The notes beneath the pieces were generated by a model. The model did not search any database, had not been told where the DNA came from, and saw only the letters and a program-made list of their open reading frames with translations. Source: Eudoraea adriatica DSM 19308 (GTDB lineage: Bacteria > Bacteroidota > Bacteroidia > Flavobacteriales > Flavobacteriaceae). From it: a DNA stretch of 64,000 nucleotides. Below, piece after piece: positions 1 through 64,000 of the stretch. The DNA is taken from NCBI RefSeq assembly GCF_000382125.1, contig NZ_KB907546.1:558001-622000 (forward strand), given 5' to 3'. Each line of letters opens with the position of its first letter. Positions within the stretch are counted from its first letter, which is position 1. The position numbers and the translations under genes were made by a program.

Positions 1-236
1 TAAAGTATTTGGTTGGTCGAACTTTCCAGGTTTTTGAGCATCTCACCTTTTAATCGAGCTATATATTCCTTTTCGAGTCTTCTATCCTTTCTCTCTTCGT
101 TCCAATTGTTAATCTGCAAGGCAATCAAAATTCCAATTACAACAAGTACAATTTCCCCAATTGCGTATTTCAGATACTTCCCTGTTTTATTTTCAAAAAG
201 CAAGTTTTGCCTAATTTTTCTAAAGAATTTTATCAT
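1..236 (-). CDS. DUF6090 family protein, 3' part cut by window edge
   Basis: Reading the complement from the ATG at 236-234 gives 78 codons that run off the left edge. The N-terminus starts MIKFFRKIRQNLL, followed by KTGKYLKYAIGEI, one membrane helix (about residues 27-43, VLVVIGILIALQ) and QINNWNEERKDRR. This is the N-terminal signature of DUF6090 proteins, a lineage-specific family of flavobacteria with one transmembrane helix and a long periplasmic coiled region. The function of the family is not known. The helix is followed by a charged, helical stretch rich in Glu, Lys and Arg, as expected. The gene is independent of the receptor operon to its right, from which it is separated by more than 650 bases. 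The family call rests on the N-terminal motif alone because about half or more of the protein lies outside the window. Confidence 0.8.
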   Translation of the reverse strand, partial: MIKFFRKIRQNLLFENKTGKYLKYAIGEIVLVVIGILIALQINNWNEERKDRRLEKEYIARLKGEMLKNLESSTNQIL

Positions 237-902
237 CAGAGGTTAGTTTCAATAAATGTATTATTTTATATTAAGTTGGTAATTTTGAATGCGCCTTTCT
301 TCCCTCTCTGACTATTATTTCAATAATCTCTTCAATGTCTTTTTTTGAAGTCCTGTGGTTCCTTGTAATGCTTTTTCTCTTGTACCTGGCAATTGGATAG
401 CCTCAATGAAGCTATCCTATTTATAAAGCTAAGATATCAAATCCCGGATGTTCATGAACAATCTAAGTGCTGCATGCATAAATATTTTGGTTGTTTTAGG
501 GAGAATTGTATCCTAAAAGGAGTTGAACATGATTTATGCCGGTTGTCTTTCCCAAAAAATTGGTTGCCTTGCTGTTTTTTACATATAGGGGTCAAATTCC
601 CGGCAATCCTCAGTTTTTTGCCACCGGCGCAACACTATTTAATAAACTTGTATTACTAAATTTATTTTCTTTGACAGGATTATATCCGAAGAGATAATAT
701 GGGTTGAAACTTTGTTCTTTAAAAATCCAATTCCAGCGAATAACGTATAATTCTTATTTAGTAATTTCACAAAAGTTCCTGAAATAATAATACAAATAGT
801 TTATTACAGCATTCGAAGTTCTATTTACTTAACCCCTTCTAATAATATGATATGCTGAGTATTAGAACGGTGGTAGTTATGGTTTTTTTCCATCTAAAAG
901 GA
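237..902. other. Gene-poor stretch with an integrase scar
   Basis: No intact gene is visible here. The one longer open frame on the plus strand (393-659) has no ribosome binding site, no recognisable motif and a composition unlike its neighbours. The complement of 429-565 carries a broken tyrosine-recombinase C-terminus, listed separately. The remaining AT-rich sequence between 566 and 902 shows nothing I can name. No clear terminator follows the receptor gene that ends at 903. Confidence 0.5.
429..565 (-). pseudogene. Degraded tyrosine recombinase (integrase) C-terminal remnant
   Basis: On the complement, one frame reads TGINHVQLLLGYNSP and then meets a stop. Shifting one base gives KTTKIFMHAA. 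Joined, these match the hallmark end of XerC/D-like and phage integrases, in which 'IQ.LLGH.S.KTT.IY.H' precedes the catalytic tyrosine. Here the usual His of LLGH is Tyr and the IY is IF, so the nucleophile tyrosine itself is gone. The reading continues to a stop at 429-431 without the normal tail. One extra C in the run of C before TAAAAC explains the frameshift. What I see is about 40 codons. That it is the scar of a lost integrative element is inference. Confidence 0.4.
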
Positions 903-3416
903 TTAATTGAAAAGGAACTTTATGCTGGCATTTGGTGTAATGCCTAGGGAGGTTTGGATTACTTGTTGTGAATTTCCTGAATTATCCAGTCTGAAAAAAG
1001 TATTAATAATATTTTCTCTGTTTAAGAGGTTCCATATGGATATCCCGGCCTGTAAATCAGTTTTGTTACTTAGCCGGGTTGTATAAATTGTTGAGACATC
1101 CAATCGCAAATAATCGTTCAATTGATCGGAATTTACTGCAGCATAATTAATATTGCCCTCAACAATTTCATCGCCGGGTATGGGTGGTGTAAATGGTTTT
1201 CCAGTACGCCAATTGACCCCGGCAGCCATTTGCAATTTATTGGTAGAAAAAGTAATGCCAGATGAAATGGCATGCGTAATGTCAAAATTACTACGAAATT
1301 CAGGTTCAGGTAGTTCTTCAAAACGGTATTGGCTATTCAAATAGCCATAACTCAACCAAATGTTCCAGTCCCGGATTTGTTTTCTGAGCAAGAAGTCCAT
1401 CCCGTATGTATCATATTGTCCAGAAGTTCTTACAAACTCGTATTGATCCAGGAAACCCTGGCTTTGGGTAGTAATGCCTTTAACCTCTTTAACAAAACCA
1501 ACGGTATGGACCAGCCAGTTTAATCGTTCATAGCTCAAACCCACTGAACCTTGCTTGCTTTGGATTACTGGAATGTCAGCATCATTTGAAAGCTGCCAGC
1601 GCCTTTTTTCCAGCCCTAAAAAGTCGCTTTGAAAGTTGATGACCTGTGATGTATTTTGATGCTTGAACTCTCCAAGTACCTCAACATTGAACCATTGGAG
1701 AAACTTTTGGTTAATACTCAGTCGTGGCTCCCAAAGCTGTTTTTGGAATTTATCCAGATAATTGAAGCGTATGCCCGCGTTAACAGATGTATTATTATTG
1801 GGCGTTGACCAATCAATTTCTGAAAATATTCCATGTGTTCTCAACACCTCACTTTCCAGTCTGCGAAAGATTGGATCGTCTACATCATCCAAATTGGTGA
1901 TTTTAGTCTCCACAAAATGATATCCGTTGCGCCATTCGAAGTTTTCATATATTTTATTCTTTACCACAGCACGCACTCCGGTTTCCGAAACTATATTTTC
2001 CTGCAAAAAACGCTGCTCTTGTAGGACATTTGAATTAATAGCCCTTAGTTTATAATCAGTTTCATAAATGGAGAACTCGGTGGTCATATTTGGATTCCAT
2101 TTCCGGCTATAATAAAGGCTTCCGGCGATACTATTTTGGTCAAGACTACTCTCACGAATCTCCTCAATTTCATTGACCAGGGCACTTTCATTAAAAACTA
2201 CCTCGTTGGCCGTATATATAAAATTGAATCGCAAAAAATCTTTGTCCGTAGGTCGAACAAGTAATCTAAGTGAGGTGTCATAGAAATCGAATTTAATATC
2301 CGAATTTGTAATGGTCTCCACATTCTCGGAAATTTCAGTATCCTGGGTAATACGATCAAAATATTCAGAGTAGGTCGGTGTTTCAAAGAAATCGCTTATG
2401 GACTTTCTTGCTGCCACTTGAACCGAAGCGTTTTTACCCAATGGCATGTCTATATAGCCGTTGGCATCTATAAGATTGATACTGATACTTCCGTTGGTAT
2501 CCGGATTGATATTCTTGTCTGTACTCATGGCTATAGTGCCTGAAACCCCATCGGTATAGGCGGCAGAGCTACCATTTTTTTGTAAAGTTACCTTTTGGGT
2601 GATATTAGGGTTATACATAGAAATGAGTCCGAAAAAATGTCCGGACTGATACATTTTAATATCGTCCCATAAAATCAGGTTCTGGTCATTACTTCCGCCA
2701 CGAATATTGATGTTCGATACGGTTTCATCAATACTTTGTATGCCTGGAAAGGCTTGTATGGAAAGTAATACATCCTTTTCAACAAGCCCCGGTAATATTC
2801 TAAACTGGTCAAAATTCAATTGAAAGGAACCATTGTCCAACTTGTCTATTCCCTTAATGAGATAGTCAGTCAGTACAATTTCAGGCAATTGTTCCTGCTC
2901 AGATACCAGGTGTATATTACCGCATTCCTGTGTATTGAAAAAACGGAACTCACGGCGTATGGCCTTGTGTCCAATATGTCTTATGAGGACAACATCTGAA
3001 GTCGTTGCAACGGGTAATTCAAAATAACCTGTATCGTTGGTGACCGTGCCCCGACCATTACTTTGCACTGTGGTGTATGGCAATGGCTCTTGTGTGTCCT
3101 TATCACGTATGTATCCACAAAGTTTCAAGGGTCTGGACTTTACAGAAATTACCGATTCAGAAACAAAAACAAAATCCAACCCTGTCTCCTCTTTTAAATA
3201 GTCTATGGCTTCTTTCAGTCCCAGGTTTGCCCCGGGCTGTCTGAGCTGTATATCTTCAATTAGTTCTGAAGCATAGTTGAACTGCACCCCATGCTCTTCC
3301 TGCAGCTCTGTCAATATGGAAAGAAGTGGCTTGTTTACCTCCGTTTGTTGCCCAAAAATTGATGCGCCATAAAGCAAAGTAATAAAGTAAAAAAATAAAA
3401 TGAGCTTATTTCTCAC
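903..3416 (-). CDS. TonB-dependent receptor with STN domain (FecA-type)
   Basis: Outer-membrane receptor of 837 residues for active uptake of an unknown ligand, energised by TonB. A signal peptide (residues 1-22, ending SIFGQ) is followed by a secretin/TonB short N-terminal (STN) signalling domain at about 30-95, then a carboxypeptidase-regulatory-like beta-sandwich (about 98-175, LKLCGYIRDKDTQEPLPYTTV), a plug (about 205-300, containing NINIRGGSNDQNLI) and a C-terminal barrel. The start is GTG at 3416-3414 because no ATG lies before the signal peptide. It overlaps the end of the anti-sigma gene by 11 bases, so the pair is translationally coupled. STN domains pass ligand occupancy to a FecR partner, which fits the gene order sigma-FecR-receptor. 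There is no SusD-like lipoprotein beside it, so it is more like a siderophore or single-component receptor than a polysaccharide system. The substrate cannot be read from sequence. Confidence 0.88.
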   Translation of the reverse strand: MRNKLILFFYFITLLYGASIFGQQTEVNKPLLSILTELQEEHGVQFNYASELIEDIQLRQPGANLGLKEAIDYLKEETGLDFVFVSESVISVKSRPLKLCGYIRDKDTQEPLPYTTVQSNGRGTVTNDTGYFELPVATTSDVVLIRHIGHKAIRREFRFFNTQECGNIHLVSEQEQLPEIVLTDYLIKGIDKLDNGSFQLNFDQFRILPGLVEKDVLLSIQAFPGIQSIDETVSNINIRGGSNDQNLILWDDIKMYQSGHFFGLISMYNPNITQKVTLQKNGSSAAYTDGVSGTIAMSTDKNINPDTNGSISINLIDANGYIDMPLGKNASVQVAARKSISDFFETPTYSEYFDRITQDTEISENVETITNSDIKFDFYDTSLRLLVRPTDKDFLRFNFIYTANEVVFNESALVNEIEEIRESSLDQNSIAGSLYYSRKWNPNMTTEFSIYETDYKLRAINSNVLQEQRFLQENIVSETGVRAVVKNKIYENFEWRNGYHFVETKITNLDDVDDPIFRRLESEVLRTHGIFSEIDWSTPNNNTSVNAGIRFNYLDKFQKQLWEPRLSINQKFLQWFNVEVLGEFKHQNTSQVINFQSDFLGLEKRRWQLSNDADIPVIQSKQGSVGLSYERLNWLVHTVGFVKEVKGITTQSQGFLDQYEFVRTSGQYDTYGMDFLLRKQIRDWNIWLSYGYLNSQYRFEELPEPEFRSNFDITHAISSGITFSTNKLQMAAGVNWRTGKPFTPPIPGDEIVEGNINYAAVNSDQLNDYLRLDVSTIYTTRLSNKTDLQAGISIWNLLNRENIINTFFRLDNSGNSQQVIQTSLGITPNASIKFLFN

Positions 3417-4317
3417 GTGGTTTCACCCGGACTTTATTGGTTGGTAAAATAGTATACTCCAAATCCAGAGGTTCGGTAATGGATCTCAGGGCATTATCCA
3501 AACCATCATGCACAAAACCTCCGGTGAAAAGTTGTTCAATATTCACATTTTCATATATAATGATTACCCCATATTGTCGCTCCAGTTCGGCAAATACCTG
3601 TGCTACTGCAACTCTTTGAAAATCGCTGATATTTTTGGTCCACTGGGGAACATTATACATGTTTTTTCCAATAGTCACAATTCCCTCTATAATTCGAAAA
3701 CTACCTCCTTGCTCCAATATCTCCTCATGGTCCTCTGTGTTTACTTTTACCGTACCTTCAAAACATCTCACCTCAAAAAAACTTCCTCTTTGAAGGACGT
3801 TGAATTCGGTACCAAGAACGCTGACCGTACCTTTAGGGGTAACAACATCAAACTTCGCTCCTATGGCTACATCAAAAAAGGCTTCCCCCTTTAGATTAAC
3901 CTCCCTTTTTTGGCCCCATCTTTTTTCATTATATGCAATTTCAGATAAGGCGTTTACTTTTACCGAAGAATTATCAGGTAGGATAACAGACACTTTTTCG
4001 CCCACCCGTGTATGTATTTTGGTCAAGTTTTCATTGAAAAAGAAATAATATAGCGCAAATCCTAAAACAAAAACACTTGCTATACGCATCAATGGTCTTA
4101 TCCAGGTTATTTTTTTGACTTTTGTATCAGAACCTTTAAGCCGTACATTTAGTTTTTGGTAATCTGCGACTGTAGAGAATTGGGATGCCCTAAAGGCAGA
4201 AGCGTTATCGATCACATCTTTATAAAAAGGGGCATCTTCCAGGGCTTCAAAAGCTTTGGCTTCCTCAGGACTTAGCTCATCAGCCAGCCATTTTTTTATC
4301 AAGTAATCCTTGTCCAT
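3406..4317 (-). CDS. FecR family anti-sigma factor
   Basis: Inner-membrane sigma regulator. The N-terminal cytoplasmic part (MDKDYLIKKWLADELSPEE) is the usual short sigma-binding segment. One transmembrane helix sits at about residues 73-91. The periplasmic FecR beta domain follows (RVGEKVSVILPDNSSVKVNA through LGTEFNVL), and a C-terminal STN-like/DUF4974 segment ends NKVRVKPREK. I chose the ATG at 4317 over the GTG at 4323 because an AGGTG sequence lies just upstream at good spacing. It lies between the ECF sigma gene (48 bases upstream) and the receptor (11-base overlap). In such trios the receptor's STN domain contacts the FecR periplasmic region and frees or activates the sigma factor. 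Confidence 0.9.
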   Translation of the reverse strand: MDKDYLIKKWLADELSPEEAKAFEALEDAPFYKDVIDNASAFRASQFSTVADYQKLNVRLKGSDTKVKKITWIRPLMRIASVFVLGFALYYFFFNENLTKIHTRVGEKVSVILPDNSSVKVNALSEIAYNEKRWGQKREVNLKGEAFFDVAIGAKFDVVTPKGTVSVLGTEFNVLQRGSFFEVRCFEGTVKVNTEDHEEILEQGGSFRIIEGIVTIGKNMYNVPQWTKNISDFQRVAVAQVFAELERQYGVIIIYENVNIEQLFTGGFVHDGLDNALRSITEPLDLEYTILPTNKVRVKPREK

Positions 4318-4365
4318 AAGCACACCTGTTTAATTATATAACAACTTAGTTTGGATTTTTCCTGA

Positions 4366-4938
4366 TTATTTTAGTTTAAATCCTTCCAGTTCATTTTTTA
4401 GCACATTAAATGCGGTGTAGATCCTATATTCCACGACCTTTCTTGTAACCCCTAACATTTTGGCTATTTCATCGTGCTTTTTGCCCTCTGCTTTGTTTAA
4501 CAAAAAGGCTGTTCTCTGTTCATCTGTCAAGGTTGAAAGTACCTTTTGATATTTTTTTAAATATTCTTCTTTCTCCATAAGAAATTCAGGAGATTCGTTG
4601 GTATGTTCCTTTGGCCTCACAGCCTGGTATTTTAAGACTACCTTTTGGTGTTTGATTTCATTCAGCATTAAATTATTGGCCACGGTATATAAAAAGGATT
4701 TGGCCTTACTAACCGTTACTTTTTTGCAGTTTTCCCATAGTTTAATGAATGCTTCCTGGGCCTTATCATTAGGATTAAGCTTTTCACCATACTTATAATA
4801 AAGGTAGTTATGGAGGTCGCTGGCCAATTTGCTGTACAGTCGTTCAAAAACAGAATCTTCGCAAATATCCTTATGTAGATCTTTCTTCAAGTTGCAATGG
4901 TTAATCAGCCTCAAATCTATGAAAATAATTTTCTTCAA
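4366..4938 (-). CDS. ECF-type RNA polymerase sigma factor (sigma-70 family)
   Basis: 190 residues. Region 2 is at about 30-95 (DLHNYLYYKYGEKLNPNDKA, QEAFIKLWENC, SFLYTVANNLMLNE) and region 4 at about 130-185, with the helix-turn-helix KKHDEIAKMLGVTRKVVEYR. That layout and length are typical of ECF sigma factors in Bacteroidota. It heads the sigma/FecR/TonB-receptor operon and is divergent from the Asp-rich lipoprotein gene at 5001, so a shared 62-base promoter region could make those lipoproteins its targets; this is inference only. The annotated start is the first in-frame ATG. A later start would lose only the poorly conserved first 20 or so residues. Confidence 0.9.
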   Translation of the reverse strand: MKKIIFIDLRLINHCNLKKDLHKDICEDSVFERLYSKLASDLHNYLYYKYGEKLNPNDKAQEAFIKLWENCKKVTVSKAKSFLYTVANNLMLNEIKHQKVVLKYQAVRPKEHTNESPEFLMEKEEYLKKYQKVLSTLTDEQRTAFLLNKAEGKKHDEIAKMLGVTRKVVEYRIYTAFNVLKNELEGFKLK

Positions 4939-5000
4939 AAATTTTCAGGAGTTTTGGAGTTAGGGTTGTTCTATATATAAACACCGGAAAATATTTTGAT

Positions 5001-6797
5001 ATGAAAACCCCTTTTATACATCTAAGCCTACTTTTTTTAGTATCTACCTTGTTACTTGCTTCCTGCCGGGAAGAAGAATCTGTTTTAATAGAAGGACCGC
5101 AGGAAGAAACCCTTAAGGCCAACTCTAACGTTGCAAACCTGTTGCAGAATACTACTTCAAAAGATGGATCTGATGATAACATCCTTGACAACGCGAGTTG
5201 CATCAGCATTGAACTACCTGTGACGGTGCAAATTGATGGGTTGGAAATTGTGGTTGATGACACGAATGATTTTCAGACCATTGAGGACATTTTTGACGAA
5301 TTTGATGATGACGATGATATTCTTGATATAGTCTTCCCCATAACCATTGTCTTAAACGACTTTACCGAAGTGGTCATAACAGGTATGGATGATCTTGAAG
5401 TTTTTACCGATGATTGTAATGGTGAGAATGAGTATGATGATGACATTGAATGTGCTGATATAAAGTATCCTGTTACAGCATCTTTATTTAATTCCAACAA
5501 TGAGGTCATTGACACCATTACCTTTTCCAATGATCAGGAACTATATGAGTTTATTGATGATTTGGATGAAGATGATATTGTAAATGTAAACTTTCCTATA
5601 GCAGTAATTCTATATGACGGCACAGAGGTGCAGGCTTCCAACCTTCAAATGCTTGAAACTATTTTAGAGGATGCCAAAGATGATTGTGATGAGGATGATG
5701 ACAATGATTATAATGATGATGATTGCGACAATTGCACCACAGACCAGCTCTCGGATGTATTGGTAGCTTGTTCTGACTGGAGCGTTGATAAATTAGAGCG
5801 TAATGATCAGGACCTGGAAGATTTATACTCCGCTTACCAATTTAATTTTGCGAATGATGGTACGTTAACCGCTGAATCCAATACCGATATGTTTTCGGGA
5901 ACCTGGGAATCCAATGGTTCGGGCAACAATATTTCCGTTGTAATCAACATACCGAATCTATCCGACTTCAATGCCACCTGGAACCTACATGAAATTGATC
6001 AGGATCCCGGGGAAAGTGATATAGATCTTAGAATGGGTGATGACCGTCTGCGCTTTCGAACTGCTTGTAATAGCAATGGCGGCAATGATAATACCGGCAT
6101 TGATGATAGTGCCCTGGTCCAGGAGCTGACCACAGGAGACTGGTACATAACCAACTATTTTGACGATGTTGATGAAACAGCTTCTTTTGCCGATCTGGTT
6201 TTCAATTTTACCACAGATGGTACGGCTACGGCAAACGGGGTTGGAATGACCACGAACGGTACATGGTCTACTTCGGCAGGTGATGAAACCCTTTTGGAAT
6301 TGAACTTGAATTTTGGACTTACTCCGCCTTTTGATGAGTTGGAGGAAGATTGGGATGTACTTGAAGTAACAAATGAAATCATCCGGCTAAAAGATATTAG
6401 TGGGGGAGATGGTACCACAGACTTCCTGACCTTTGAGAGAAACCCTGCAAGTAACGGTACTGGCGGATCAGATTTAAGCACCGTATTATTAGATGGTAGC
6501 TGGATTGTCACTTCCTATCTTGATAATGGTAATGATCAAACCAATGATTATACGGCTTTTACATTTTCTTTTGCGGCTGATGGAAGTGTTACTGCAAACA
6601 ATGGAAGTGTCACTACTGGTAACTGGTCAGCGCAGAACGGGAACAACAAATTGGTGCTGGATTTCGGTGCCACCATCCCCCTGGATGAATTTAATGATGA
6701 CTGGGATGTTATAGCGGTCTCTGACACACAAATTGAACTACGCGATGTTAGTGGCGGAGATGGAACTACTGATACATTAATTTTTACAAAACAATAA
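5001..6797 (+). CDS. Asp-rich secreted lipoprotein with lipocalin-like repeats
   Basis: 598 residues. SPII signal peptide with lipobox LLLASC (Cys at about 21), so a lipoprotein. Three kinds of module follow. The first is two beta-rich repeats (about 55-140 and 145-225, with 'ELPVTVQIDG', 'FPIAVILYDGTEV') joined by runs of Asp and Glu. The second is a Cys-bounded module (about 240-355, from CDNCTTDQLSDVL to FRTAC). The third is two lipocalin-like units (about 370-480 and 490-598), each running from a 'W-x-I/V-T-x-Y' strand to GGDGTTD-x-L-x-F. The acidic linkers would bind divalent cations. No enzymatic motif is seen. Function unknown; a surface or periplasmic binding protein is plausible. It is followed after 36 bases by a paralogue. 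Confidence 0.75.
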   Translation: MKTPFIHLSLLFLVSTLLLASCREEESVLIEGPQEETLKANSNVANLLQNTTSKDGSDDNILDNASCISIELPVTVQIDGLEIVVDDTNDFQTIEDIFDEFDDDDDILDIVFPITIVLNDFTEVVITGMDDLEVFTDDCNGENEYDDDIECADIKYPVTASLFNSNNEVIDTITFSNDQELYEFIDDLDEDDIVNVNFPIAVILYDGTEVQASNLQMLETILEDAKDDCDEDDDNDYNDDDCDNCTTDQLSDVLVACSDWSVDKLERNDQDLEDLYSAYQFNFANDGTLTAESNTDMFSGTWESNGSGNNISVVINIPNLSDFNATWNLHEIDQDPGESDIDLRMGDDRLRFRTACNSNGGNDNTGIDDSALVQELTTGDWYITNYFDDVDETASFADLVFNFTTDGTATANGVGMTTNGTWSTSAGDETLLELNLNFGLTPPFDELEEDWDVLEVTNEIIRLKDISGGDGTTDFLTFERNPASNGTGGSDLSTVLLDGSWIVTSYLDNGNDQTNDYTAFTFSFAADGSVTANNGSVTTGNWSAQNGNNKLVLDFGATIPLDEFNDDWDVIAVSDTQIELRDVSGGDGTTDTLIFTKQ

Positions 6798-6833
6798 TCC
6801 TAATACAAATACAATAATCCAAATACAATTACT

Positions 6834-7724
6834 ATGAAAAAGAATATTTTAAATTCCGGAATTTTTGTTGCCTTATTACTCATAATGGCCTGTTCCAGCG
6901 ACAATGATAATGATGAAATAGCCAATCTGGCCCAATTACAGGCAGACGTTGAAGAAATTACAAATACCGCAATGACCGGTCCATGGGTAATTACCAACTT
7001 TGTGGATTCCGATAAAAATGAAACAACAAACTTTAATGGGTATGGCTTTAGTTTTAACAGCGATGGAAGCCTCGTGGCCGATAATGGCAACACTACCATA
7101 ACGGGTACCTGGTCAGTTACTATAGATGATGATTCTAATGATGATATGGATGACAATTCCGGCGATAGTAGCTCGGATGATGATTGCAATAGTTGTACAA
7201 TAGATCAACTCACCGATGTGCTGACGGCCTGTGATGATTGGTTCGTAGACAAATTAGAAAGAAACGACAATTCACTAGAAGATAACTTCACAAGCTACAA
7301 ATTCAATTTCTCGGCAGATGGGACGGTTAGCGTAACCGATGGTTCAGAAAATTATGCAGGTACCTGGGAGGCTTCGGGTAGTGGCAACAGTATTGAGGTT
7401 ATACTTACGATAACGGATTTGCCTGATCTTGAAGATACATGGACCTTACATGAAATTGAGCTCTACAACGGAGAAACTGATGTAGATTTGAGAATTAATG
7501 GAGAAGACAGGCTTCGTTTCAGAAATCAGTGTACCCTGGGCAATTTTAATGGTGGTACATCTACAGGTGAGATTGATTTTAACATATTCTTCGCCTCCCC
7601 AGCGGACTTCAATGAACTTTCAGAAGATTGGAACATTGTCTCCTATTCAGGAAATAAAATTGAGTTAATCCATGAGAGTGGAGGGAATGGCGGAACCGAC
7701 TTATTGACTTTTGAAAAGCAGTAG
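6834..7724 (+). CDS. Asp-rich lipoprotein, paralogue with nested Cys module
   Basis: 296 residues with lipobox LIMACS, so a lipoprotein. It reuses two of the modules of the gene upstream in a different order. The first half of a lipocalin-like unit (about 50-98, PWVITNFVDSDKNETTNF to ITGTWSV) is interrupted by an acidic run and the Cys-bounded module (about 118-235, CNSCTIDQLTDVL to RFRNQC). The second half of the same unit then resumes (about 248-296, FNELSEDWNIVSYSGNK to GGTDLLTFEKQ). The two genes are very close and likely cotranscribed, with a terminator after this one. It is probably a tandem duplicate that was rearranged. No catalytic residues are recognised and the function is unknown. 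Confidence 0.75.
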   Translation: MKKNILNSGIFVALLLIMACSSDNDNDEIANLAQLQADVEEITNTAMTGPWVITNFVDSDKNETTNFNGYGFSFNSDGSLVADNGNTTITGTWSVTIDDDSNDDMDDNSGDSSSDDDCNSCTIDQLTDVLTACDDWFVDKLERNDNSLEDNFTSYKFNFSADGTVSVTDGSENYAGTWEASGSGNSIEVILTITDLPDLEDTWTLHEIELYNGETDVDLRINGEDRLRFRNQCTLGNFNGGTSTGEIDFNIFFASPADFNELSEDWNIVSYSGNKIELIHESGGNGGTDLLTFEKQ

Positions 7725-7786
7725 ACCCCGAACTTAGATACCTACCATACCTTCTATTGCCCCGCTATGATAAAGAAGGTTTTCTT

Positions 7787-7819
7787 AACCGTCCCTGACT
7801 TCTGTTCAGGGGCGGTTTT
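7787..7819 (+). terminator. Rho-independent terminator after the lipoprotein pair
   Basis: A 12-bp stem, aaccgtccctga (7787-7798) pairing with tcaggggcggtt (7806-7817) with one G-T pair, has a short loop and is followed by a short T-rich tail. It separates the lipoprotein pair from the Crp/Fnr-type gene. Confidence 0.75.
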
Positions 7820-7862
7820 AGTATATTTATCCTAAATAATCTTTATTTATCAAGATTTCCCT

Positions 7863-8483
7863 ATGGATACTGACAACTTAAATTCCTCGTCATACAACTC
7901 GGTTTTGAAAAAAATAGCTGAAGCCGGAGAGTTGACAAGCATTGAAAAGGGTACTGAGATCCTGCGGGCGGGACAATTTGTAAAGGTCATACCGCTTGTT
8001 CAAAAAGGGTTGATCAAAGTCTACACCAGATATGAAGACCGGGAGCTTTTGCTGTACTATATACAGCCCAGCCAAAGTTGCATCATGTCTTTTTCTGCCA
8101 GTATCAATAACGAACCTAGTCAGGTATATGCTGTTACTGAGGAAGATACAGAAGCAATACTTATTCCGGTATCTAAATTGGATACCCTAACCAGGGAGAA
8201 CCCCCGCTTAAATGACTTCTTTTTTCAACAGTATAAAGGCAGATATGCAGAACTTTTGGATACCATACACTATGTGTTGTTCGACAAAATGGATAAACGT
8301 TTGCATCGTCATCTTAAGGATAAAATTGCTCTCAAAGGAGAAAATCCGGTTCAAATATCCCATCAGCAGTTGGCAAATGAGCTAGGAACTGTTCGGGAGG
8401 TGGTTAGTCGGGTTTTGAAAAAATTAGAGGGCGAAGGCATGGTCAGACAACAGGGCAATACCATTCAGGTATTCAAGCTGTGA
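7863..8483 (+). CDS. Crp/Fnr family transcriptional regulator
   Basis: 206 residues. The N-terminal part (about 10-125) is a cyclic-nucleotide-binding-type beta barrel (GTEILRAGQFVKVIPLVQKG, then ELLLYYIQPSQSCIMS), followed by the dimer helix and a winged HTH at about 160-206 with recognition helix GTVREVVSRVLKKLE. The E-x-x-S-R pattern there is the FNR-type reading head. There is no N-terminal cysteine cluster, so it is not an oxygen-sensing 4Fe-4S FNR; Cys73 is the only cysteine. It has its own transcription unit downstream of a terminator. A GTGAC-N4-GTCAC palindrome overlaps its stop codon, and the same 5-4-5 architecture recurs before the sulfur genes. It is therefore the best candidate in the window for the regulator of those genes. 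That link is inference. Confidence 0.9.
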   Translation: MDTDNLNSSSYNSVLKKIAEAGELTSIEKGTEILRAGQFVKVIPLVQKGLIKVYTRYEDRELLLYYIQPSQSCIMSFSASINNEPSQVYAVTEEDTEAILIPVSKLDTLTRENPRLNDFFFQQYKGRYAELLDTIHYVLFDKMDKRLHRHLKDKIALKGENPVQISHQQLANELGTVREVVSRVLKKLEGEGMVRQQGNTIQVFKL

Positions 8484-8523
8484 CTAAAGTCACTGTACAG
8501 CACGATTCTCTTTCCTAATTTTG
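8480..8523 (+). promoter_or_regulatory. Crp/Fnr-type operator plus -10 box for the DUF2892 gene
   Basis: The palindrome GTGAC-TAAA-GTCAC (8480-8493) overlaps the stop codon of the regulator gene. The Bacteroidota -10 box TAATTTTG lies at 8516-8523. The distance from palindrome centre to box start is 29.5 bp, which puts the operator near -41.5, the class II activator position. Confidence 0.7.
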
Positions 8524-8581
8524 TTTAGAAAGAAATACATACAGGAAAACAATAAAGCCGTTCTTGTTTTGCATAATCTTC

Positions 8582-8595
8582 ATAACCTTAGTTAT
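8582..8595 (+). promoter_or_regulatory. Second 5-4-5 palindrome before DUF2892 gene
   Basis: ATAAC-CTTA-GTTAT is a perfect inverted repeat with the same half-site spacing as the other operators. It lies in the predicted 5' leader of the DUF2892 gene. No clear -10 box is at the standard distance, so it may be a repressing site or a secondary site. Confidence 0.45.
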
Positions 8596-8642
8596 AAGGA
8601 TAGTCTGGCTTGTAAAAAATTGTCTAATTAATATTTAATATT

Positions 8643-8861
8643 ATGAAAAAAAACATGGGGTCTGCGGATAGAATCATTCGTTTTATTGTAGCTGCAATTA
8701 TTGCAGTGCTATATTTTAAAGAAATAATAGGTGGTACCCTTGGGATAATCCTACTGGTATTGGCAGGTATTTTTGTGCTGACCAGCTTTGTAAGCTTTTG
8801 TCCACTGTACGCACCTTTTGGAGTAAGTACTTGTCCTGCAAAAAAGATCGAAGAAAAGTAG
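8643..8861 (+). CDS. DUF2892 (YgaP-type) membrane protein
   Basis: 72 residues. An N-terminal MKKNMGSADRIIRF is followed by two closely spaced transmembrane helices (about 14-30 and 34-50) and a short tail FCPLYAPFGVSTCPAKK with two cysteines. This is the DUF2892 domain that is fused to rhodanese in Escherichia coli YgaP, but here it stands alone. In YgaP-like proteins it anchors sulfurtransferase activity to the membrane and has been tied to movement of sulfane sulfur or thiocyanate. The gene follows the Crp/Fnr-type regulator and has its own predicted regulator-dependent promoter. A second DUF2892 gene closes the efflux operon at 54075. Confidence 0.85.
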   Translation: MKKNMGSADRIIRFIVAAIIAVLYFKEIIGGTLGIILLVLAGIFVLTSFVSFCPLYAPFGVSTCPAKKIEEK

Positions 8862-8887
8862 CAATATTCCCCTTTATTAAAAATGAA

Positions 8888-8916
8888 GAGAGCGATTTGT
8901 CGCTCTTTTTTTTTTT
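8888..8916 (+). terminator. Rho-independent terminator after DUF2892 gene
   Basis: Perfect 7-bp stem AGAGCGA / TCGCTCT around a TTTG loop, followed by about ten T residues. Confidence 0.9.
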
Positions 8917-9069
8917 AGCCTCTGCATATATTTTACAGCCTGTATAACTAAGAAACCGATCTGATGATTTTTGAATTTTTTTCAGGAATTTTTTCGACTC
9001 GGTTGTTATATAAATAAGTCCCAAAAGAAAAGCGTTTTAAATCTTACTTATTAACCAAATTTTATTGTA

Positions 9070-9783
9070 ATGAAAAATTCATTTATTATTTTAATGGCTT
9101 CGGCCTTGTTTATTGTAGGTTGTTCTAAGGATGACAACGATGATAGTAGAATTCGTCTTTCCCTAAATGCCTTGAATGCCAGCGGCACCACTGCAAAGTC
9201 TACCTCTTATATAGGGAAGAACAACGAGAATGTAATTTTTACCGATTTCCGTATTTCTATACGTGATGTAGTGTTCAAGAACGATGACGACCCCAATAGT
9301 AATCTGGATACAGACGAAATTCAATTTAGAGGGCCTTACCAAATAGATTTGTTGAATGATGGTGATGCGTTGTCGCAAACTATTGGCGATGTAGTGGTCC
9401 CGGATGGCATGTATAAAGAGCTTCGCTTCAAATTTCACAAAGATGAAGACTTACCTTCAACCGATAAATTGTTCGACAAATCAATTTATATAGAAGGAAC
9501 AATTGACGGTCAGCCATTTATTTTCTGGCACGATACCAGCGAAAACCTGGATGTGGGCAGAAGCACTGGTGTTAAAGTTGCAGGAAATGTGATAAACTTC
9601 ACTGTAGCGTTTGATATGTCACAATTCTTAAGTTCGTTAAAACAAATAGATTTAAGCCAGGCCTTGGATGGCAATAAAAATGGTATTATTGAAATTTTTC
9701 CAAATGATGAAGATGGCAATCAGGATATTGCCGATGACCTAAAGGACAATATCAAAGAAACTGCTGATTTAATCAATAAGTAA
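9070..9783 (+). CDS. DUF4382-like lipoprotein
   Basis: 237 residues. The signal peptide ends in a lipobox FIVGCS (Cys about 18). The body contains beta strands with FTDFRISIRDVVFKND, then YQIDLLNDGDALSQTIGDVV and VPDGMYKELRFKFHKDED, the pattern seen in DUF4382 lipoproteins. In those proteins a carboxypeptidase-regulatory-like beta sandwich shows the 'x-x-L-x-x-G-D-A ... L-P-x-G-x-Y-x-x-I-R' order. The C-terminus is rich in Asp and Asn and may bind calcium (DGNKNGIIEIFPNDEDGNQD). No function is established for the family. It is monocistronic, with a strong terminator behind it. Confidence 0.7.
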   Translation: MKNSFIILMASALFIVGCSKDDNDDSRIRLSLNALNASGTTAKSTSYIGKNNENVIFTDFRISIRDVVFKNDDDPNSNLDTDEIQFRGPYQIDLLNDGDALSQTIGDVVVPDGMYKELRFKFHKDEDLPSTDKLFDKSIYIEGTIDGQPFIFWHDTSENLDVGRSTGVKVAGNVINFTVAFDMSQFLSSLKQIDLSQALDGNKNGIIEIFPNDEDGNQDIADDLKDNIKETADLINK

Positions 9784-9807
9784 ATACAAATTTTCGCATT
9801 TCAAAAA

Positions 9808-9840
9808 CATCCTTGAGATAATTCTCAAGGATGTTTTTAT
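9808..9840. terminator. Bidirectional Rho-independent terminator
   Basis: Perfect 11-bp stem CATCCTTGAGA / TCTCAAGGATG with a TAAT loop. T tracts on the plus side and A tracts on the other side let it serve both the lipoprotein gene at 9070 and the minus-strand operon ending at 9987. Confidence 0.9.
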
Positions 9841-9986
9841 TTTTAAACCATATTATTTCCCGAGCAGTGTAAAAAAAGTCTTTTTGAATTAGCGAGGGCC
9901 AATTTGAATGGTGTTCAGAATTATTATTCAATTTTTTTTGGTAAGAGGAACTTTACTAATTTGAAACATTTGCGTTGATGATTGGC

Positions 9987-11399
9987 TTATTCTCCGTTAT
10001 GAGGTATGTACCATACATTTTTTTCCAGATCAACACCCCCGCCCATTTCTTCCTGCACTACCCGGTCAATGATATAAATGCCTTTTTCAGCCATTGCATC
10101 AAATGTGTCTAAACCGTCATTCGGGAAGTTTACACGTGTTCTGTGGATATTAAACTTATCCGAAAATGTCCGCCCAAAGGCCTCCTCAACACCTTCCTTG
10201 CCAAGCATAAAGCCCAGAAGTCCACCCCAGGTAGCGGTAGGATTGTCAGAATCCCACCCGGCTAAAGCGCCAATCTTAATCGTCTCTTTTATGTCTCCTT
10301 CTCCGTATAAAAGGCTAACAATACTGGCACCAAAATTTATTCCTGCTGCAAAGCAACCATTGCAGAAAATATTTTTGGAAGTTATGGTATAGCCATCTTC
10401 CTGGTTCACCTGATAACGCTCATATAAGTCATCCCGGGCTTGTTCCCATGGGATATTTTCATCATACTTACCTTTTATAAAATCATACATCTTCGCTGAA
10501 TAGGAATCATTTGGAAGGTGCTCCCTGGCCTGATTAGCCATCCAATTTATTTGCTCTTTTTTCGAAAGGGTTTTATCAACTTCTGAAGCCAGCGAATACA
10601 TGATAACATAAAATTCAGAGATCCACTGTGCATTTTCCCGGGCAGTGGTTTGTATGGGTAATTCGGCCATTTTTAATGCAATATCTGGTCTCGAAGGGGC
10701 AAAAAGGCCAAATATCTCAGTAGTTAATTGTGCATCTATCATCTCATGATAGTTATCATATATACTGTCTTTCGTAATATTCGGGTCACTTGTTTCAGGT
10801 GGTACCGCCCCATTGAGCATCATATCAAGTGCTTTTTGATTCGCCACCCACAAGAAGTTTTCCTCTTCATGTTTTATATGCTTCAACCAGCCTTCTTTAA
10901 TATGTTTTCCGCTTAACATACTCGTTTTATTGGTATACAATAAATGCTGATACATATATTCAATATCCGTATCATCGTCAGCCCCCCATATCTCATTTTC
11001 ACCCCTGAATACAAAGTCTATGTTTTCTGATAATTCACTGGGAAGGCCTTCACCCCAGATGCTTGGCTGGTCTGGTTTTTCCCAATCCTCCCTGGTATAG
11101 AAGGGCCCGGTTTTTATTTCCCCTATGTTACCAATTTTATCCATTTCGGTTACCAGCCCGGTCCAATTGGCGATGCATTGGCCCAACCAGAAACCATATA
11201 ATTTGTCGGCATATTCTGAACGCGACATAACTTTGTCTGTTGCTTTCTGAGCGTAGGTATTATAGTCCAGTCCAGGGTCTGTCAATGCATTTTTAACCTG
11301 ATTAACCTCTTTTTTATTGGCATCCTTACAAGACATGACTCCCAGAACAAATAATAAGGCGGTTCCAATTAAACATAGACCTTTAAGTGAGTTTTTCAT
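9987..11399 (-). CDS. ADP-ribosylglycohydrolase family lipoprotein
   Basis: 470 residues, with lipobox GVMSCK (Cys24), so it is exported and lipid-anchored. The ADP-ribosylglycohydrolase fold is shown by DKLYGFWLGQCIANWTG (about 66-81) and the metal-binding acidic pair in WGADDDTDIEYMY (Asp141-Asp143, Asp145). The C-terminal ALAGWDSDNPTATWGGLLG (about residues 393-411) is the second di-metal motif of the family. Classical members release ADP-ribose from proteins or metabolites, but lipoprotein members found in sugar loci of Bacteroidota have no proven substrate and may hydrolyse another N- or O-glycosidic bond. It is the last gene of a minus-strand run with ThuA, a ketose 3-epimerase and an MFS transporter. 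Family assignment is firm; substrate unknown. Confidence 0.85.
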   Translation of the reverse strand: MKNSLKGLCLIGTALLFVLGVMSCKDANKKEVNQVKNALTDPGLDYNTYAQKATDKVMSRSEYADKLYGFWLGQCIANWTGLVTEMDKIGNIGEIKTGPFYTREDWEKPDQPSIWGEGLPSELSENIDFVFRGENEIWGADDDTDIEYMYQHLLYTNKTSMLSGKHIKEGWLKHIKHEEENFLWVANQKALDMMLNGAVPPETSDPNITKDSIYDNYHEMIDAQLTTEIFGLFAPSRPDIALKMAELPIQTTARENAQWISEFYVIMYSLASEVDKTLSKKEQINWMANQAREHLPNDSYSAKMYDFIKGKYDENIPWEQARDDLYERYQVNQEDGYTITSKNIFCNGCFAAGINFGASIVSLLYGEGDIKETIKIGALAGWDSDNPTATWGGLLGFMLGKEGVEEAFGRTFSDKFNIHRTRVNFPNDGLDTFDAMAEKGIYIIDRVVQEEMGGGVDLEKNVWYIPHNGE

Positions 11400-11442
11400 T
11401 TTAAGTATTTTTCATTGGTTAGCATAACTAAGTAAGCACATT

Positions 11443-12564
11443 CTATTCAAAATCCTTAACTTTTAATTGTTTATTAAGCCAGTAATCATCATCCCGGAAT
11501 TCATAAGCTGTGGGTTTAAAATTGCCAACAATTCCTACATCGGCTTTGGCCGGTACCTTCATGTCCATACACCAGAAAACACTGTTAACCAATAGTCTGC
11601 GAACCCCTTCGTTAAGCATATCCGTAGCCGCCCCAATGGTAGCAGTAAATACCTTTCCTTCATTACCCCCGGGTATCTGGTAACTTTTTGTCCATGCTAT
11701 GGGCATCATGGGATCATTAAGCAAGTCGCCATTATCATTTTTTGTTGCCGGAATGGTATCGGCAGGCCTCATCCCATAAAAAAGGTCCTCCTCATCAAAG
11801 TCTGCTTTACGTTCTGTGACTTCTCCCAAAATAATGGGCTCTGAATTTCCCGGTAGGGGCAACCTAACCCCATAAACATCCGTAGGCCCCCAGATATCCC
11901 CATCTTCAATACCGTTGGTTATAGGATGCGAATGCACTGGATCCGATATAATTCCCCTAGTGCTTTGATGCTTGTGGTGGCCGTGATGTGAAATCCATTT
12001 TTCACCTAAAACAAGGCGTCCAAAACCATCGATCCATTCTTTTTTGTCGCCTTCATAACCATTGCTGTAATGTATGTACTTAGAATTTGAATCCGCACTA
12101 AAATTAAAGGCATGGGTAGCTGTACGGATTCCTATTACGGGCTTCCCCCTTTTCAAATAATTATCTATGAATTTCATCTGATCATCCGGGAGGGCTCTGA
12201 ACCTCGTAAAGATTACCATCAGGTCTGCTGAATCCAAAGCATCCAATCCGGGGATGTTTTTCACATAATTGGCATTGATAATCCCAGGCTTTAATGGATC
12301 CTGTGCAAATAATACCGTACACCTAAAACCATGTTTGGCGGATAAAATTTTCGCTAATTGAGGTAATGCTTCTTCAGATCGGTACTCTTCATCACCAGAA
12401 ATTAAGACCACATGTTTAGCTTCAGTATTCTTAGAATTAAAAGTGAGCCATTGTTTTGACGCTACTTCTTCTTCCTCCGAATTTTTCTTTTCTGTCTTTT
12501 GCCCGCAAGCGGTGATCAGGAGGCAACCTATTAAAAGAATTAATGTTTTTTTCATGCTTTGCAT
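11443..12564 (-). CDS. ThuA-like domain lipoprotein
   Basis: 373 residues. Lipobox LLITACG marks a lipoprotein; the second ATG (12555) would remove only three residues. The ThuA/trehalose-utilisation glutamine-amidotransferase-like fold appears in HVVLISGDEEYRSEEALPQL (about 50-70), LDSADLMVIFTRFRALPDDQ (about 110-130), KPVIGIRTATHAF and HHGHHKHQSTRG. ThuA proteins occur with sugar oxidoreductases and are linked to catabolism of 3-keto-glycosides and trehalose-like disaccharides, but no reaction is firmly assigned. Here it lies between the ADP-ribosylglycohydrolase-like gene and the ketose 3-epimerase gene, with short gaps, so one transcript is likely. Confidence 0.85.
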   Translation of the reverse strand: MQSMKKTLILLIGCLLITACGQKTEKKNSEEEEVASKQWLTFNSKNTEAKHVVLISGDEEYRSEEALPQLAKILSAKHGFRCTVLFAQDPLKPGIINANYVKNIPGLDALDSADLMVIFTRFRALPDDQMKFIDNYLKRGKPVIGIRTATHAFNFSADSNSKYIHYSNGYEGDKKEWIDGFGRLVLGEKWISHHGHHKHQSTRGIISDPVHSHPITNGIEDGDIWGPTDVYGVRLPLPGNSEPIILGEVTERKADFDEEDLFYGMRPADTIPATKNDNGDLLNDPMMPIAWTKSYQIPGGNEGKVFTATIGAATDMLNEGVRRLLVNSVFWCMDMKVPAKADVGIVGNFKPTAYEFRDDDYWLNKQLKVKDFE

Positions 12565-12582
12565 TTATTAGTAGTACCCTAA

Positions 12583-13422
12583 TCAGCTAGCAATACCTTC
12601 TTTGATAAAAGAATACCCCCTGGTGTAGACTTCTTCCATTGGGGAAAAGTCGCGCCAGACATTTATGGCATTTGCAAACTCCGGAATAATTGTACTAAAG
12701 GCTTCTATGGTAAGCCAACCTTTATAATCTATTTCATTCAAGGTCCTGAAAACTTCACCCCAGTTTACCTGTCCGCTACCCGGTGTTCCACGGTCATTTT
12801 CGCTAATATGTACATGCTTTAAATAGGGCGCAATAGTTTTTATTGCTACAGCCTGACTTTTCTCCTCAATGTTCCCATGGTGTGTATCGTACATAGCACC
12901 AAGGCTTGGATGATTTACCTGCTCGGCCAGCGTCTTTAAATCGGCCATTGTATTATAGAGGTAACATTCAAACCTGTTTAAAGCCTCGGGAGCCAGTATT
13001 ATGTTAGCCTCACCGGCATATATAGCTGCTTTTTGCAACATTTCAATACTCCATTGCCTTTCTTCCTCTCTGGGGGGCTGACGCGTAAAGTAGGCAAAAC
13101 TGGAATGGAATGGACCACAAATAACCTCTGCATTCAGGGCTGAACCCATATCTATAGACCATTTTAATTTTTCTAAACCGGCTTCTCGAATTTTCCGATC
13201 CGGACTGGCAATATTTTCTTCCGGGGCCAGGGATGCCACGCAGGTTATACCCATTTCCATTTTTGAGAAATGATTGCCTAAGCCGGAATAATGTTGTTCA
13301 TTACCTTCACCTAAAAATAATTCAATCCCGTCATATCCTGTTTGTTTTAAGCTATCAACAATGCCATAGTGCTTCTCTGTAACATGATTAGTCCAGAGCA
13401 ACATATTCATTCCAATTTTCAT
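12583..13422 (-). CDS. Ketose 3-epimerase family sugar isomerase
   Basis: I start at the ATG at 13422 (MKIGMNMLLWTNHV) because the upstream 15 residues of the longer frame are hydrophobic, lie outside the fold, and would start in an unlikely place. About 279 residues form a TIM barrel. Metal and substrate motifs match the D-tagatose/D-allulose 3-epimerase family: LAPEALNRFECYLYNT (Glu ligand), YDTHHGNIEE, HVHISENDRGTPGSGQVNW and WLTIEAFS (second Glu). It should interconvert a free ketose at C3 in the cytoplasm. A relaxed sugar specificity is usual. Its partners are the MFS transporter upstream and ThuA downstream. Confidence 0.85.
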   Translation of the reverse strand: MKIGMNMLLWTNHVTEKHYGIVDSLKQTGYDGIELFLGEGNEQHYSGLGNHFSKMEMGITCVASLAPEENIASPDRKIREAGLEKLKWSIDMGSALNAEVICGPFHSSFAYFTRQPPREEERQWSIEMLQKAAIYAGEANIILAPEALNRFECYLYNTMADLKTLAEQVNHPSLGAMYDTHHGNIEEKSQAVAIKTIAPYLKHVHISENDRGTPGSGQVNWGEVFRTLNEIDYKGWLTIEAFSTIIPEFANAINVWRDFSPMEEVYTRGYSFIKEGIAS

Positions 13423-13446
13423 TTTAAAAATTTTATAGGTACAAAA

Positions 13447-13486
13447 CAGAAAGAAAACTGCTATCAATTAATCAGACAGCAGTTCC
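13447..13486 (-). terminator. Possible intergenic terminator/attenuator after MFS gene
   Basis: On the minus strand AACTGCT (13484-13478) pairs with AGCAGTT (13462-13456) across a 15-base loop, followed by TTCTTT. It sits between the MFS gene and the epimerase gene, so it may only reduce read-through. Confidence 0.4.
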
Positions 13487-13513
13487 TTTTATTTTAAAAC
13501 AACAATAAAGAGC

Positions 13514-14752
13514 CTATGCCACCACGGGCTCCGCTTTACGTTTTTTTATCCAGAATAAGAGGATAGTGAACAATACAATTAAGATGGCGGGAAATAAAAC
13601 CATGGTACCCAGGGTATCCTGTCCGGCCACTAATTCCAGTTCATCACCAGTAAGACCCATGGCTGCCGCATCTGCTTTATCAGAATCTATCCACTTACCA
13701 ATTATAGGCTGAAATATGGAAGTTGAAAACATTCCAACCGCACCTATAACAGACATTCCAAGAGCCCCGCTCTTCGGAATTTTATCCGCTGTGAAACCAA
13801 TCATATTGGGCCAGAAATAAGCAATACCCAGGGCAAAAATTACAGCTGCTACATAGGCCATACCTCCTGTTTGTGTGCTAAAGAGATATATTCCAAGCGT
13901 TGCCAAAATTGCAGATCCAAGCAAGACGCCTGTCTGATCAAATTTACCAACTACAACACCTCCAAAATATCTGGCAACTGCCATAAGACCCGTTACCAAT
14001 GCTAAAATAAGCATGGGTTGTGCGCCACTCTTAGATAAGATTAGCCCTACCCATTGTTGCGGCCCAAACTCTGTTATTGCCGTAAGTGCCATACAAACCA
14101 TCATAAAAATAAAAAGAGGGGAGAACATAGATTTCAGGTTGCTTTTTATAGATGCAGCTTCCTGAACTTTTGCCTTTGGCCAGGGCTGTCCAAAGAATAA
14201 ATAAGCATAAACTAAAGTTGGCACTAAAATAACCCAAATTTGAGATTCCCATCCAAAACCGGCATCAGTCATAAATTTGGAAACCAGGCTACCTATTACA
14301 ATTCCTCCCGGAAACCACATATGAAACCTATTTAACATTTTGCTCATTCTGTTGCCCTGATAGGCATCTGCGATCATTGGGTTACAGGCAGCCTCTGTGC
14401 ATCCGTTTCCAAGCCCAATTAGTAAGGTGGAAATAAGAAGACCAATATAGCTCCCGGAATAAATGGTCATGACAATACCAACGGCATGGGCGAAAAATGC
14501 AAATTGCATAATCTTTTTTCCTCCCACAGTATGATAAATCAATCCGCCTATTACCATGGATATAGGAAATCCTAAAAACCACATTGAGTTAATAAAGCCT
14601 AATTGCTCGGCCGATAAGCTAAGTTCTTCTCCCAGTTGGGGAAGAATACCTGCCCTAATGCTAAATGATAAAGCCGTGGTGATTAAGGCAAAACAACTTC
14701 CATAAAAAAGTCGTTGAGAATTAATTTTGGGGGCGTTTGTCGCGTTTTCCAT
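13514..14752 (-). CDS. MFS transporter (sugar-type)
   Basis: 412 residues with about 12 predicted transmembrane segments, e.g. GFINSMWFLGFPISMVIGG, AVGIVMTIYSGSYIGLLI and FPAILIVLFTILLFWI near the end. Helix 2-3 loop 'GGKKIM' and the helix 4 region LLIGLGNGCTEAACNPM are characteristic of major facilitator proteins. It is the first gene of the minus-strand group with ketose epimerase, ThuA and an ADP-ribosylglycohydrolase-like protein, so a sugar or sugar derivative is the likely cargo. Its start faces the divergent catabolic operon at 15004 across a 251-base region that carries repeated TTGTCC elements. Exact substrate not determinable. Confidence 0.85.
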   Translation of the reverse strand: MENATNAPKINSQRLFYGSCFALITTALSFSIRAGILPQLGEELSLSAEQLGFINSMWFLGFPISMVIGGLIYHTVGGKKIMQFAFFAHAVGIVMTIYSGSYIGLLISTLLIGLGNGCTEAACNPMIADAYQGNRMSKMLNRFHMWFPGGIVIGSLVSKFMTDAGFGWESQIWVILVPTLVYAYLFFGQPWPKAKVQEAASIKSNLKSMFSPLFIFMMVCMALTAITEFGPQQWVGLILSKSGAQPMLILALVTGLMAVARYFGGVVVGKFDQTGVLLGSAILATLGIYLFSTQTGGMAYVAAVIFALGIAYFWPNMIGFTADKIPKSGALGMSVIGAVGMFSTSIFQPIIGKWIDSDKADAAAMGLTGDELELVAGQDTLGTMVLFPAILIVLFTILLFWIKKRKAEPVVA

Positions 14753-14855
14753 TTGTTTAGTTTTGGTTGTTTTACATACTCATATTACGTCTTATGAGCC
14801 AGTTTGATTATATAAGATTAATGCCTTTTTTGCTAAAATCATAATTATTTTGCAA

Positions 14856-14944
14856 TTGTCCTATCTGATCTATGAAAAATCCCTTAAATTTTTGTCCGAC
14901 TGATAAATTTTATTGATAATTGAATTTTAGCTAATTTAGGACAA
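14856..14944. promoter_or_regulatory. Divergent sugar-operon control region with repeated TTGTCC elements
   Basis: Three copies of a short element lie between the divergent MFS and isomerase operons: TTGTCCTA at 14856-14863, TTTGTCCGA at 14891-14899 and TAGGACAA (inverted) at 14937-14944. The second and third form an inverted pair with A/T flanks. The same word, TTTTGTCCTA, recurs at 26581-26590 just upstream of the PVC cytochrome gene. A LacI/GntR/AraC-type operator is possible; no regulator gene of that kind is in the window. Confidence 0.35.
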
Positions 14945-15003
14945 AATTCAAATACTCTTGATCTGGTTTACCTATTTTACAAAAAGAATAAATACTTAGA
15001 AGC

Positions 15004-16053
15004 ATGCAACAAAACAACTATCCCAAACTACATAATGCCTCCTGGCCCGGAGTAGTAGGCAAGGGCCCGGATTCTGAACCACCTATCTCTATCGATACTA
15101 TGATAGAACTTACCGCAAATGCGGAGATAGACGGGGTTAAATTTGACGGATTTGATCTTTTTCTGTTTGATCCGCATATGAATATTAATGCCTCCGAAGA
15201 TGAAATCAAAGCAATGGCAGATAAAGCCTTATCAAAAAACCTTGAAATAGGTAGCCTGGTTGCACCTGTCTGGACTCCCACAGGCGGTGGTTCAGCTATG
15301 GGCACCAAAGAAGAACGAAAACAATTTGTGACACAGGTGCGAAAGTCATGTGTCATAGGACAAAAATTAAGGGAGATTGGGGTAAGGCCTAATGGCATAA
15401 TCCGTATAGATTCATCCATTGATCCTGAGACATGGGCTTCAGATCCGGCAGGCAATACGAAGCTCATTGCGCAGACATTTCGTGAGGCCTGTGATGTGGC
15501 AGCAGACTATGGGGAATCTCTTGCAGCAGAGGGTGAGATTTGCTGGGGAGGCATGCACGGGTGGAAATCCATGATCAATACCCTTGAGGCCGTAGACAGG
15601 CCAAATATTGGATTTCAGGCCGATATGGCGCATACGTTATTATATCTTTTGGGGTATAATAAACCTGACGAAAGAATATTACCGGAGGACTTTAAATGGG
15701 AGGACAGGGCAACATTGACCGAAGGGCTTAAAAAGCTGACTTCAGCCCTGAGGCCCTGGACCATAGATTTTCATGTTGCACAAAACGATGGTACCGTATT
15801 CGGGGCCGGCTCTCATGATAAAACAGGAAGGCACTGCCTTGCTTCAGACCCAAACGGGAAATTAGATATAGCTGTTGATGCCGGACACTGGCTAAGAAAT
15901 GAGGATGGAAGCTTAACCAAAAAAATAAGACATATTTGCTGGGATGGTTGCATGTTTCCCAATGAAGTAATGATGCAGCAACAAACTTGGAATGATGTTT
16001 TGGAAGCCATGATAAAGGTACGTGAAATGCATGGCTGGTATGAAGCAATTTAA
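15004..16053 (+). CDS. Sugar isomerase/epimerase, xylose-isomerase-like TIM barrel
   Basis: 349 residues, cytoplasmic (no signal peptide). The barrel pattern includes [20 protein letters not shown], a Glu-containing strand [14 protein letters not shown] (about 176-190), the Asp/His strand [16 protein letters not shown], and [11 protein letters not shown] followed by IAVDAGHWL. It belongs to the broad AP-endonuclease-2/xylose-isomerase superfamily but is not a close match to the 3-epimerase group. It starts the plus-strand operon isomerase-Gfo/Idh-ADH-epimerase-Gfo/Idh-PVC cytochrome, so it acts on a sugar or oxidised sugar intermediate. The reaction is not assigned. Confidence 0.75.
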
Positions 16054-16080
16054 TGGATATATAAAATCATAGGACTATTA

Positions 16081-17235
16081 ATGGGAATTAAAAAAGAAAT
16101 TAGAATAGGATTGGTTGGTTACGGATTTATGGGTAGAACCCATTCCAATGCATATAAAAGAATGGGAGATTTCTTTCCGGAGCTGGAATACCGGCCTGTA
16201 CTCAAGGCAGTATGCGCCCGCAACAAGGAGCGTGTAAAAGCTTTTGCCGAGCAATGGGGTTACGAATCTTTTGAAACAGATTGGAAGACTCTGATTGCAA
16301 GGGATGATATTGATGCCGTGGATATCTGTACGCCAAACAATATGCATGCCGAGATAGCAATAGCCGCTGCAGAGTCAGGAAAGATGGTGCTCTGCGAAAA
16401 GCCGCTGGCAAGAACGGTTGCAGAAGGGCAACCCATGGTGGATGCAGTTGAAAAAGCAGGAGTCAAGAATACAGTTTGGTACAATTACCGCAGGATTCCT
16501 GCAGTAACACTAGCTAAACAGCTTATTGATTCGGGAAAACTGGGCAAAATATTTCATTATCGCGCTAATTTCCTGCAGGATTGGACCATTAGCCCGGAAC
16601 TGCCTCAGGGTGGCGAAGGATTATGGCGATTAGACAATGATGCGGCCGGTTCCGGGGTAACAGGTGATCTATTGGCACATTGTATAGATACGGCCATGTG
16701 GTTGAATGGAGGAATTAAAGATGTATCGGCAGTAACGGAAACATTTATTAAGGAAAGAGTGCATACTGCTTCAGGGGAGGTTCAAAAAGTGGATATAGAC
16801 GATGCCTGTATTTTCCATTGTCATTTTGATAATGGCTCATTGGGCCTTTTTGAATCTACGCGTTATGCAAGAGGTCATAAAGCATTATATACCTTTGAAA
16901 TCAATGGAGAGCACGCTTCCATTAAATGGAATTTACATGATCTTAGTCGACTTGAATATTTTGATCACCGAGACGAATCAATAGAACGCGGATGGCGCTC
17001 TATTCATGTAACGGATGGTGATCAGCCCTATATGGATAAATGGTGGGTACCAGGTTTGTCTATTGGATATGAGCATAGTTTTGTACATCAGGTGGCAGAT
17101 TTCTTTAAAAGTATTGAAACAGGGAAACCCTGTTCCCCGACTTTTCGGGAAGCGCAGGAAACTCAGAAGGTATGCGAAGCTGTATTGGAATCAGCTAAAT
17201 CCAAAAGCTGGAAAGATACGGGTGTCTCCTGGTGA
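16081..17235 (+). CDS. Gfo/Idh/MocA family oxidoreductase
   Basis: 384 residues. The N-terminal Rossmann domain has [14 protein letters not shown] (about 11-24), and the conserved CEKPLART motif is at about 103-110, where the Lys is the usual catalytic and NAD(P)-site residue. A later [14 protein letters not shown] segment (about 198-211) carries the Asp and His of the catalytic site in inositol dehydrogenase-like members. It should oxidise or reduce a sugar carbonyl with NAD(P) in the cytoplasm; several family members act on 3-keto-sugars. It follows the isomerase gene by 27 bases and precedes the Zn alcohol dehydrogenase by 30 bases, so it is in the same operon. Confidence 0.9.
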
Positions 17236-17265
17236 GCAAGCAGTAAAAAGAAATGACACATAGTA

Positions 17266-18378
17266 ATGAGTGAAACAATTAAGGGATTCTGCCTTCAGGG
17301 AAGAGAAAAGATAATACCTAAGACAGGGGTTAAGGTAACCGGCAATACGGCAGTTATAGATATGGAATTGCCTGAGTTGAAGGAAGGAGAAATAAGGGCC
17401 AGGACTTTATTTACCGGTATATGTGGTTCAGACAATAGTGCCTGCCTGGGGAAACCAAATTTTGATTGGGTGGAACGACCCAGGATAATTGGTCATGAAT
17501 TTAGCGCTGAGGTATTGGAATTGGGTCCCGGGGATCATGGCGATGTGATGGTAGGAGATGTCTTTATACCCCTGGCCATGCTCGGTTGCCAGGATGAAGA
17601 TTGTCCGGCATGTAGTGTGGCCAAATGGAATTTATGCACGTCAAAACAGATCATCGGATTTCACAGAAATGGAGGCTTTGGACAACAGGTAGTTTTGGAG
17701 TCTGATAGGGTAGTGCCTTTAATGAAAGGATTAACGGCGGAACAAGGCGCACTGGTTGAGCCTCTGTCCGTTATAGTAAATGCACTGCACAACAAGTGTA
17801 ACATAAAACCCGGACAGGATGTAATTGTTACAGGTTGCGGGATTATTGGTTTGATGTCTGCCGAACTAGCCAGGGCCGCAGGTGCCAGGGTTGCAGTTAC
17901 CGGCATAGAGCATGATGTTAATGTGCGATTAAAGAAAGCAGCTGAGCGTGGATTTATTACCATAGTTGTTTCTCCGGAGAATACATTGCCCGGGCAACTG
18001 GCAAATGGAATAACAGATAATAATGGTATTCCTTTTGGTGCTAATGCAAAAGTAGATTTGCTCATTGAATGCTCAGGGGTACCGCAGGTACTTACGGAAG
18101 CAATATCGGTAGTTAAGCCGGAAGGCGATATTTGTGTAATTGCCACCTATCCTAAGGATGTGGAGATCAATGCTACACATCTCACCCGTACGTCTTTGAA
18201 TATGCGAGGTTCCATGGGTTCTTGCCGAGACGATTATATGGTTGCTCAAAAGCTAATGGCGACAGGGATATTTCCATCGGAACATTACATTAACCGATAT
18301 GATTTTAATGATATCAGTGAGGCTTTTGAAGATTCGATCCTTGCCAATAATGTAAAAGCCGTGATTAAAATGAATTAA
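17266..18378 (+). CDS. Zinc-dependent alcohol/polyol dehydrogenase (MDR family)
   Basis: 370 residues. The catalytic zinc ligands are in GICGSD (Cys53) and IIGHEFS (His77-Glu78). A structural zinc lobe has Cys108, 113, 116 and 124 (C-x4-C-x2-C-x7-C). The Rossmann motif TGCGIIGL is at 189-196, giving an NAD(P)-dependent medium-chain dehydrogenase like sorbitol or threonine dehydrogenase. The first structural gap is x4 instead of the common x2, a mild oddity. It probably oxidises a sugar alcohol or a sugar secondary hydroxyl. Operon position between a Gfo/Idh/MocA and an SDR epimerase supports a role in sugar catabolism. Confidence 0.88.
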   Translation: MSETIKGFCLQGREKIIPKTGVKVTGNTAVIDMELPELKEGEIRARTLFTGICGSDNSACLGKPNFDWVERPRIIGHEFSAEVLELGPGDHGDVMVGDVFIPLAMLGCQDEDCPACSVAKWNLCTSKQIIGFHRNGGFGQQVVLESDRVVPLMKGLTAEQGALVEPLSVIVNALHNKCNIKPGQDVIVTGCGIIGLMSAELARAAGARVAVTGIEHDVNVRLKKAAERGFITIVVSPENTLPGQLANGITDNNGIPFGANAKVDLLIECSGVPQVLTEAISVVKPEGDICVIATYPKDVEINATHLTRTSLNMRGSMGSCRDDYMVAQKLMATGIFPSEHYINRYDFNDISEAFEDSILANNVKAVIKMN

Positions 18379-18423
18379 TGAACGCGAATTAAAGTCTTAT
18401 TTCAACTAATCGTAATATAATCT

Positions 18424-19443
18424 ATGCATACAATTTTCATAACCGGGGGTACGGGTTGTATTGGTTCGGTCACTATTTATAAGCTCCTGCAATCGGATCA
18501 GGTAGGAAAAATTGTAGTTGCTTCCAGATCTGGTAATCACGAGACTTTGAAATTATGGCTTGGTGAAGAGATGGATCCCAGACTGGAATTCATAGTCCTT
18601 GATGTTGCAGATTACAAAGCTATCTCAGAAATACTTCCAAAGATAAACCCAACACATATAATACATTTAGGGGCTTACCAGAGTCCGGACTGTTCCAGAG
18701 CACATATTCGGGGAATGGAGATAAATACCGGCGGTACTATGGCCCTTTTTGACGCCGCAGAAAAATTGGCTAATCTAAAAAGATTTGTATTTGCAAGTTC
18801 TGCTGCAGTGTATGGCATGAGAGCAATGTATCCGGAATCTGCTATAAGGGAAGATGCCCGGCTGGCCCCGCCAAATCATTACGGTATCTGGAAACTTGCA
18901 GGGGAACACCTCGCCCGCTTGTTTCATGACAATACAGATATTCCCACGGTATGTCTCAGGATTAATACCACCTATGGAAAAGGAAGGGATAAAGGAAAGA
19001 CTTCTGCACCAACCAATGGGCTAAAGGCTATTGCAATAGGAGCTGCTACCGGTGCGAAAATTCCTTTTGAAATGCCTTATGGTGGAAGGGAGAACTATCA
19101 TTTTGTAGAAGATGTAGGGACTCATTTTGCGGAATGTGCCCTACAGGATTTTGACGGTTTCGGAGCTTTTAATATTAAAGGTGAAACTATCCCAATTGAA
19201 ACTTTTTTAAGTATAGTAGAAGAGGAGGCCTATAAACTTGGAATGGGTGAGTTTACAGATCTTTCTGTTGCTGAGGGAGCACCGCCTAATTTATTTGTTT
19301 CCGACTTAAGCCATGATAAAATAGAAAGAACGTTTAATAACTTACCCTTAACTTCAATTGCTGACGGCATTCGGATTTCCCTTCAGGAATTCCTCAAAAT
19401 GGCAACCAACGGAGTTTTGAAATATTCAGTAGAAAGTTCATGA
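18424..19443 (+). CDS. NAD-dependent epimerase/dehydratase (extended SDR)
   Basis: 339 residues. The N-terminal nucleotide motif FITGGTGCIGS (about 5-15) and the FASSAAVYG strand are followed by HYGIWKLAGE, which holds the Tyr-x3-Lys active site of extended SDRs. It resembles uronate dehydrogenases and UDP-sugar epimerases; the size and lack of a sugar-nucleotide cue leave both open. The stop codon overlaps the next start (ATGA), so it is translationally coupled to the second Gfo/Idh/MocA gene, which suggests sequential steps on one sugar. Confidence 0.85.
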   Translation: MHTIFITGGTGCIGSVTIYKLLQSDQVGKIVVASRSGNHETLKLWLGEEMDPRLEFIVLDVADYKAISEILPKINPTHIIHLGAYQSPDCSRAHIRGMEINTGGTMALFDAAEKLANLKRFVFASSAAVYGMRAMYPESAIREDARLAPPNHYGIWKLAGEHLARLFHDNTDIPTVCLRINTTYGKGRDKGKTSAPTNGLKAIAIGAATGAKIPFEMPYGGRENYHFVEDVGTHFAECALQDFDGFGAFNIKGETIPIETFLSIVEEEAYKLGMGEFTDLSVAEGAPPNLFVSDLSHDKIERTFNNLPLTSIADGIRISLQEFLKMATNGVLKYSVESS

Positions 19444-20408
19444 ATACAATAAAAATCGGATTTATCGGAGCAGGAGATATAGCAGACCTGCATGCGGAAG
19501 CCATTAACGGGCTTGAGGGTGCCGAGCTGGTTGGATTGTGGAACAGAACCATTGAAAAAGGCCAGAGGAAAGCAAAGCAATATGGGTGTTCGGTTTATGC
19601 AAATGTAGATGAAATGTTGCTCGACCCGGAGATAGATGCAGTTTTCATCCTTACAAATATGGAAACGCATTGCGAATATACCATAAAAGCAGCCCGGGCC
19701 GGGAAACACATATTGGTTGAAAAACCTGCCGCATCCAGCATTCAGGAATTGGTAAAAATGCAACAAGCAGTAAAGGAGGCAGGGGTGAAATGTATGCCAG
19801 TGCATAATTATATTTATGAACCGGGTATCTTAAGAACGAAATCGATGATTCAGAATGGTAGCCTGGGAGACATTACCCAATTTTATATGATGTATAATAT
19901 ACATCATGCAGATGATATCAGAGTTCGCTACCCCGGGGTTATAAGACAGATTTTGACGCATCATTGTTATACGATGCTCTATCTTGCGGGGAAACCCAAA
20001 ACTATATCCTGCCTCAAGCATACCGTAGACAGCACAATTGCCCCGCAGGAAAATGTGGCTATGGCCAATATTCAAATGGAGAATGGCGTACTGAGTCATT
20101 TATCGGCAAGTTTCGCCAATGACGACCATTCCGGGGATCCATGGACCTGCATAATAAAGGTGATTGGAACAAAAGGCAGTACCCGTTATAGCTATCGGGA
20201 TTGGGTGATAAATGAGCGAAAGGGTGCGCATTCTCAAACCTATTACAGCTATCCGGAATCCATTAAAAATACAGCTACTCATTTTATAAATAGGGTATTG
20301 CGATCAGGAGAGGAACCGCTTTCAACATTGGAAGACGCTATAAGCTGTCAACGAATTATTGAAGCTTGCGAACGTTCTGAAAAAGAGGGGATCCATGTGA
20401 AGTTTTAA
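19440..20408 (+). CDS. Second Gfo/Idh/MocA family oxidoreductase
   Basis: 322 residues. The Rossmann motif FIGAGDIADLHAEAI (about 8-22) and VEKPAASS (about 91-98) with the family Lys identify it. The catalytic-site region includes RQILTHHCYTMLYLAG (about 168-183), a His-His in place of the common D-x-x-x-H. The gene overlaps the upstream epimerase gene by 4 bases (ATGA). It is divergent in sequence from the first Gfo/Idh/MocA protein in the operon, so the pair likely acts on different intermediates. NAD(P)-dependent sugar oxidoreductase; substrate unknown. Confidence 0.88.
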   Translation: MNTIKIGFIGAGDIADLHAEAINGLEGAELVGLWNRTIEKGQRKAKQYGCSVYANVDEMLLDPEIDAVFILTNMETHCEYTIKAARAGKHILVEKPAASSIQELVKMQQAVKEAGVKCMPVHNYIYEPGILRTKSMIQNGSLGDITQFYMMYNIHHADDIRVRYPGVIRQILTHHCYTMLYLAGKPKTISCLKHTVDSTIAPQENVAMANIQMENGVLSHLSASFANDDHSGDPWTCIIKVIGTKGSTRYSYRDWVINERKGAHSQTYYSYPESIKNTATHFINRVLRSGEEPLSTLEDAISCQRIIEACERSEKEGIHVKF

Positions 20409-20461
20409 CCAAAAGGCAAATGAACCTAGTATCAGGAAATGTTATGTGTGAAAAGAGAAAA

Positions 20462-23400
20462 ATGGATATTTCAAAATTATTTTTATCCCTCATTTTTATA
20501 GTGCTGTTTATTTCATGTGGCAAGAAGAGCAATACCCTGGAGTTAAAAAAGGGCAATCATATTGTACTTATTGGCAATAACCTGGGCTCCCGGATGATGA
20601 ATTTTGGTCATTTTGAAACGGAATTGCAGTTACGGTACCCGGATAGCTTACTCTTTATAAGAAATATGTGCGATGGTGGAAATACACCGGGTTTCAGACC
20701 ACACTCTTCCAGAAATTCGCCATGGGCCTTTCCGGGAGCAGAAAAGTTTCAGACCGAACTGGCTGAACCATCCGGAAGTATCGGGCATTTTGAAACAGAA
20801 GATGAATGGCTGAACAGACTAAAAGCCGATATTATAATCGCATTTTTTGGATATAACGAATCTTTTCAGGGTAAAGAAGGCCTGGAGAATTATAAAGCTG
20901 AATTACAGGCATTTATTCAGCATACTTTAAACCAGAAATACAACGGTGAAACAAGCCCGCAATTAGTTTTGGTTTCTCCTATTGCTTTTGAGGACCTGTC
21001 GGCTAAAATGGACCTGCCCAGTGGCATAAAAGAGAATAAAAATCTGGCTATGTATACGCAGGTCATGAGAGAAGTAGCGGCAGCAGATAGTGTTTTGTTT
21101 GTAGATGCTTTCGAAGCCTCGGGGCAATGGTTCACAGAGGAGAAAAAAGATTTGACTGCAGACGGATTTCAACTTAATGATTTGGGGTATCAGAAATTAG
21201 CAGAGCTTCTGGCAGACCGGATATTTGGAAACAAAGAGAGTGAAGCAGAGGAGAATCGCAATTTGGTACATGAGGCTGTAATGGACAAAAACTGGTTTTG
21301 GCATAACGATATTAAAATACCCAATGGTGTGCATGCCTATGGAAGACGTTTTAATCCTTTTGGCCCCGACAATTATCCTTTTGAAATAGAAAAAATACGA
21401 CAGATGACAGCCATTCGAGATTCCGCGATATGGGCTGCTCTTAAGGGTAAAAAGATAGATGTAGCGGCTGCAGATGATAAAACCCTTAAACTTCCGCCTG
21501 TTAAAACCAATTATGACCCGGGGCAAGGGGATGTCGAGGCAGGTTATTTGTATGGAAGAGATGCGTTGGACAAGATCAAAGTTGCCAGTGGCTATAGACT
21601 GGAATTGTTTGCCTCCGAAAAGGAATTCCCGGACCTTGCAAACCCTGTGCAGCTTTCCTTTGACAATAGAGGTAGACTTTGGGTAGGAGTAATGCCCAGT
21701 TATCCGCATTACAGACCGGGTGACAGTAAACCAAACGATAAGCTGCTTATTTTGGAAGATACTGACAATGATGGCATGGCCGATAAGCAAACTACATTTG
21801 CTGATGGTCTTCACCTCACCATAGGTTTTGAATTTGCTCCAGAAGGCGTGTATGTCTCTCAGGGTACTAACCTAGTCTTACTCACGGATACAAATGGAGA
21901 TGATAAGGCCGACACAAAAGAAATAATACTAAGTGGATTTGACGACCATGATACGCATCATGGCATAAGTGCCTTTTCAGCAGACCCATCCGGCGCCCTT
22001 TACATGGCAGAAGGGGTATTTTTACATACCAATGTAGAGACTGCATATGGACCGGTCCGGGCTACCAATGGCGGGTTTTACCGTTACAGCCCGCAACGGC
22101 ATCATTTGGAGCGTACTGCTCAGCTTCCTATTCCAAATCCCTGGGGAATTGCCTTTGACGAATGGGGCCAGAATTTCTTTGCTCATACATCCGGGCCTGA
22201 TGTTACCTGGATGATGCCCGGAACTATCAGGCCAAAATACGGACAGGCATCGCCATTGCCTAAAAACCTGATACAGGAGGAACACCGGGTTCGCCCTACT
22301 TCTGGTCTGGAGTTTATTTCCAGTCGCCATTTTCCCGATGACGTCCAGGGCGATTTGATCATCAATAATACTATCGGATTTCTGGGAACCAAACAACATA
22401 CTATGGTGGATGACCCGGAATCTGCCGGATACTTAAGCAAACACAGGATGGATTTGATGACATCTGATGACACTAATTTTCGACCGGTGGATATGGAGTT
22501 TGCTCCCGATGGATCACTTTATTTGGTAGACTGGCATAATGTGTTGGTGGGTCATATGCAGCACAATGCCCGTGATCCGTTGCGTGATCATGTTCATGGT
22601 AGAATATATCGGATCACCTATCCTTCGAGGCCTCTGGTGAAGGCGGCTAAGATTCATAATGCAAGCATTGATGAGTTATTGGATAATTTAAAGCTTCCGG
22701 AATACAGAACGCGTTATCGCACGCGAAGGGAATTACGGGCCAGGAATTCTGCCGAAGTACTTGCCAAAATTAAGGAATGGGTCAATGACCTTGATAAAAA
22801 TGATGACAGCTATGAGCATAATGTCCTGGAAGCCTTATGGGTAAGCTGGGGATTAAACCAAATCGATGATTATCTTTTAAGGCAACTTTTAAACGCTGAG
22901 GATTTCAGGGCAAGAGCGGCTGCAGTGAGGGTATTGAGGTATGCCGGTCATCAAATTCCTGACCAGGCGGAGTTATTGCTCATAGCTTCCAAAGATGATA
23001 ATCCCCGAGTGCGGCTCGAGGCTTTGGTTGCAGCTTCGTGGCTGGAGAAGGAAGCCGGACTTGCTGTACTTGAGACCGCAGCTCAAAAACCATTGGATGA
23101 TTGGATGAAGTTACCTTTTGAGGCAGCAATGGCACATATTAGTGGCCATAATCTTGGGCAGGACCCTGAAACAAAGGGTGTAAAAACCGAACTTGAAGGT
23201 AAGGAACTCGACTTGTTTGTTAAAGGTGAAGAAATCTACGAAAGAGAGGGCTATTGTATAACCTGTCATCAGCCGGATGGAAGAGGTTTAAGTGCATCCC
23301 AATTTCCGCCACTTGCCGGGGTTAAATGGGTAACAGGTAGTGAAGAGCGCTTAATTAAATTAACACTCAAAGGGCTTATGGGACCTATTGATGTAAAAGG

Positions 23401-23614
23401 AAAAACATATCCCGGGCAGGTTCCTATGACTCCATTTGGTGGAATGCTGGACGATGAAGAGGTGGCAGCTGTATTGACCTTTGTCAGAAATGCTTTCGGA
23501 AACAAGGCCACAGCCATCTTACCAGAAAAAGTTAAGGAAATAAGGAATAATATTGAGGGTAAAGAAGGTTTTTATACTGCCGAAGAGCTTTTGACGGAAC
23601 ATCCAATTGATTAA
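20462..23614 (+). CDS. SGNH hydrolase fused to PVC-type heme-binding dehydrogenase
   Basis: About 1050 residues, among the largest proteins in the window. I take the ATG at 20462 because it gives a classical lipoprotein signal peptide (MDISKLFLSLIFIVLFISCG); an ATG at 20420 would add 14 residues. An SGNH/GDSL-like domain (about 25-265, with HIVLIGNNLGSRMM and IIAFFGYNESFQG) comes first. A PVC-type beta-propeller, like soluble glucose dehydrogenases, follows at about 350-690 (LELFASEKEFPDLANPVQL), then HEAT-like repeats (about 720-880), and a C-terminal cytochrome c domain with CITCH at about 932-936. Expected to oxidise a sugar or polyol on the periplasmic or outer surface and pass electrons to other cytochromes. 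It ends the plus-strand operon. Confidence 0.85.
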   Translation: MDISKLFLSLIFIVLFISCGKKSNTLELKKGNHIVLIGNNLGSRMMNFGHFETELQLRYPDSLLFIRNMCDGGNTPGFRPHSSRNSPWAFPGAEKFQTELAEPSGSIGHFETEDEWLNRLKADIIIAFFGYNESFQGKEGLENYKAELQAFIQHTLNQKYNGETSPQLVLVSPIAFEDLSAKMDLPSGIKENKNLAMYTQVMREVAAADSVLFVDAFEASGQWFTEEKKDLTADGFQLNDLGYQKLAELLADRIFGNKESEAEENRNLVHEAVMDKNWFWHNDIKIPNGVHAYGRRFNPFGPDNYPFEIEKIRQMTAIRDSAIWAALKGKKIDVAAADDKTLKLPPVKTNYDPGQGDVEAGYLYGRDALDKIKVASGYRLELFASEKEFPDLANPVQLSFDNRGRLWVGVMPSYPHYRPGDSKPNDKLLILEDTDNDGMADKQTTFADGLHLTIGFEFAPEGVYVSQGTNLVLLTDTNGDDKADTKEIILSGFDDHDTHHGISAFSADPSGALYMAEGVFLHTNVETAYGPVRATNGGFYRYSPQRHHLERTAQLPIPNPWGIAFDEWGQNFFAHTSGPDVTWMMPGTIRPKYGQASPLPKNLIQEEHRVRPTSGLEFISSRHFPDDVQGDLIINNTIGFLGTKQHTMVDDPESAGYLSKHRMDLMTSDDTNFRPVDMEFAPDGSLYLVDWHNVLVGHMQHNARDPLRDHVHGRIYRITYPSRPLVKAAKIHNASIDELLDNLKLPEYRTRYRTRRELRARNSAEVLAKIKEWVNDLDKNDDSYEHNVLEALWVSWGLNQIDDYLLRQLLNAEDFRARAAAVRVLRYAGHQIPDQAELLLIASKDDNPRVRLEALVAASWLEKEAGLAVLETAAQKPLDDWMKLPFEAAMAHISGHNLGQDPETKGVKTELEGKELDLFVKGEEIYEREGYCITCHQPDGRGLSASQFPPLAGVKWVTGSEERLIKLTLKGLMGPIDVKGKTYPGQVPMTPFGGMLDDEEVAAVLTFVRNAFGNKATAILPEKVKEIRNNIEGKEGFYTAEELLTEHPID

Positions 23615-23952
23615 TCATCGGCTTCAAATTCAAATATTTTGTCCATTGGAAGCCACTTTTCACCAGGTTTAGCGAAAGGCAAGGCCTGCTGATAGTTCCA
23701 CATTAAAACCTCCCATTCCTGTACTTTTTCATTGCCGGCATCCAGTTTCGCTTTTCTATCGAAAGAAAAACCATCTTCTACTTCAATAATCATAAATAAC
23801 CGGTTCCCAACCCGATAGATTTCCATGTGGTTAATACCGGAATTTGCAAGACTATCCAATACTTCGGGCCATACATTGACATGATACTCCTCATATTTGG
23901 CAATAAGCGCATCGTCATCTTTTAGATCCAATGCGAGACAATGTTTTTTCAT
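23611..23952 (-). CDS. rhaM: L-rhamnose mutarotase family protein
   Basis: 113 residues, the usual length of the RhaM (DUF718) family, which interconverts anomers of L-rhamnose and in relatives L-fucose. Typical features are YEEYHVNVWPEVLDSL (His in the active site at about 24), GINHMEIYRVGNRLFMIIEV with the conserved Tyr, and the Trp-rich EWEVLMWNYQQALP. It converges with and overlaps by 4 bases the end of the large PVC gene. On the minus strand it is downstream of the second PVC cytochrome gene, so it is likely read with it. The anomer-specific step supports a deoxyhexose as substrate of the whole locus, but relatives act on other sugars. Confidence 0.82.
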   Translation of the reverse strand: MKKHCLALDLKDDDALIAKYEEYHVNVWPEVLDSLANSGINHMEIYRVGNRLFMIIEVEDGFSFDRKAKLDAGNEKVQEWEVLMWNYQQALPFAKPGEKWLPMDKIFEFEADD

Positions 23953-23979
23953 CCTATTGATTTTTTAAAATGATCATTT

Positions 23980-26523
23980 TTAAAGGTCAGAATCAAAAAT
24001 AAAACTATCCAATTCGGCAGAAGTCCATGGTGTTATTTTACCCTGGGTACGAAACCTTATTTTTCCAACTGTGCCGTTTGAAATGGCCTCAGCGCTATTT
24101 CCCCAGCTATTTCTTATATAGGTAGATATAGCAGCTATGTCTTCATTCTGCAGCGTTGAAAATGAAGGCATATTGGGTAATATTTCCGGAATTCCGTATT
24201 CTTTTCCATTGACTGCAATGGGTCCTTCCATACCATGCAATAAAATCATGGCCAGTTTTTCTTTATCCCCTGTAACCCATTCAGAATCCTTTAATGGCGG
24301 AGCAAAGCGGGACATGCCTTCTCCTTGTGTGCCATGACAATTAGCACAAAGATTTAAATATTTTTGCCGACCCGAAGCCAAAACTATCTGGTCAATTTCT
24401 ATTAAATTTTCTTTGGAATCCACAATTTCGATGGGTTTGCCCGGCCAGATGAATAATTTTTCCAGGTTGGCCAGTAAGTTTCCATCCAGGTCATCCCCGG
24501 AATTTCCTTTTTGGAAAATAAGGGGAGGTTCAGTAAGTTCAATTTTTGCCTCATCCCGGATAGCGGTGCTGTTTAGAATACCATTTATAATGGCATTAGT
24601 AACCCATTCCGTTTCCTGATTTTCTGTAGTATTCAATTTATTTAGAACAGGTGTAATTTCTTCTTCAGCTCCCTTTGCGGCAATTGCACTTACCAGCATT
24701 TCAACAAATATTTCCCTGTTCTGATCATAGGTTTTCCAGGCGCCATCAGACATGAGATTCTTGAAAAACACATACTCTTTATTGTTCAAACTACTCATGA
24801 CAACATCACGCGCCACAGGATTCTGATCGTATTTTACTAGAAACTTCTTTAAAATATCAAATGCAGTTTCTTTATTTAGTGCATCTGAACTTAAGACCAT
24901 TTGCAGCTGTAAAACAGGGTCCGCATTATCGTAGGAATTCGTAATAAAATCCTCAATTTCTTTACGAATTTCAGGTTGCGCATTAGACATAGCTGCAGCC
25001 AGGCGCAAGGCTGTCTGTGCAACTTTTGGATCTGTTGTGTGCAGGGCAGAAAGATAGGTTTTTGGACTGGTAATACCCAACCCTTCAAGAGTCCATAAGG
25101 CATGTAGCTGTCCTAAAGCATGTTCAGAAACCACAAGTTTTTCTAATTCGGGGACAATACTCAGATCCTTGCTTTCCACCAGTAAGCGCTGCGCCATATC
25201 CCTGGTCCAGCCATTAGGATGCTTTAAAAGATTAACAAGTTCAACGGGATTTAACCTGGAAAGATCCTTAGGATTTTCATTAATTTTCTTCTTTGTGGTA
25301 ATACGCCATATCCGACCCATATTAATAGGTTTGTCGAGTTTCCGATTCAGGGTTACCTCGCGCAGATAATCTGTCATATAGGGTCCGTGCTGAATTATTC
25401 CTTTATACATATCCACTACATAGAGCGCCCCATCAGGGCCCGATGCCAGAGAAATTGGCCGAAATCGTTCGTCTGTGGAAGCCAGGAATTCACGGTTTTT
25501 ATAAACACCTTCAGCACTTAACATAAAACCATCTTCAAGAATTGAATTTCTTTTGATCAGGTTTCCGGTAGGTTCACACACAAAGGCATTTCCCATATAT
25601 GATTCAGGTAGGACGTTACCCCGATAAACCAAAGGACCGCAAGCAGATGCAAATTCGAGCAATTTCCCTTCTTCATCCAGGGTTCCGGGAACATACCCGC
25701 GGTTGACGGCAGTATTACTTCTTATTGGGTATATTTTGCGATCAAGTGTCAGGCCATGATCTATACCACTGCTGCTTATATGATTTTTGTTTCTCCGGAG
25801 TACGTTTGGCGGTACAAGATCTGCATGTAACTGAGACCAGTTATAGTTGTAAAATAAACGTCCAGAATTATCGTGGCAGATTCCCCATTGCCCTCTGAAT
25901 TCGGTTTCTTCTTTAATCCAGTCAGAATCATTTTGGCGGTAGCGGGTTTTAGATTTGGCATTGTAATACCAGTTGTCCATCCCTCTCCATAAGCCATTGG
26001 CTGAATGTTCCGGCATTCCTTGTCCTCCATAGGTGGGATCTACCAATGTCTTTTTATCCGCTATGAAATCCCCGTCACTATCTTCTGCAAACCAAAGCGG
26101 AATATTTTCCGCAACAAGCGCTCCTCCGTTAACAACGGCAATAGCTCGTGGAAGTACCAGGCTATCCAGAAAAATGGTACTTGTATCCATTTGTCCGTCC
26201 CCGTCATTATCAAATAATACGCTGACCCTGCCAACTGGGTCATTTTCACCCGTACCATCAATATCCTGCATAAAACCAATCATTTCAACCACCCATAGTC
26301 TGCCACCCTCGTCAAATGAAATTGCCACAGGGTCCTGCACAAGAGGCTCCGCTGCTACCAATTGAATTTCAAGTTCGGGATCTGCCAAATCAAAAGAATT
26401 AAGTGCTTCAGAAGGCGATAGAGGAGGAGAAGGCTCTTTTTTACAACTATGCAGACACGTTATTAGTACTACAAAAAGCATTAGTGTTCGCATCCTATAG
26501 AATAATTTACTTTCTCTGAACAT
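23980..26523 (-). CDS. PVC-type heme-binding dehydrogenase lipoprotein
   Basis: 847 residues. A signal peptide ends in a lipobox LITCLHSCKK; an alternative start at 26493 would give a shorter leader (MRTLMLFVVL). The body is a beta-propeller (about 50-390, with VAISFDEGGRLWVVEM and DNDGDGQMDTSTIF calcium-like loops), then HEAT repeats (about 420-640), and a C-terminal cytochrome c domain with CANCH at 726-730 and a distal Met in PNMPSFS. It shares the domain order of the 20462 protein without the SGNH domain. A periplasmic or surface sugar dehydrogenase is the likely role. It lies 64 bases after the GntP permease gene and before the mutarotase gene on the same strand. Confidence 0.85.
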   Translation of the reverse strand: MFRESKLFYRMRTLMLFVVLITCLHSCKKEPSPPLSPSEALNSFDLADPELEIQLVAAEPLVQDPVAISFDEGGRLWVVEMIGFMQDIDGTGENDPVGRVSVLFDNDGDGQMDTSTIFLDSLVLPRAIAVVNGGALVAENIPLWFAEDSDGDFIADKKTLVDPTYGGQGMPEHSANGLWRGMDNWYYNAKSKTRYRQNDSDWIKEETEFRGQWGICHDNSGRLFYNYNWSQLHADLVPPNVLRRNKNHISSSGIDHGLTLDRKIYPIRSNTAVNRGYVPGTLDEEGKLLEFASACGPLVYRGNVLPESYMGNAFVCEPTGNLIKRNSILEDGFMLSAEGVYKNREFLASTDERFRPISLASGPDGALYVVDMYKGIIQHGPYMTDYLREVTLNRKLDKPINMGRIWRITTKKKINENPKDLSRLNPVELVNLLKHPNGWTRDMAQRLLVESKDLSIVPELEKLVVSEHALGQLHALWTLEGLGITSPKTYLSALHTTDPKVAQTALRLAAAMSNAQPEIRKEIEDFITNSYDNADPVLQLQMVLSSDALNKETAFDILKKFLVKYDQNPVARDVVMSSLNNKEYVFFKNLMSDGAWKTYDQNREIFVEMLVSAIAAKGAEEEITPVLNKLNTTENQETEWVTNAIINGILNSTAIRDEAKIELTEPPLIFQKGNSGDDLDGNLLANLEKLFIWPGKPIEIVDSKENLIEIDQIVLASGRQKYLNLCANCHGTQGEGMSRFAPPLKDSEWVTGDKEKLAMILLHGMEGPIAVNGKEYGIPEILPNMPSFSTLQNEDIAAISTYIRNSWGNSAEAISNGTVGKIRFRTQGKITPWTSAELDSFIFDSDL

Positions 26524-26587
26524 AGTACTCTAAAATACGATATTTATATTTTGGAAAGGACTTTCAGGCATTTTGAAACTTTTTGTC

Positions 26588-27925
26588 CTAGATTATAAAG
26601 GTTGCTATATAAACCATTAATGCAGCAAATGTACCAACAACAAAAGTGCCCAGGGTATATACCCTGTAGCCGGTTTTTACATCAATACCTGAAAACTGCG
26701 TGAGGATCCAAAATCCGCTGTCATTTGCGTGGGAGACTACCATGGCACCTGCACCAATAGCTGCTACCACTAATGCCTTATCTACTTCGGTAGCAAAACC
26801 CATAGAAATCAATAAGGGAGCTATGATTGATGCTGTTGTGATTAAGGCAACAGTAGAAGACCCCTGAGCCGTTTTAATAGCAGCACAAAGCATAAAAGGT
26901 AACCAAATTCCCAGATTAGCTGTTGAAAGGGTATCTGCAAGGGTAGTGGCGATACCACTATTTTGTAAAATGGTACCAAAAATTCCACCGGCACCGGTTA
27001 TAAGGATTATGTTTGAGGCATCAGTAAGAGCCCTGCCCACCCAGCCTGTGGTGGATAATATGGTTTTGTCCCACTTTCTCGGGAGTAAGAAAGCGAAAAG
27101 CATTCCAATTATTAGTGCAATTACCGGAGAACCGACAAAGGTGATAAACTTTACCCATGCAGTCTCTGCCTGGCCCTCAGTCAAATTGAATTCTACAAGA
27201 GACTTACCTACAATTAGTAAGATAGGGATGAGGATGGGTAAAAATGACTTAAAAGCACCGGGAGCCTGCTTAATTTTTTCCTGAATTTCATCTTCTGAAA
27301 TATCGGGATTTGGATCTATATAATGTTTGCTCCCCATTTTCTTACAATAGAAAACTGCGACGATAAGAGATAACACGCCAATGACAAGACCAATTAACAT
27401 AACGAGTCCGACGTCTGCACCAATAATCCCTGCAGCTGCTATAGGACCGGGAGTAGGGGGTACCAAAACATGTGTTATCATAAGTCCCAGAATCAAGGCC
27501 GTGGCCGTCCCAACTATAGATAAGCCAGCTCTTTTGGATAAGCTTTTATTCAATGGGTTCAGGATAATAAACCCACTGTCTGCAAACACAGGGATAGATA
27601 CCACAAAACCGACCAAACCCATAGCTTCATGTACCCTGTTTTTTCCTATAAGCCTGAGGATAATTTCCGCCAATTTAAATGCGCCCCCTGAATGCTCCAG
27701 AAATGCACCTATTATAACACCAAGGACAATGACTACGCCAATTTTACCGAGGGTGATCCCAAATCCGTCATTGATAGATTTTACCACCATATCCAGTTCC
27801 ATTCCGGAAAGCAAGCCAAAGAAAAGTGCAGCACCAAGCAGCGCTAAAAAAGGGTGTACATTTAATTTTGCTGTAAGTAATACAATAATTACAACACTTA
27901 TCAGGAGCAATAAAATAGATATCAT
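26588..27925 (-). CDS. GntP family gluconate/sugar-acid:H+ symporter
   Basis: 445 residues with about 12-13 hydrophobic segments. GntP-specific regions are LTAKLNVHPFLALLGAALFFG (shortened), GKIGVVIVLGVIIGAFLEHSG, FVVSIPVFADSGFIIL and LMITHVLVPPTPGPIAAAG. Family members import gluconate, galactonate or other aldonates with protons. It follows the IlvD/Edd dehydratase gene by only 12 bases, so both are cotranscribed, and the substrate should be the acid that the dehydratase acts on. Together with the PVC dehydrogenases this fits outside oxidation of a sugar followed by uptake of the acid. Confidence 0.92.
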   Translation of the reverse strand: MISILLLLISVVIIVLLTAKLNVHPFLALLGAALFFGLLSGMELDMVVKSINDGFGITLGKIGVVIVLGVIIGAFLEHSGGAFKLAEIILRLIGKNRVHEAMGLVGFVVSIPVFADSGFIILNPLNKSLSKRAGLSIVGTATALILGLMITHVLVPPTPGPIAAAGIIGADVGLVMLIGLVIGVLSLIVAVFYCKKMGSKHYIDPNPDISEDEIQEKIKQAPGAFKSFLPILIPILLIVGKSLVEFNLTEGQAETAWVKFITFVGSPVIALIIGMLFAFLLPRKWDKTILSTTGWVGRALTDASNIILITGAGGIFGTILQNSGIATTLADTLSTANLGIWLPFMLCAAIKTAQGSSTVALITTASIIAPLLISMGFATEVDKALVVAAIGAGAMVVSHANDSGFWILTQFSGIDVKTGYRVYTLGTFVVGTFAALMVYIATFII

Positions 27926-27937
27926 AAAATTAGTGGT

Positions 27938-29668
27938 TTAGTGTGCATCACGCTTTACTACTGAACTAGATTTTCCTACTAAAAAATCAAGATCTGCACC
28001 CAGGTGGGCCTGCTGCACGGTTTTTATATATAAGTTGGTATATCCTCTGTTGGAAGCAGCTTCAGGCGGAGTCCAGTCGGCCCTGCGTTTTGCAAGTTCT
28101 GATTCTTCCACTTCCAAATGCAGTTTTCGGTTTGGAACATCAAGGACAATATAGTCGCCTGTTTGCACAAGCCCTAAAACACCGCCTATTGATGATTCCG
28201 GAGAAACATGCAAAATAACCGTACCGAAAGCCGTGCCACTCATTCTGCCATCTGAAATGCGAACCATGTCCTTTATTCCTCTTTTTAAAAGTTTTTCGGG
28301 AAGGTCTACATTGCCCACTTCCGGCATACCCGGATAACCGACTGGTCCGGCCCCTTTTAGTACAATTATGCTATTTTCATCTATTTCCAGATCGGGCCGG
28401 TCTATAGTAGCATGACAGTCTTCAATATTTTCGAATACGACAGCCCGGCCTCTGTGGGTCATCAATTCCGGAGTGGCTGCAGATGGTTTTATGACAGCGC
28501 CATCTACGCATAAGTTGCCGTATAGCACGGCAATCCCGGCTTCTTCAATAAAAGGTTTATCAATTGCGGCAATTACTTCCAAATTATAACACTCCGCTTT
28601 TTTATTATTCTCACCAATTGGTTTACCATTAACCGTTAATGCATCATTATGAAGATGTTCCTTCATTTGTTTGATAACTACTGGCAATCCTCCTGCATCA
28701 AAAAAATCTTCCATCAGGAACTTTCCAGAGGGCATTAGATTGACCAATAAGGGAATTTTACTACCAAGAGTATCAAATTCTTTTAAGTTGAGGGGTACAC
28801 CAATTCTTCCTGCTATTGCTTGTAAATGGATAATAAAATTGGTAGAACCTCCTATAGCTGCATTTAATTTAATAGCATTTTCAAAGGCCTTGCGGGTAAG
28901 TATCTTTGACAACTTCAAGTCTTCTTTTACCATTTCCACTATTCGCCTGCCGGATAATTGTGCCAAAACTTTTTTACGTGAATCAACCGCTGGGATAGCC
29001 GCAGCGCCGGGCAAGGTTAATCCAAGAGACTCAACCATGCAAGCCATAGTGGAAGCTGTGCCCATGGTCATGCAATGTCCCGCACTTCGCGCTGAACAGA
29101 TCTCTGCTTCAATCTGATCCTCCGCGGTAAAACCTTCGTTCTTAATCTTATCTTTTAGGGTCCACACAAATGTTCCGGAGCCAATTCGTTCTCCTTTGTA
29201 TTTTCCATTGAGCATTGGTCCTCCCGGTACCACGATCGTGGGGAGGTCCACACTACAGGCACCCATAACGGTTGAAGGGGTGGTTTTGTCGCAGCCGGTT
29301 AAAAGAACTACTCCATCAAGTGGGTTTGCACGTATACTCTCCTCGGTATCCATACTTGCCAGGTTTCGGAAAAGCATTGCCGTTGGCCGCATTAAAATTT
29401 CTCCCATGCTGGTGACAGGGAATTCAAAAGGAACCCCTCCGGCTTCAAGAACCCCCTTTTTAACAAACTCAGCAAAATCTCTTAAGTGTCCATTACATGG
29501 GGTTAATTCCGACCAGGTATTGCAAATACCAATTACGGGTCTTCCATTGAAATAATCATTCGGATAGCCCTGATTTCTTAGCCATGACCTGTGTATAAAA
29601 GCAGATTTTGGATCTCCTGGGTTAAACCAATCCTCACTTCTTAATCTTTTTTTCTTGTCTTTTTCCAT
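27938..29668 (-). CDS. IlvD/Edd family sugar-acid dehydratase
   Basis: 576 residues, the length of pentonate/hexonate dehydratases. GICNTWSELTPCNGHL (Cys49, Cys58) is the sugar-acid branch variant rather than the DHAD form. LTGCDKTTPSTVMGA (Cys126) and GHCMTMGTASTMA (Cys199) provide the remaining iron-sulfur and catalytic elements. It should remove water from an aldonate to give a 2-keto-3-deoxy sugar acid in the cytoplasm. It heads a minus-strand operon with GntP, a PVC cytochrome and the mutarotase. Candidate substrates are L-rhamnonate, L-fuconate or pentonates; the sequence alone does not decide. Confidence 0.9.
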   Translation of the reverse strand: MEKDKKKRLRSEDWFNPGDPKSAFIHRSWLRNQGYPNDYFNGRPVIGICNTWSELTPCNGHLRDFAEFVKKGVLEAGGVPFEFPVTSMGEILMRPTAMLFRNLASMDTEESIRANPLDGVVLLTGCDKTTPSTVMGACSVDLPTIVVPGGPMLNGKYKGERIGSGTFVWTLKDKIKNEGFTAEDQIEAEICSARSAGHCMTMGTASTMACMVESLGLTLPGAAAIPAVDSRKKVLAQLSGRRIVEMVKEDLKLSKILTRKAFENAIKLNAAIGGSTNFIIHLQAIAGRIGVPLNLKEFDTLGSKIPLLVNLMPSGKFLMEDFFDAGGLPVVIKQMKEHLHNDALTVNGKPIGENNKKAECYNLEVIAAIDKPFIEEAGIAVLYGNLCVDGAVIKPSAATPELMTHRGRAVVFENIEDCHATIDRPDLEIDENSIIVLKGAGPVGYPGMPEVGNVDLPEKLLKRGIKDMVRISDGRMSGTAFGTVILHVSPESSIGGVLGLVQTGDYIVLDVPNRKLHLEVEESELAKRRADWTPPEAASNRGYTNLYIKTVQQAHLGADLDFLVGKSSSVVKRDAH

Positions 29669-29983
29669 TAGTTGATATTTCTTAAGGGTATACCTGATAT
29701 TTTAAACCGGCCTGAATTATTTATATGTAAATCAAGGTATCATCTTTAATGCAGTTAACAAAATGGATTTTGTATTTATTTCTAATCTACGGTCTTTTTA
29801 TGTAAATATTTACAGGGACTGAAAATCTTTTATTACTTTTAGTTAAACTGTTTTGTTCGATTAACCAGAATTCCTGAGCATACTACTAATAAGTTATAGG
29901 ACCCTTTTTTTTTTGCAGGAAGCGGATGTTTTCATTTTAAAGGGATCAGACTAATTAGTATGGACAAAAGATAATTTAAACTA
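29669..29983. other. Divergent spacer between dehydratase operon and isomerase-SDR pair
   Basis: The 315 bases separate two divergent sugar operons. They are AT-rich and hold two short runs of T, but no convincing -10 box of the TAnnTTTG type, palindrome or small gene. The one recurrent feature is ATAGGACC near 29899, which only partly resembles the TTGTCC element elsewhere in the locus. Confidence 0.4.
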
Positions 29984-31054
29984 ATGAAGCGAAGAAGTTT
30001 TATAAAAAAAAGTAGTTCCGCCGGGTTATTAACTATGTCTTTGCCTGTAATTCCTTCCTTTTCTACCACAGTTTCTGAAATGCGGTTTGGTATTGCTGAG
30101 GCATCCTATATGCAGCGCAGGTATGCAAAATTAGATAGCAAATCGTATCCGCCTTTTACAGATTCCTTACAAATGATTGAGCACTGCAGTACTGCCGGAT
30201 TTGGTGGTGTACAGTTCAGTGTTCGTGGATGGGATGCATCCTATGCAAAAAAAGTAAAAGAAAGGGTTGAAGAATTAGAACTCTTTTTTGAAGGCCAGAT
30301 TAGATTGCCAAAAGATGACTCTGACCTTCAAAGATTTACTACCGAAGTTACTGCAGCTAAGGAAGCCGGGGCAGATATTCTTAGGACAGCATGTTTATCG
30401 GGCCGCAGATACGAGACTTTTGATAGCATGAGCGCTTTTCAGGAATTCAGAAAAAAATCAATATATTCTTTAAGGTTGGCAGAACCTGTGGTTCGCAGAT
30501 ATGGCGTTAAGCTCGCAGTTGAGAACCATAAAGATTGGCGGATTGCAGAAATGATAGAAATTCTGAAACTTATTGACAGCGAGTGGGTAGGAGTGACGCT
30601 GGATACAGGCAATAACATCTCTCTCCTCGAGGATCCTATGGAAGTAGTAGAAGCACTTGCACCTTATGCGTTTACAGTTCATTTAAAGGATATGGCCATT
30701 GAGGAATATGAAGATGGGTTTTTAATGGCAGAAATTAATTTGGGGGATGGTATTCTGGACGTGGACAAAATGATTTCAATAATCAGAAAACATAACCCGG
30801 ATATCCGCTTTAATCTGGAAATGATAACCAGAGATCCGTTGAAAATTCCGTATTTAACACAAGGATATTGGGCAACTTTTGATGAACTGCCAGCAAGTGA
30901 ACTTGCCCGGTTTCTATATAAAATTAAAAAAGAAGAAAGTTCTGCACCCCTAATGGTAGTATCCAAAAACCCGGCAGATGAGATTCTGGCCCTCGAAATT
31001 GCTAATAATAAAGCGTCCCTAAAATATGCCAGGCAGCGTCTGGGTTTTAGTTAA
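29984..31054 (+). CDS. Exported sugar isomerase/epimerase TIM barrel
   Basis: 356 residues. The N-terminus KRRSFIKKSSSAGLLTMSLP is a twin-arginine signal peptide, so the enzyme should work in the periplasm. The barrel includes GVKLAVENHKDWR (Glu ligand), GVTLDTGNNISLLEDP (Asp), VHLKDMAIEE (His) and RFNLEMITRDPL (second Glu), the four metal ligands of the xylose-isomerase-like family. It is followed by an SDR gene with a 21-base gap, in a small plus-strand operon divergent from the dehydratase operon. Export of an isomerase fits a pathway in which sugars are first processed outside the cytoplasm. Reaction unknown. Confidence 0.78.
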   Translation: MKRRSFIKKSSSAGLLTMSLPVIPSFSTTVSEMRFGIAEASYMQRRYAKLDSKSYPPFTDSLQMIEHCSTAGFGGVQFSVRGWDASYAKKVKERVEELELFFEGQIRLPKDDSDLQRFTTEVTAAKEAGADILRTACLSGRRYETFDSMSAFQEFRKKSIYSLRLAEPVVRRYGVKLAVENHKDWRIAEMIEILKLIDSEWVGVTLDTGNNISLLEDPMEVVEALAPYAFTVHLKDMAIEEYEDGFLMAEINLGDGILDVDKMISIIRKHNPDIRFNLEMITRDPLKIPYLTQGYWATFDELPASELARFLYKIKKEESSAPLMVVSKNPADEILALEIANNKASLKYARQRLGFS

Positions 31055-31075
31055 TAAAACTTAAAAAACAATAAA

Positions 31076-31861
31076 ATGAAAGAAACACCTTTACCTGGAA
31101 TTAGCCAATTTAATATGAAGGACCGAACAGCCATGATCACAGGCGGTTCCAAAGGTCTGGGTTTTGCAATGGCTGCCGGATTGGCATCTGCAGATTGTTC
31201 CATTGCCCTGGTTAGCAGAAATTTAGAAGAAGGCATAATATCAGCAGAAAAACTTACCGAAGATTTTGGAGTAAAAGCAAAGGCCTATTCTGCCGATGTA
31301 ACCAATTTAGTTCAGGTGGAGGCAGTTGTAAAAGAAATTGGAAATGATTTTGGCAAAATTGATATTCTGATCAACAGTGCAGGGATTAATATCAGAGGGG
31401 CAATAGATGAACTAAGCCCGGAGGAGTTTAATCAGGTTATGAAGGTGAACGTAGAAGGTACCTGGAATGCTTCACGCGCAGCTACTCCTATGATGAAAAA
31501 AAACAATTATGGCAGAATTATAAATATGGCCAGTACCCTTGGACTGGTAGGGTTGGCTAATCGTACCCCTTATGCGACCAGTAAGGGTGCTGTTGTTCAA
31601 ATGACGAGGGCTTTAGGTCTGGAGCTGGCCCCTTTTAATATTACGGTAAATGCCATATGTCCCGGACCTTTTTTAACTGAAATGAATATTCCGATTGCGA
31701 ATACCAAAGAAGCGAAGAATTTCATTGTTGGAGCCACGGCTTTGGGCCGTTGGGGAGAATTGCGGGAAATTCAGGGGGCAGCAATATTTTTGGCCAGCGA
31801 TGCCGGTAGCTATATGGTAGGGTCTATGCTTACCGTGGATGGGGGCTGGACAGCCAAATAA
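31076..31861 (+). CDS. SDR family sugar/3-oxo dehydrogenase
   Basis: 261 residues, classical short-chain dehydrogenase. Cofactor motif ITGGSKGLGF (about 21-30), the DVTN acidic turn, NSAGINIRG (about 95-103), and the catalytic Ser ... PYATSKG with Tyr-x3-Lys at about 162-166. The C-terminal FLASDAGSYMVGSMLTVDGGW is standard. It is cytoplasmic and cotranscribed with the exported isomerase. In rhamnose and fucose non-phosphorylating routes an SDR oxidises the sugar or the 2-keto-3-deoxy acid, which would fit the IlvD/Edd enzyme nearby. Assignment to one of those steps is inference. Confidence 0.88.
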   Translation: MKETPLPGISQFNMKDRTAMITGGSKGLGFAMAAGLASADCSIALVSRNLEEGIISAEKLTEDFGVKAKAYSADVTNLVQVEAVVKEIGNDFGKIDILINSAGINIRGAIDELSPEEFNQVMKVNVEGTWNASRAATPMMKKNNYGRIINMASTLGLVGLANRTPYATSKGAVVQMTRALGLELAPFNITVNAICPGPFLTEMNIPIANTKEAKNFIVGATALGRWGELREIQGAAIFLASDAGSYMVGSMLTVDGGWTAK

Positions 31862-31927
31862 AGAGTGTTATATATTGAGAATTCTAATCCAGGTACAACT
31901 TCTGCTTTATCTTGCTATTACCGCTAA

Positions 31928-31997
31928 GTAACCAGTGTTACACAAGGCCCATTTATGACTTTTGTCATGTTTTACGGCTCCTCCTATAATTAATTTT
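31928..31997 (+). promoter_or_regulatory. Tandem Crp/Fnr-type operators and -10 box for sqr
   Basis: GTAAC-CAGT-GTTAC at 31928-31941 and ATGAC-TTTT-GTCAT at 31955-31968 are two perfect 5-4-5 palindromes 27 bp apart. TAATTTTA at 31990-31997 starts 28.5 bp from the centre of the downstream site, within one base of the spacing found at the other promoters of the set. Confidence 0.7.
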
Positions 31998-32054
31998 ACA
32001 TCACTTAATACAAGTAAAAAAGTCTTGTATTTAAACTAAACAAGGTAAATAGTT

Positions 32055-33299
32055 ATGAAAAACGTAGTCATTTTAGGCGCAGGAACTTCCGGAACAATGA
32101 TGGCAAATCATTTGGAATCTACACTACCCAAAAAGGAGTGGAAAATAACCATTGTAGACCAATATAAAACACATTATTATCAGCCTGGATTCTTATTTCT
32201 TCCATTTGATATTTATACGACAAAACAGGTTAAGAAAAAAGGAGCCAAGTTTTTACCTAAAGGGGTAAACTATATCCAGGAAAAAATAGATTTAATAATA
32301 CCGGAGAAAAACAAGGTAGTGCTTGCAGATAACCGTGAGTTGCCGTATGATATTTTAATAGTAGCTACAGGAACGAAAACTGTACCTGAAGAAATTGAAG
32401 GCATGATGAGTCCAAAATGGTATAAAAATGTCTTTGACTTCTATACTTACGAAGGTGCCAAGGCATTAAGGGATAAATTTAGAACCTGGGAGGGTGGAAA
32501 ACTGGTAGTCCACATCACTGAAATGCCTATTAAATGTCCTGTAGCACCGCTGGAGTTTGCATTTTTGGCCGATTCCTATTTCAAAAACAAAGGAATGCGG
32601 GATAAGGTAGATATAACCTTTGTGACACCACTTGATGGAGCTTTTACTAAACCTCGAGCTACAGAGGCCCTTCATTATTTATTGGAAGAGAAGAATATTA
32701 AAGAAGTTACCGATTTTAATATAGAGCGCGTAGATTATGAGAATAACAAGATCATAGATTACGCGGATACAGAGGTAGAATATGATCTTTTAGTAACCGT
32801 TCCTACAAATATGGGTGATCCATTGCTGGAACGCTCAGGTTTGGGAGATGATCTCAATTATATTCCTACCGATAAAGCGACTCTGCAGTCCACAGATCAT
32901 GAGAATATATTTGCTATAGGGGATGCTACCAATTTACCGGCATCAAAAGCGGGTTCGGTGGCTCATTTTGAAGCTGAAATTCTAACCGAAAACATATTAC
33001 GCTATATAAATGGTGAGGAATTAAAAGAAGAATTTGATGGTCATGCCAATTGTTTCATTGAAACTGGAGGAGGTAAAGCATTATTAATAGATTTTAACTA
33101 TACAACGGAACCGGTTGAAGGTACATTTCCGTTTCCCGGTGTAGGACCATTAAAACTCTTAAAAGAGAGCAGAATGAATCATATGGGTAAACTTGCCTTC
33201 CGCTGGATATATTGGAACATGCTCTTAAAAGGTGTGCCTATACCATTTGTGGATGCACAAATGTCGGAAAAAGGGAAACAATTAGAAAAAGTAAAATAA
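32055..33299 (+). CDS. sqr: Sulfide:quinone oxidoreductase-like flavoprotein
   Basis: 414 residues, two-dinucleotide-binding-domain flavoprotein. FAD motif ILGAGTSGTMMANHL (about 6-20), KCPVAPLEFAF with Cys161, and HANCFIETGGGKA with Cys333. Those are the two cysteines that carry the sulfur chain in quinone-reducing SQRs. The third, N-terminal Cys of some types is absent. GD at 289-290 (FAIGDATNLPASK) binds the flavin ribityl chain. The C-terminal helices (from about 365) would dip into the membrane to reach quinone. It oxidises sulfide to persulfide or polysulfide at the cytoplasmic face and reduces quinone. The gene has two Crp/Fnr-type sites upstream, starts an operon with TusE and DsrE genes, and lies ahead of the persulfide dioxygenase region. 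Confidence 0.88.
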   Translation: MKNVVILGAGTSGTMMANHLESTLPKKEWKITIVDQYKTHYYQPGFLFLPFDIYTTKQVKKKGAKFLPKGVNYIQEKIDLIIPEKNKVVLADNRELPYDILIVATGTKTVPEEIEGMMSPKWYKNVFDFYTYEGAKALRDKFRTWEGGKLVVHITEMPIKCPVAPLEFAFLADSYFKNKGMRDKVDITFVTPLDGAFTKPRATEALHYLLEEKNIKEVTDFNIERVDYENNKIIDYADTEVEYDLLVTVPTNMGDPLLERSGLGDDLNYIPTDKATLQSTDHENIFAIGDATNLPASKAGSVAHFEAEILTENILRYINGEELKEEFDGHANCFIETGGGKALLIDFNYTTEPVEGTFPFPGVGPLKLLKESRMNHMGKLAFRWIYWNMLLKGVPIPFVDAQMSEKGKQLEKVK

Positions 33300-33320
33300 A
33301 TAAATCTAAATAAGAAAAAC

Positions 33321-33629
33321 ATGAAAAAAATTATAGCAGATCGGGAAATTGATGTTAACGAAGAAGGTTATCTAGTCGATTTTAAACAGTGGGATAAGGA
33401 AGTGTGTCGTTCTCTTGCAGAAGAAGAAGGTATTTCAATGACTGAAAGACATTGGGATGTCATTGAGTACCTGCAGGACAAACACCAAAAAGAAGAACCC
33501 CTGTCAATAAGAGGTATTAAGAAGAGTGGTGTTATAAACATTAAAGAATTTTATAGCCTGTTTCCGGGAGGACCTCTTAAAAAATCCACATTAATTGCAG
33601 GGATTCCCAAACCTAAGAGTTGTATCTAA
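33321..33629 (+). CDS. TusE/DsrC-family sulfur relay protein
   Basis: 102 residues, the usual length. DREIDVNEEGYLVDFKQWD starts the family pattern, WDVIEYLQDKH follows, and the C-terminal arm reads LIAGIPKPKSCI with Cys101 penultimate, as in DsrC and TusE. The second conserved Cys of true DsrC, ten residues before it, is replaced by Thr (KKSTLIAG). By this criterion the protein is a TusE-like sulfur carrier rather than a sulfite-reductase partner, so I expect it to accept persulfide sulfur from a transferase. It lies 21 bases after sqr and 49 bases before the DsrE-like gene. No dsrAB genes are in the window. Confidence 0.88.
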   Translation: MKKIIADREIDVNEEGYLVDFKQWDKEVCRSLAEEEGISMTERHWDVIEYLQDKHQKEEPLSIRGIKKSGVINIKEFYSLFPGGPLKKSTLIAGIPKPKSCI

Positions 33630-33678
33630 CCTTTGAAAAGATATTCTAAGAGTTTAACGTTAATATAAAAAAAGAGAG

Positions 33679-34203
33679 ATGAGCGAAACAACAATAAAAC
33701 AGAAAAGCGAAACAGAAGTAAAAGAGGTAAGCAAAACGCAAGTAAAAAAGATGCTTTTTATTCTCTCCAAAGGTACTTTGGAAAATGCATATGCGGCATT
33801 TGTAATGGCAAATGGGGCAAGGATGGAAGGTATTGAGGCCGAAATATTTTTCACATTTTTTGGACTGGAAGCAATTCAAAAGAAGAAATTGGAACATTTG
33901 CATACAGCTACCGTAGGTAACCCTGCTTTGCATATGCCAACTATGTTAGGTGGTTTGCCGGGAGTAGAGGCATTGGCTACTAAAATGATGAAGAAGGAAA
34001 TGGAGAAATTAGATATGCCTCCTATTAGTGAATTTCTTGAAATTTTATCAGATTCCGGTTGTAAACTTTGGGGTTGTAAACTGGCCATAGATATGTTCCA
34101 CCTCGAAAGAGAAGATCTTATTGATGAATTAGATGGGGTATTGACCATCGGGGACTTTTATGGCAGGGCCAACGAAGAAGGAACTCACCTGTTATTTATC
34201 TAA
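33679..34203 (+). CDS. DsrE/DsrF-like (DsrE2-type) sulfurtransferase family protein
   Basis: 174 residues. After a charged N-terminal tail the core starts KKMLFILSKGTLENAYAAFVMAN (about residues 23-45), the DsrE/F/H-type Rossmann-like fold. Two cysteines, Cys128 and Cys133, sit in SGCKLWGCKLAIDMF, the position of the persulfide-carrying Cys in DsrE2 family proteins. A C-terminal IGDFYGRANEE follows. It likely takes sulfane sulfur between the SQR product and TusE or rhodaneses. Third gene of the sqr operon and followed by a strong terminator. Confidence 0.85.
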   Translation: MSETTIKQKSETEVKEVSKTQVKKMLFILSKGTLENAYAAFVMANGARMEGIEAEIFFTFFGLEAIQKKKLEHLHTATVGNPALHMPTMLGGLPGVEALATKMMKKEMEKLDMPPISEFLEILSDSGCKLWGCKLAIDMFHLEREDLIDELDGVLTIGDFYGRANEEGTHLLFI

Positions 34204-34244
34204 ACAAGGCGACTAACCTAATAAACTTCGTTGTGAATTTTAGG

Positions 34245-34282
34245 GAATACCCTGCCATTTTTTTTGGCAGGGTATTCTTTTG
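34245..34282 (+). terminator. Rho-independent terminator of the sqr operon
   Basis: Perfect 13-bp stem GAATACCCTGCCA / TGGCAGGGTATTC around a T-rich loop, then TTTTG. Confidence 0.92.
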
Positions 34283-34298
34283 TTTAGTTAAAATGATA

Positions 34299-34327
34299 AA
34301 AAAAAGCGCCTTAAATGGCGCCTTTTA
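34299..34327 (-). terminator. Rho-independent terminator of the DUF3604 gene
   Basis: On the minus strand AAAAGGCGCC pairs with GGCGCTTTTT across ATTTAA, then a long T run. It lies just downstream of the gene ending at 34343, back-to-back with the sqr operon terminator. Confidence 0.8.
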
Positions 34328-34342
34328 AATTTTCTTTACAAT

Positions 34343-36349
34343 CTAACCCGGTGTATACCATATTGGACTGGTATAGGCCCGTTCCTGTTGGCTGGTTGGG
34401 GCACCCTCGGGTAATTCCTTGCCAAAACGGAAGGCATCGTATAAATACCAGGGGGGCGTGGGAATTTCCATTACTCTGACATAATAGAAGGCCCGTTCAG
34501 ACGGGTCAAAATCGGGGTCTGTCCAAACTGTAGCCAGTTCAGACGCCCCTATTGTGTTGGTCCAGCTTGCCGTAGCAATGTCTACTGTATTTCCTACTGC
34601 CGGGACCTTACCATCTCGTCCGGGTTTTCGATTTCCGGACCAGGCCACATCGTAAACTTTTTCATGTGTATCACCATTCGCATCAAGCCATCCTTTAATG
34701 ATCTGTATACGGTCCAGGTTTGCCCCGATAGCATCTCGTATGGCATAGACCATAAAACTGGGTGATTTTCCGGAAGGTGCATTTACCAGATCACCTCCCA
34801 TGGGAACACCTTTGGCATAACCTGCGAAAGCCGGTTCCCTGCTTTGTATATCTTCTTCGGTATATTCCCAGCCACCAAAAAAGCGAACCATCATGCGCGG
34901 ACCGGTGGTGGCATAAACTTCTTTACGGTGCATGGCATCCCAGATAGACTCCCGGGTATTCTCCTTGGCCCAAACCCCGGTAATGCCTGCAGCAAGTTGC
35001 GACCAACCTAGTATTTCCCCATTTTCATTTTTCATAAAGGGATGTGTCATTCTTTCCGGAGAAGGTTCATAGCCAGTGTGTTTTCCAAAAAAATTATTTT
35101 CCTCTACGGTAGACAATGAAGTATGGCTATCTGTTGCACCCTGCAATCCAAATTTGTAAGGATTAGTTCCAAATTTTTCCTCCAGGACCAATCCATTTTT
35201 TAGAGCTTCGCGTGTATATTCATACTGAAGCATATCATCTGTTTTTGCCTCAGAAAGATCCAAATTTCCTATATCCCATTTATAGTAATCAGCAAACTCA
35301 TCGTTCACAGAAAGGAAAGGATGCGTTTCACCGTCACCTTTTATCTGGGTTATTTCATAGGTACGCTCCCATTTGGCACGCTGCTCTACATAAAATTTGT
35401 CTAGCTTTTTACCGGTATACTGGGCGTCAACAGGAAACATAATACCATTAGAGAGGTTTCCATTATGGGCTAATGTCTGTACTTGTCCCCCGGTTTTAGT
35501 TTCATAGTCTTCCAGATACTTATACAGATCAAGAGGATCCGTACTGCCAATTGGGGCCTGCGTAGTATAAGGTACTACTTGTCCTGCCTTATCTGCCCCA
35601 TCGCGAAAAATTACATTTCGGTGCATGTTTCCACCCCTGACCAAAGAAGTCCATTCAAAACCTATAAAGGCTGTAAACTGCCCTGGATCATTAAATTCTT
35701 CTGCTGCGGCAATTACATCCTCCCATATAGATTTGTACCTTTTAGCACCCGGTGAATAATTGCCAAGCAATTCAGGATCTACTTCTCCCTGTGAAAAGGT
35801 AGTAATAAGGTTTAATGTAGTCTCAACAGCCTCCTGTCCGCCGGCCCTAAAGCCATTAGACCAGCGTTCGCCCTGTTCATATTCCATAACAAAGGGCTCT
35901 GCGGCCAAAAGATCGGTAATAAACCCCAAACCGTCAGAATGGTCGGCTACAACCAACCAATCTAAAGGTCTTGCTAACCTGGCCTTCTGTCCGGAAGAAG
36001 CAGTTACTTCTTCACCCCGTGCAAATCGATAGGCTTCACGCACGCCCAACCGATTTCCAAATCCACCGGCATCCATGGAAAGCCCGGTGTGTAAATGCGT
36101 CTCTCCCCATAAAGGAAAAGTTGCGAATTCACGTTTGGCATATGGCGAATACGTTTCCCCGGTATATTTGGTAGAAAGAATGCGACGCAAGTCCTCATCG
36201 GTGTTGGTGGTTTCACCCACCTTTAAAGGTTCCTCTGATCCTTTCACGGTTTGAGAATCTGTCCTGGATTCTTTCGATTTGTCCGGAGTACATGAAATAA
36301 TGAGTGTAAAGGAAATAACTAATGCAATTAACCCGGATAATAATTTCAT
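34343..36349 (-). CDS. DUF3604 domain lipoprotein
   Basis: 668 residues, lipobox [11 protein letters not shown]3604 covers nearly the whole chain. [19 protein letters not shown] (about 80-98) and [15 protein letters not shown] (about 128-142) resemble metal-binding motifs of PHP-type phosphoesterases, with GETHLHT and ADHSD as likely ligands. A later TDSHTSL adds another. A hydrolytic role is plausible but no substrate is known for these exported proteins. Single-gene unit with a terminator at its end; a run of eight G residues lies about 40 bases upstream of its start. It sits between the sqr operon and a FadL-type porin without an obvious shared regulation. Confidence 0.82.
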
Positions 36350-36388
36350 ATTTCTATCAATTTAAGTGATCAAAATTATATAACTATA

Positions 36389-36396
36389 GGGGGGGG
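36389..36396. repeat. Homopolymeric G8 tract upstream of DUF3604 gene
   Basis: A run of eight G (C on the coding strand) stands out in an AT-rich leader 40 bases upstream of the start at 36349. Slipped-strand variation here could alter promoter spacing; this is speculative. Confidence 0.35.
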
Positions 36397-36600
36397 AGAA
36401 TTCTATATAAATATAGATAATTTTCTGAATTCTGGGTTGTAAAGATGCAATTTATTTTTTAGAAGGGCGTATAACAGAATCATGTGAAACATATTAAAAA
36501 TAGGCCTTTTAGCCTGATCATATACTTACCAAATAGGAATTGTTGTATCCGATGAAATTAGCAGCAAATTATTACAATATCAGCCGCATCAATTCTGAAT

Positions 36601-36633
36601 AAAAAAAGCGGCATCCATTATGATGCCGCTTTT
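36601..36633. terminator. Terminator after the FadL-type gene
   Basis: Stem GCGGCATC (36608-36615) / GATGCCGC (36622-36629) with loop CATTAT, flanked by A7 and T4. On the minus strand it ends in T7, so it best serves the FadL-type gene that ends at 36671. Confidence 0.88.
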
Positions 36634-36670
36634 AATTTTCCGGAACGGATATTTTGTATCAGGTTCTCTG

Positions 36671-37984
36671 CTAGTTAAGGAATTTGTAACTCGCTCCAAC
36701 CATAATCATACTGGTGGTCATATCATAGGATACTTCACTTCCCGGAATTGCTCCGTAAGGAGGGAAGTTTGAAATAAACTGAGGATTAAGTAATGGTCCT
36801 GAAGTGGCCTCCCCACTAAAGCCCATGTGGTAAACACCATCAATTGCCCAACGATCACTTATTTCATAACTCAAGCCCAGTTGAAAGGCATTTTTAATAA
36901 CCGCTGTCGCGGGTACGCTAAAGAATGCCACATCACTTTCAATAGGATTTCCACTGTAGGTATATCCAAGTCGTAATGGCAATCTGTCTATACCTTTAAA
37001 CTGTATTCCCGCAGAAACAATGCTGATATTCTTCCAGCCAAATCCTGCAACGGAAAAAGTCGGGGTCCAACCTACGGCTGAAAACCCGGAAGCCTTATCG
37101 TATTGCACATACCTGTAATCAGCTGCAATATCAAACTGGCCAACAGAATAACCAAGGCCAAGGGACCACATAGCAGGATAATCTATTTTGAATTTATTCT
37201 CGCCGGTACTGGAATCAAGATAAACGTTCTCCAGCGTAAAATCGCCAAAAGACTGCTTCGTTTTATAAGAAGCTCCGGCGGAGAATCCATTACCTGAATC
37301 ATAGAATAATCCAAATTGAGCTCCAAAACCAAAAGCGGTTGACTTATCTGCAGATGGATATCCGGCAGTTGGACTTGGATTGGCAGTTGGGTTTGGTATT
37401 AATTTGAGTGATGCATAGTTGAAAGTAGGTTGAATACCTACAGAGAACTTATCGGAGAGTTCATAAGCATATGTGAATCCTAACTGCAACAAGCTGTAAT
37501 CAGATTCAACCCGGCCAAATCCGCCCATATTCTGTGGCATATTAATGGGATTGGTGGTGCTTTCCGGGAAAGTAACCCCAAATCCACTAATTCCAAAAGC
37601 CGAAGCACCAAAGGTATGCCTGCTACCTTCTTTACCCCAAACCATGGCTAAAGCTGGCAAAGGAGAAACACCTCTGTCGTCTTCAGTTGTGCCACTGAAG
37701 AAATTTCCGGTGGGTGCACCGGTACTGTCAAACTCGGGTACAGTGGAACTCAATTCCGGAGAGGAGAAGAATAAACCCAGGTCAAACTTAATGGTTTTCT
37801 CATCAAATGTTGAAAGAGAAGCAGGGTTCCATTGAATTGCACCTGAAATATCTAATGGCTGACCGGTAGCGGCCCCGCCCATCGACATGTTTACGGCACC
37901 AACACCCTGCATGATATGGCCTGCCTGTGAAAAGGCAGCAGTTGCAAATAATAGAAAACAAAGTTTTAGAAAATATGCTTTCAT
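36671..37984 (-). CDS. OmpP1/FadL-family outer-membrane porin
   Basis: About 437 residues from the ATG at 37984. I prefer this start because it gives a normal signal peptide (MKAYFLKLCFLLFATAAFSQA); a longer frame would begin at 38029. The mature N-terminus GHIMQGVGAVNMSMGGA is the FadL-family hatch pattern with the NPA motif in IQWNPASLS. Beta-barrel strands fill the rest, ending YKFLN. FadL-type channels let hydrophobic compounds cross the outer membrane. It has its own promoter with a Crp/Fnr-type palindrome (ATGAT-N4-ATCAT) and is divergent from the persulfide dioxygenase gene, so it may belong to the sulfur regulon; its cargo could be a hydrophobic sulfur compound or elemental sulfur, which is inference. 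Confidence 0.88.
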   Translation of the reverse strand: MKAYFLKLCFLLFATAAFSQAGHIMQGVGAVNMSMGGAATGQPLDISGAIQWNPASLSTFDEKTIKFDLGLFFSSPELSSTVPEFDSTGAPTGNFFSGTTEDDRGVSPLPALAMVWGKEGSRHTFGASAFGISGFGVTFPESTTNPINMPQNMGGFGRVESDYSLLQLGFTYAYELSDKFSVGIQPTFNYASLKLIPNPTANPSPTAGYPSADKSTAFGFGAQFGLFYDSGNGFSAGASYKTKQSFGDFTLENVYLDSSTGENKFKIDYPAMWSLGLGYSVGQFDIAADYRYVQYDKASGFSAVGWTPTFSVAGFGWKNISIVSAGIQFKGIDRLPLRLGYTYSGNPIESDVAFFSVPATAVIKNAFQLGLSYEISDRWAIDGVYHMGFSGEATSGPLLNPQFISNFPPYGAIPGSEVSYDMTTSMIMVGASYKFLN

Positions 37985-38080
37985 GTTTAAATGATTTATG
38001 CAACTAAAAACAAATCCTAACCGCTTCAATCAAAGGTTATTTTTTATTGATAATTGCTGGTTAATATCTCAAATTTGAAT

Positions 38081-38124
38081 CAAAATTAACTTCAACATTA
38101 TCAATTATTTATGATAAATATCAT
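38081..38124 (-). promoter_or_regulatory. Crp/Fnr-type operator plus -10 box for the FadL-type gene
   Basis: On the minus strand the palindrome ATGAT-AAAT-ATCAT (38111-38124) is followed by TAATTTTG (38088 down to 38081). Centre to box start is 29.5 bp, exactly as at the DUF2892, TolC and P2 promoters. Confidence 0.68.
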
Positions 38125-38261
38125 AGATTATATCCGTGCATAACAAAGCCTCAAACAGAGTGAATTAATGTCAAAATATCTTTATTTATAACCTCATAAA
38201 ACCCTTATTATGAGTAGTTTATGAATTTTGATTTTTGTATTGTTTCCATAAAGAAAGTTGT

Positions 38262-38305
38262 GTAACCAAAGTTACATTCAAGGGGTGGAAGGGTGCTAAT
38301 TTTTG
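38262..38305 (+). promoter_or_regulatory. P1 operator-promoter of the persulfide dioxygenase operon
   Basis: GTAAC-CAAA-GTTAC (38262-38275), with TAATTTTTG ending at 38305. Its TTTG is at the same offset (33.5 bp from the centre) as in the other modules. Confidence 0.6.
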
Positions 38306-38362
38306 TAATTTTAAAATATAAATTTGCGTCAAACAGGACTCATTGGATAATAGCAGTGTGAA

Positions 38363-38406
38363 ATGATAATTGTCATTCTTTTTTGGTTGTCAAAAAGCGA
38401 GTTTTG
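38363..38406 (+). promoter_or_regulatory. Weaker third operator-like module before the same operon
   Basis: ATGAT-AATT-GTCAT (38363-38376) is an inverted repeat with one mismatch. GAGTTTTG (38399-38406) puts TTTG at the standard offset but has GA in place of TA. It overlaps the first base of the P2 operator. Confidence 0.35.
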
Positions 38407-38449
38407 TAACCTTGGTTACTGTAAAAGTGTTATATCCTTAATACTTTTA
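38406..38449 (+). promoter_or_regulatory. P2 operator-promoter of the persulfide dioxygenase operon
   Basis: GTAAC-CTTG-GTTAC (38406-38419) and TACTTTTA (38442-38449), centre to box start 29.5 bp. It is the promoter proximal to the gene at 38486. Confidence 0.68.
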
Positions 38450-38485
38450 TGATGTAGTTGAGGTAAGGTTACAAAAATTAAAGAA

Positions 38486-39901
38486 ATGAAAATTGAACAG
38501 ATTTATACAGGATGTCTGGCCCATGCAGCTTATTACATAGAAAGTAAAGGAGAAGCTGCCATATTTGATCCATTGAGAGAGGTAGAACCCTATATTGAAA
38601 GGGCAAAAAAAGATAATGCCTTAATAAAGTATGTTTTTGAGACTCATTTTCATGCAGATTTTGTTAGTGGTCATTTAGATTTAAAGAAAAAAACCGGTGC
38701 AGAAATTGTTTTTGGCCCTACTGCCAAACCCGGATATGAGGCTACCGTTGCCAAAGACAATCAAATTTTCAGGGTTGGCGATTATCAGGTTAAAGTGATT
38801 CACACCCCGGGGCATACTATGGAGAGCACTACCTATTTGTTAATTGATGAGAATGGAGAGGAGCATGGCATAATAACCGGTGATACATTATTTATTGGAG
38901 ATGTTGGCAGACCAGATCTTGCCCAGCACGTAATTTCTGAACTTACAGAGGAAAAACTGGCAGGGCATTTATACGATTCACTTCGTAACAAAATAATGCC
39001 ACTAAAAGATAATTTGATTGTTTACCCTAACCATGGGGCTGGTTCTGCCTGTGGAAAAATGATGAGTAAGGAGACAACGGACACTTTGGGGCATCAGAAA
39101 AAAGTTAATTATGCGCTTAGGGCTAATATGACAAAAGATGAGTTCATAAAGGAACTGCTTACGGGCTTAACAGCACCTCCGGGTTATTTTCCACAAAATG
39201 TTTTGATGAATATTAAAGGATATGAGAGTCTGGACACCATTAAAGAAAGAGGGGAAAAACCTTTGTCAGCTGATGCCTTTGAAGTAGCTGCAAATGAAAC
39301 GAAGGCTCTAATGCTGGATACGCGCACACCGAGAGATTTTGCAAGAGGCCATATTCCTAATAGCATAAATATAGGCCTGGATGGAAATTTTGCACAGTGG
39401 GTTGGAGAATTGATACCCGATGTAAAACAGGAAATTTTGTTAATAACCTATCCGGGTAAGGAAGAAGAGGCCATAACCAGACTTTCAAGAGTTGGTTATG
39501 ACCATACTATTGGTTACCTGGATGGTGGATTTGATGCATGGCAAAAAAGTAAGAAGCAGGTTGAAAGAATTAAAAGGATAACTGCAGAACAATTTGAAAA
39601 GGCATATTTTGGAGAAGGACCACTTGCCTTTGATGTAAGGAAAAAAAGTGAATTCGATTCCGAACATGTCATTGGTGCCATCAATATTCCTTTAAATGAA
39701 TTAAATCAGCATCTTTCTCAATTTCCTAAGGATAAACCCTTTGTGCTTTATTGTGAAGGAGGCTATAGAAGTATGATCGCAGCATCCATGTTAATGCAGC
39801 GGGGTTGGGACGATTTTGTTGATGTCTCTGACGGATTTGATGAAATTAAAAAAACAAAGGTTGAGAAATCGGAGTATAAATGTCCGACAACCATGTTATA
39901 A
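38486..39901 (+). CDS. Persulfide dioxygenase-rhodanese fusion (CstB-like)
   Basis: 471 residues in three parts. The metallo-beta-lactamase domain (1-245) has ETHFHADFVSGH (His54, His56, Asp58, His63), His110 in HTPGHTMEST and Asp133 in TGDTLFIGDVGRPD. His110 and Asp133 are in the positions of ETHE1 iron ligands, with His183 nearby in PNHGAGSACG. A rhodanese-like domain without the catalytic Cys follows (about 255-355). A C-terminal active rhodanese has Cys423 in LYCEGGYRS (about 365-455). This is the architecture of Staphylococcus CstB, which oxidises glutathione or coenzyme A persulfides to sulfite and thiosulfate. It is cytoplasmic, with two Crp/Fnr-type promoters upstream. The gene for SQR, its likely source of persulfide, is about 5 kb upstream. 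No CsoR/CstR-type repressor is next to it. Confidence 0.9.
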   Translation: MKIEQIYTGCLAHAAYYIESKGEAAIFDPLREVEPYIERAKKDNALIKYVFETHFHADFVSGHLDLKKKTGAEIVFGPTAKPGYEATVAKDNQIFRVGDYQVKVIHTPGHTMESTTYLLIDENGEEHGIITGDTLFIGDVGRPDLAQHVISELTEEKLAGHLYDSLRNKIMPLKDNLIVYPNHGAGSACGKMMSKETTDTLGHQKKVNYALRANMTKDEFIKELLTGLTAPPGYFPQNVLMNIKGYESLDTIKERGEKPLSADAFEVAANETKALMLDTRTPRDFARGHIPNSINIGLDGNFAQWVGELIPDVKQEILLITYPGKEEEAITRLSRVGYDHTIGYLDGGFDAWQKSKKQVERIKRITAEQFEKAYFGEGPLAFDVRKKSEFDSEHVIGAINIPLNELNQHLSQFPKDKPFVLYCEGGYRSMIAASMLMQRGWDDFVDVSDGFDEIKKTKVEKSEYKCPTTML

Positions 39902-39937
39902 AAATTTGTTTTAAAGTTTGTTTTGGTTGATTGTTTC

Positions 39938-39968
39938 GGGAATGGCCAAATTATATTTGGTCGTTCCC
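39938..39968 (+). terminator. Imperfect hairpin between dioxygenase and rhodanese genes
   Basis: GGGAATGGCCAAA / TTTGGTCGTTCCC with one or two internal mismatches and a TTATA loop, then a short T/C run. It could attenuate transcription into the rhodanese gene rather than stop it. Confidence 0.45.
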
Positions 39969-40010
39969 TTTCCAACCAGAACGTTTGAATTTATTTAAAA
40001 AACTATATTA

Positions 40011-40355
40011 ATGTCATTATTTAAATCGTTATTCGGTTCTAAAGCTGAACTATCAGATAAATTTGAAGTATTGGAGGCATCCATGTATAAGGAGGCTATC
40101 TCAGACCCGAATGTGCAGTTGGTTGATGTAAGAACTGCCAGGGAATATCAACGGTGGCATATTGGAAAGGCCATAAATATAGATTTCTTTAATACGGGAG
40201 ATTTTCAAAAATCATTTGAAAAATTACAAAAGGACAAACCTGTTTATCTTTATTGCCAGTCCGGAAACAGAAGTCAAAAGGCGGCAAGAAAACTTATTGA
40301 AATGGGCTTTGAAAAGATTTATGATCTTAAGGGTGGAATTTTAAGATGGCAATAG
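40011..40355 (+). CDS. Single-domain rhodanese-like sulfurtransferase
   Basis: 114 residues with one rhodanese domain; VQLVDVRTAREYQRWHIG is the typical entry and CQSGNRS contains the persulfide Cys82. The six-residue loop after the Cys is the thiosulfate-type length. It lies 109 bases after the persulfide dioxygenase gene with only an imperfect hairpin between, so it is likely in the same regulated unit. It may pass sulfane sulfur to TusE or to glutathione-like thiols. Confidence 0.92.
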   Translation: MSLFKSLFGSKAELSDKFEVLEASMYKEAISDPNVQLVDVRTAREYQRWHIGKAINIDFFNTGDFQKSFEKLQKDKPVYLYCQSGNRSQKAARKLIEMGFEKIYDLKGGILRWQ

Positions 40356-40388
40356 TGTTATAATTACCTAAGTAAATAAATAGAAATT

Positions 40389-40658
40389 ATGAAGGCATCC
40401 GTAATAATTCAAAATCTAAAGTGTGGTGGTTGTGCCAAAACAATCATCAGTAAGCTGTCAGAAATGAATGCTCTTTCTGATATTGATGTGGATATAGAAA
40501 CGGCGACTGTTCATTTTACCTGTGAAAATATGGATGATGCCATTCTAGTCAAGGATAAACTTAAATCAATTGGGTATCCTTCTATTGAGTATAAAAATTC
40601 GGTTGCCGCCAGGGCCAGATCTTTTGTAAGTTGCGCCAATGGTAAAATGTCGAAATAA
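40389..40658 (+). CDS. Small heavy-metal-associated (HMA) domain protein
   Basis: 89 residues. The beta-alpha-beta ferredoxin-like HMA fold is headed by VIIQNLKCGGCAKTIIS with Cys12 and Cys15 in the C-x2-C metal site. The hydrophobic and acidic periodicity that follows (DIDVDIETATVHF) is typical. It may bind copper or another thiophilic ion, or, in this context, sulfane sulfur. Its stop (TAA) overlaps the ATG of the cytochrome-like gene downstream by one base (TAATG), which couples the two. Confidence 0.82.
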   Translation: MKASVIIQNLKCGGCAKTIISKLSEMNALSDIDVDIETATVHFTCENMDDAILVKDKLKSIGYPSIEYKNSVAARARSFVSCANGKMSK

Positions 40659-41716
40659 TGAAATACGTGTTTCTAATTTCCCTGTTCGTAGGTTTAACTG
40701 CATGCAAAGACTCGCCCAAAACAACCATTCAGGATTCCAAAAATATCTCAAAAACACATGTATTAACTAATCAGTCTCTTATAGGCCGGGAATTGCTGGA
40801 AAAAGAGTGCTACCCCTGCCATAATCCCAAAACCCCGCATCAAGAATTGATTGCACCACCTATGATTGCAATTAAGAAGCATTATCTTAAAGCAACTGCT
40901 TCCAGGGATGAATTTGTAAAGGAGATTATGAACTGGGTAAAAGGCCCCAATAAGGAAAATTCTAAAATCCCGGGAGCCCTTAATAAATTTGGTATTATGC
41001 CTTATCAAACCTTTCCAGATCAAACAATTTCTCAAATTGCAGAATATTTATATGATAATGAAATTGAAACACCAGATTGGTTCCAAAATAGCAGTGGTAA
41101 GGGAAAAGGCAAAAGAAAAGGACAGCGAAAAGGAAGTGGTATGGAGAAATGCTCAGGGGCTTGCATGAGCAATGCTAAAGGTAAGTGTAAGCATATGCAG
41201 CAGGCTGAAACAGACACACTTGAAAAATTTAAACGCTTAGGTAAGAAATACGCATCTGCCTCAAAAGCTGCATTGGGCAAGAAGTTGATGTCAGCCATTG
41301 CTAAAAATGGCCCGGACGGCGCTGTCGAATTTTGTAATATAAATGCACTATCGTTAACAGACAGTCTGTCTTTAACATACGGTGCTCAAATAAGACGTGT
41401 TACTGATAAGCCCCGGAATCCATTGAATAAAGCAAGCAGCAGAGAGCTAATTCATATAGAAGACTTTAAAGAGAAACTTGCAACCGGTAATGCCCTGGAA
41501 CCTGTTCTGGATTTAAATAAAGATGGACAGGTAACTTTCTATTCCCCTATAATTACAAATGCCATGTGCCTCCAATGTCATGGAAAGCCGGAGGTTCAGA
41601 TTGTCACTTCCACTTTATCCAGACTGGACATGCTTTATCCAAAGGATATGGCCCGCGAATACAAGGAAGACGAGGTCCGGGGAATCTGGGCCATAAGTTT
41701 TAAGGAAAACAATTAA
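40658..41716 (+). CDS. Diheme c-type lipoprotein with DUF3365 domain
   Basis: 352 residues, lipobox GLTACK (Cys16). The first heme site CYPCH (51-55) belongs to a small cytochrome c domain (about 40-130). A Gly/Lys/Arg-rich linker (GKGKGKRKGQRKGSG) and a Cys-rich patch, CSGACMSNAKGKC, follow. A DUF3365/Tll0287-like domain (about 190-350) then carries the second heme motif CLQCH (304-308). The DUF3365 sensor-like fold binds heme or small ligands in related proteins. Coupled by overlap to the HMA gene. Probably an electron carrier or redox sensor in the envelope that takes electrons from sulfur oxidation; its exact partner is not visible. Confidence 0.78.
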   Translation: MKYVFLISLFVGLTACKDSPKTTIQDSKNISKTHVLTNQSLIGRELLEKECYPCHNPKTPHQELIAPPMIAIKKHYLKATASRDEFVKEIMNWVKGPNKENSKIPGALNKFGIMPYQTFPDQTISQIAEYLYDNEIETPDWFQNSSGKGKGKRKGQRKGSGMEKCSGACMSNAKGKCKHMQQAETDTLEKFKRLGKKYASASKAALGKKLMSAIAKNGPDGAVEFCNINALSLTDSLSLTYGAQIRRVTDKPRNPLNKASSRELIHIEDFKEKLATGNALEPVLDLNKDGQVTFYSPIITNAMCLQCHGKPEVQIVTSTLSRLDMLYPKDMAREYKEDEVRGIWAISFKENN

Positions 41717-41727
41717 AGGGTATTTAC

Positions 41728-42609
41728 TTAATCGCCATCTTTAGGTTTTCCAAAACCATATAAGTTCTGATGTACAAAATCATGTGGGAACTTATCATCT
41801 CCGGGGAAACCAAGCTCAATGGTTCCGCTATCTTCGGGAACATGATTTGTCTTGAAAATATAGTCCCAGAGACTTAAGCTGATCCCGAAATTAATACCAT
41901 ATTTACCTTCTGGTAAATCCATTGCATGATGATATAAATGCATTACCGGGTTGTTTAATATATACTTAAAAGGACCATAGGTAATTTTAATATTCGAGTG
42001 GTTTAAATGACCAATGGCAATTGCAAAAAAGTGAACTATATAAGCTTGTTCGGGTTCAAATCCTCCCAAAATCATTACACCAAAGGTTTTTAAAGGTTTG
42101 TACAGTATATTCTCCATCCAGTGGTATCTAAGATGTGCCGCAAATCCCATTTCTTTGACAGAATGATGCACTTTATGAAAATTCCATAAGAATGAATACT
42201 TGTGAAGCAGAACATGTGTAAACCATTGTACAAAATCCAGAACAATAAAAAACAAAAGTAATTGCAGCCACATGGGATATGCCGAAATATCTACAATAGC
42301 AAGACTTTTAGAGGTAATACCCAAATCACTGAATAAGGCTTCCAATAATTTATAGAATCCACTTATGGCTATGGCGAACATGAAAAAATTAAAGAACATG
42401 TAAAAAGCATCCAGCCAAAAATCTTTTCTAAAAATAGATTGATCCTTTCGCCAGGGAAAGAGGATTTCCAGAATCCAGACTACCAAAGAAATAGCTACCA
42501 GGCCCCAAAAATAATTGGTATACCAGGGCACTTCGAACAGAATGGACTTCCAGGTCCATTGAACACTTCCCGTAAAAGCTGAGACAAACGCATCGATATA
42601 TTTTTCCAT
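41728..42609 (-). CDS. Sterol desaturase / fatty acid hydroxylase family protein
   Basis: 293 residues with four or so transmembrane segments and the histidine clusters of membrane di-iron hydroxylases: FTHVLLHKYSFLWNFH, KVHHS, HLNHSNIK and HLYHHAMD. Its family adds hydroxyl groups to or desaturates lipids. It is the last gene of the sulfite dehydrogenase operon, 11 bases after the rhodanese gene. A link between sulfite handling and a lipid hydroxylase could involve sulfonolipids, which this phylum makes; that is speculation. Otherwise an ordinary membrane lipid hydroxylase. Confidence 0.85.
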   Translation of the reverse strand: MEKYIDAFVSAFTGSVQWTWKSILFEVPWYTNYFWGLVAISLVVWILEILFPWRKDQSIFRKDFWLDAFYMFFNFFMFAIAISGFYKLLEALFSDLGITSKSLAIVDISAYPMWLQLLLFFIVLDFVQWFTHVLLHKYSFLWNFHKVHHSVKEMGFAAHLRYHWMENILYKPLKTFGVMILGGFEPEQAYIVHFFAIAIGHLNHSNIKITYGPFKYILNNPVMHLYHHAMDLPEGKYGINFGISLSLWDYIFKTNHVPEDSGTIELGFPGDDKFPHDFVHQNLYGFGKPKDGD

Positions 42610-42620
42610 AACTTTTTATT

Positions 42621-43562
42621 TTATAACATTAAACTATCTTTTTCATAAGGTAAATCATTAAAATAACTCCATTCTACCCAGGATCCGTCATAATTCCTGA
42701 CATTTTCAAAACCCAACAATTCTTTTAATACAAAGGTAGTTAAAGATGATCTGTAACCGGTATGGCAATAAACAACAACTGTATCTTTTAAATTCATTTC
42801 CAGGACGTTGTATATTTCCTGCAATTCTTCAGCAGACCTGAACTTTTTACTATTTCTGAGGTCAATCGCTTTTGCCCAATCTATATGAATACTATTTTGT
42901 ATTCTCCCCGCTTTTGATGCCCCTTTTTTAATGAGGGTTCCATTGTATTCTTCTGAACTCCGGGTATCAACGATACGAATATTACTGTTCCGGTTGCCCA
43001 GTAAGCTAATTAGTTCTTCCTTATCAATCCACAAATTTTCATTGCTTTTTTCGGGAAGGTAGAATTGGGTAGGAGCATATGATACTGGTTTTACAGTAAG
43101 TTTTTCACCTGCCCCGCCCCAGCAGTTTAAGCCGCCATTTAATATCTTTACAGAATCAAAATCATAGGATTTTAACAGGCACCATAAACGGGCTGCATCA
43201 TATGATCCCTTATCGTCATATATTACGATTAGATCGTCATTTTCAATGCCTAACCTGCTAAATAGCCGCTCAATATTTTCTTTATCTGCTCTCATTCCTT
43301 CGTAAGGGAGTGAATTATCAGAAATATCCGTACGCCAAATATTTATTGACCCATTTATATGCCCTGCCCGATAATTCTCAGGACTTCTGAAATCAACTAT
43401 TTTTAAATTTTCATCTTCAAAAATTCCAGCCAGTTCTTTTGCCTCAATAAGATGTTCCGTAGAAGCATAATTTGTTAAGACACTGTTTTGTGTTTCATTG
43501 ATTCCTTTACAGGAGAGAAGCAATATATATAAAGCGGCATAAAGACTAATTCTCAAGATCAT
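42621..43562 (-). CDS. Tandem-rhodanese sulfurtransferase lipoprotein
   Basis: About 313 residues from the ATG at 43562, which I chose because it gives a short lipoprotein signal (LLLSCKG). The longer frame starts at 43589. Two rhodanese domains occur in tandem. The first (about 40-150, with KIVDFRSPENYRAGHI) lacks a catalytic Cys. The second (about 165-305) has VYCHTGYRSS with the persulfide Cys. This is the layout of thiosulfate or 3-mercaptopyruvate sulfurtransferases. As a predicted envelope lipoprotein it may take sulfur from thiosulfate beside SorA. It overlaps the end of the cytochrome gene by 17 bases. Confidence 0.85.
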   Translation of the reverse strand: MILRISLYAALYILLLSCKGINETQNSVLTNYASTEHLIEAKELAGIFEDENLKIVDFRSPENYRAGHINGSINIWRTDISDNSLPYEGMRADKENIERLFSRLGIENDDLIVIYDDKGSYDAARLWCLLKSYDFDSVKILNGGLNCWGGAGEKLTVKPVSYAPTQFYLPEKSNENLWIDKEELISLLGNRNSNIRIVDTRSSEEYNGTLIKKGASKAGRIQNSIHIDWAKAIDLRNSKKFRSAEELQEIYNVLEMNLKDTVVVYCHTGYRSSLTTFVLKELLGFENVRNYDGSWVEWSYFNDLPYEKDSLML

Positions 43563-44025
43563 ACCATTCAATATTTGATAATACTTCACGTCTTCCTTTT
43601 TTCTTTGGGGGGTAATTTGTAACCAGATAGTTTACAATGACTTCCTCATTATTTCCCAAATCCCATAAATTTTGTGTTTCCTGCATCCATCTTATGGTAG
43701 CTATCCAGCGTTCTTCATTCATTCTGTTTTGGGTAACCAGTTTTGCAGAATGGCAGTTAGTACAATTATTTACTACGGTCATTAATCCGTCGGCTTCAAT
43801 AAGCCCGGTTCTGACATGTATGCCATTTTCAATTTTGTCAAAATCGTCCGTTTCCGGAATAGCGACATATTCAGGCTCAACTTCAGTTACTTTTTTCCGG
43901 GTCCAGTCAGGATTAGACACTAACAGGAGGATTCCTATTGCAGCCACAATGAATAAGCCGAATAAACCCGCCATAAGTCTGTAGATGGCTTTTACCTGTT
44001 GTTTGAACTTGGCGTGATCCTGCAT
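43546..44025 (-). CDS. Monoheme cytochrome c, SorB-like
   Basis: 159 residues. An N-terminal transmembrane helix (about 18-36) anchors it. The heme site CTNCH is at 88-92 in MTVVNNCTNCHSAKLVT; the distal Met may be in RWIATIRWMQETQN. The start is directly after the stop of the sulfite oxidase gene, so the two are translated together, as for SorA/SorB. It should take electrons from the molybdoenzyme and pass them to the respiratory chain. The trans-membrane anchor differs from the soluble SorB of Starkeya, a variation seen in other membrane-tied relatives. Confidence 0.85.
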   Translation of the reverse strand: MQDHAKFKQQVKAIYRLMAGLFGLFIVAAIGILLLVSNPDWTRKKVTEVEPEYVAIPETDDFDKIENGIHVRTGLIEADGLMTVVNNCTNCHSAKLVTQNRMNEERWIATIRWMQETQNLWDLGNNEEVIVNYLVTNYPPKKKGRREVLSNIEWYDLEN

Positions 44026-45246
44026 TTATGTAACCTTTATTGCGATTCTGTGACATGCGTTATTCAGGTACCCCTTTGGGTTCCAGCCCGGTAATAGCAT
44101 GGGTTGACTTATGCCCCTGGAATCCGTTGCCCTTGCCCATATTTCATAATACCCTTTCTTTGGAAAGTCTATGGAAGCGCTAAAATGTTGCCATGCCAAT
44201 CTGTTTGACGGTTTTTCTATGGGGCAGGTCTGCCAGGTGGAACCAAAATCTATAGAATATTCCATTCGTTCTACTTCAAGTTCTCCGGCCCAGGCATGTC
44301 CGCGGATATCCAGTTTTTTACCCTTACTGATCATAGCCCCGGATTTTGGATAGGTAATCAATGATTTTACCGGCATGGATTCAATAATACACATATCTTC
44401 CTCTTTAACCTTTTCTCCCGGTGCCACCGGATAACATGGAACCCTGTAAGCGTCTCCGGTCATTTTTGTACCATCATGAACTTTATTTCGTATGCTGATT
44501 CCATTTAACCATTTTCCCGAAACAGAAGCGGGCCAGCCTCCTGCTACCAGTCTTATCGGGTAACCATGTGCAAGCGGAATATCCTCATTGTTCATTTTAA
44601 AGGCAAGCAGGGTTTCTTCCTGAAGGGCCTTTACCATAGGAGCACCCCGAGAAATAGGTTCTTTCCCCGGATCCCTGCTCAGATGCACATCGGCCGCGTG
44701 ATAACCAATATAAACCGCATCGTCATTTATACCAACATCTTCGAGAACGTCCTTTAGCCTGACACCGGTCCAGTTGGCACAGGAAACGGCACCTACCGTC
44801 CATTGGTTTCCTTTTGCAGGCGGGTCGAATTCGCTTCTGCCGTTGCCTCCGCATTCCAATGTCAATTGATAGGTATATTGTGGAAATTTGGATTTTAATT
44901 CGGCCAGAGTATATGTTTTCTTCTGAGCTGCAGATTCCCCATCAAAAGTTATAGTCCAATTATTTATGTCTATATTTTCGGGGATTAACCCATTGTTTCG
45001 TATAAACATAAACTTGTTAGGCGTTACTTTATCATCCAAAAGGTGGGCCTTAGCCTCAATATTCCATGGTTTGTCGTTCAATATTTCCATTCCCGTATCC
45101 TTATTGAACATTTTAAAAGGGTCAGGGTCCTGCAGAGCCAGTGGTTTATAGCCTTCCGGCAGAACGGCGCCAAATACAATATCCGCGCCTATTACTGACG
45201 CCATGGAACCTAAGGTTGCCTTTTTAACAAAGTTTCGTCTTTTCAT
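44026..45246 (-). CDS. SorA-like sulfite dehydrogenase (molybdopterin)
   Basis: 406 residues. A twin-arginine signal (MKRRNFVKKATLGSMASV) sends it folded to the periplasm. The oxidoreductase molybdopterin domain has LTLECGGNGRSEF with Cys132 as the molybdenum ligand, and GAVSCANWTGVRLKDVL. A C-terminal Mo-co dimerisation domain (about 275-400, GHAWAGELEVERMEYSIDFG) completes the sulfite oxidase fold. It oxidises sulfite to sulfate and passes electrons to the cytochrome c encoded next to it. Heads the minus-strand operon sorA-cytochrome-rhodanese-lipid hydroxylase and has its own Crp/Fnr-type operator. A SoxC-like role is the alternative but no sox genes are in the window. Confidence 0.9.
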   Translation of the reverse strand: MKRRNFVKKATLGSMASVIGADIVFGAVLPEGYKPLALQDPDPFKMFNKDTGMEILNDKPWNIEAKAHLLDDKVTPNKFMFIRNNGLIPENIDINNWTITFDGESAAQKKTYTLAELKSKFPQYTYQLTLECGGNGRSEFDPPAKGNQWTVGAVSCANWTGVRLKDVLEDVGINDDAVYIGYHAADVHLSRDPGKEPISRGAPMVKALQEETLLAFKMNNEDIPLAHGYPIRLVAGGWPASVSGKWLNGISIRNKVHDGTKMTGDAYRVPCYPVAPGEKVKEEDMCIIESMPVKSLITYPKSGAMISKGKKLDIRGHAWAGELEVERMEYSIDFGSTWQTCPIEKPSNRLAWQHFSASIDFPKKGYYEIWARATDSRGISQPMLLPGWNPKGYLNNACHRIAIKVT

Positions 45247-45270
45247 TAGATTAGTTTATATCCAAAGTAA

Positions 45271-45315
45271 TAAAATTAAGAATTTATTTAATAAAGTACA
45301 TGTAACAAATGTTAC
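45271..45315 (-). promoter_or_regulatory. Crp/Fnr-type operator plus -10 box of the sulfite dehydrogenase operon
   Basis: GTAAC-AAAT-GTTAC at 45302-45315 and, on the minus strand, TAATTTTA from 45278 to 45271. Centre to box start 30.5 bp, one more than the commonest spacing. Confidence 0.6.
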
Positions 45316-45507
45316 CGTACTTAAAATTGACTCTGATTAAATCCAGGTAAATGTAAAATCTTTCCGTTTTGCAACTCCTGTCCGTTTTGTAACTCATAGA
45401 ATTGTAAGTACGGATAACAAATTATTTCTTTTTGGAATAGACTTCATTCTATTACTAAAATTAAGATTTTACAACTGCTTAAATTCTTTAGACAAATTTT
45501 TCCGCTT

Positions 45508-45521
45508 GTAACATATGTTAC
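45508..45521 (+). promoter_or_regulatory. Crp/Fnr-type palindrome before the DUF6799 gene
   Basis: GTAAC-ATAT-GTTAC, a perfect match to the half-site of the set, 102 bases upstream of the start at 45623. No clear -10 box stands at the usual offset on either strand, so its effect is uncertain; the tract also separates the divergent sorA operon. Confidence 0.5.
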
Positions 45522-45622
45522 TGAAAAACACTGTATTTAAAGAGTCTAGATGATTTAGATCATTGTTCTTGATTCATTGGTCCATTAGGTTTGTAACATT
45601 ATTAATTATAAATCTCAATACC

Positions 45623-46300
45623 ATGAAAAAGATATTTTTTTTAGTTGCGTTTCTGGTTTTTGGATCTATTTTTCTTACAGCCCAGGAAAGGGATCAGGAT
45701 AGAATACAGGATCAGGACCGCACAAAGTTAGTAATGATTAATGGTGAAATGCTGGAATTAAGAGATCGCGCAGAAATGCGTCTCAAAGAAAAACAGACTT
45801 TATCAGATGGGTCTGTGGTATCTCCCGACGGAACATATGAGACATATGATGGTTCCCGATTGAAATTAAAGAATGGTGAATGCTTAGATGGTGATGGCAT
45901 TAAATACAGAAATGAGTATCAGTACCGGTACAAGGTAAGTCAGGAAAATAAAGGATTAACCCAGGATCAAATTAGGGAAAGAAATCAGAATAGGTTGCAT
46001 TATACCATGGTTGATGGAGAAATGTTTTTGGTAAGGAATCAGAGCCAACGACGTTTGGAAGAAAGTCTGGATCTTGGAAATGGAGTAGTAGTAAACCCTG
46101 ATGGAAGTTTTCAAACCAGAGATCAAAAAAGATTGCGTTTGCATGACGGACAATGCCTGAATGAATATGGTCAAATGTTCAGTAATATGTATCAGTACCG
46201 AAAAATGATACTTCAAAAAAATATGACCCCTAATAAAAAGATGATTAAAAAAGGCGTTAAAAAGCCTACCGCCAAAAAAAAGAAAAAGATTACAAAATAG
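45623..46300 (+). CDS. Secreted DUF6799 repeat protein
   Basis: About 225 residues from the ATG at 45623, which gives a clean signal peptide (MKKIFFLVAFLVFGSIFLTAQ). Two DUF6799 units (about 35-85 and 120-172) share the pattern 'M-x-x-G-E-M ... S-D-G-S-V-V-S-P-D-G ... L-K-N-G-E-C-L', each ending in a conserved Cys after Asn/Asp-Gly. The tail is a run of Lys/Thr/Pro. The domain function is unknown; beta-hairpin repeats with metal or ligand binding are plausible. A Crp/Fnr-type palindrome lies upstream, and a hairpin separates it from the outer-membrane gene behind. Confidence 0.8.
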   Translation: MKKIFFLVAFLVFGSIFLTAQERDQDRIQDQDRTKLVMINGEMLELRDRAEMRLKEKQTLSDGSVVSPDGTYETYDGSRLKLKNGECLDGDGIKYRNEYQYRYKVSQENKGLTQDQIRERNQNRLHYTMVDGEMFLVRNQSQRRLEESLDLGNGVVVNPDGSFQTRDQKRLRLHDGQCLNEYGQMFSNMYQYRKMILQKNMTPNKKMIKKGVKKPTAKKKKKITK

Positions 46301-46307
46301 GAATCAT

Positions 46308-46342
46308 AAGGGGTTCCTCTTGAAATAAGTAGGAGCCCTTTA
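46308..46342 (+). terminator. Hairpin/terminator between DUF6799 and barrel genes
   Basis: AAGGGGTTCC (46309-46318) pairs with GGAGCCCTTT (46332-46341) with one or two wobbles and a 13-base loop, followed by TAAG. Weak T tail. Confidence 0.5.
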
Positions 46343-46362
46343 AGCATTTAAAGTAATCTAAA

Positions 46363-47253
46363 ATGAAACTTCGACTCACTTTTTATTTCATAGTATTCTC
46401 GTTTGCCCCTCTGCTCCTTATGGCACAGGATCCTGTAAAAAATAATATTAACAAGGCTGAAGAGGGCTTTTCCTATTTTTTAGCAGATGTCAGTTACATC
46501 AATGACTATGTTTTTATGGGAAGACGCGATTCTATTGCAGCCCCTTATCTGATTCCTTCAATAGGGTATTACGATAAATCGGGGTTTTTCGCTGATGCCT
46601 CCCTGTCATTTCTAACTGCATCTGAAGCCAGTCGGGTTGACCTTATTTGGCTCAGTGCGGGTTACCTCTTTAATGCAAATAAGTTTAGTGGAGGTATTTC
46701 CGGGACTGCTTACTTTTTTAATGAGGAAAGTAACAATGTCATGTCGTCTGTTGTTGGTGATCTCACAGGGATTATTGGTTATGACTTTAAATTACTTGAA
46801 ACTACCCTTTATTTAAGTACTTATTTTAATGATGGTAGCAAAAATGATTTTATTGGGGGCTTAATGTTTGACCGCACATTTTATGCTATCAATAAAAACC
46901 TTTTAATTAACCCGAGGATTTCTTTTTATGCAGGGTCACAATATTTTTATGAGCAATACTACAGTAACAGCCGTCTGGGAAACAGAAAAGGCAAAGGTAT
47001 GGGTAATACTGGTTCCGGAGTATCAGATTCCAATATGGTTAACATTGAAGAAGTTCAAAAATTTAATTTTCTTAATATAGAACTCGAAATTCCATTGCAA
47101 TACAATTACAAGAAATTTATTTTTTCATTTAACCCTATGCTGGCGTTACCCCAGAGCAGTGCAACCATTTATAGTGAAGACACTTTAATTACAGAAGATT
47201 TAGAACCCGTTTTCTATTGGTCGGTCGGGGTAAGCTACTGGTTTATACCTTAA
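46363..47253 (+). CDS. Predicted outer-membrane beta-barrel protein
   Basis: 296 residues. Signal peptide (1-22, ending LLMAQD), then alternating hydrophobic and polar strands rich in Tyr, Phe and Gly, ending VGVSYWFIP, the aromatic C-terminus of outer-membrane barrels. A Gly/Asn-rich loop is at about 205-228. Nothing in it identifies a ligand. It sits between DUF6799 and upp and could be cotranscribed with DUF6799. Structural class is likely; function unknown. Confidence 0.7.
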   Translation: MKLRLTFYFIVFSFAPLLLMAQDPVKNNINKAEEGFSYFLADVSYINDYVFMGRRDSIAAPYLIPSIGYYDKSGFFADASLSFLTASEASRVDLIWLSAGYLFNANKFSGGISGTAYFFNEESNNVMSSVVGDLTGIIGYDFKLLETTLYLSTYFNDGSKNDFIGGLMFDRTFYAINKNLLINPRISFYAGSQYFYEQYYSNSRLGNRKGKGMGNTGSGVSDSNMVNIEEVQKFNFLNIELEIPLQYNYKKFIFSFNPMLALPQSSATIYSEDTLITEDLEPVFYWSVGVSYWFIP

Positions 47254-47289
47254 TTAATGTATCTTTAATGTAAACCATAAGGCAGGCAT

Positions 47290-47943
47290 ATGATCATTCA
47301 TAATTTTGGAGCTGAAAATTCCTTGCTCAATCAATTTGTCGCAGAACTGAGAGATGTTAATATTCAAAAGGATTCCATGCGTTTCCGAAGAAATATTGAA
47401 CGAATTGGGGAAATCCTAAGTTATGAATTAAGCAAAACCCTTAATTATAAAGTTAATACAGTTCAGACCCCTTTTGGTCATAAGGCTATGTCATTGCCTT
47501 TAAATAATCTTGTGTTGTGTTCCGTACTAAGAGCTGGCTTACCTTTACACCGCGGCTTATTGAATTACTTTGATAAAGCGGAAAACGCATTTATTTCGGC
47601 TTACCGGCATCATCCAGGCGAGGGGGATGAATTTGATGTCATAGTTAAATATTTTGCGGCACCAGCTTTGGGGGGTAAAACCCTGATACTGACAGATCCA
47701 ATGCTGGCTACGGGCAAAACATTGGAGAATGTTTTAAACGCCTTAAAAAGCCATGGCCAACCCAAACAGATACACATCATTTCTGTTATTGGTTCTAAAG
47801 CGGGGATTGCGTATGTAAAAAGCGTTTTCCCTGAAAATACGCATTTATGGATAGCTGCGATTGACGATGAATTAACCGGTAAAGGATATATAATACCCGG
47901 GCTGGGGGATGCCGGGGATCTGTCCTACGGAACCAAACTTTGA
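47290..47943 (+). CDS. upp: Uracil phosphoribosyltransferase
   Basis: 217 residues, normal length. It converts uracil and PRPP to UMP in pyrimidine salvage. The PRPP loop ILTDPMLATGKTLENV and the uracil-binding YIIPGLGDAGDLSYGTK near the C-terminus are clear. It starts 37 bases after the barrel gene. The gene has no visible tie to the sulfur operons beside it and is most likely a conserved housekeeping unit. Confidence 0.96.
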   Translation: MIIHNFGAENSLLNQFVAELRDVNIQKDSMRFRRNIERIGEILSYELSKTLNYKVNTVQTPFGHKAMSLPLNNLVLCSVLRAGLPLHRGLLNYFDKAENAFISAYRHHPGEGDEFDVIVKYFAAPALGGKTLILTDPMLATGKTLENVLNALKSHGQPKQIHIISVIGSKAGIAYVKSVFPENTHLWIAAIDDELTGKGYIIPGLGDAGDLSYGTKL

Positions 47944-48023
47944 AATTTCGTTCAGCGATGCTGAAATATGCGGCTCAATTTATATTTTTCCTTTTCCATT
48001 AAAATATTCAGTTACATTATTCT

Positions 48024-48090
48024 GTAACATTTGTTACCGGGTTTTGGTAACATTGGTTACGGTCTGCCCCTTCTTCAAAGTCTAATTTTG
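48024..48090 (+). promoter_or_regulatory. Tandem Crp/Fnr-type operators and -10 box of the TolC-RND operon
   Basis: GTAAC-ATTT-GTTAC (48024-48037) and GTAAC-ATTG-GTTAC (48047-48060) lie 23 bp apart, about two helical turns. TAATTTTG (48083-48090) starts 29.5 bp from the centre of the nearer site. Confidence 0.72.
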
Positions 48091-48105
48091 CTGCAAATTA
48101 ATTAG

Positions 48106-49410
48106 TTGATGAAGAATACATTACAAATACTGGTTATGCTGAGCGCATTTTTTATAAATGCTCAAAATAGTGTCCTTATTACCAAAGGAGAGGTTATGAA
48201 CAGGGTGATGGAGCACAATGCTACCTTAAAGATCACTGAAAAGGATATAATAGCAGCTGAAGGGGATTACAGACAAACCAATGCAGTGCTATTGCCTAAT
48301 ATTAGCCTTTCACATACCGGTATTGCTACCAATAATCCATTGATGGCTTTTGGAGTGAAATTAAATCAGCAAATAGTAACACAAGCTGATTTTAACCCTG
48401 ACCTCCTTAATAATCCGCGTCAAATTGAAGATTATGCAACCCGGTTTGAGATTCAGCAACCCCTGTTGAATTTTGATGGATTTTACCAGCGCAAGGCGGC
48501 CAAAGCTAAAATGACAGCCTCGGAATATCAGTCTGACCGGACGAGGGATTATCTCGTGCTGGAGGTAGAAAAAGCATATATGCAATTACAGCTGGCTTAC
48601 AAAACCGTAGAGGTCCTGGAAAAAACCAGGGAAGCTGCAATGGAAAACAAAAGGCTGGCAGAGAACAGCTTCAAGCAAGGGTATCTTCAAAAATCTGATG
48701 TCCTCGCTGTAGAAGTTCGTGTAACCGAAATTGATAATCAATTGCAATACGCAAAAAGCAATATTCACAATGCCTCGAATTACCTCTCGGTTATGATGAA
48801 TGATTCTACTTACCAGATATTGACCCCAGCCGATTCACTAAAGATTTTTGCCAATCAATTTTCTATGCAAAATGTGTCGGAAAACAGAAAAGATATTTTG
48901 GCAATGGAATCAGCCAAGGAGGCTTATTATCAAAACTACAGATCAGATAAAATGAGTTTTTTGCCTAAGCTCAATGCTTTCGGGTCATACGAGCTCCATG
49001 ATGACCAGGTGTTTCAGGGAGGTTCAGACAGCTATTTCTTTGGTGCAGAATTGAGATGGGATGTTTTGAATGGTACAAAGCGCTTTGGAAAAGCACATAA
49101 AAGCAAAGCGGAGTTTGAAAAGGCCAAATTGGAATTAGAGCAATATAAATCAGAGAGTCAGGTAGAGCTCAATAAAGCGAGGCGTATGCTTCAGGATACA
49201 AAAAATAATCTGGAGCTTACGACCCTCGCTCTAAACCAATCAAAAGAAGCGCTAAGAATACGCAGCAACCGTTTTGCACAGGGGCTGGAAAAAACATCAG
49301 ATTTACTGATGGCGGAAACACAATATGCTCAGAAACAACTGGAATATTATTTCACGATTTTTCAGCACAATTCTGCGGTAGCCTACATGGAGTTTTTAAC
49401 AAAGGAATAA
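48106..49410 (+). CDS. TolC-family outer-membrane efflux channel
   Basis: 434 residues. Signal peptide of about 18 residues, then the two structural repeats of the outer-membrane efflux protein family: ITEKDIIAAEGDYRQTNAVLLPNISLSH and, in the second half, ESAKEAYYQNYRSDKMSFLPKL. Long coiled-coil helices (about 130-190 and 325-375) form the periplasmic tunnel. It is the first gene of the operon channel-adaptor-pump and has two regulator sites in its promoter. Pump cargo is not evident but the promoter groups it with the sulfide/persulfide genes. Confidence 0.92.
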   Translation: MMKNTLQILVMLSAFFINAQNSVLITKGEVMNRVMEHNATLKITEKDIIAAEGDYRQTNAVLLPNISLSHTGIATNNPLMAFGVKLNQQIVTQADFNPDLLNNPRQIEDYATRFEIQQPLLNFDGFYQRKAAKAKMTASEYQSDRTRDYLVLEVEKAYMQLQLAYKTVEVLEKTREAAMENKRLAENSFKQGYLQKSDVLAVEVRVTEIDNQLQYAKSNIHNASNYLSVMMNDSTYQILTPADSLKIFANQFSMQNVSENRKDILAMESAKEAYYQNYRSDKMSFLPKLNAFGSYELHDDQVFQGGSDSYFFGAELRWDVLNGTKRFGKAHKSKAEFEKAKLELEQYKSESQVELNKARRMLQDTKNNLELTTLALNQSKEALRIRSNRFAQGLEKTSDLLMAETQYAQKQLEYYFTIFQHNSAVAYMEFLTKE

Positions 49411-49417
49411 GTACACA

Positions 49418-50506
49418 ATGAACTATAAAAATCGAAATATGCAAAAATTATATTTTTTACTTCTAATACTTCTTGTCGGGAGTTGTGGGAAAAAAGAGCA
49501 AAAAGAACAGGAAGTAAATGATTCTGTTATTCCGGTAACGGTAAAAACGGTTGGGGAAATTGACGGTCCCGCTATGATTTCCACAAGTGGAAAAATAGAA
49601 GCTGTTAAAAGCGCCAACCTAAGCACCAGAGTGATGGGACATGTAGATAAGATTTATGTCAGGATAGGGGATAAGGTTTCCAAAGGTCAACTTTTGTTGA
49701 GTATTAATAACCTGGATCTGTCTGCAAAGCTAGCTCAGGTAAACGCAGGAATAGCCGAAGCCAGTGCTGCATATGATAATGCAGAGAAAGACCTGAAAAG
49801 ATTTACGGTGTTGTTTCAGGAAAAAAGTGCAACCCAAAAAGAACTTGATGATATTACCGCCAATTTCAGGATGGCAGAAGCGAGACTTGAAGCCGCCAGG
49901 CAAATGAAAAATGAAGTAAATGCCCAGTTTTCCTATGCGGATATACGTGCTCCTTTCAGTGGCGTAGTAACCAATAAGTTCATAAAACAGGGAGATATGG
50001 CTAATCCCGGAATGCCTCTTATGGAGGTAGAAGCTCCGGGCCATTACCAGGTGTTGACTCTGGTGCCGGAATCTGAAATAACAAAAATCAAACAGGGTAT
50101 GGAAGTACAGGTTGGTTTGAACTCACTGGAGATGAATATCCCGGGAGAAGTTGTTGAGGTAAGCAGTTCATCAAAAAATACAGGCGGACAGTACCGTGTT
50201 AAAGTGGCATTATTGGAAACAAACGCACCTATTTTAACCGGGATGTATGCCACGGTAAAATTCCCCATTAAAGCGGATGATCAGGTAAAAGCGGCTTTGA
50301 TACCCAAAGAATCAATTGTGCATAAAGGGCAGCTATCAGGAGTGTATACAGTAAGCGAAAGTAATACAGCGCTCCTCAGGTGGCTGCGTTTAGGACGTTC
50401 CTATGGGGATAGGGTTGAGGTTTTATCCGGCCTGTCAGCCGATGAAAGTTTCATTGTTTCATCTGATGGAAAATTATATAACGGGGCTAAAATAGCCATA
50501 AAATAG
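49418..50506 (+). CDS. RND efflux periplasmic adaptor (MFP) lipoprotein
   Basis: 362 residues. A second ATG at 49439 gives a cleaner lipoprotein leader (MQKLYFLLLILLVGSCG). The lipobox Cys anchors it to the inner membrane. Lipoyl-like halves (about 65-100 and 165-200, MGHVDKIYVRIGDKVSKGQL and FSGVVTNKFIKQGDM) flank a coiled-coil hairpin (about 103-160), followed by beta-barrel and membrane-proximal domains. It joins the RND pump to the TolC channel. Eight bases after tolC-family gene, so cotranslated. Confidence 0.92.
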   Translation: MNYKNRNMQKLYFLLLILLVGSCGKKEQKEQEVNDSVIPVTVKTVGEIDGPAMISTSGKIEAVKSANLSTRVMGHVDKIYVRIGDKVSKGQLLLSINNLDLSAKLAQVNAGIAEASAAYDNAEKDLKRFTVLFQEKSATQKELDDITANFRMAEARLEAARQMKNEVNAQFSYADIRAPFSGVVTNKFIKQGDMANPGMPLMEVEAPGHYQVLTLVPESEITKIKQGMEVQVGLNSLEMNIPGEVVEVSSSSKNTGGQYRVKVALLETNAPILTGMYATVKFPIKADDQVKAALIPKESIVHKGQLSGVYTVSESNTALLRWLRLGRSYGDRVEVLSGLSADESFIVSSDGKLYNGAKIAIK

Positions 50507-50566
50507 ACCCGGTTAGGTTTATTTACCTCCATCGGGAAAAGAAGTTCATAAAGCAATACAAATAAT

Positions 50567-53500
50567 ATGAAAGAAGGATTAGCAGGGAAAATTGCAAAGT
50601 TGTTTATAGGCTCTAAACTAACAGTACTCCTAATGATAGTTTTTATGATCATTGGGGTTTATAGTTCCTTTTTAATTCCGAGGGAGGAAGAACCACAGAT
50701 TGATGTTCCCATTGCCGATATTTTTGTGGGATATCCGGGGGCGAGTCCAACCGAAGTTGAATCAAGGGTTGTAAAACCACTGGAAAAACTTATCTCGAAT
50801 ATCAAAGGAGTAGAATATGTTTATTCTACTTCTATGAAGGAACAGGCTATGGTTATCGTCCAATTTTATGTGGGGGAGGATATTGAGAGGTCTTTCGTTA
50901 AACTTTATAATGAGATCAACAAGCATATGGATATCATGCCACAAGGTGTGACATTTCCGCTGGTGAAAACCAGGGCTATTGACGATGTGCCAATGCTGGG
51001 ATTGACCCTGTGGAGCGAAAATTATGATGATTACCAGCTGAAACAGATTGCACAGGAACTTTCTGATGAAATTGAAAAGATTAATGACGTTTCTGCGATC
51101 AAAAAAATTGGGGGTAGAAACAGGCAATTAAGAGTCGTGCTGGACAAGGACAAAATGGCTGAAAGCGACCTTGATTTCCTTGCTGTTGCCCAAATGATAA
51201 AAGCCAATAACAGCCAACTTAGCGCTGGTACTTTTGACAAATATGACACCGAGTTTACCGTTACCACGGGAAGGTTTCTGGAAACTACCGAGGATGTTGA
51301 AAACCTTGTTGTAGGAATCCAACAGAATCAACCCATATACCTCAAACAAATTGCTACCATATATGACGGGGCCGAATTACCCAAAAATTACGTTTCTCTT
51401 GGCTTTGGTCAGGCAAGCGAAAAGGCCGGTTCATATAATTCAGAATATCCTGCAGTTACCATTTCCATCGCTAAGCGAAAAGGCGCGGATGCGATGAAGA
51501 TTTCCGATATCATTCTGGAAAAGGTAGACCATTTAAAACAAAATTTGATCCCGTCAGATGTCCATGTGGAAGTTACGCGTAATTATGGCGAAACGGCTTC
51601 TCAAAAAGTATCAGAACTTCTTATGCACCTTATTGGCGCAATAATAGCGGTGACATTTGTGGTTATGTTGGCAATGGGCTGGAGGGGAGGCCTGGTTGTC
51701 TTCTTATCCGTTCCAATTACTTTTGCTCTAACACTTCTGAGCTACTATATGCTGGATTATACGCTGAACAGGATTACTCTTTTTGCCCTTGTTTTTGTTA
51801 CAGGTATCGTTGTAGATGATTCCATAATTATTGCCGAAAACATGCATCGTCATTTTAAAATGAAACGCCTGCCTTTCAAACAAGCAGCGCTCTACGCAAT
51901 AAATGAAGTTGGTAACCCCACAATTTTGGCCACATTTACCGTAATTGCATCGGTTTTGCCAATGGCTTTTGTATCCGGATTAATGGGCCCGTATATGTCT
52001 CCAATGCCAATAGGGGCATCTATAGCCATGATTCTGTCTTTGTTTGTGGCATTGACAATCACGCCGTATCTCGGCTTTATTTTTCTGCGTGAAAAAGAAA
52101 AAAAAGGGAAGAAAAAAGAAGAGAAACAACTTAATGAAACCTTCATTTACAGAATTTATGAAAAATTTGAAAAACCCTTATTAGAGAACAAGAAGAAACG
52201 CTGGATATTTCTTGGAATAACCTTTTTGCTCTTGCTTGCTTCGGTAGGTATGTTCTTTACAAAATCAGTGGCGGTAAAAATGTTGCCCTTCGATAATAAA
52301 AATGAATTTCAGGTAGTCATAGACATGCCCGAAGGCACCACACTTGAACGAACTGCCGTTGTTGCCAAAGAAATTTCTCAGTATCTGAATACGCGTCCGG
52401 AGGTCGTTAATTATCAAAGCTATGTAGGTACTTCAGCTCCTATTACTTTTAATGGCCTGGTACGCCATTATGATTTGCGGGGTGGAAGCAACATGGCAGA
52501 TATCCAGGTAAATTTGATAGATAAGCATGACAGAAGTGCTCAAAGTCATGAAATAGCAAGTCTTCTCCGACCTGAAATTCAAAAGATCGGTAAAAAGTAT
52601 AATGCAAATGTAAAGGTGGTGGAAGTCCCACCGGGACCACCTGTGCTATCAACAATTGTTGGAGAAGTTTATGGACCTGACTACAAAGAACAGATTGCTA
52701 TTGCTAACCAGGTACAAAACCTTTTAAATAATACGCAGGATGTTGTGGACGTGGACTGGATGGTGGAAGCAGATCAGACAGAATATGAATTTATCATAGA
52801 TAAACAAAAAGCGATGCTTTATGGGGTGGCACCTCAACAGATCACCCAAACTTTGAATATGGCACTTTCAGAGAAAGCAATAACGAGTTTATATGATGAA
52901 GATGCATCAAACCAGGTAGGCCTGGTGCTTGCTTTGGATGAAAAGGAGAAATCCACGATAGCTGATATTTCTCAACTCAAGGTTAAATCCGGCATGGGAA
53001 CGATGAATACCATTGGAGATTTGACAGAAATAGACAAAGGCATAAGTGCAAAAAGTATTTACAGAAAAAACCAAAAAAGAGTAGTCTATGTCATTGCCGA
53101 CATGGCCGGCGAACTGGAGAGTCCGGTATACGCCATCCTGGGAATGACAGATAAATTGAATGAAATTAATATTCCTGAGGGATACGCTCTGGAAGAACTT
53201 TATATAAAGCAACCTGATTTTGAAGATGATTACACCATAAAATGGGATGGAGAATGGCAGATTACCCTGGAAGTTTTCCGGGATTTAGGAATTGCGTTTC
53301 TTGGCGTAATAGTTATTATCTATATTTTAATCGTGGGTTGGTTCCAGAATTTCAAAGCTCCTGTTGTGATGATGGTGGCCATTCCACTGTCCCTTGTGGG
53401 GATTGTATTAGGACATTGGATGCTGGATGCATTCTTTACAGCTACTTCTTTTATTGGGATGATTGCATTGGCCGGAATTATGGTAAGGAATTCCGTCTTG

Positions 53501-53761
53501 CTTATTGACTTTATTAACCTGCGCGTCGGAGAAGGCGCTCCCTTAAAACAAGCGGTTATTGAAGCAGGGGCGGTTAGAACAACTCCTATTCTATTAACTG
53601 CAGGAACGGTTGTCATTGGCGCTTTTGTCATTCTTTTTGACCCAATTTTTCAAGGCCTGGCTATTTCCTTGATGGGGGGTACAATTGCGTCCACCGTGCT
53701 GACATTGTTAGTGGTGCCACTGGTATATTATTTAATAGAACGTAAAAATCACAAAATATGA
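50567..53761 (+). CDS. RND efflux transporter permease (AcrB/HAE1-like)
   Basis: 1064 residues with 12 transmembrane segments and two large periplasmic loops. TM1 is near 17-35, followed by a porter-domain PGASPTEVESRVVKPLE. The proton relay in TM4 is FVTGIVVDDSIIIAEN, carrying two adjacent Asp. The second half mirrors it, with FIGMIALAGIMVRNSVLLID in TM10-11. A Lys/Glu-rich cytoplasmic loop follows TM6. Proton-driven export; broad family, substrate unknown. It overlaps the next gene by 4 bases (ATGA). The pattern with a P-II-like small protein is reminiscent of metal or sulfur-compound efflux rather than classic drug pumps. Confidence 0.93.
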   Translation: MKEGLAGKIAKLFIGSKLTVLLMIVFMIIGVYSSFLIPREEEPQIDVPIADIFVGYPGASPTEVESRVVKPLEKLISNIKGVEYVYSTSMKEQAMVIVQFYVGEDIERSFVKLYNEINKHMDIMPQGVTFPLVKTRAIDDVPMLGLTLWSENYDDYQLKQIAQELSDEIEKINDVSAIKKIGGRNRQLRVVLDKDKMAESDLDFLAVAQMIKANNSQLSAGTFDKYDTEFTVTTGRFLETTEDVENLVVGIQQNQPIYLKQIATIYDGAELPKNYVSLGFGQASEKAGSYNSEYPAVTISIAKRKGADAMKISDIILEKVDHLKQNLIPSDVHVEVTRNYGETASQKVSELLMHLIGAIIAVTFVVMLAMGWRGGLVVFLSVPITFALTLLSYYMLDYTLNRITLFALVFVTGIVVDDSIIIAENMHRHFKMKRLPFKQAALYAINEVGNPTILATFTVIASVLPMAFVSGLMGPYMSPMPIGASIAMILSLFVALTITPYLGFIFLREKEKKGKKKEEKQLNETFIYRIYEKFEKPLLENKKKRWIFLGITFLLLLASVGMFFTKSVAVKMLPFDNKNEFQVVIDMPEGTTLERTAVVAKEISQYLNTRPEVVNYQSYVGTSAPITFNGLVRHYDLRGGSNMADIQVNLIDKHDRSAQSHEIASLLRPEIQKIGKKYNANVKVVEVPPGPPVLSTIVGEVYGPDYKEQIAIANQVQNLLNNTQDVVDVDWMVEADQTEYEFIIDKQKAMLYGVAPQQITQTLNMALSEKAITSLYDEDASNQVGLVLALDEKEKSTIADISQLKVKSGMGTMNTIGDLTEIDKGISAKSIYRKNQKRVVYVIADMAGELESPVYAILGMTDKLNEINIPEGYALEELYIKQPDFEDDYTIKWDGEWQITLEVFRDLGIAFLGVIVIIYILIVGWFQNFKAPVVMMVAIPLSLVGIVLGHWMLDAFFTATSFIGMIALAGIMVRNSVLLIDFINLRVGEGAPLKQAVIEAGAVRTTPILLTAGTVVIGAFVILFDPIFQGLAISLMGGTIASTVLTLLVVPLVYYLIERKNHKI

Positions 53762-54063
53762 AACTACTTATAGTCACTGTAGTCGAGCAATACGAGGAGG
53801 CCATTCTGGAACTTTTTAAAAAAGCCAATATTGAAAATTTCAGTGGCTCAGATATCGACGGATACAAACAACAGGCATCTCTTTTAATTACCTCGAATTG
53901 GTTTCCAGGTGTTAAAGGAGGTGTAGAATCCAGTCTGTTTTTCTCCTTTACCGAAGATGAAAAAATAGACTCCCTGTTTGAATTAATTAAAGTGTTTAAC
54001 GAAAATTTGGTAACTAACAACCCTATTAAAGCGATAGTAGTTCCCATAGAAAGATCAATTTAA
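53758..54063 (+). CDS. Small P-II-like protein (DUF3240-like)
   Basis: 101 residues. Secondary structure beta-alpha-beta-beta-alpha-beta is suggested by MKLLIVTVVEQYEEAILELFK and NPIKAIVVPIER, as in the GlnB superfamily. No uridylylated T-loop tyrosine is evident. DUF3240-like and related P-II-type proteins are encoded at the ends of RND efflux operons, where they may tune the pump. The four-base overlap with the pump gene supports a shared role. The family call is tentative because it rests on fold pattern and context, not on a signature. Confidence 0.55.
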   Translation: MKLLIVTVVEQYEEAILELFKKANIENFSGSDIDGYKQQASLLITSNWFPGVKGGVESSLFFSFTEDEKIDSLFELIKVFNENLVTNNPIKAIVVPIERSI

Positions 54064-54074
54064 AGATAATTAAT

Positions 54075-54260
54075 ATGAAAAACAGAATTGTCAGGGCTGT
54101 AGCCGGAACCTTTATTCTGCTAAGCCTGGTGCTTGCTATTTATGTCAATATTAATTGGTTGTGGTTTACTGCCTTTGTTGGGTTTAACCTTTTGCAGTCA
54201 TCATTTACGAAATGGTGTTTAATGGAGGATATCTTAACTAAATTCGGAATCAAGGATTGA
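54075..54260 (+). CDS. Second DUF2892 (YgaP-type) membrane protein
   Basis: 61 residues. NRIVRAVAGTFILLSLVLA and WLWFTAFVGFNLLQSSFTKWCL form two closely spaced membrane helices with a Cys at the end, the DUF2892 pattern. It closes the efflux operon 11 bases after the P-II-like gene. Together with the copy at 8643, both stand-alone halves of YgaP are under the same kind of promoter. A role in transporting or binding sulfane-sulfur compounds at the membrane is inferred. Confidence 0.82.
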   Translation: MKNRIVRAVAGTFILLSLVLAIYVNINWLWFTAFVGFNLLQSSFTKWCLMEDILTKFGIKD

Positions 54261-54386
54261 TTTTATTCTTTTCCGATTTATATCAAAATTGGTAAATTAC
54301 GGCTCTTTTTAAGAGGTGCCAGCCCCGGTTATTATGCTATAATTAATTCAAATCTTATCAAAAAGCAAGCTTAGAATTATTTAGTA

Positions 54387-54445
54387 AGTTATAATAACTT
54401 TTTATAACTTTTAAAGTAAGGTTTATCCTGAAAATCCTACTTTTA
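54387..54445 (+). promoter_or_regulatory. Probable trxB promoter region with a palindrome
   Basis: AAGTTAT-A-ATAACTT at 54387-54401 is a perfect inverted repeat with a one-base centre, followed by TACTTTTA at 54438-54445 as a possible -10 box about 30 bases before the trxB start. The palindrome lacks the 5-4-5 spacing of the other operators, so I do not group it with them. Confidence 0.3.
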
Positions 54446-54476
54446 TGGCATACTAATTACAGTTATATATTTAATC

Positions 54477-55442
54477 ATGTCAGAAAAAAATGAACGTGTT
54501 AAAACACTCATACTAGGTTCAGGTCCTGCGGGTTATACTGCCGCAATTTATGCTGCGAGAGCAGATTTAAAACCTGTTATGTATACCGGAATGGAGCCTG
54601 GTGGGCAATTAACCACAACTACGGAGGTCGATAATTTTCCGGGTTATCCTGAAGGAATAGACGGACCTACAATGATGGTCCAATTACAGCAACAGGCAGA
54701 ACGTTTTGGAACAGAAGTTCGCATAGGAATGGCCACTGCAGTTGACTTCAGCAATGAAGTTGGAGGGATCCATAAAGTAACTATAGATGATTCTAAAGTT
54801 ATTGAGGCAGAAACTGTTATTATTTCCACAGGCGCAACTGCAAAATATCTGAATATTCCCAGTGAACAGCGGTTACGTGGCGGGGGTGTTTCGGCCTGTG
54901 CGGTATGCGACGGGTTTTTTTATAAAGGACAGGATGTGGCAATAGTAGGTGGTGGTGACACTGCAGCGGAGGAGGCTTCTTATCTTGCGAATATTTGCAA
55001 TAAAGTAACCATGTTGGTCAGGAAGGATTATATGAGAGCCTCCAAGGCTATGCAGCACAGGGTTGACAGCCTTCCGAACATTGATTTGAGATATAATTCC
55101 GAGGTGGATGAAATATTGGGGGATCAGGTAGTTGAAGGATTACGAATAGTAAATAATAAAACCGGGGAAAAAGAAGAAATTCCCATTACCGGATTCTTTG
55201 TCGCTATAGGGCACAAACCTAATACAGAAATATTTAAAGGGCAGCTTGAGATGGATGAAACGGGTTATCTTATAACCCATGGCAAATCTACCAAAACAAG
55301 TAAACCGGGAGTTTTTGCCAGCGGTGATGTCCAGGACAAGGAATACAGACAGGCTGTAACTGCTGCAGGAACAGGCTGTATGGCAGCCTTAGACGCAGAA
55401 CGCTATCTTGCGACTATAGAAACACCTCAGGAAGTCTCCTGA
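54477..55442 (+). CDS. trxB: Thioredoxin-disulfide reductase
   Basis: 321 residues. FAD motif ILGSGPAGYTAAIYAARA (about 12-29), redox-active SACAVCDGFF with Cys141 and Cys144, NADPH motif VGGGDTAAEEASYL, and the second FAD motif FASGDVQDKEYRQAVTAAG near the end are all present. It keeps thioredoxin reduced with NADPH and so supports sulfate, methionine sulfoxide and ribonucleotide reduction and, in persulfide stress, removal of persulfides from proteins. A perfect terminator follows. Confidence 0.97.
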   Translation: MSEKNERVKTLILGSGPAGYTAAIYAARADLKPVMYTGMEPGGQLTTTTEVDNFPGYPEGIDGPTMMVQLQQQAERFGTEVRIGMATAVDFSNEVGGIHKVTIDDSKVIEAETVIISTGATAKYLNIPSEQRLRGGGVSACAVCDGFFYKGQDVAIVGGGDTAAEEASYLANICNKVTMLVRKDYMRASKAMQHRVDSLPNIDLRYNSEVDEILGDQVVEGLRIVNNKTGEKEEIPITGFFVAIGHKPNTEIFKGQLEMDETGYLITHGKSTKTSKPGVFASGDVQDKEYRQAVTAAGTGCMAALDAERYLATIETPQEVS

Positions 55443-55470
55443 AAGCAAAATATAAATCTTAGCTATAAGA

Positions 55471-55501
55471 AAAAACCGCTGTTTTAACAGCGGTTTTTTT
55501 A
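55471..55501 (+). terminator. Rho-independent terminator of trxB
   Basis: AAAAACCGCTG / CAGCGGTTTTT, 11-bp stem with a TTTTAA loop and a T run. Confidence 0.95.
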
Positions 55502-55510
55502 GTGGGATAT

Positions 55511-55957
55511 TTAATCAATCCGTTTGTAGTTTTCAGAAAATGTGCGATTGCCGTCGGAGTCAAAAGATATCTGACTAAATGTGTCATCTTTCAATTCCAG
55601 TTCAAAAGTAAACTCGCGTAAAGTATCAAGGGCCTGCATCATGTAGTAATCGCCATATTCAATGGTTTCTATCAGGTCTGTATCTGTTATCCTGTAAGAA
55701 CCGAAACCAAACCTCCCAATAGTATCATTTGGATCGGTCCGGGACCACATTACATTCCCGTGATAATACATTTTAACTTGTCTGTAACCTTTCTGTAAGT
55801 TGGCTGTATCTACTACCTCCTGCCCATCATAGTTATAAAAGCTCTGCAGTTCCCAGGTGCCTTCCATGGTATGCATTGTGTTAGGTTTCAATGACGTAAG
55901 TGCGGCAACACTTATAAGGAGTGTAATCACTAAAACCAATCCCAGTAATTTCTTCAT
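55511..55957 (-). CDS. Secreted lipocalin-like (DUF4488-type) protein
   Basis: About 148 residues from the ATG at 55957 (MKKLLGLVLVITLLISVAAL), a signal peptide without a lipobox Cys. The longer frame would add 25 basic residues. The body holds MEGTWELQSFYNYDGQEV and repeated aromatic strands, consistent with a short lipocalin-like beta-barrel such as DUF4488. No ligand residues known. Convergent with trxB across the terminator. Confidence 0.65.
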   Translation of the reverse strand: MKKLLGLVLVITLLISVAALTSLKPNTMHTMEGTWELQSFYNYDGQEVVDTANLQKGYRQVKMYYHGNVMWSRTDPNDTIGRFGFGSYRITDTDLIETIEYGDYYMMQALDTLREFTFELELKDDTFSQISFDSDGNRTFSENYKRID

Positions 55958-56076
55958 GTTAGTGTATTTTAATGTTTTTCTTAAATATATCTTAAAAGTT
56001 ACAATTTTTTTACGAAACCTGAAGAAAATCAAGGAATAAATTGTGAATTGTAAACGGGCTGTAACCGGATTAATAC

Positions 56077-57126
56077 TTAATCGTAAAAAGAATTAATTAG
56101 TGCTGTAAGAAGTGCAATGTCTTTCTCAGTATGGGAGGCCGTTAAAACGATCCTGCTTTTTAGGCTGGCTTCTTCTGAGGGATAGTTAAAATCAGTAACA
56201 ATGATTCCGTTGTTATACAAAAATTTTGTCAATTCAGGATTGGAATAACCAAATACAGGAAAACCTTCTATATAGCTAAAATTTTTACTATCAGTTATTT
56301 GATCAAGGAAAAGCTCCATATTATAATCCAAAGTTCTTTTCTTGGAGTTATAAATTTCCCGGGCCTGCATCAATGTAGCCATACTTGCCGGTGACGGGGG
56401 AGAGGCTCCGGCATAAAAGTCGGTTTTCACAATCTCTTTCAACCTTGCCCTTGACCCAAAGATCGCCCCTGCATCAATACCTAAGGCTTTACCCAAAGAG
56501 CAGCAAATTAACAGCTCTGATGGTTCTAAGGCCGAGAGGATTTGGAAGGCACCACTGTTTTCCGGGCCTATTTGTCCTAAGCCGTGCGAATCATCCGCCA
56601 CAAGAATACATTTATTTATCGGGAGTGAAGTTAATCCTTGAAATTGTGGGTAATTGTAGCCCGAAAAATCTATGGAGTCTAAAAGAATTATGGGTATCAC
56701 GTCTTTATTTGATGACAGATGGTCCCTTAAAGCTATATTCAATGCTGAATAAGTAATATAAGGTTTTATGTTCGATTGGTATAGGGCAGAATGGCTGTTT
56801 GGGGTATAAAATAACCTATATTGTGCCGAGCTGAACAAATTGCATAGCAATTGGCCCGCAAGATATCCGGAAGACAGCGTTACGCAGTCTTCACAACCAA
56901 CCCAATCAGAAAGATGACTTTCTGCGTCTCTGTACACCGATAACTGAACATTGGATTTTCTGGAAGCACCATAGCCGGTGCCATACTTCCTGATGTTGGC
57001 GATAAAAATATTCTGAAACTCCCTGTCAGTTTGAATTCCAAAATAAGAAGTGCCACCAAAATAAAGAAATTTCTTCCCCCTGGTTAAAATTTCACGGCCC
57101 GGAAAAGAATCTATTATAGAGATCAT
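56077..57126 (-). CDS. AONS-family PLP enzyme (BioF/KBL-like)
   Basis: 349 residues, PLP fold type I. Motifs are YGTGYGASRKSNVQLSVYR near the N-terminus, VADDSHGLGQIG (Asp and His contacting PLP) and SLGKALGIDAGA with the Schiff-base Lys213. Alpha-oxoamine synthases join an acyl-CoA and an amino acid, but this protein is shorter than BioF and kbl and its Lys motif neighbours differ; some relatives of dipeptide epimerase operons are simply annotated as class I/II aminotransferases. It overlaps the dipeptide epimerase gene by 4 bases, so the two products should work on related compounds. Reaction unassigned. Confidence 0.82.
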   Translation of the reverse strand: MISIIDSFPGREILTRGKKFLYFGGTSYFGIQTDREFQNIFIANIRKYGTGYGASRKSNVQLSVYRDAESHLSDWVGCEDCVTLSSGYLAGQLLCNLFSSAQYRLFYTPNSHSALYQSNIKPYITYSALNIALRDHLSSNKDVIPIILLDSIDFSGYNYPQFQGLTSLPINKCILVADDSHGLGQIGPENSGAFQILSALEPSELLICCSLGKALGIDAGAIFGSRARLKEIVKTDFYAGASPPSPASMATLMQAREIYNSKKRTLDYNMELFLDQITDSKNFSYIEGFPVFGYSNPELTKFLYNNGIIVTDFNYPSEEASLKSRIVLTASHTEKDIALLTALINSFYD

Positions 57127-58136
57127 ACCAATAATTCTATTCCACTTCCATTTATATCGGGAAAAACCACCCGGCCGGTTTCTTTGATTTCAACACCTTT
57201 GGCAATATCCTCAGCCAATAACATTGCCCCATCCATATCTACATAATCCAATTTTGGTAATAGCTGTGCGATGGCAGAAATTCCAACCGTAGACTCCGTC
57301 ATGCAGCCCACCATGACTTTTAAATCTAACTCCTTTGCTTTGTCAATCATCCGCAAAGCTGGTGTTAGCCCACCACATTTAGTCAGTTTAATATTTATTC
57401 CATTAAAATGGAGCCAGCATTTTTCGACATCACTTTCTACAATACAACTTTCGTCTGCAATTACCGGAAGTACACTTTGGTGAATTACTTTCTCCATACC
57501 TTCCCAATCGCCGGCCTTTAAAGGTTGTTCCAAAAACTCAACACCCAGTTCTTTCAGCAATGGGGCATTATGAATTGTTTCTGCAGCGGTCCATGCACAA
57601 TTGGCATCAATCCTGAATATAGCTTCTGTGTGTTTGCGTAACTCTTTAATAATGGCCACATCATTTTCTGTTCCTAACTTAATTTTGTAAATAGGCCAGG
57701 GCTTTTCTTTCATTTTGGCGACCATTTTATCTATGGTATCAAGGCCAATAGTATAGTTGGTGACCGGATAATTCTCAATAGCCGTACCCCAAACCTCATA
57801 CAATGGTTTACCTATGATTTTTCCGTATAAATCATGGGCAGCAAGATCTAAGGCACATAAAGCAAAGTTGCTTAATCCCTTTGATGAAATAAAAGAGTAA
57901 AAATCTTCTGTAGAATTAAAATCGAAGGCCTCTATTTCCCGGCGAATGCCTTCTATTTCCGAGATCATGCTATTGCAGCTAATATTGTAATAAGGATTCG
58001 AGGTTGCTTCACCATATCCCGTGCAATTATCAGATGAGAGAGAAACTATTAAAGTATCTTGTGAATTATGCGATTCCCTTGAAATAGTAAAGGTGTGCTT
58101 CAGGGTCAGGGTGTACTTTTTTAGCTTGAGATCCAT
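57123..58136 (-). CDS. Dipeptide epimerase (L-Ala-D/L-Glu epimerase type)
   Basis: 337 residues of the enolase superfamily, muconate-lactonising branch. KIKLG with Lys151 and Lys153, then metal ligands Asp177 (FRIDANCAW), Glu203 (LEQPL) and Asp228 (ADESC), and the second catalytic Lys250 in INIKLTKCGG. The DMDG tail near residue 310 is the dipeptide-binding signature. It epimerises peptides released from murein, here probably to feed recycling. The stop overlaps the start of the AONS-like gene. An active site with all five residues in place argues against a degenerate copy. Confidence 0.88.
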   Translation of the reverse strand: MDLKLKKYTLTLKHTFTISRESHNSQDTLIVSLSSDNCTGYGEATSNPYYNISCNSMISEIEGIRREIEAFDFNSTEDFYSFISSKGLSNFALCALDLAAHDLYGKIIGKPLYEVWGTAIENYPVTNYTIGLDTIDKMVAKMKEKPWPIYKIKLGTENDVAIIKELRKHTEAIFRIDANCAWTAAETIHNAPLLKELGVEFLEQPLKAGDWEGMEKVIHQSVLPVIADESCIVESDVEKCWLHFNGINIKLTKCGGLTPALRMIDKAKELDLKVMVGCMTESTVGISAIAQLLPKLDYVDMDGAMLLAEDIAKGVEIKETGRVVFPDINGSGIELLV

Positions 58137-58182
58137 TCATCAATTGTTTACTACGAATATAAATAAATCCCATATATGTCAA

Positions 58183-58210
58183 ACTAAAACCCCGGCAAGA
58201 ATACCGGGGT
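58183..58210 (-). terminator. Terminator of the GIN-domain gene
   Basis: On the minus strand ACCCCGG / CCGGGGT with an 8-base loop, followed by TTTTAGTTT. It comes after the gene ending at 58264. Confidence 0.8.
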
Positions 58211-58263
58211 AAAAATAACAATGTTCAGGTAAAGGTATATTGTTCCGTATTGGGTAAGCGGTA

Positions 58264-58986
58264 TTAGTTTTTGTGGACGCTTCCGGAGACAGATTTTTTC
58301 ATTTGAACTGTTGCGTCACCGGTATAGGATATATCTCCGCCGCTGCTTGCATCCGCAATGAGGTTTTCAGATACATTAACAGAGATATCGGCTCCACTGC
58401 TTGCATCGGCATTGCAGCTTTGGACTATAAAGTCCCGTGCTTTAATATCTGAACCACTGCTGGCATTTGCATAGAGCATATTGGCTTCCCCGGATACTTT
58501 TATATCTGCACCACTGCTGCTATTGGCATTAACCTCATCTGCACTTATTTCTACCTGCAGATCAGATCCGCTGCTCGCATTCAAAGAGATTTTGTCAGAT
58601 TCAATAACGGTTTTTCCAACCAAATCAGCACCACTGGAAGATTCCAGTCCGGTAATATCAGGCAAAGAAACATATATTTTTTTGGTGGCTCTACCGATAT
58701 TTTCAATGGCATGTATTTTTAGTTTGCCGTCTCGGATATCTGTTCCTATCAGGTCGATAATATTTTCATCTGCTTCAACGGTAATTCTAAAATCCTTTGC
58801 CTGGGTAACATAAACATCCAGACCCTCTGATGCAGATACAACGGTAAACTCTTCAGTTACCTCTCTCTTGTCTTCGGCAATAACACCATTTCCCTTCTTG
58901 CCGTCCCCAAAGTTAATGTCGAAGGCACAGGAGGATAGAAAAAGTGCCAGGATAAATGCGATTGTAATTCTTGCTAATGTTGTCAT
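58264..58986 (-). CDS. GIN-domain (DUF2807) lipoprotein with repeated SSG motifs
   Basis: About 240 residues from the ATG at 58986; the upstream in-frame ATG at 59010 adds only eight. Lipobox LFLSSC. The head GIN domain (about 40-235) contains six copies of an S-S-G-x-D-I/L motif at about 20-residue steps (e.g. NASSGSDL, NSSSGADI, DASSGADI), expected to stack as a right-handed beta-helix. Proteins of this type are coded beside PspC and PadR genes in Bacteroidota and probably act in envelope stress or adhesion. Here it is separated by 148 bases from the PspC gene upstream on the same strand. Confidence 0.85.
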   Translation of the reverse strand: MTTLARITIAFILALFLSSCAFDINFGDGKKGNGVIAEDKREVTEEFTVVSASEGLDVYVTQAKDFRITVEADENIIDLIGTDIRDGKLKIHAIENIGRATKKIYVSLPDITGLESSSGADLVGKTVIESDKISLNASSGSDLQVEISADEVNANSSSGADIKVSGEANMLYANASSGSDIKARDFIVQSCNADASSGADISVNVSENLIADASSGGDISYTGDATVQMKKSVSGSVHKN

Positions 58987-59134
58987 GATAGTCGTTTTTA
59001 GTAACCGCAAAAATTGCGGGTTTTGATTTAATGTTTACTTATTTAATTTGATTGATAAAATTCTTTGTTTCTTTTTAAAAAAATAAAAAGGAATAACCCA
59101 ATTGTTGTATTCAAATGATGAAATGTAAGCTTCT

Positions 59135-60862
59135 CTAGTTATTTTCGTTGGTTTTGATCCTCACTCCGTCTTCATCAATTTTCATTTTAAAGGAATCCCC
59201 GTCTTCTTTGATATCAATATCTACACCTTTACCGTTGATTATTATTCGACCATTTTCATCTTCTTCCTCATTTTCTTCCAGGTCTTCCGGACAATTCAGA
59301 CATTTTAGCACACCATTATCCTGCATAAGCCATTGATAATCAACAATATTACTTCTATAAATATCTTTATCATATTGTGTTACTCTTCCTATATGGCGCC
59401 TGGCAGATTCATCAAATTGTATGACACTATTTGATGGGACAAAAACGGTTACCCTTACTTCCTGATCCCTTACTTTGTTTTTCGCTGCTGTAGTATAAAA
59501 ATTGTCCAGCAATAGGGCATTAGCCTCTACGGCATAAGTGTAATCAATTTTGGACGCCCTGTTTTTTGCACTTTCAAAAGAACTTCCGTCCGCGTCTTTC
59601 CGAATACGAATGTGAGCCAGAGAATCTTCAGATTTTTTAATGTCAAACCTTACATCATCGTCAAATAACAATTTATCTCCTTCTTCATTGTAGGTTAAAG
59701 TCATTCCATTTATCCCAACTTTTTCGCGATTTTCGTAGAGATCACTGGCTAATAAACTAATGCGCAAAGTATCAACCCCTTGCGGAAAATGCAGATCTTC
59801 TTTAATTGTAGTTGTTCCATTAAAAGCATGGGCTGAAACCTGTTGAATTCCAAGAACGCTTAACCCGATGATTGAGAGAAGCCATAATCCCAATAAAGAG
59901 AATTTAGCTATGTTTCCAATGGACTGAAGGTTATTAACCAGAATTTTCAATCCGAGGTATAACAAAAAGAAAAATGGAATGCCAATAGCAAAAAAGCACA
60001 ATAATGAAACAAGCCAAACCGGTGCAGAAGTGGAATTTACCATATCATAAAAGTCAATTCCGGGGATATGTACAATATCCAATATTCCTACGGTAAACAA
60101 TCCTATAAAGAGACCGATTAGAGTTGCTGCTCCTATTATGATTAATAAGATCCCAATAAATTTTCCAAAAACTTTGAATAGGAACATGATAATGTCGCCA
60201 AGGGCATCAAAAAACGTTTTGCCACTGCTTTTTACCTTATTGCCTACTTTTTCATAATCTACACTTTTCACCTTATCTGCAACATCATCAAAACCCTCCT
60301 TCACTTTTCTTTCAATATTGCTTATGTTTACGGGTTCACCCCTCATATCTAATTTCTGAGAGGTGGTTGCAGCTTCCGGCACTAAAATCCAAAGAAGGAT
60401 ATAGGCAATAAACCCAAACCCTGTAAAAACGCCCAGGATAATAAAAATAAGGCGTATCCAGATGACATCAATTCCAAGATAGTGTTCCAGCCCGGCACAA
60501 ACTCCGCCAATATATTTGTTGTCAATATCTCTATAGAGTTTTTTAATTTTTGGACGAGATTCCGCACTTCTTCTGGGTTCATCTTCAAAAATATCTTCAT
60601 CTACCATGTAGTCTTCAGGTTGCCCCATGATGTTGATGACCTCGTCCACCTCTTTGAGGGTGATGACCTGCCGGTCGTTTTCCATTTTTTCCTGGAAGAG
60701 TTCAGCTATCCTGGCTTCAATATCAGCAATGATTTCATCGCTTCCGGCTGTTCCGGAAAAAGAGCGCTTTATTGATTCCAGGTAGCGCTGTAATTTGTTG
60801 AATGCTTTTTCATCTATGTGAAAAAGTATATTTGCGAGATTTATATTTACTGTTTTATTCAT
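59135..60862 (-). CDS. PspC-domain membrane protein
   Basis: 575 residues. The N-terminal helical part (about 1-90) is DUF-like, with coil residues. The PspC domain (about 105-170) reads KKLYRDIDNKYIGGVCAGLEHYLGIDVIWIRLIFI, then VFTGFGFIAYILLWILVPEA. More transmembrane segments follow (about 220-350), and a C-terminal beta-rich GIN-like part after residue 360 ends in an acidic tail. Probable envelope-stress sensor with a surface domain. The gene directly follows a PadR regulator (2 bases apart), so the pair is one operon. Confidence 0.85.
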   Translation of the reverse strand: MNKTVNINLANILFHIDEKAFNKLQRYLESIKRSFSGTAGSDEIIADIEARIAELFQEKMENDRQVITLKEVDEVINIMGQPEDYMVDEDIFEDEPRRSAESRPKIKKLYRDIDNKYIGGVCAGLEHYLGIDVIWIRLIFIILGVFTGFGFIAYILLWILVPEAATTSQKLDMRGEPVNISNIERKVKEGFDDVADKVKSVDYEKVGNKVKSSGKTFFDALGDIIMFLFKVFGKFIGILLIIIGAATLIGLFIGLFTVGILDIVHIPGIDFYDMVNSTSAPVWLVSLLCFFAIGIPFFFLLYLGLKILVNNLQSIGNIAKFSLLGLWLLSIIGLSVLGIQQVSAHAFNGTTTIKEDLHFPQGVDTLRISLLASDLYENREKVGINGMTLTYNEEGDKLLFDDDVRFDIKKSEDSLAHIRIRKDADGSSFESAKNRASKIDYTYAVEANALLLDNFYTTAAKNKVRDQEVRVTVFVPSNSVIQFDESARRHIGRVTQYDKDIYRSNIVDYQWLMQDNGVLKCLNCPEDLEENEEEDENGRIIINGKGVDIDIKEDGDSFKMKIDEDGVRIKTNENN

Positions 60863-60864
60863 TA

Positions 60865-61200
60865 TTATTTGTTTTTAGTATTGGTAACCAAATTAACTGC
60901 ACTTCGAAGTTCATCCCAGGTTATGTTTAACTCTTTCAGGAATACTTTACCCGTTTCTGTAAGTGCGTAATATTTTCTTGGGGGGCCGGAGGTGGATTCC
61001 TCCCAGCGATAATTCAGCAAGCCGGCGTTCTTTAACCTGGTAAGTAAAGGATAAATTGTGCCTTCAACTACCAGCATTTTTGCATCCTTAAGGCTACCCA
61101 GAATTTCGGACGCATACTTATCTTCTCCTTTTAGAATGGAGAGTATGCAATATTCCAAAACTCCTTTCCGCATCTGTGCTTTTGTGTTTTCTATGTTCAT
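60865..61200 (-). CDS. PadR family transcriptional regulator
   Basis: 111 residues. The winged HTH (about 8-85) reads KGVLEYCILSILKGEDKYASEILGSL, the PadR helix-turn-helix, then MLVVEGTIYPLLTRLKNAGLLNY, and the wing GPPRKYYALTETGKVFL. It is a subfamily member without the C-terminal effector domain of longer PadR proteins. Two bases before the PspC gene, so it likely controls its own operon (autoregulation is normal in this family). Confidence 0.93.
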   Translation of the reverse strand: MNIENTKAQMRKGVLEYCILSILKGEDKYASEILGSLKDAKMLVVEGTIYPLLTRLKNAGLLNYRWEESTSGPPRKYYALTETGKVFLKELNITWDELRSAVNLVTNTKNK

Positions 61201-61360
61201 AATATCATAATTCTGTTTTGTGCTGCTCCACCCGCTACGGTTTTAATTCAGCATCTGGTTAACTGTTCGTTTTTTTGTTTTTCATTTGATGGTGATTGAT
61301 AAATAAACTCTTTTTTATTGATGAATAACTTCCATTCTGCAGCGTGATTAGTGCTGTTTA

Positions 61361-61843
61361 TTATTTTATAAAATTTATCGTAATTGGATATTTAAAGTAC
61401 TGTCCTTCATTTGTTCTCAAGGTGGCTAATATGGTATAAACTATATTTATGATAAAGAGCGCAACCTGCAACATGCCGGTAATTCCTATGGGCAAAAGCC
61501 ACCACCCTAAACGCATGTTTTCTCCTAAAAAATGAAAATTGATATTGTTGAATTCATTGTAATCGCGAATATTCAAAAGTCCGCCTTCGAAAATGCTCGG
61601 TAAAAAACCCAGCACAAAAGGAACGGTTATGATACCAAGTATAATAGAGTACAATAAGAGGCTGATTTGAAAATTCAGGGCCTGCTTGCCATTGTAGTCT
61701 ACGAAACCGTGTTCCTTCTTATTTCCTATCCATAAGACCAATGGCAAAAGAAAGTTGCCAAAGGGAATAAAATACTTGCTTAGTGTTGATGCATGTATAA
61801 CTGCAGATAAATTTCTTTCGTGTTTGGTCAATGTCTCTGTCAT
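61361..61843 (-). CDS. DUF4870 membrane protein
   Basis: 160 residues with four hydrophobic segments. IHASTLSKYFIPFGNFLLPLVLW and VDYNGKQALNFQISLLLYS are typical of the family, the latter being its most conserved motif. DUF4870 proteins are small membrane proteins of unknown function found beside PspC and PadR genes. The 160-base gap to PadR shows no clear terminator or promoter. Confidence 0.85.
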   Translation of the reverse strand: MTETLTKHERNLSAVIHASTLSKYFIPFGNFLLPLVLWIGNKKEHGFVDYNGKQALNFQISLLLYSIILGIITVPFVLGFLPSIFEGGLLNIRDYNEFNNINFHFLGENMRLGWWLLPIGITGMLQVALFIINIVYTILATLRTNEGQYFKYPITINFIK

Positions 61844-61976
61844 GGCATATTAGTTTCTTATGCAAATATATAGCTAAAAGAAGGTATTATGCAAAACATA
61901 GTACTAATATTTAACAAATAATTAACATTAATTAGTTAAAATAGAATATGTATTTTTACCTCATATATATAGTCTA

Positions 61977-62432
61977 ATGAGCCTAAATCCCGGTAAATTC
62001 AATCTTTACTCATTTTTCAAATTGCCATCGGCCTGGTGGTGCGGGGTTCGACTTAAATCTTGCGATGAAGAGAATGCAGTGGTTACCGTAAAACACAAAT
62101 GGTTTAATCAGAACCCGTTTAAATCTATGTTCTGGGCTGTACAGGGAATGGCTGCTGAGCTTAGTACCGGGATTATGGTAAGTTCACAAATAAGGGACAG
62201 TGGTGAAAACATTTCCATGCTTGTAGCTAACAATAAAGGTAATTTTTCGAAGAAAGCGACCGGTAAAATTACATTCACATGTAAGGATGGAAAGAAAATA
62301 AAGGAAGCACTGGACCGGACTATCGCAACAGGGGAAGGGCAAACCTTTTGGATGAAATCTGTGGGTGTAAATGAAGCCGGACTTATAGTTTCTACCTTCA
62401 ACTTTGAATGGACAGTAAAATTGAGAGCCTGA
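61977..62432 (+). CDS. DUF4442 hotdog-fold protein
   Basis: 151 residues. LYSFFKLPSAWWCGVRLKS and FNQNPFKSMFWAVQGMAAELSTG show the PaaI-like hotdog helix-and-sheet arrangement of DUF4442. Related hotdog proteins hydrolyse acyl-CoA thioesters. The known catalytic Asp/Glu of thioesterases is not clear here. Cytoplasmic. Divergent from the DUF4870 gene and followed, after 80 bases, by the TIGR00266 gene. Confidence 0.82.
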   Translation: MSLNPGKFNLYSFFKLPSAWWCGVRLKSCDEENAVVTVKHKWFNQNPFKSMFWAVQGMAAELSTGIMVSSQIRDSGENISMLVANNKGNFSKKATGKITFTCKDGKKIKEALDRTIATGEGQTFWMKSVGVNEAGLIVSTFNFEWTVKLRA

Positions 62433-62512
62433 TACATTTAATAAATTTGGGATGTTGTTGTAACATTTTAAAATTTATTTCAACTAACAATTGACACTAA
62501 AAACCTATAAAA

Positions 62513-63313
62513 ATGAATGCACACGAAATTGACTACCACATATACGGCGAAGAAATGCAGTATGTGGAAATTGAACTGGATCCTCAGGAAGCTGTAGTAG
62601 CCGAAGCGGGTAGCTTTATGATGATGGATACGGATATAAAGATGGATACTATCTTTGGGGATGGTTCCAACCAGGATAACAGTGTACTTGGTAAAATATT
62701 TTCAGCAGGAAAAAGAATTTTAACAGGGGAGAGCCTGTTTATGACGGCCTTTTTGAATGTGGGTCAAGGTAAAAAAGAAGTTAGTTTTGCTTCGCCATAT
62801 CCTGGTAAAATTTTACCAATTGATTTATCTGAGAAACAAGGGAAATTTATCTGTCAGAAAGATGCCTTTCTATGTGCAGCCAAGGGAGTATCTATTGGAA
62901 TTGAGTTCTCCAAGCGCCTGGGAAGGGGTCTTTTTGGTGGTGAAGGGTTTATTATGCAGAAACTCGAGGGTGATGGGATGGCTTTTGTGCATGCAGGAGG
63001 AACCATGGCCAGGAAGGAACTAGGGCCCGGTGAAATTTTAAAAGTGGACACCGGTTGTATTGTCGGATTTACAAAGGACATAGACTACGATATTGAGTTT
63101 GTTGGAGGAATACGAAATACTGTATTTGGTGGCGAAGGTTTGTTTTTCGCTTCTTTGAGGGGCCCCGGAACGGTCTATATCCAATCCTTGCCTTTTAGCA
63201 GGCTGGCTGGCAGAGTTTGGGCTGCAGCACCAAAAGGGGGAGGTAAAGACAAAGGCGAAGGAAGTATATTAGGAGGATTAGGAGATATCCTGGACGGGGA
63301 TAATCGATTTTAA
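62513..63313 (+). CDS. TIGR00266/AIM24-family protein
   Basis: 266 residues. YVEIELDPQEAVVAEAGSFMMM at the N-terminus, LGRGLFGGEGFIMQKLEGDG in the middle, and VFGGEGLFFASLRGPGTVYIQSLP near the C-terminus are the family markers. The protein forms stacked beta-sheet trimers; the role is unknown, with ties in eukaryotes to mitochondrial AIM24. The C-terminal Gly/Lys-rich tail is low-complexity. It lies 41 bases before the DUF2461 gene, so they may be cotranscribed. Confidence 0.92.
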   Translation: MNAHEIDYHIYGEEMQYVEIELDPQEAVVAEAGSFMMMDTDIKMDTIFGDGSNQDNSVLGKIFSAGKRILTGESLFMTAFLNVGQGKKEVSFASPYPGKILPIDLSEKQGKFICQKDAFLCAAKGVSIGIEFSKRLGRGLFGGEGFIMQKLEGDGMAFVHAGGTMARKELGPGEILKVDTGCIVGFTKDIDYDIEFVGGIRNTVFGGEGLFFASLRGPGTVYIQSLPFSRLAGRVWAAAPKGGGKDKGEGSILGGLGDILDGDNRF

Positions 63314-63354
63314 ATAAACACCAATACAACCGGAAGCGCCAAACGGATCTCCTA

Positions 63355-64000
63355 ATGAATTTTAAAAAGCTATTTGATTTCTTAAGGGAACTGGAGCAAA
63401 ACAACTCCAGGGTTTGGATGGATTTCAACCGAAACCGATACAGGGAAATTCGTTCAGAATTTATTGACTGGTTAGATGATGTGGATGATATCCTGGCGGA
63501 TATTGACAAGCATTATTATCGCACTCCCGGGAAAAAGGGCATAAACAGGATTAACAACAACCTGATGTATCACCCGCATAAACCTGTATACAAGGATCAC
63601 TTTGGTGCAGGTCTGGATAAAGAACCGGGCACCGGAGATTTCTATGTTCAGATTGGCATAAATGAATCTTTGCTTGCAGGGGGTATTTGGCGGCCAGAGC
63701 CAAAATCTCTTCGCAGTATTAGAGACGCAATTGATTATAATGGGGAAGAATTAATAGAAATCATCAATAAAGATTCATTTAAAAAAGCTTTTGGTTCGCT
63801 GTATATTGACGAAAAATTGAAGGGTGCTCCAAAAGGTTTTAAAAAGGAACACCCTTACATAGATTTATTGAAGCATAAATCTTTTGCCGTAGTTTATCCA
63901 CTTTCTGAAGATCAGGTATTAAGCAGTGATTTTAAAGAAATTGTAATCAAAGTATATAGAGAAATGCTTCCCTTTAGAAGGTACTTAAATAAGGCACTTA
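63355..64000 (+). CDS. DUF2461 domain protein, 3' part cut by window edge
   Basis: The frame from the ATG at 63355 stays open for 215 codons to the right edge. MNFKKLFDFLRELEQNNSRVW is followed by INRINNNLMYHPHKPVYKDH, FYVQIGINESLLAGGIWRPEP and PKGFKKEHPYIDLLKHKSF, the ordered landmarks of DUF2461 (TIGR02453). The family has no known function. Its usual length is about 220-230 residues, so only the last few are likely outside the window. Not covered by longer open frames on the other strand. Confidence 0.88.
   Translation, partial: MNFKKLFDFLRELEQNNSRVWMDFNRNRYREIRSEFIDWLDDVDDILADIDKHYYRTPGKKGINRINNNLMYHPHKPVYKDHFGAGLDKEPGTGDFYVQIGINESLLAGGIWRPEPKSLRSIRDAIDYNGEELIEIINKDSFKKAFGSLYIDEKLKGAPKGFKKEHPYIDLLKHKSFAVVYPLSEDQVLSSDFKEIVIKVYREMLPFRRYLNKAL

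Follow-up and report, generated by a model that had tools for sequence, protein, structure and literature searches.

Predicted Crp-family operators with one shared promoter geometry, apparently read by several regulators, before sulfide-oxidation genes of Eudoraea adriatica

Which proteins read the short inverted repeats that precede the sulfide-oxidation genes of Eudoraea adriatica DSM 19308? An earlier note on the window, here the whole 64,000-nucleotide stretch of contig NZ_KB907546.1 that was analyzed, had assigned twelve such repeats to a single Crp/Fnr regulon under the gene at 7863. The DNA signals look real and conserved in related species, and there appear to be three or more related regulators reading them, not one. 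Our preferred reading, which we consider probable, is that several Crp/Fnr paralogues, each with its own half-site, use the sites as operators in one common geometry. Candidate regulators and exact operators can be named for sulfide oxidation in a large marine bacterial group. Among open-licence papers, no literature on the regulation of these genes was found, and an exact-motif search returned only PMC1274295, on hcp genes.

The seven exact GTAAC-N4-GTTAC repeats (Table 1) and the single ATAAC-N4-GTTAT repeat (8582) are present as claimed. Sites of the GTGAC/ATGAC/ATGAT kind are also there, numbering five outside genes instead of four; one of them (38363) has an unequal arm position. The listed operators are noncoding when checked against 14 window genes, with the 8480 operator overlapping the final 4 bases of the regulator gene. 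Relaxing the search criteria gave two sites inside genes (10746 and 44050) and an imperfect noncoding one (36366), all without a box. Eight operators in the window have a TAnnTTTG box of at least 5/6 matches exactly 29.5 bp from their centre. Three of the four boxes first described as exact (8516, 38088 on the minus strand and 48083) match at 6/6, while the fourth (38442) has the offset but only 5/6; the 38262 box holds its offset as described. Of the two said to lie one base off, the sorA box (45278) does so, whereas the sqr box starts at 31991, exactly at 29.5 bp. The perfect 45550 box, TAGGTTTG, was absent from the earlier list. No box at 29.5 bp was found in the window scan for 31928, 45508, 48024 or 8582; the first three of these, like the sorA operator with its box at 30.5 bp, must therefore act from upstream or otherwise.

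Table 1. Genes, predicted operators and boxes of the window (distances from operator centre)
Feature	Position	Strand	Box or evidence
Crp/Fnr-type regulator, 206 aa	7863..8483	+	Pfam HTH_Crp_2 and cNMP_binding over cut-off
GTGAC-N4-GTCAC operator	8480..8493	+	TAATTTTG 8516-8523, 29.5 bp, 6/6
YgaP-like TM protein (PF11127, DUF2892)	8643..8861	+	
GTAAC-N4-GTTAC operator, sqr promoter	31928..31941	+	centre 27 bp upstream of ATGAC operator
ATGAC-N4-GTCAT operator, sqr promoter	31955..31968	+	TAATTTTA 31991-31998, 29.5 bp, 5/6
sqr, type III sulfide:quinone reductase	32055..33299	+	NCBIfam NF049943 659 bits, cut-off 525
FadL/TodX-type outer membrane protein	36671..37984	-	PF03349
ATGAT-N4-ATCAT operator of porin	38111..38124	-	TAATTTTG 38088-38081, 29.5 bp, 6/6
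GTAAC operator	38262..38275	+	AATTTTTG 38298-38305, 29.5 bp, 5/6
ATGAT-N4-GTCAT operator	38363..38376	+	GAGTTTTG 38399-38406, 29.5 bp, 5/6
GTAAC operator	38406..38419	+	TACTTTTA 38442-38449, 29.5 bp, 5/6
Metallo-beta-lactamase/rhodanese fusion, putative persulfide dioxygenase type	38486..39901	+	PF00753 and PF00581
SorA/SorT-like sulfite dehydrogenase	44026..45246	-	PF00174 and PF03404; NCBIfam SorA 210 bits, under the 600-bit cut-off
GTAAC operator upstream of sorA	45302..45315	-	TAATTTTA 45278-45271, 30.5 bp, one base off
GTAAC operator	45508..45521	+	no own box; centre 42 bp upstream of 45550 ATGAT operator
ATGAT-N4-ATCAT operator	45550..45563	+	TAGGTTTG 45586-45593, 29.5 bp, 6/6
DUF6799 protein, downstream of 45508/45550 operators	45623..46300	+	
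GTAAC operator, distal of two before tolC	48024..48037	+	no own box
GTAAC operator before tolC	48047..48060	+	TAATTTTG 48083-48090, 29.5 bp, 6/6
TolC-RND operon	48109..53761	+	3 genes
TolC-type gene	48109-49410	+	in TolC-RND operon
HlyD/CusB-like gene	49418-50506	+	in TolC-RND operon
AcrB-like RND pump gene	50567-53761	+	in TolC-RND operon

The same spacing is found in other genomes. In four partly overlapping locus sets, all 5-4-5 inverted repeats with a perfect box, whatever their word, were counted per offset, and each set has a single-base peak at 29.5 bp: 11 versus at most 2 at any other offset in 29 family loci, 32 versus at most 5 in 80 sqr loci, 7 versus at most 2 in 27 order loci, and 16 versus at most 3 in 30 loci of the Arg-Val regulators described below. 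The word at the peak was GTAAC, GTGAC, ATGAT or ATGAC in 62 of 66 cases, and the geometry is common to all three operator classes (GTAAC, GTGAC and ATGAY). For F. psychrophilum, an excerpt of PMC9723704 places the TAnnTTTG box at -12 to -5, which together with the 29.5-bp distance implies an operator centre at -41.5. The sites are thus predicted class II Crp-type operators with the Bacteroidetes box, and the class II geometry proposed before sqr, the persulfide dioxygenase gene, the FadL-type porin, the TolC-RND operon and others is supported and conserved across species.

The sqr promoter is a composite, with GTAAC upstream of an ATGAY site at the predicted -41.5 position. Among 80 sqr promoters of 300 bp from named genomes, 51 have a class site with a box of at least 5/6 at 29.5 bp (52 sites; at most 8 at other offsets), and both types are present in 34. 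The 29 promoters lacking a boxed class site comprise 18 with only unboxed GTAAC, 10 with no class site and one with unboxed ATGAY. Around the 121 boxed ATGAY sites of the whole 80 sqr loci, an upstream GTAAC makes up 32 pairs at a distance of 15-45 bp and 14 at 46-150 bp, against three with GTAAC downstream. Exactly 27 bp separates 12 of the 32 pairs, and the spacing of the window recurs in 12 other genomes; operators and spacing are preserved while the spacer sequence diverges.

Genome-wide, the classes differ in distribution. Exact GTAAC operators number nine, of which seven are in the window, another is 12.7 kb left of it and the last is on contig C4, inside a frame and without a box; this total is not above the 13 of a reversed-pattern control, and the exceptional feature of these sites is their clustering and position. 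ATGAY copies number 68 versus 7 in the control, and some of them precede non-sulfur genes (MlaE, universal stress protein), with eight boxed sites outside the sulfur island in a 517-kb own-genome sample partly selected for ATGAY sites. The earlier note held that finding the palindrome-box combination equally often before unrelated genes would count against its regulon; for ATGAY this is in part what the scan found, and eight of the nine GTAAC copies lie in or near the island.

Four HTH_Crp_2 genes occur in the genome. PF00027 and PF13545 are both over cut-off, as expected of the Crp/Fnr family, in regulator 7863, an Arg-Val paralogue outside the window (C1:195375-196004), a receiver-Crp fusion (C4:461720-462775) and an FNR-like protein (C5:227458). 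The recognition helix is of the Arg-Glu type in 7863 (TVREVVSR) and of the Thr-Glu type in the last two. ATGAY enrichment tracks the receiver-Crp fusion: copies number 561 versus 209 in the control in 17 genomes with it, and 158 versus 141 in six without it (Mann-Whitney p 0.008, or 0.010 minus the own genome, the comparison being a post hoc choice). Next to the receiver-Crp gene, a universal stress protein gene is preceded by ATGAT with a perfect box. It is possible, if somewhat doubtful, that the ATGAY sites instead belong to the FNR-like protein, in which case the second input at sqr would be oxygen, via an iron-sulfur cluster, and not a phosphorelay. This protein has the Thr-Glu helix and a conserved four-cysteine set (Cys7, 10, 56 and 109, invariant in 30/30), although with a spacing unlike that of the E. 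coli set; its gene is beside one for a metal-transport P-type ATPase, and ATGAT resembles the FNR half-site. However, ATGAY counts do not track its gene (p 0.31), and its own loci have no peak of boxed sites at 29.5 bp (2 matches, other offsets at most 1). The two Thr-Glu proteins may overlap in their sites.

GTAAC and GTGAC mostly follow helix type. Of 82 distinct regulators, 32 have an adjacent perfect boxed class site, between 20 bp before and 300 bp after the regulator 3' end. All 15 Arg-Val regulators among these adjoin GTAAC and none GTGAC, while the 17 of Arg-Glu type adjoin GTGAC in 13 cases and GTAAC in four (Fisher p 7e-6, relatedness ignored). The 8480 operator type is conserved next to orthologues of 7863. 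The four Arg-Glu exceptions (L061, L063, L064 and L065), whose site has a 5/6 box, are all from one other family; since the other paralogue identified there has an Arg-Glu helix too, position 181 is not the sole determinant. For the remaining 50 regulators no perfect boxed site was found near the 3' end; these include the own-genome Arg-Val gene, and across its 20-kb locus no GTAAC site at up to two mismatches is boxed. One Arg-Val locus (L219) has boxed GTGAC elsewhere, counting both strands. At four other-family loci (L066, L070, L071 and L075) the GTGAC site precedes a gene of ~280 aa that is not YgaP-like, in L070 a DUF5777 gene. An excerpt of PMC1274295 gives R180 and E181 as determining the half-site. 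The genes form a natural paralogue series on one promoter frame, with operator choice mostly following residues 180 and 181, and the pairing of regulator and operator is directly testable.

That 7863 is the sole reader of the twelve sites, taken as one degenerate RTRAY operator, giving a single sulfur regulon, is consistent with the position of its gene at the edge of the sulfur region, with the boxed site at the gene's 3' end, with the four Arg-Glu relatives adjoining GTAAC and with the common geometry, but is improbable given the split of helix types by operator word. In two genomes that yielded an Arg-Val regulator but none of the 7863 type, GTAAC remains boxed (3/5 in G027; 6/8 examined, of 11, in G031), before two TolC-type genes, HMA and an SQR-like flavoprotein among others; it also precedes TauE genes where only Arg-Val was found. 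In the Arg-Glu-only genomes (G010 and G066), just 1/10 exact copies is boxed. At the thresholds used, no Arg-Val, FNR-like or receiver-Crp match was obtained in G010, where ATGAY is not enriched (26 versus 42 in the control); the boxed ATGAY sites outside the sulfur island likewise argue against one regulator. It is very unlikely that the palindromes repress, or are terminators or chance repeats beside ordinary AT-rich sequence, even though some lack a box at 29.5 bp and partial boxes occur at other offsets, since 300 dinucleotide shuffles of the window gave means of 0.02 for the seven GTAAC sites and 0.003 for the eight boxed operators, and since the single-base peak and the conservation amid diverged spacers also speak against it.

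From the sites, their geometry and conservation, the operator classes and the helix association, all read directly from sequence, we infer binding, activation, the binders and their signals under the several-paralogue reading. Half-site choice would be set mainly by positions 180 and 181 (E. coli CRP numbering). Regulator 7863 would read GTGAC and control chiefly the YgaP-like gene just downstream. The Arg-Val paralogue would read GTAAC as the main sulfur activator, with sqr, persulfide dioxygenase, sorA, TolC-RND and a multihaem/PsrBC-like operon left of the window as targets. The reader of ATGAY, in a broader regulon layered onto sulfur promoters, would be one of the Thr-Glu proteins, with the receiver-Crp fusion the likeliest and the FNR-like protein the alternative. 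At sqr, the ATGAY protein would occupy -41.5 and the Arg-Val protein a site ~27 bp further upstream, so that sulfide oxidation would start on a sulfur input together with a redox or stress input. Joint control by sulfur-responsive and stress- or redox-responsive Crp-family activators is likely. More tentatively, a two-signal sqr gate (sulfane sulfur plus redox/stress) may be conserved across much of the Flavobacteriaceae: a Crp-family sensor with no cAMP pocket but an invariant cysteine beside it would act on NtcA-like GTAAC upstream of a phosphorelay-driven receiver-Crp, while a third paralogue would have diverged, chiefly through a single helix residue, to a GTGAC operator of its own.

Sulfane sulfur might be sensed through Cys73, a residue present in 82/82 regulators examined. 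It is the single cysteine of 7863, which, as the earlier note had said, has no FNR cysteine set. Assignment of 7863 as CRP proper (NCBIfam 54.5 bits, cut-off 266), as the FNR oxygen sensor (one cysteine; 27.8 bits, cut-off 228) or as NtcA (22.8 bits, cut-off 245) was rejected. Its AlphaFold model (pLDDT 84.5, pTM 0.60) matches CRP folds, with many alignments at 10-14 A rmsd. In an alignment with Vfr, the Gly-Glu of the cAMP pocket, a pair that contacts cAMP, is replaced by Ala-Met in the Arg-Val protein.

Known sulfide or persulfide regulators such as SqrR, BigR, CstR and FisR belong to the ArsR, CsoR and sigma54-activator families; they likewise control sqr and persulfide dioxygenase genes, for which the candidates here are of the Crp family. 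In E. coli, too, some promoters bind two dimers of Crp-family proteins, for example FNR at -41.5 and CRP further upstream, but with other regulators and signals and without the Bacteroidetes -7 box. NtcA, a cyanobacterial Crp-family nitrogen regulator, is described in an excerpt of PMC3898017 as class II, with GTAN8TAC at ~-41.5 and a -10 box. GTAAC-N4-GTTAC satisfies that motif; however, NtcA responds to 2-oxoglutarate at nitrogen genes, the Arg-Val relatives sit with sulfur genes, and their protein is distant from it (2xgx E 2e-7, 8h3v E 5e-7). HcpR2, according to the consulted section of PMC1274295, has Pro181, the motif GTAACnnnnGTTAC and no FNR-type cysteine motif. The Arg-Val group shares the motif, the replaced Glu181 and the absent cysteine motif, but was rejected as HcpR2, having Val181 in place of Pro181 and mostly sulfur-related nearby targets, with efflux neighbours, whereas HcpR2 controls hcp genes. 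HcpR of Desulfovibrio is likewise Crp/Fnr-like and, according to PMC545781, is predicted to regulate sulfur energy genes (sat, apsAB and one for a putative thiosulfate reductase); it differs in its CRP-like operator TTGTGAN6TCACAA, its link to sulfate reduction and hcp, and its predicted repression of sat/apsAB, as against sulfide oxidation and class II geometry here. The best PDB sequence match of both regulators, 3dv8, a Crp/Fnr protein of Eubacterium rectale (E 4e-19 and 2e-18), has low identity (24%) but a cysteine at the aligned Cys73 position.

A distance of 29.5 bp between the operator centre and the start of a TAnnTTTG box is conserved across the loci compared here. Because operator words were not to be picked beforehand, the counting was word-free: every perfect 5-4-5 inverted repeat with a perfect box downstream of it was tallied by offset. 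At 29.5 bp there were 11 such combinations in 29 loci of regulator relatives (at most 2 at other offsets), 32 in 80 sqr loci (at most 5), 7 in 27 further regulator loci (at most 2) and 16 in 30 Arg-Val paralogue loci, the own genome's included (at most 3); these locus sets overlap in part. Around an FNR-like gene, 30 loci gave no peak, with 2 at 29.5 bp and at most 1 elsewhere. A Flavobacterium psychrophilum study places this box at -12 to -5 (PMC9723704), and a distance of 29.5 bp would therefore put the operator centre at -41.5.

The window corresponds to C1:558001-622000, and the inverted repeats listed in the earlier note are present in it. The note's box geometry holds for eight window sites, which have a box with at most one mismatch at exactly 29.5 bp, compared with a mean of 0.003 boxed sites in 300 shuffled windows. 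It fails for the ATAAC repeat at 8582, which has no box at that offset on either strand and was dropped as a boxed operator; none of 15 sites of the ATAAY class was boxed at 29.5. Sites 10746 and 44050, intragenic and without a box, were also rejected. The 3.9-Mb genome contains nine exact copies of the GTAAC operator and 13 of its reversed pattern, a rough control, so that the total is not in excess. Seven of the nine lie in the window, one lies 12.7 kb to its left, and one, on contig C4 (C4:343285), is within an open frame, lacks a box and was discarded as an operator. The left-hand copy precedes a multihaem cytochrome/4Fe-4S/NrfD operon, whose promoter, beyond the window, carries a GTAAC and an ATGAY site, the latter with the box TACTTTTA (5/6) exactly at 29.5.

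Coordinates of the regulators and of the operon left of the window
Feature	Locus coordinates	Genome coordinates	Remarks
Crp/Fnr-type regulator 7863	window 7863-8483 (+)		Arg-Glu helix
Arg-Val paralogue		C1:195375-196004	outside the window
Receiver-cNMP-Crp fusion	L056 6717-7775	C4:461720-462775	Thr-Glu helix
FNR-like protein	L055 7458-8153	C5:227458	beside metal-transport P-type ATPase gene
Left-hand operon	L009 758-7183	C1:538758-545183	multihaem cytochrome, DUF5777 barrel, 4Fe-4S protein, NrfD, cytochrome c

A single regulator for all of the sites, as proposed in the earlier note, is not supported and was rejected. The operators are of three types, GTGAC, GTAAC and ATGAY, which mostly track different recognition helices (named by residues 180/181, E. 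coli CRP numbering). Six proteins of the genome have a cNMP-binding domain, and four of them are HTH_Crp_2 proteins. Searching 59 other genomes of the family turned up close relatives of 7863 (51-55% identity) in 5, in each case with the helix TAREVx[ST]R; directly 3' of all five genes lies a GTGAC-type site with a perfect box at 29.5, the site in L045 having one unequal arm. The gene after the GTGAC site is YgaP-like in the window and L013 and, by eye, in L014-L017, L020, L058, L059 and L062; in L066, L070, L071 and L075 it is not YgaP-like. The gene 3' of the site in L070 encodes a DUF5777 protein, as does one in the left-hand operon.

The Arg-Val paralogue is the common one: of 198 other genomes of the family, 150 gave a match at E 1e-60. 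Where its helix was read, it is of the TSRVVxSR type. The paralogue adjoins GTAAC sites preceding TauE/SafE (L019), sulfate-permease (L030), PF04143 sulfur-transport (L039) and other genes; further targets, named by eye, are metallo-beta-lactamase/rhodanese, SQR-like and cytochrome genes. Counting identical proteins once, 32 of 82 distinct regulators adjoin a perfect boxed site of one of the three types. Here Arg-Val went with GTAAC 15 times and never with GTGAC, and Arg-Glu went with GTGAC 13 times and with GTAAC four times (our Fisher and Mann-Whitney values ignore the kinship of the sequences). The four exceptions all come from one other family, and in their genomes the second paralogue found is also Arg-Glu, which makes the helix rule strong but not absolute. 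The rule accords with published work that ties residues 180/181 to the half-site, one example being HcpR2 with Pro181 and GTAACnnnnGTTAC (PMC1274295). In the exceptions (L061, L063, L064 and L065) the GTAAC sites have C/G-rich spacers and 5/6 boxes; a second specificity residue could be involved.

Genomes in which only one regulator type was found, "absent" meaning no match at the thresholds used, bear on which protein reads GTAAC. Two with only the Arg-Glu type (G010 and G066) have 10 exact GTAAC copies between them, a single one boxed and without a clear gene; the regulator-adjacent site is boxed in both, as GTGAC in G010 and as a mixed word in G066. With only the Arg-Val type, 3 of 5 GTAAC copies are boxed in G027 and 6 of 8 examined, out of 11 exact, in G031. 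On this difference we assign the GTAAC sites to the Arg-Val paralogue as their probable reader, rather than to 7863. It counts against the assignment that the own Arg-Val gene has no nearby GTAAC site, even in a relaxed search of its surroundings. Targets in the Arg-Val-only genomes include, by Pfam, two TolC-type genes, an HMA protein and an SQR-like-looking flavoprotein, and by eye TauE, cytochrome and desaturase-like genes, the start of the last being uncertain (where the gene after L297 3796 begins is ambiguous). The window island also holds TolC-type, SQR, HMA and fatty-acid-hydroxylase genes.

The ATGAY-N4-RTCAT word occurs 68 times in the own genome, against 7 for the reversed control. 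In the 517 kb scanned for boxes, partly picked for ATGAY sites, 13 of 25 sites had a box (at least 5/6) at 29.5, with at most 2 at other offsets. Eight of these 13 lie beyond the sulfur island, upstream of genes including MlaE, cytochrome c, a universal stress protein and, by eye, a LytTR-type regulator. Two proteins come into question as readers. Of the receiver-Crp fusion and the FNR-like gene, it is the fusion whose presence goes more closely with enrichment: sites and controls numbered 561 and 209 in 17 genomes with the fusion, and 158 and 141 in six without it (p 0.008, in a comparison chosen after the counts were seen). The fusion gene adjoins PAS histidine kinase and universal stress protein genes, and a perfectly boxed ATGAT site lies beside it. 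The FNR-like protein is also a possible reader, since it too has a Thr-Glu helix and its cysteines 7, 10, 56 and 109 are invariant in 30 of 30 relatives. Its presence did not track ATGAY enrichment in the 23 genomes (p 0.31), and a search for ATGAY sites beside FNR-like genes in 30 loci was unproductive.

GTAAC and ATGAY operators meet at sqr. Among 80 sqr promoters from named genomes, 51 have a boxed site at 29.5, of the ATGAY type 49 times and of the GTAAC type 3 times. A further 49 GTAAC sites in the promoter regions are unboxed, and 34 of the 80 promoters combine GTAAC and ATGAY. Over the whole 80 loci, 32 pairs consist of a boxed ATGAY and a GTAAC 15-45 bp upstream of it, and in 12 of these the spacing is exactly the window's own 27 bp; 14 other pairs have GTAAC further upstream and 3 have it downstream. 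The 49 ATGAY boxes end in TTTA in 41 cases and in TTTG in seven, and the TTTA-ended boxes may be more activator-dependent. The 29 promoters without a boxed site comprise 18 with only unboxed GTAAC (many from Allomuricauda/Flagellimonas), 10 with no site of these types and one with an unboxed ATGAY.

Most likely, to judge from these motifs, the Arg-Val protein would bind upstream at sqr in response to sulfur species, a Thr-Glu Crp-type protein would bind at -41.5 and contact the polymerase, and full expression would require both. At 8480, the 7863 protein would act alone on the YgaP-like gene. The tolC promoter has two GTAAC sites in tandem, the proximal one in the class II position. All 82 regulators, of both helix types, have a cysteine at position 73; in the Arg-Val protein, aligned to Vfr, it adjoins the cAMP-pocket motif, where other residues substitute for Gly-Glu, and in the 7863 model it directly precedes a short helix (74-81). 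Cys73 is a plausible candidate for persulfide sensing.

Neither the protein family nor the class II geometry nor the residue 180/181 rule is new. In a search of open-licence papers, we found no precedent for an NtcA- or HcpR2-like operator in a Flavobacteriaceae sulfide-oxidation regulon, nor for a conserved two-operator sqr promoter. HcpR, a Crp/Fnr-like regulator predicted for the sulfate-reduction genes of Desulfovibrio, has an operator different from those described here (PMC545781). The available portions of the work on RedB (PMC9603854) and on an anammox meta-regulon (PMC8510549) have no bearing on these motifs.

Some single loci deserve mention. In L293 and L296, where no 7863 type was found, a boxed GTAAC is followed by a TolC-type gene, as at window 48024-53761. 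Near the Arg-Val regulator in L054, a second YgaP-like-looking gene (14284-14600, by eye) lies 3' of a metallo-beta-lactamase/rhodanese gene and has an ATGAC-N4-ATCAT operator with a 5/6 box at 29.5. The closest matches of the window sqr are a Flavobacteriaceae MAG (97%) and Eudoraea (92-94%). Its product (32055-33299) scores 659 bits, against a cut-off of 525, with the NCBIfam selenoprotein subtype of type III SQR, yet the frame is uninterrupted from start to stop.
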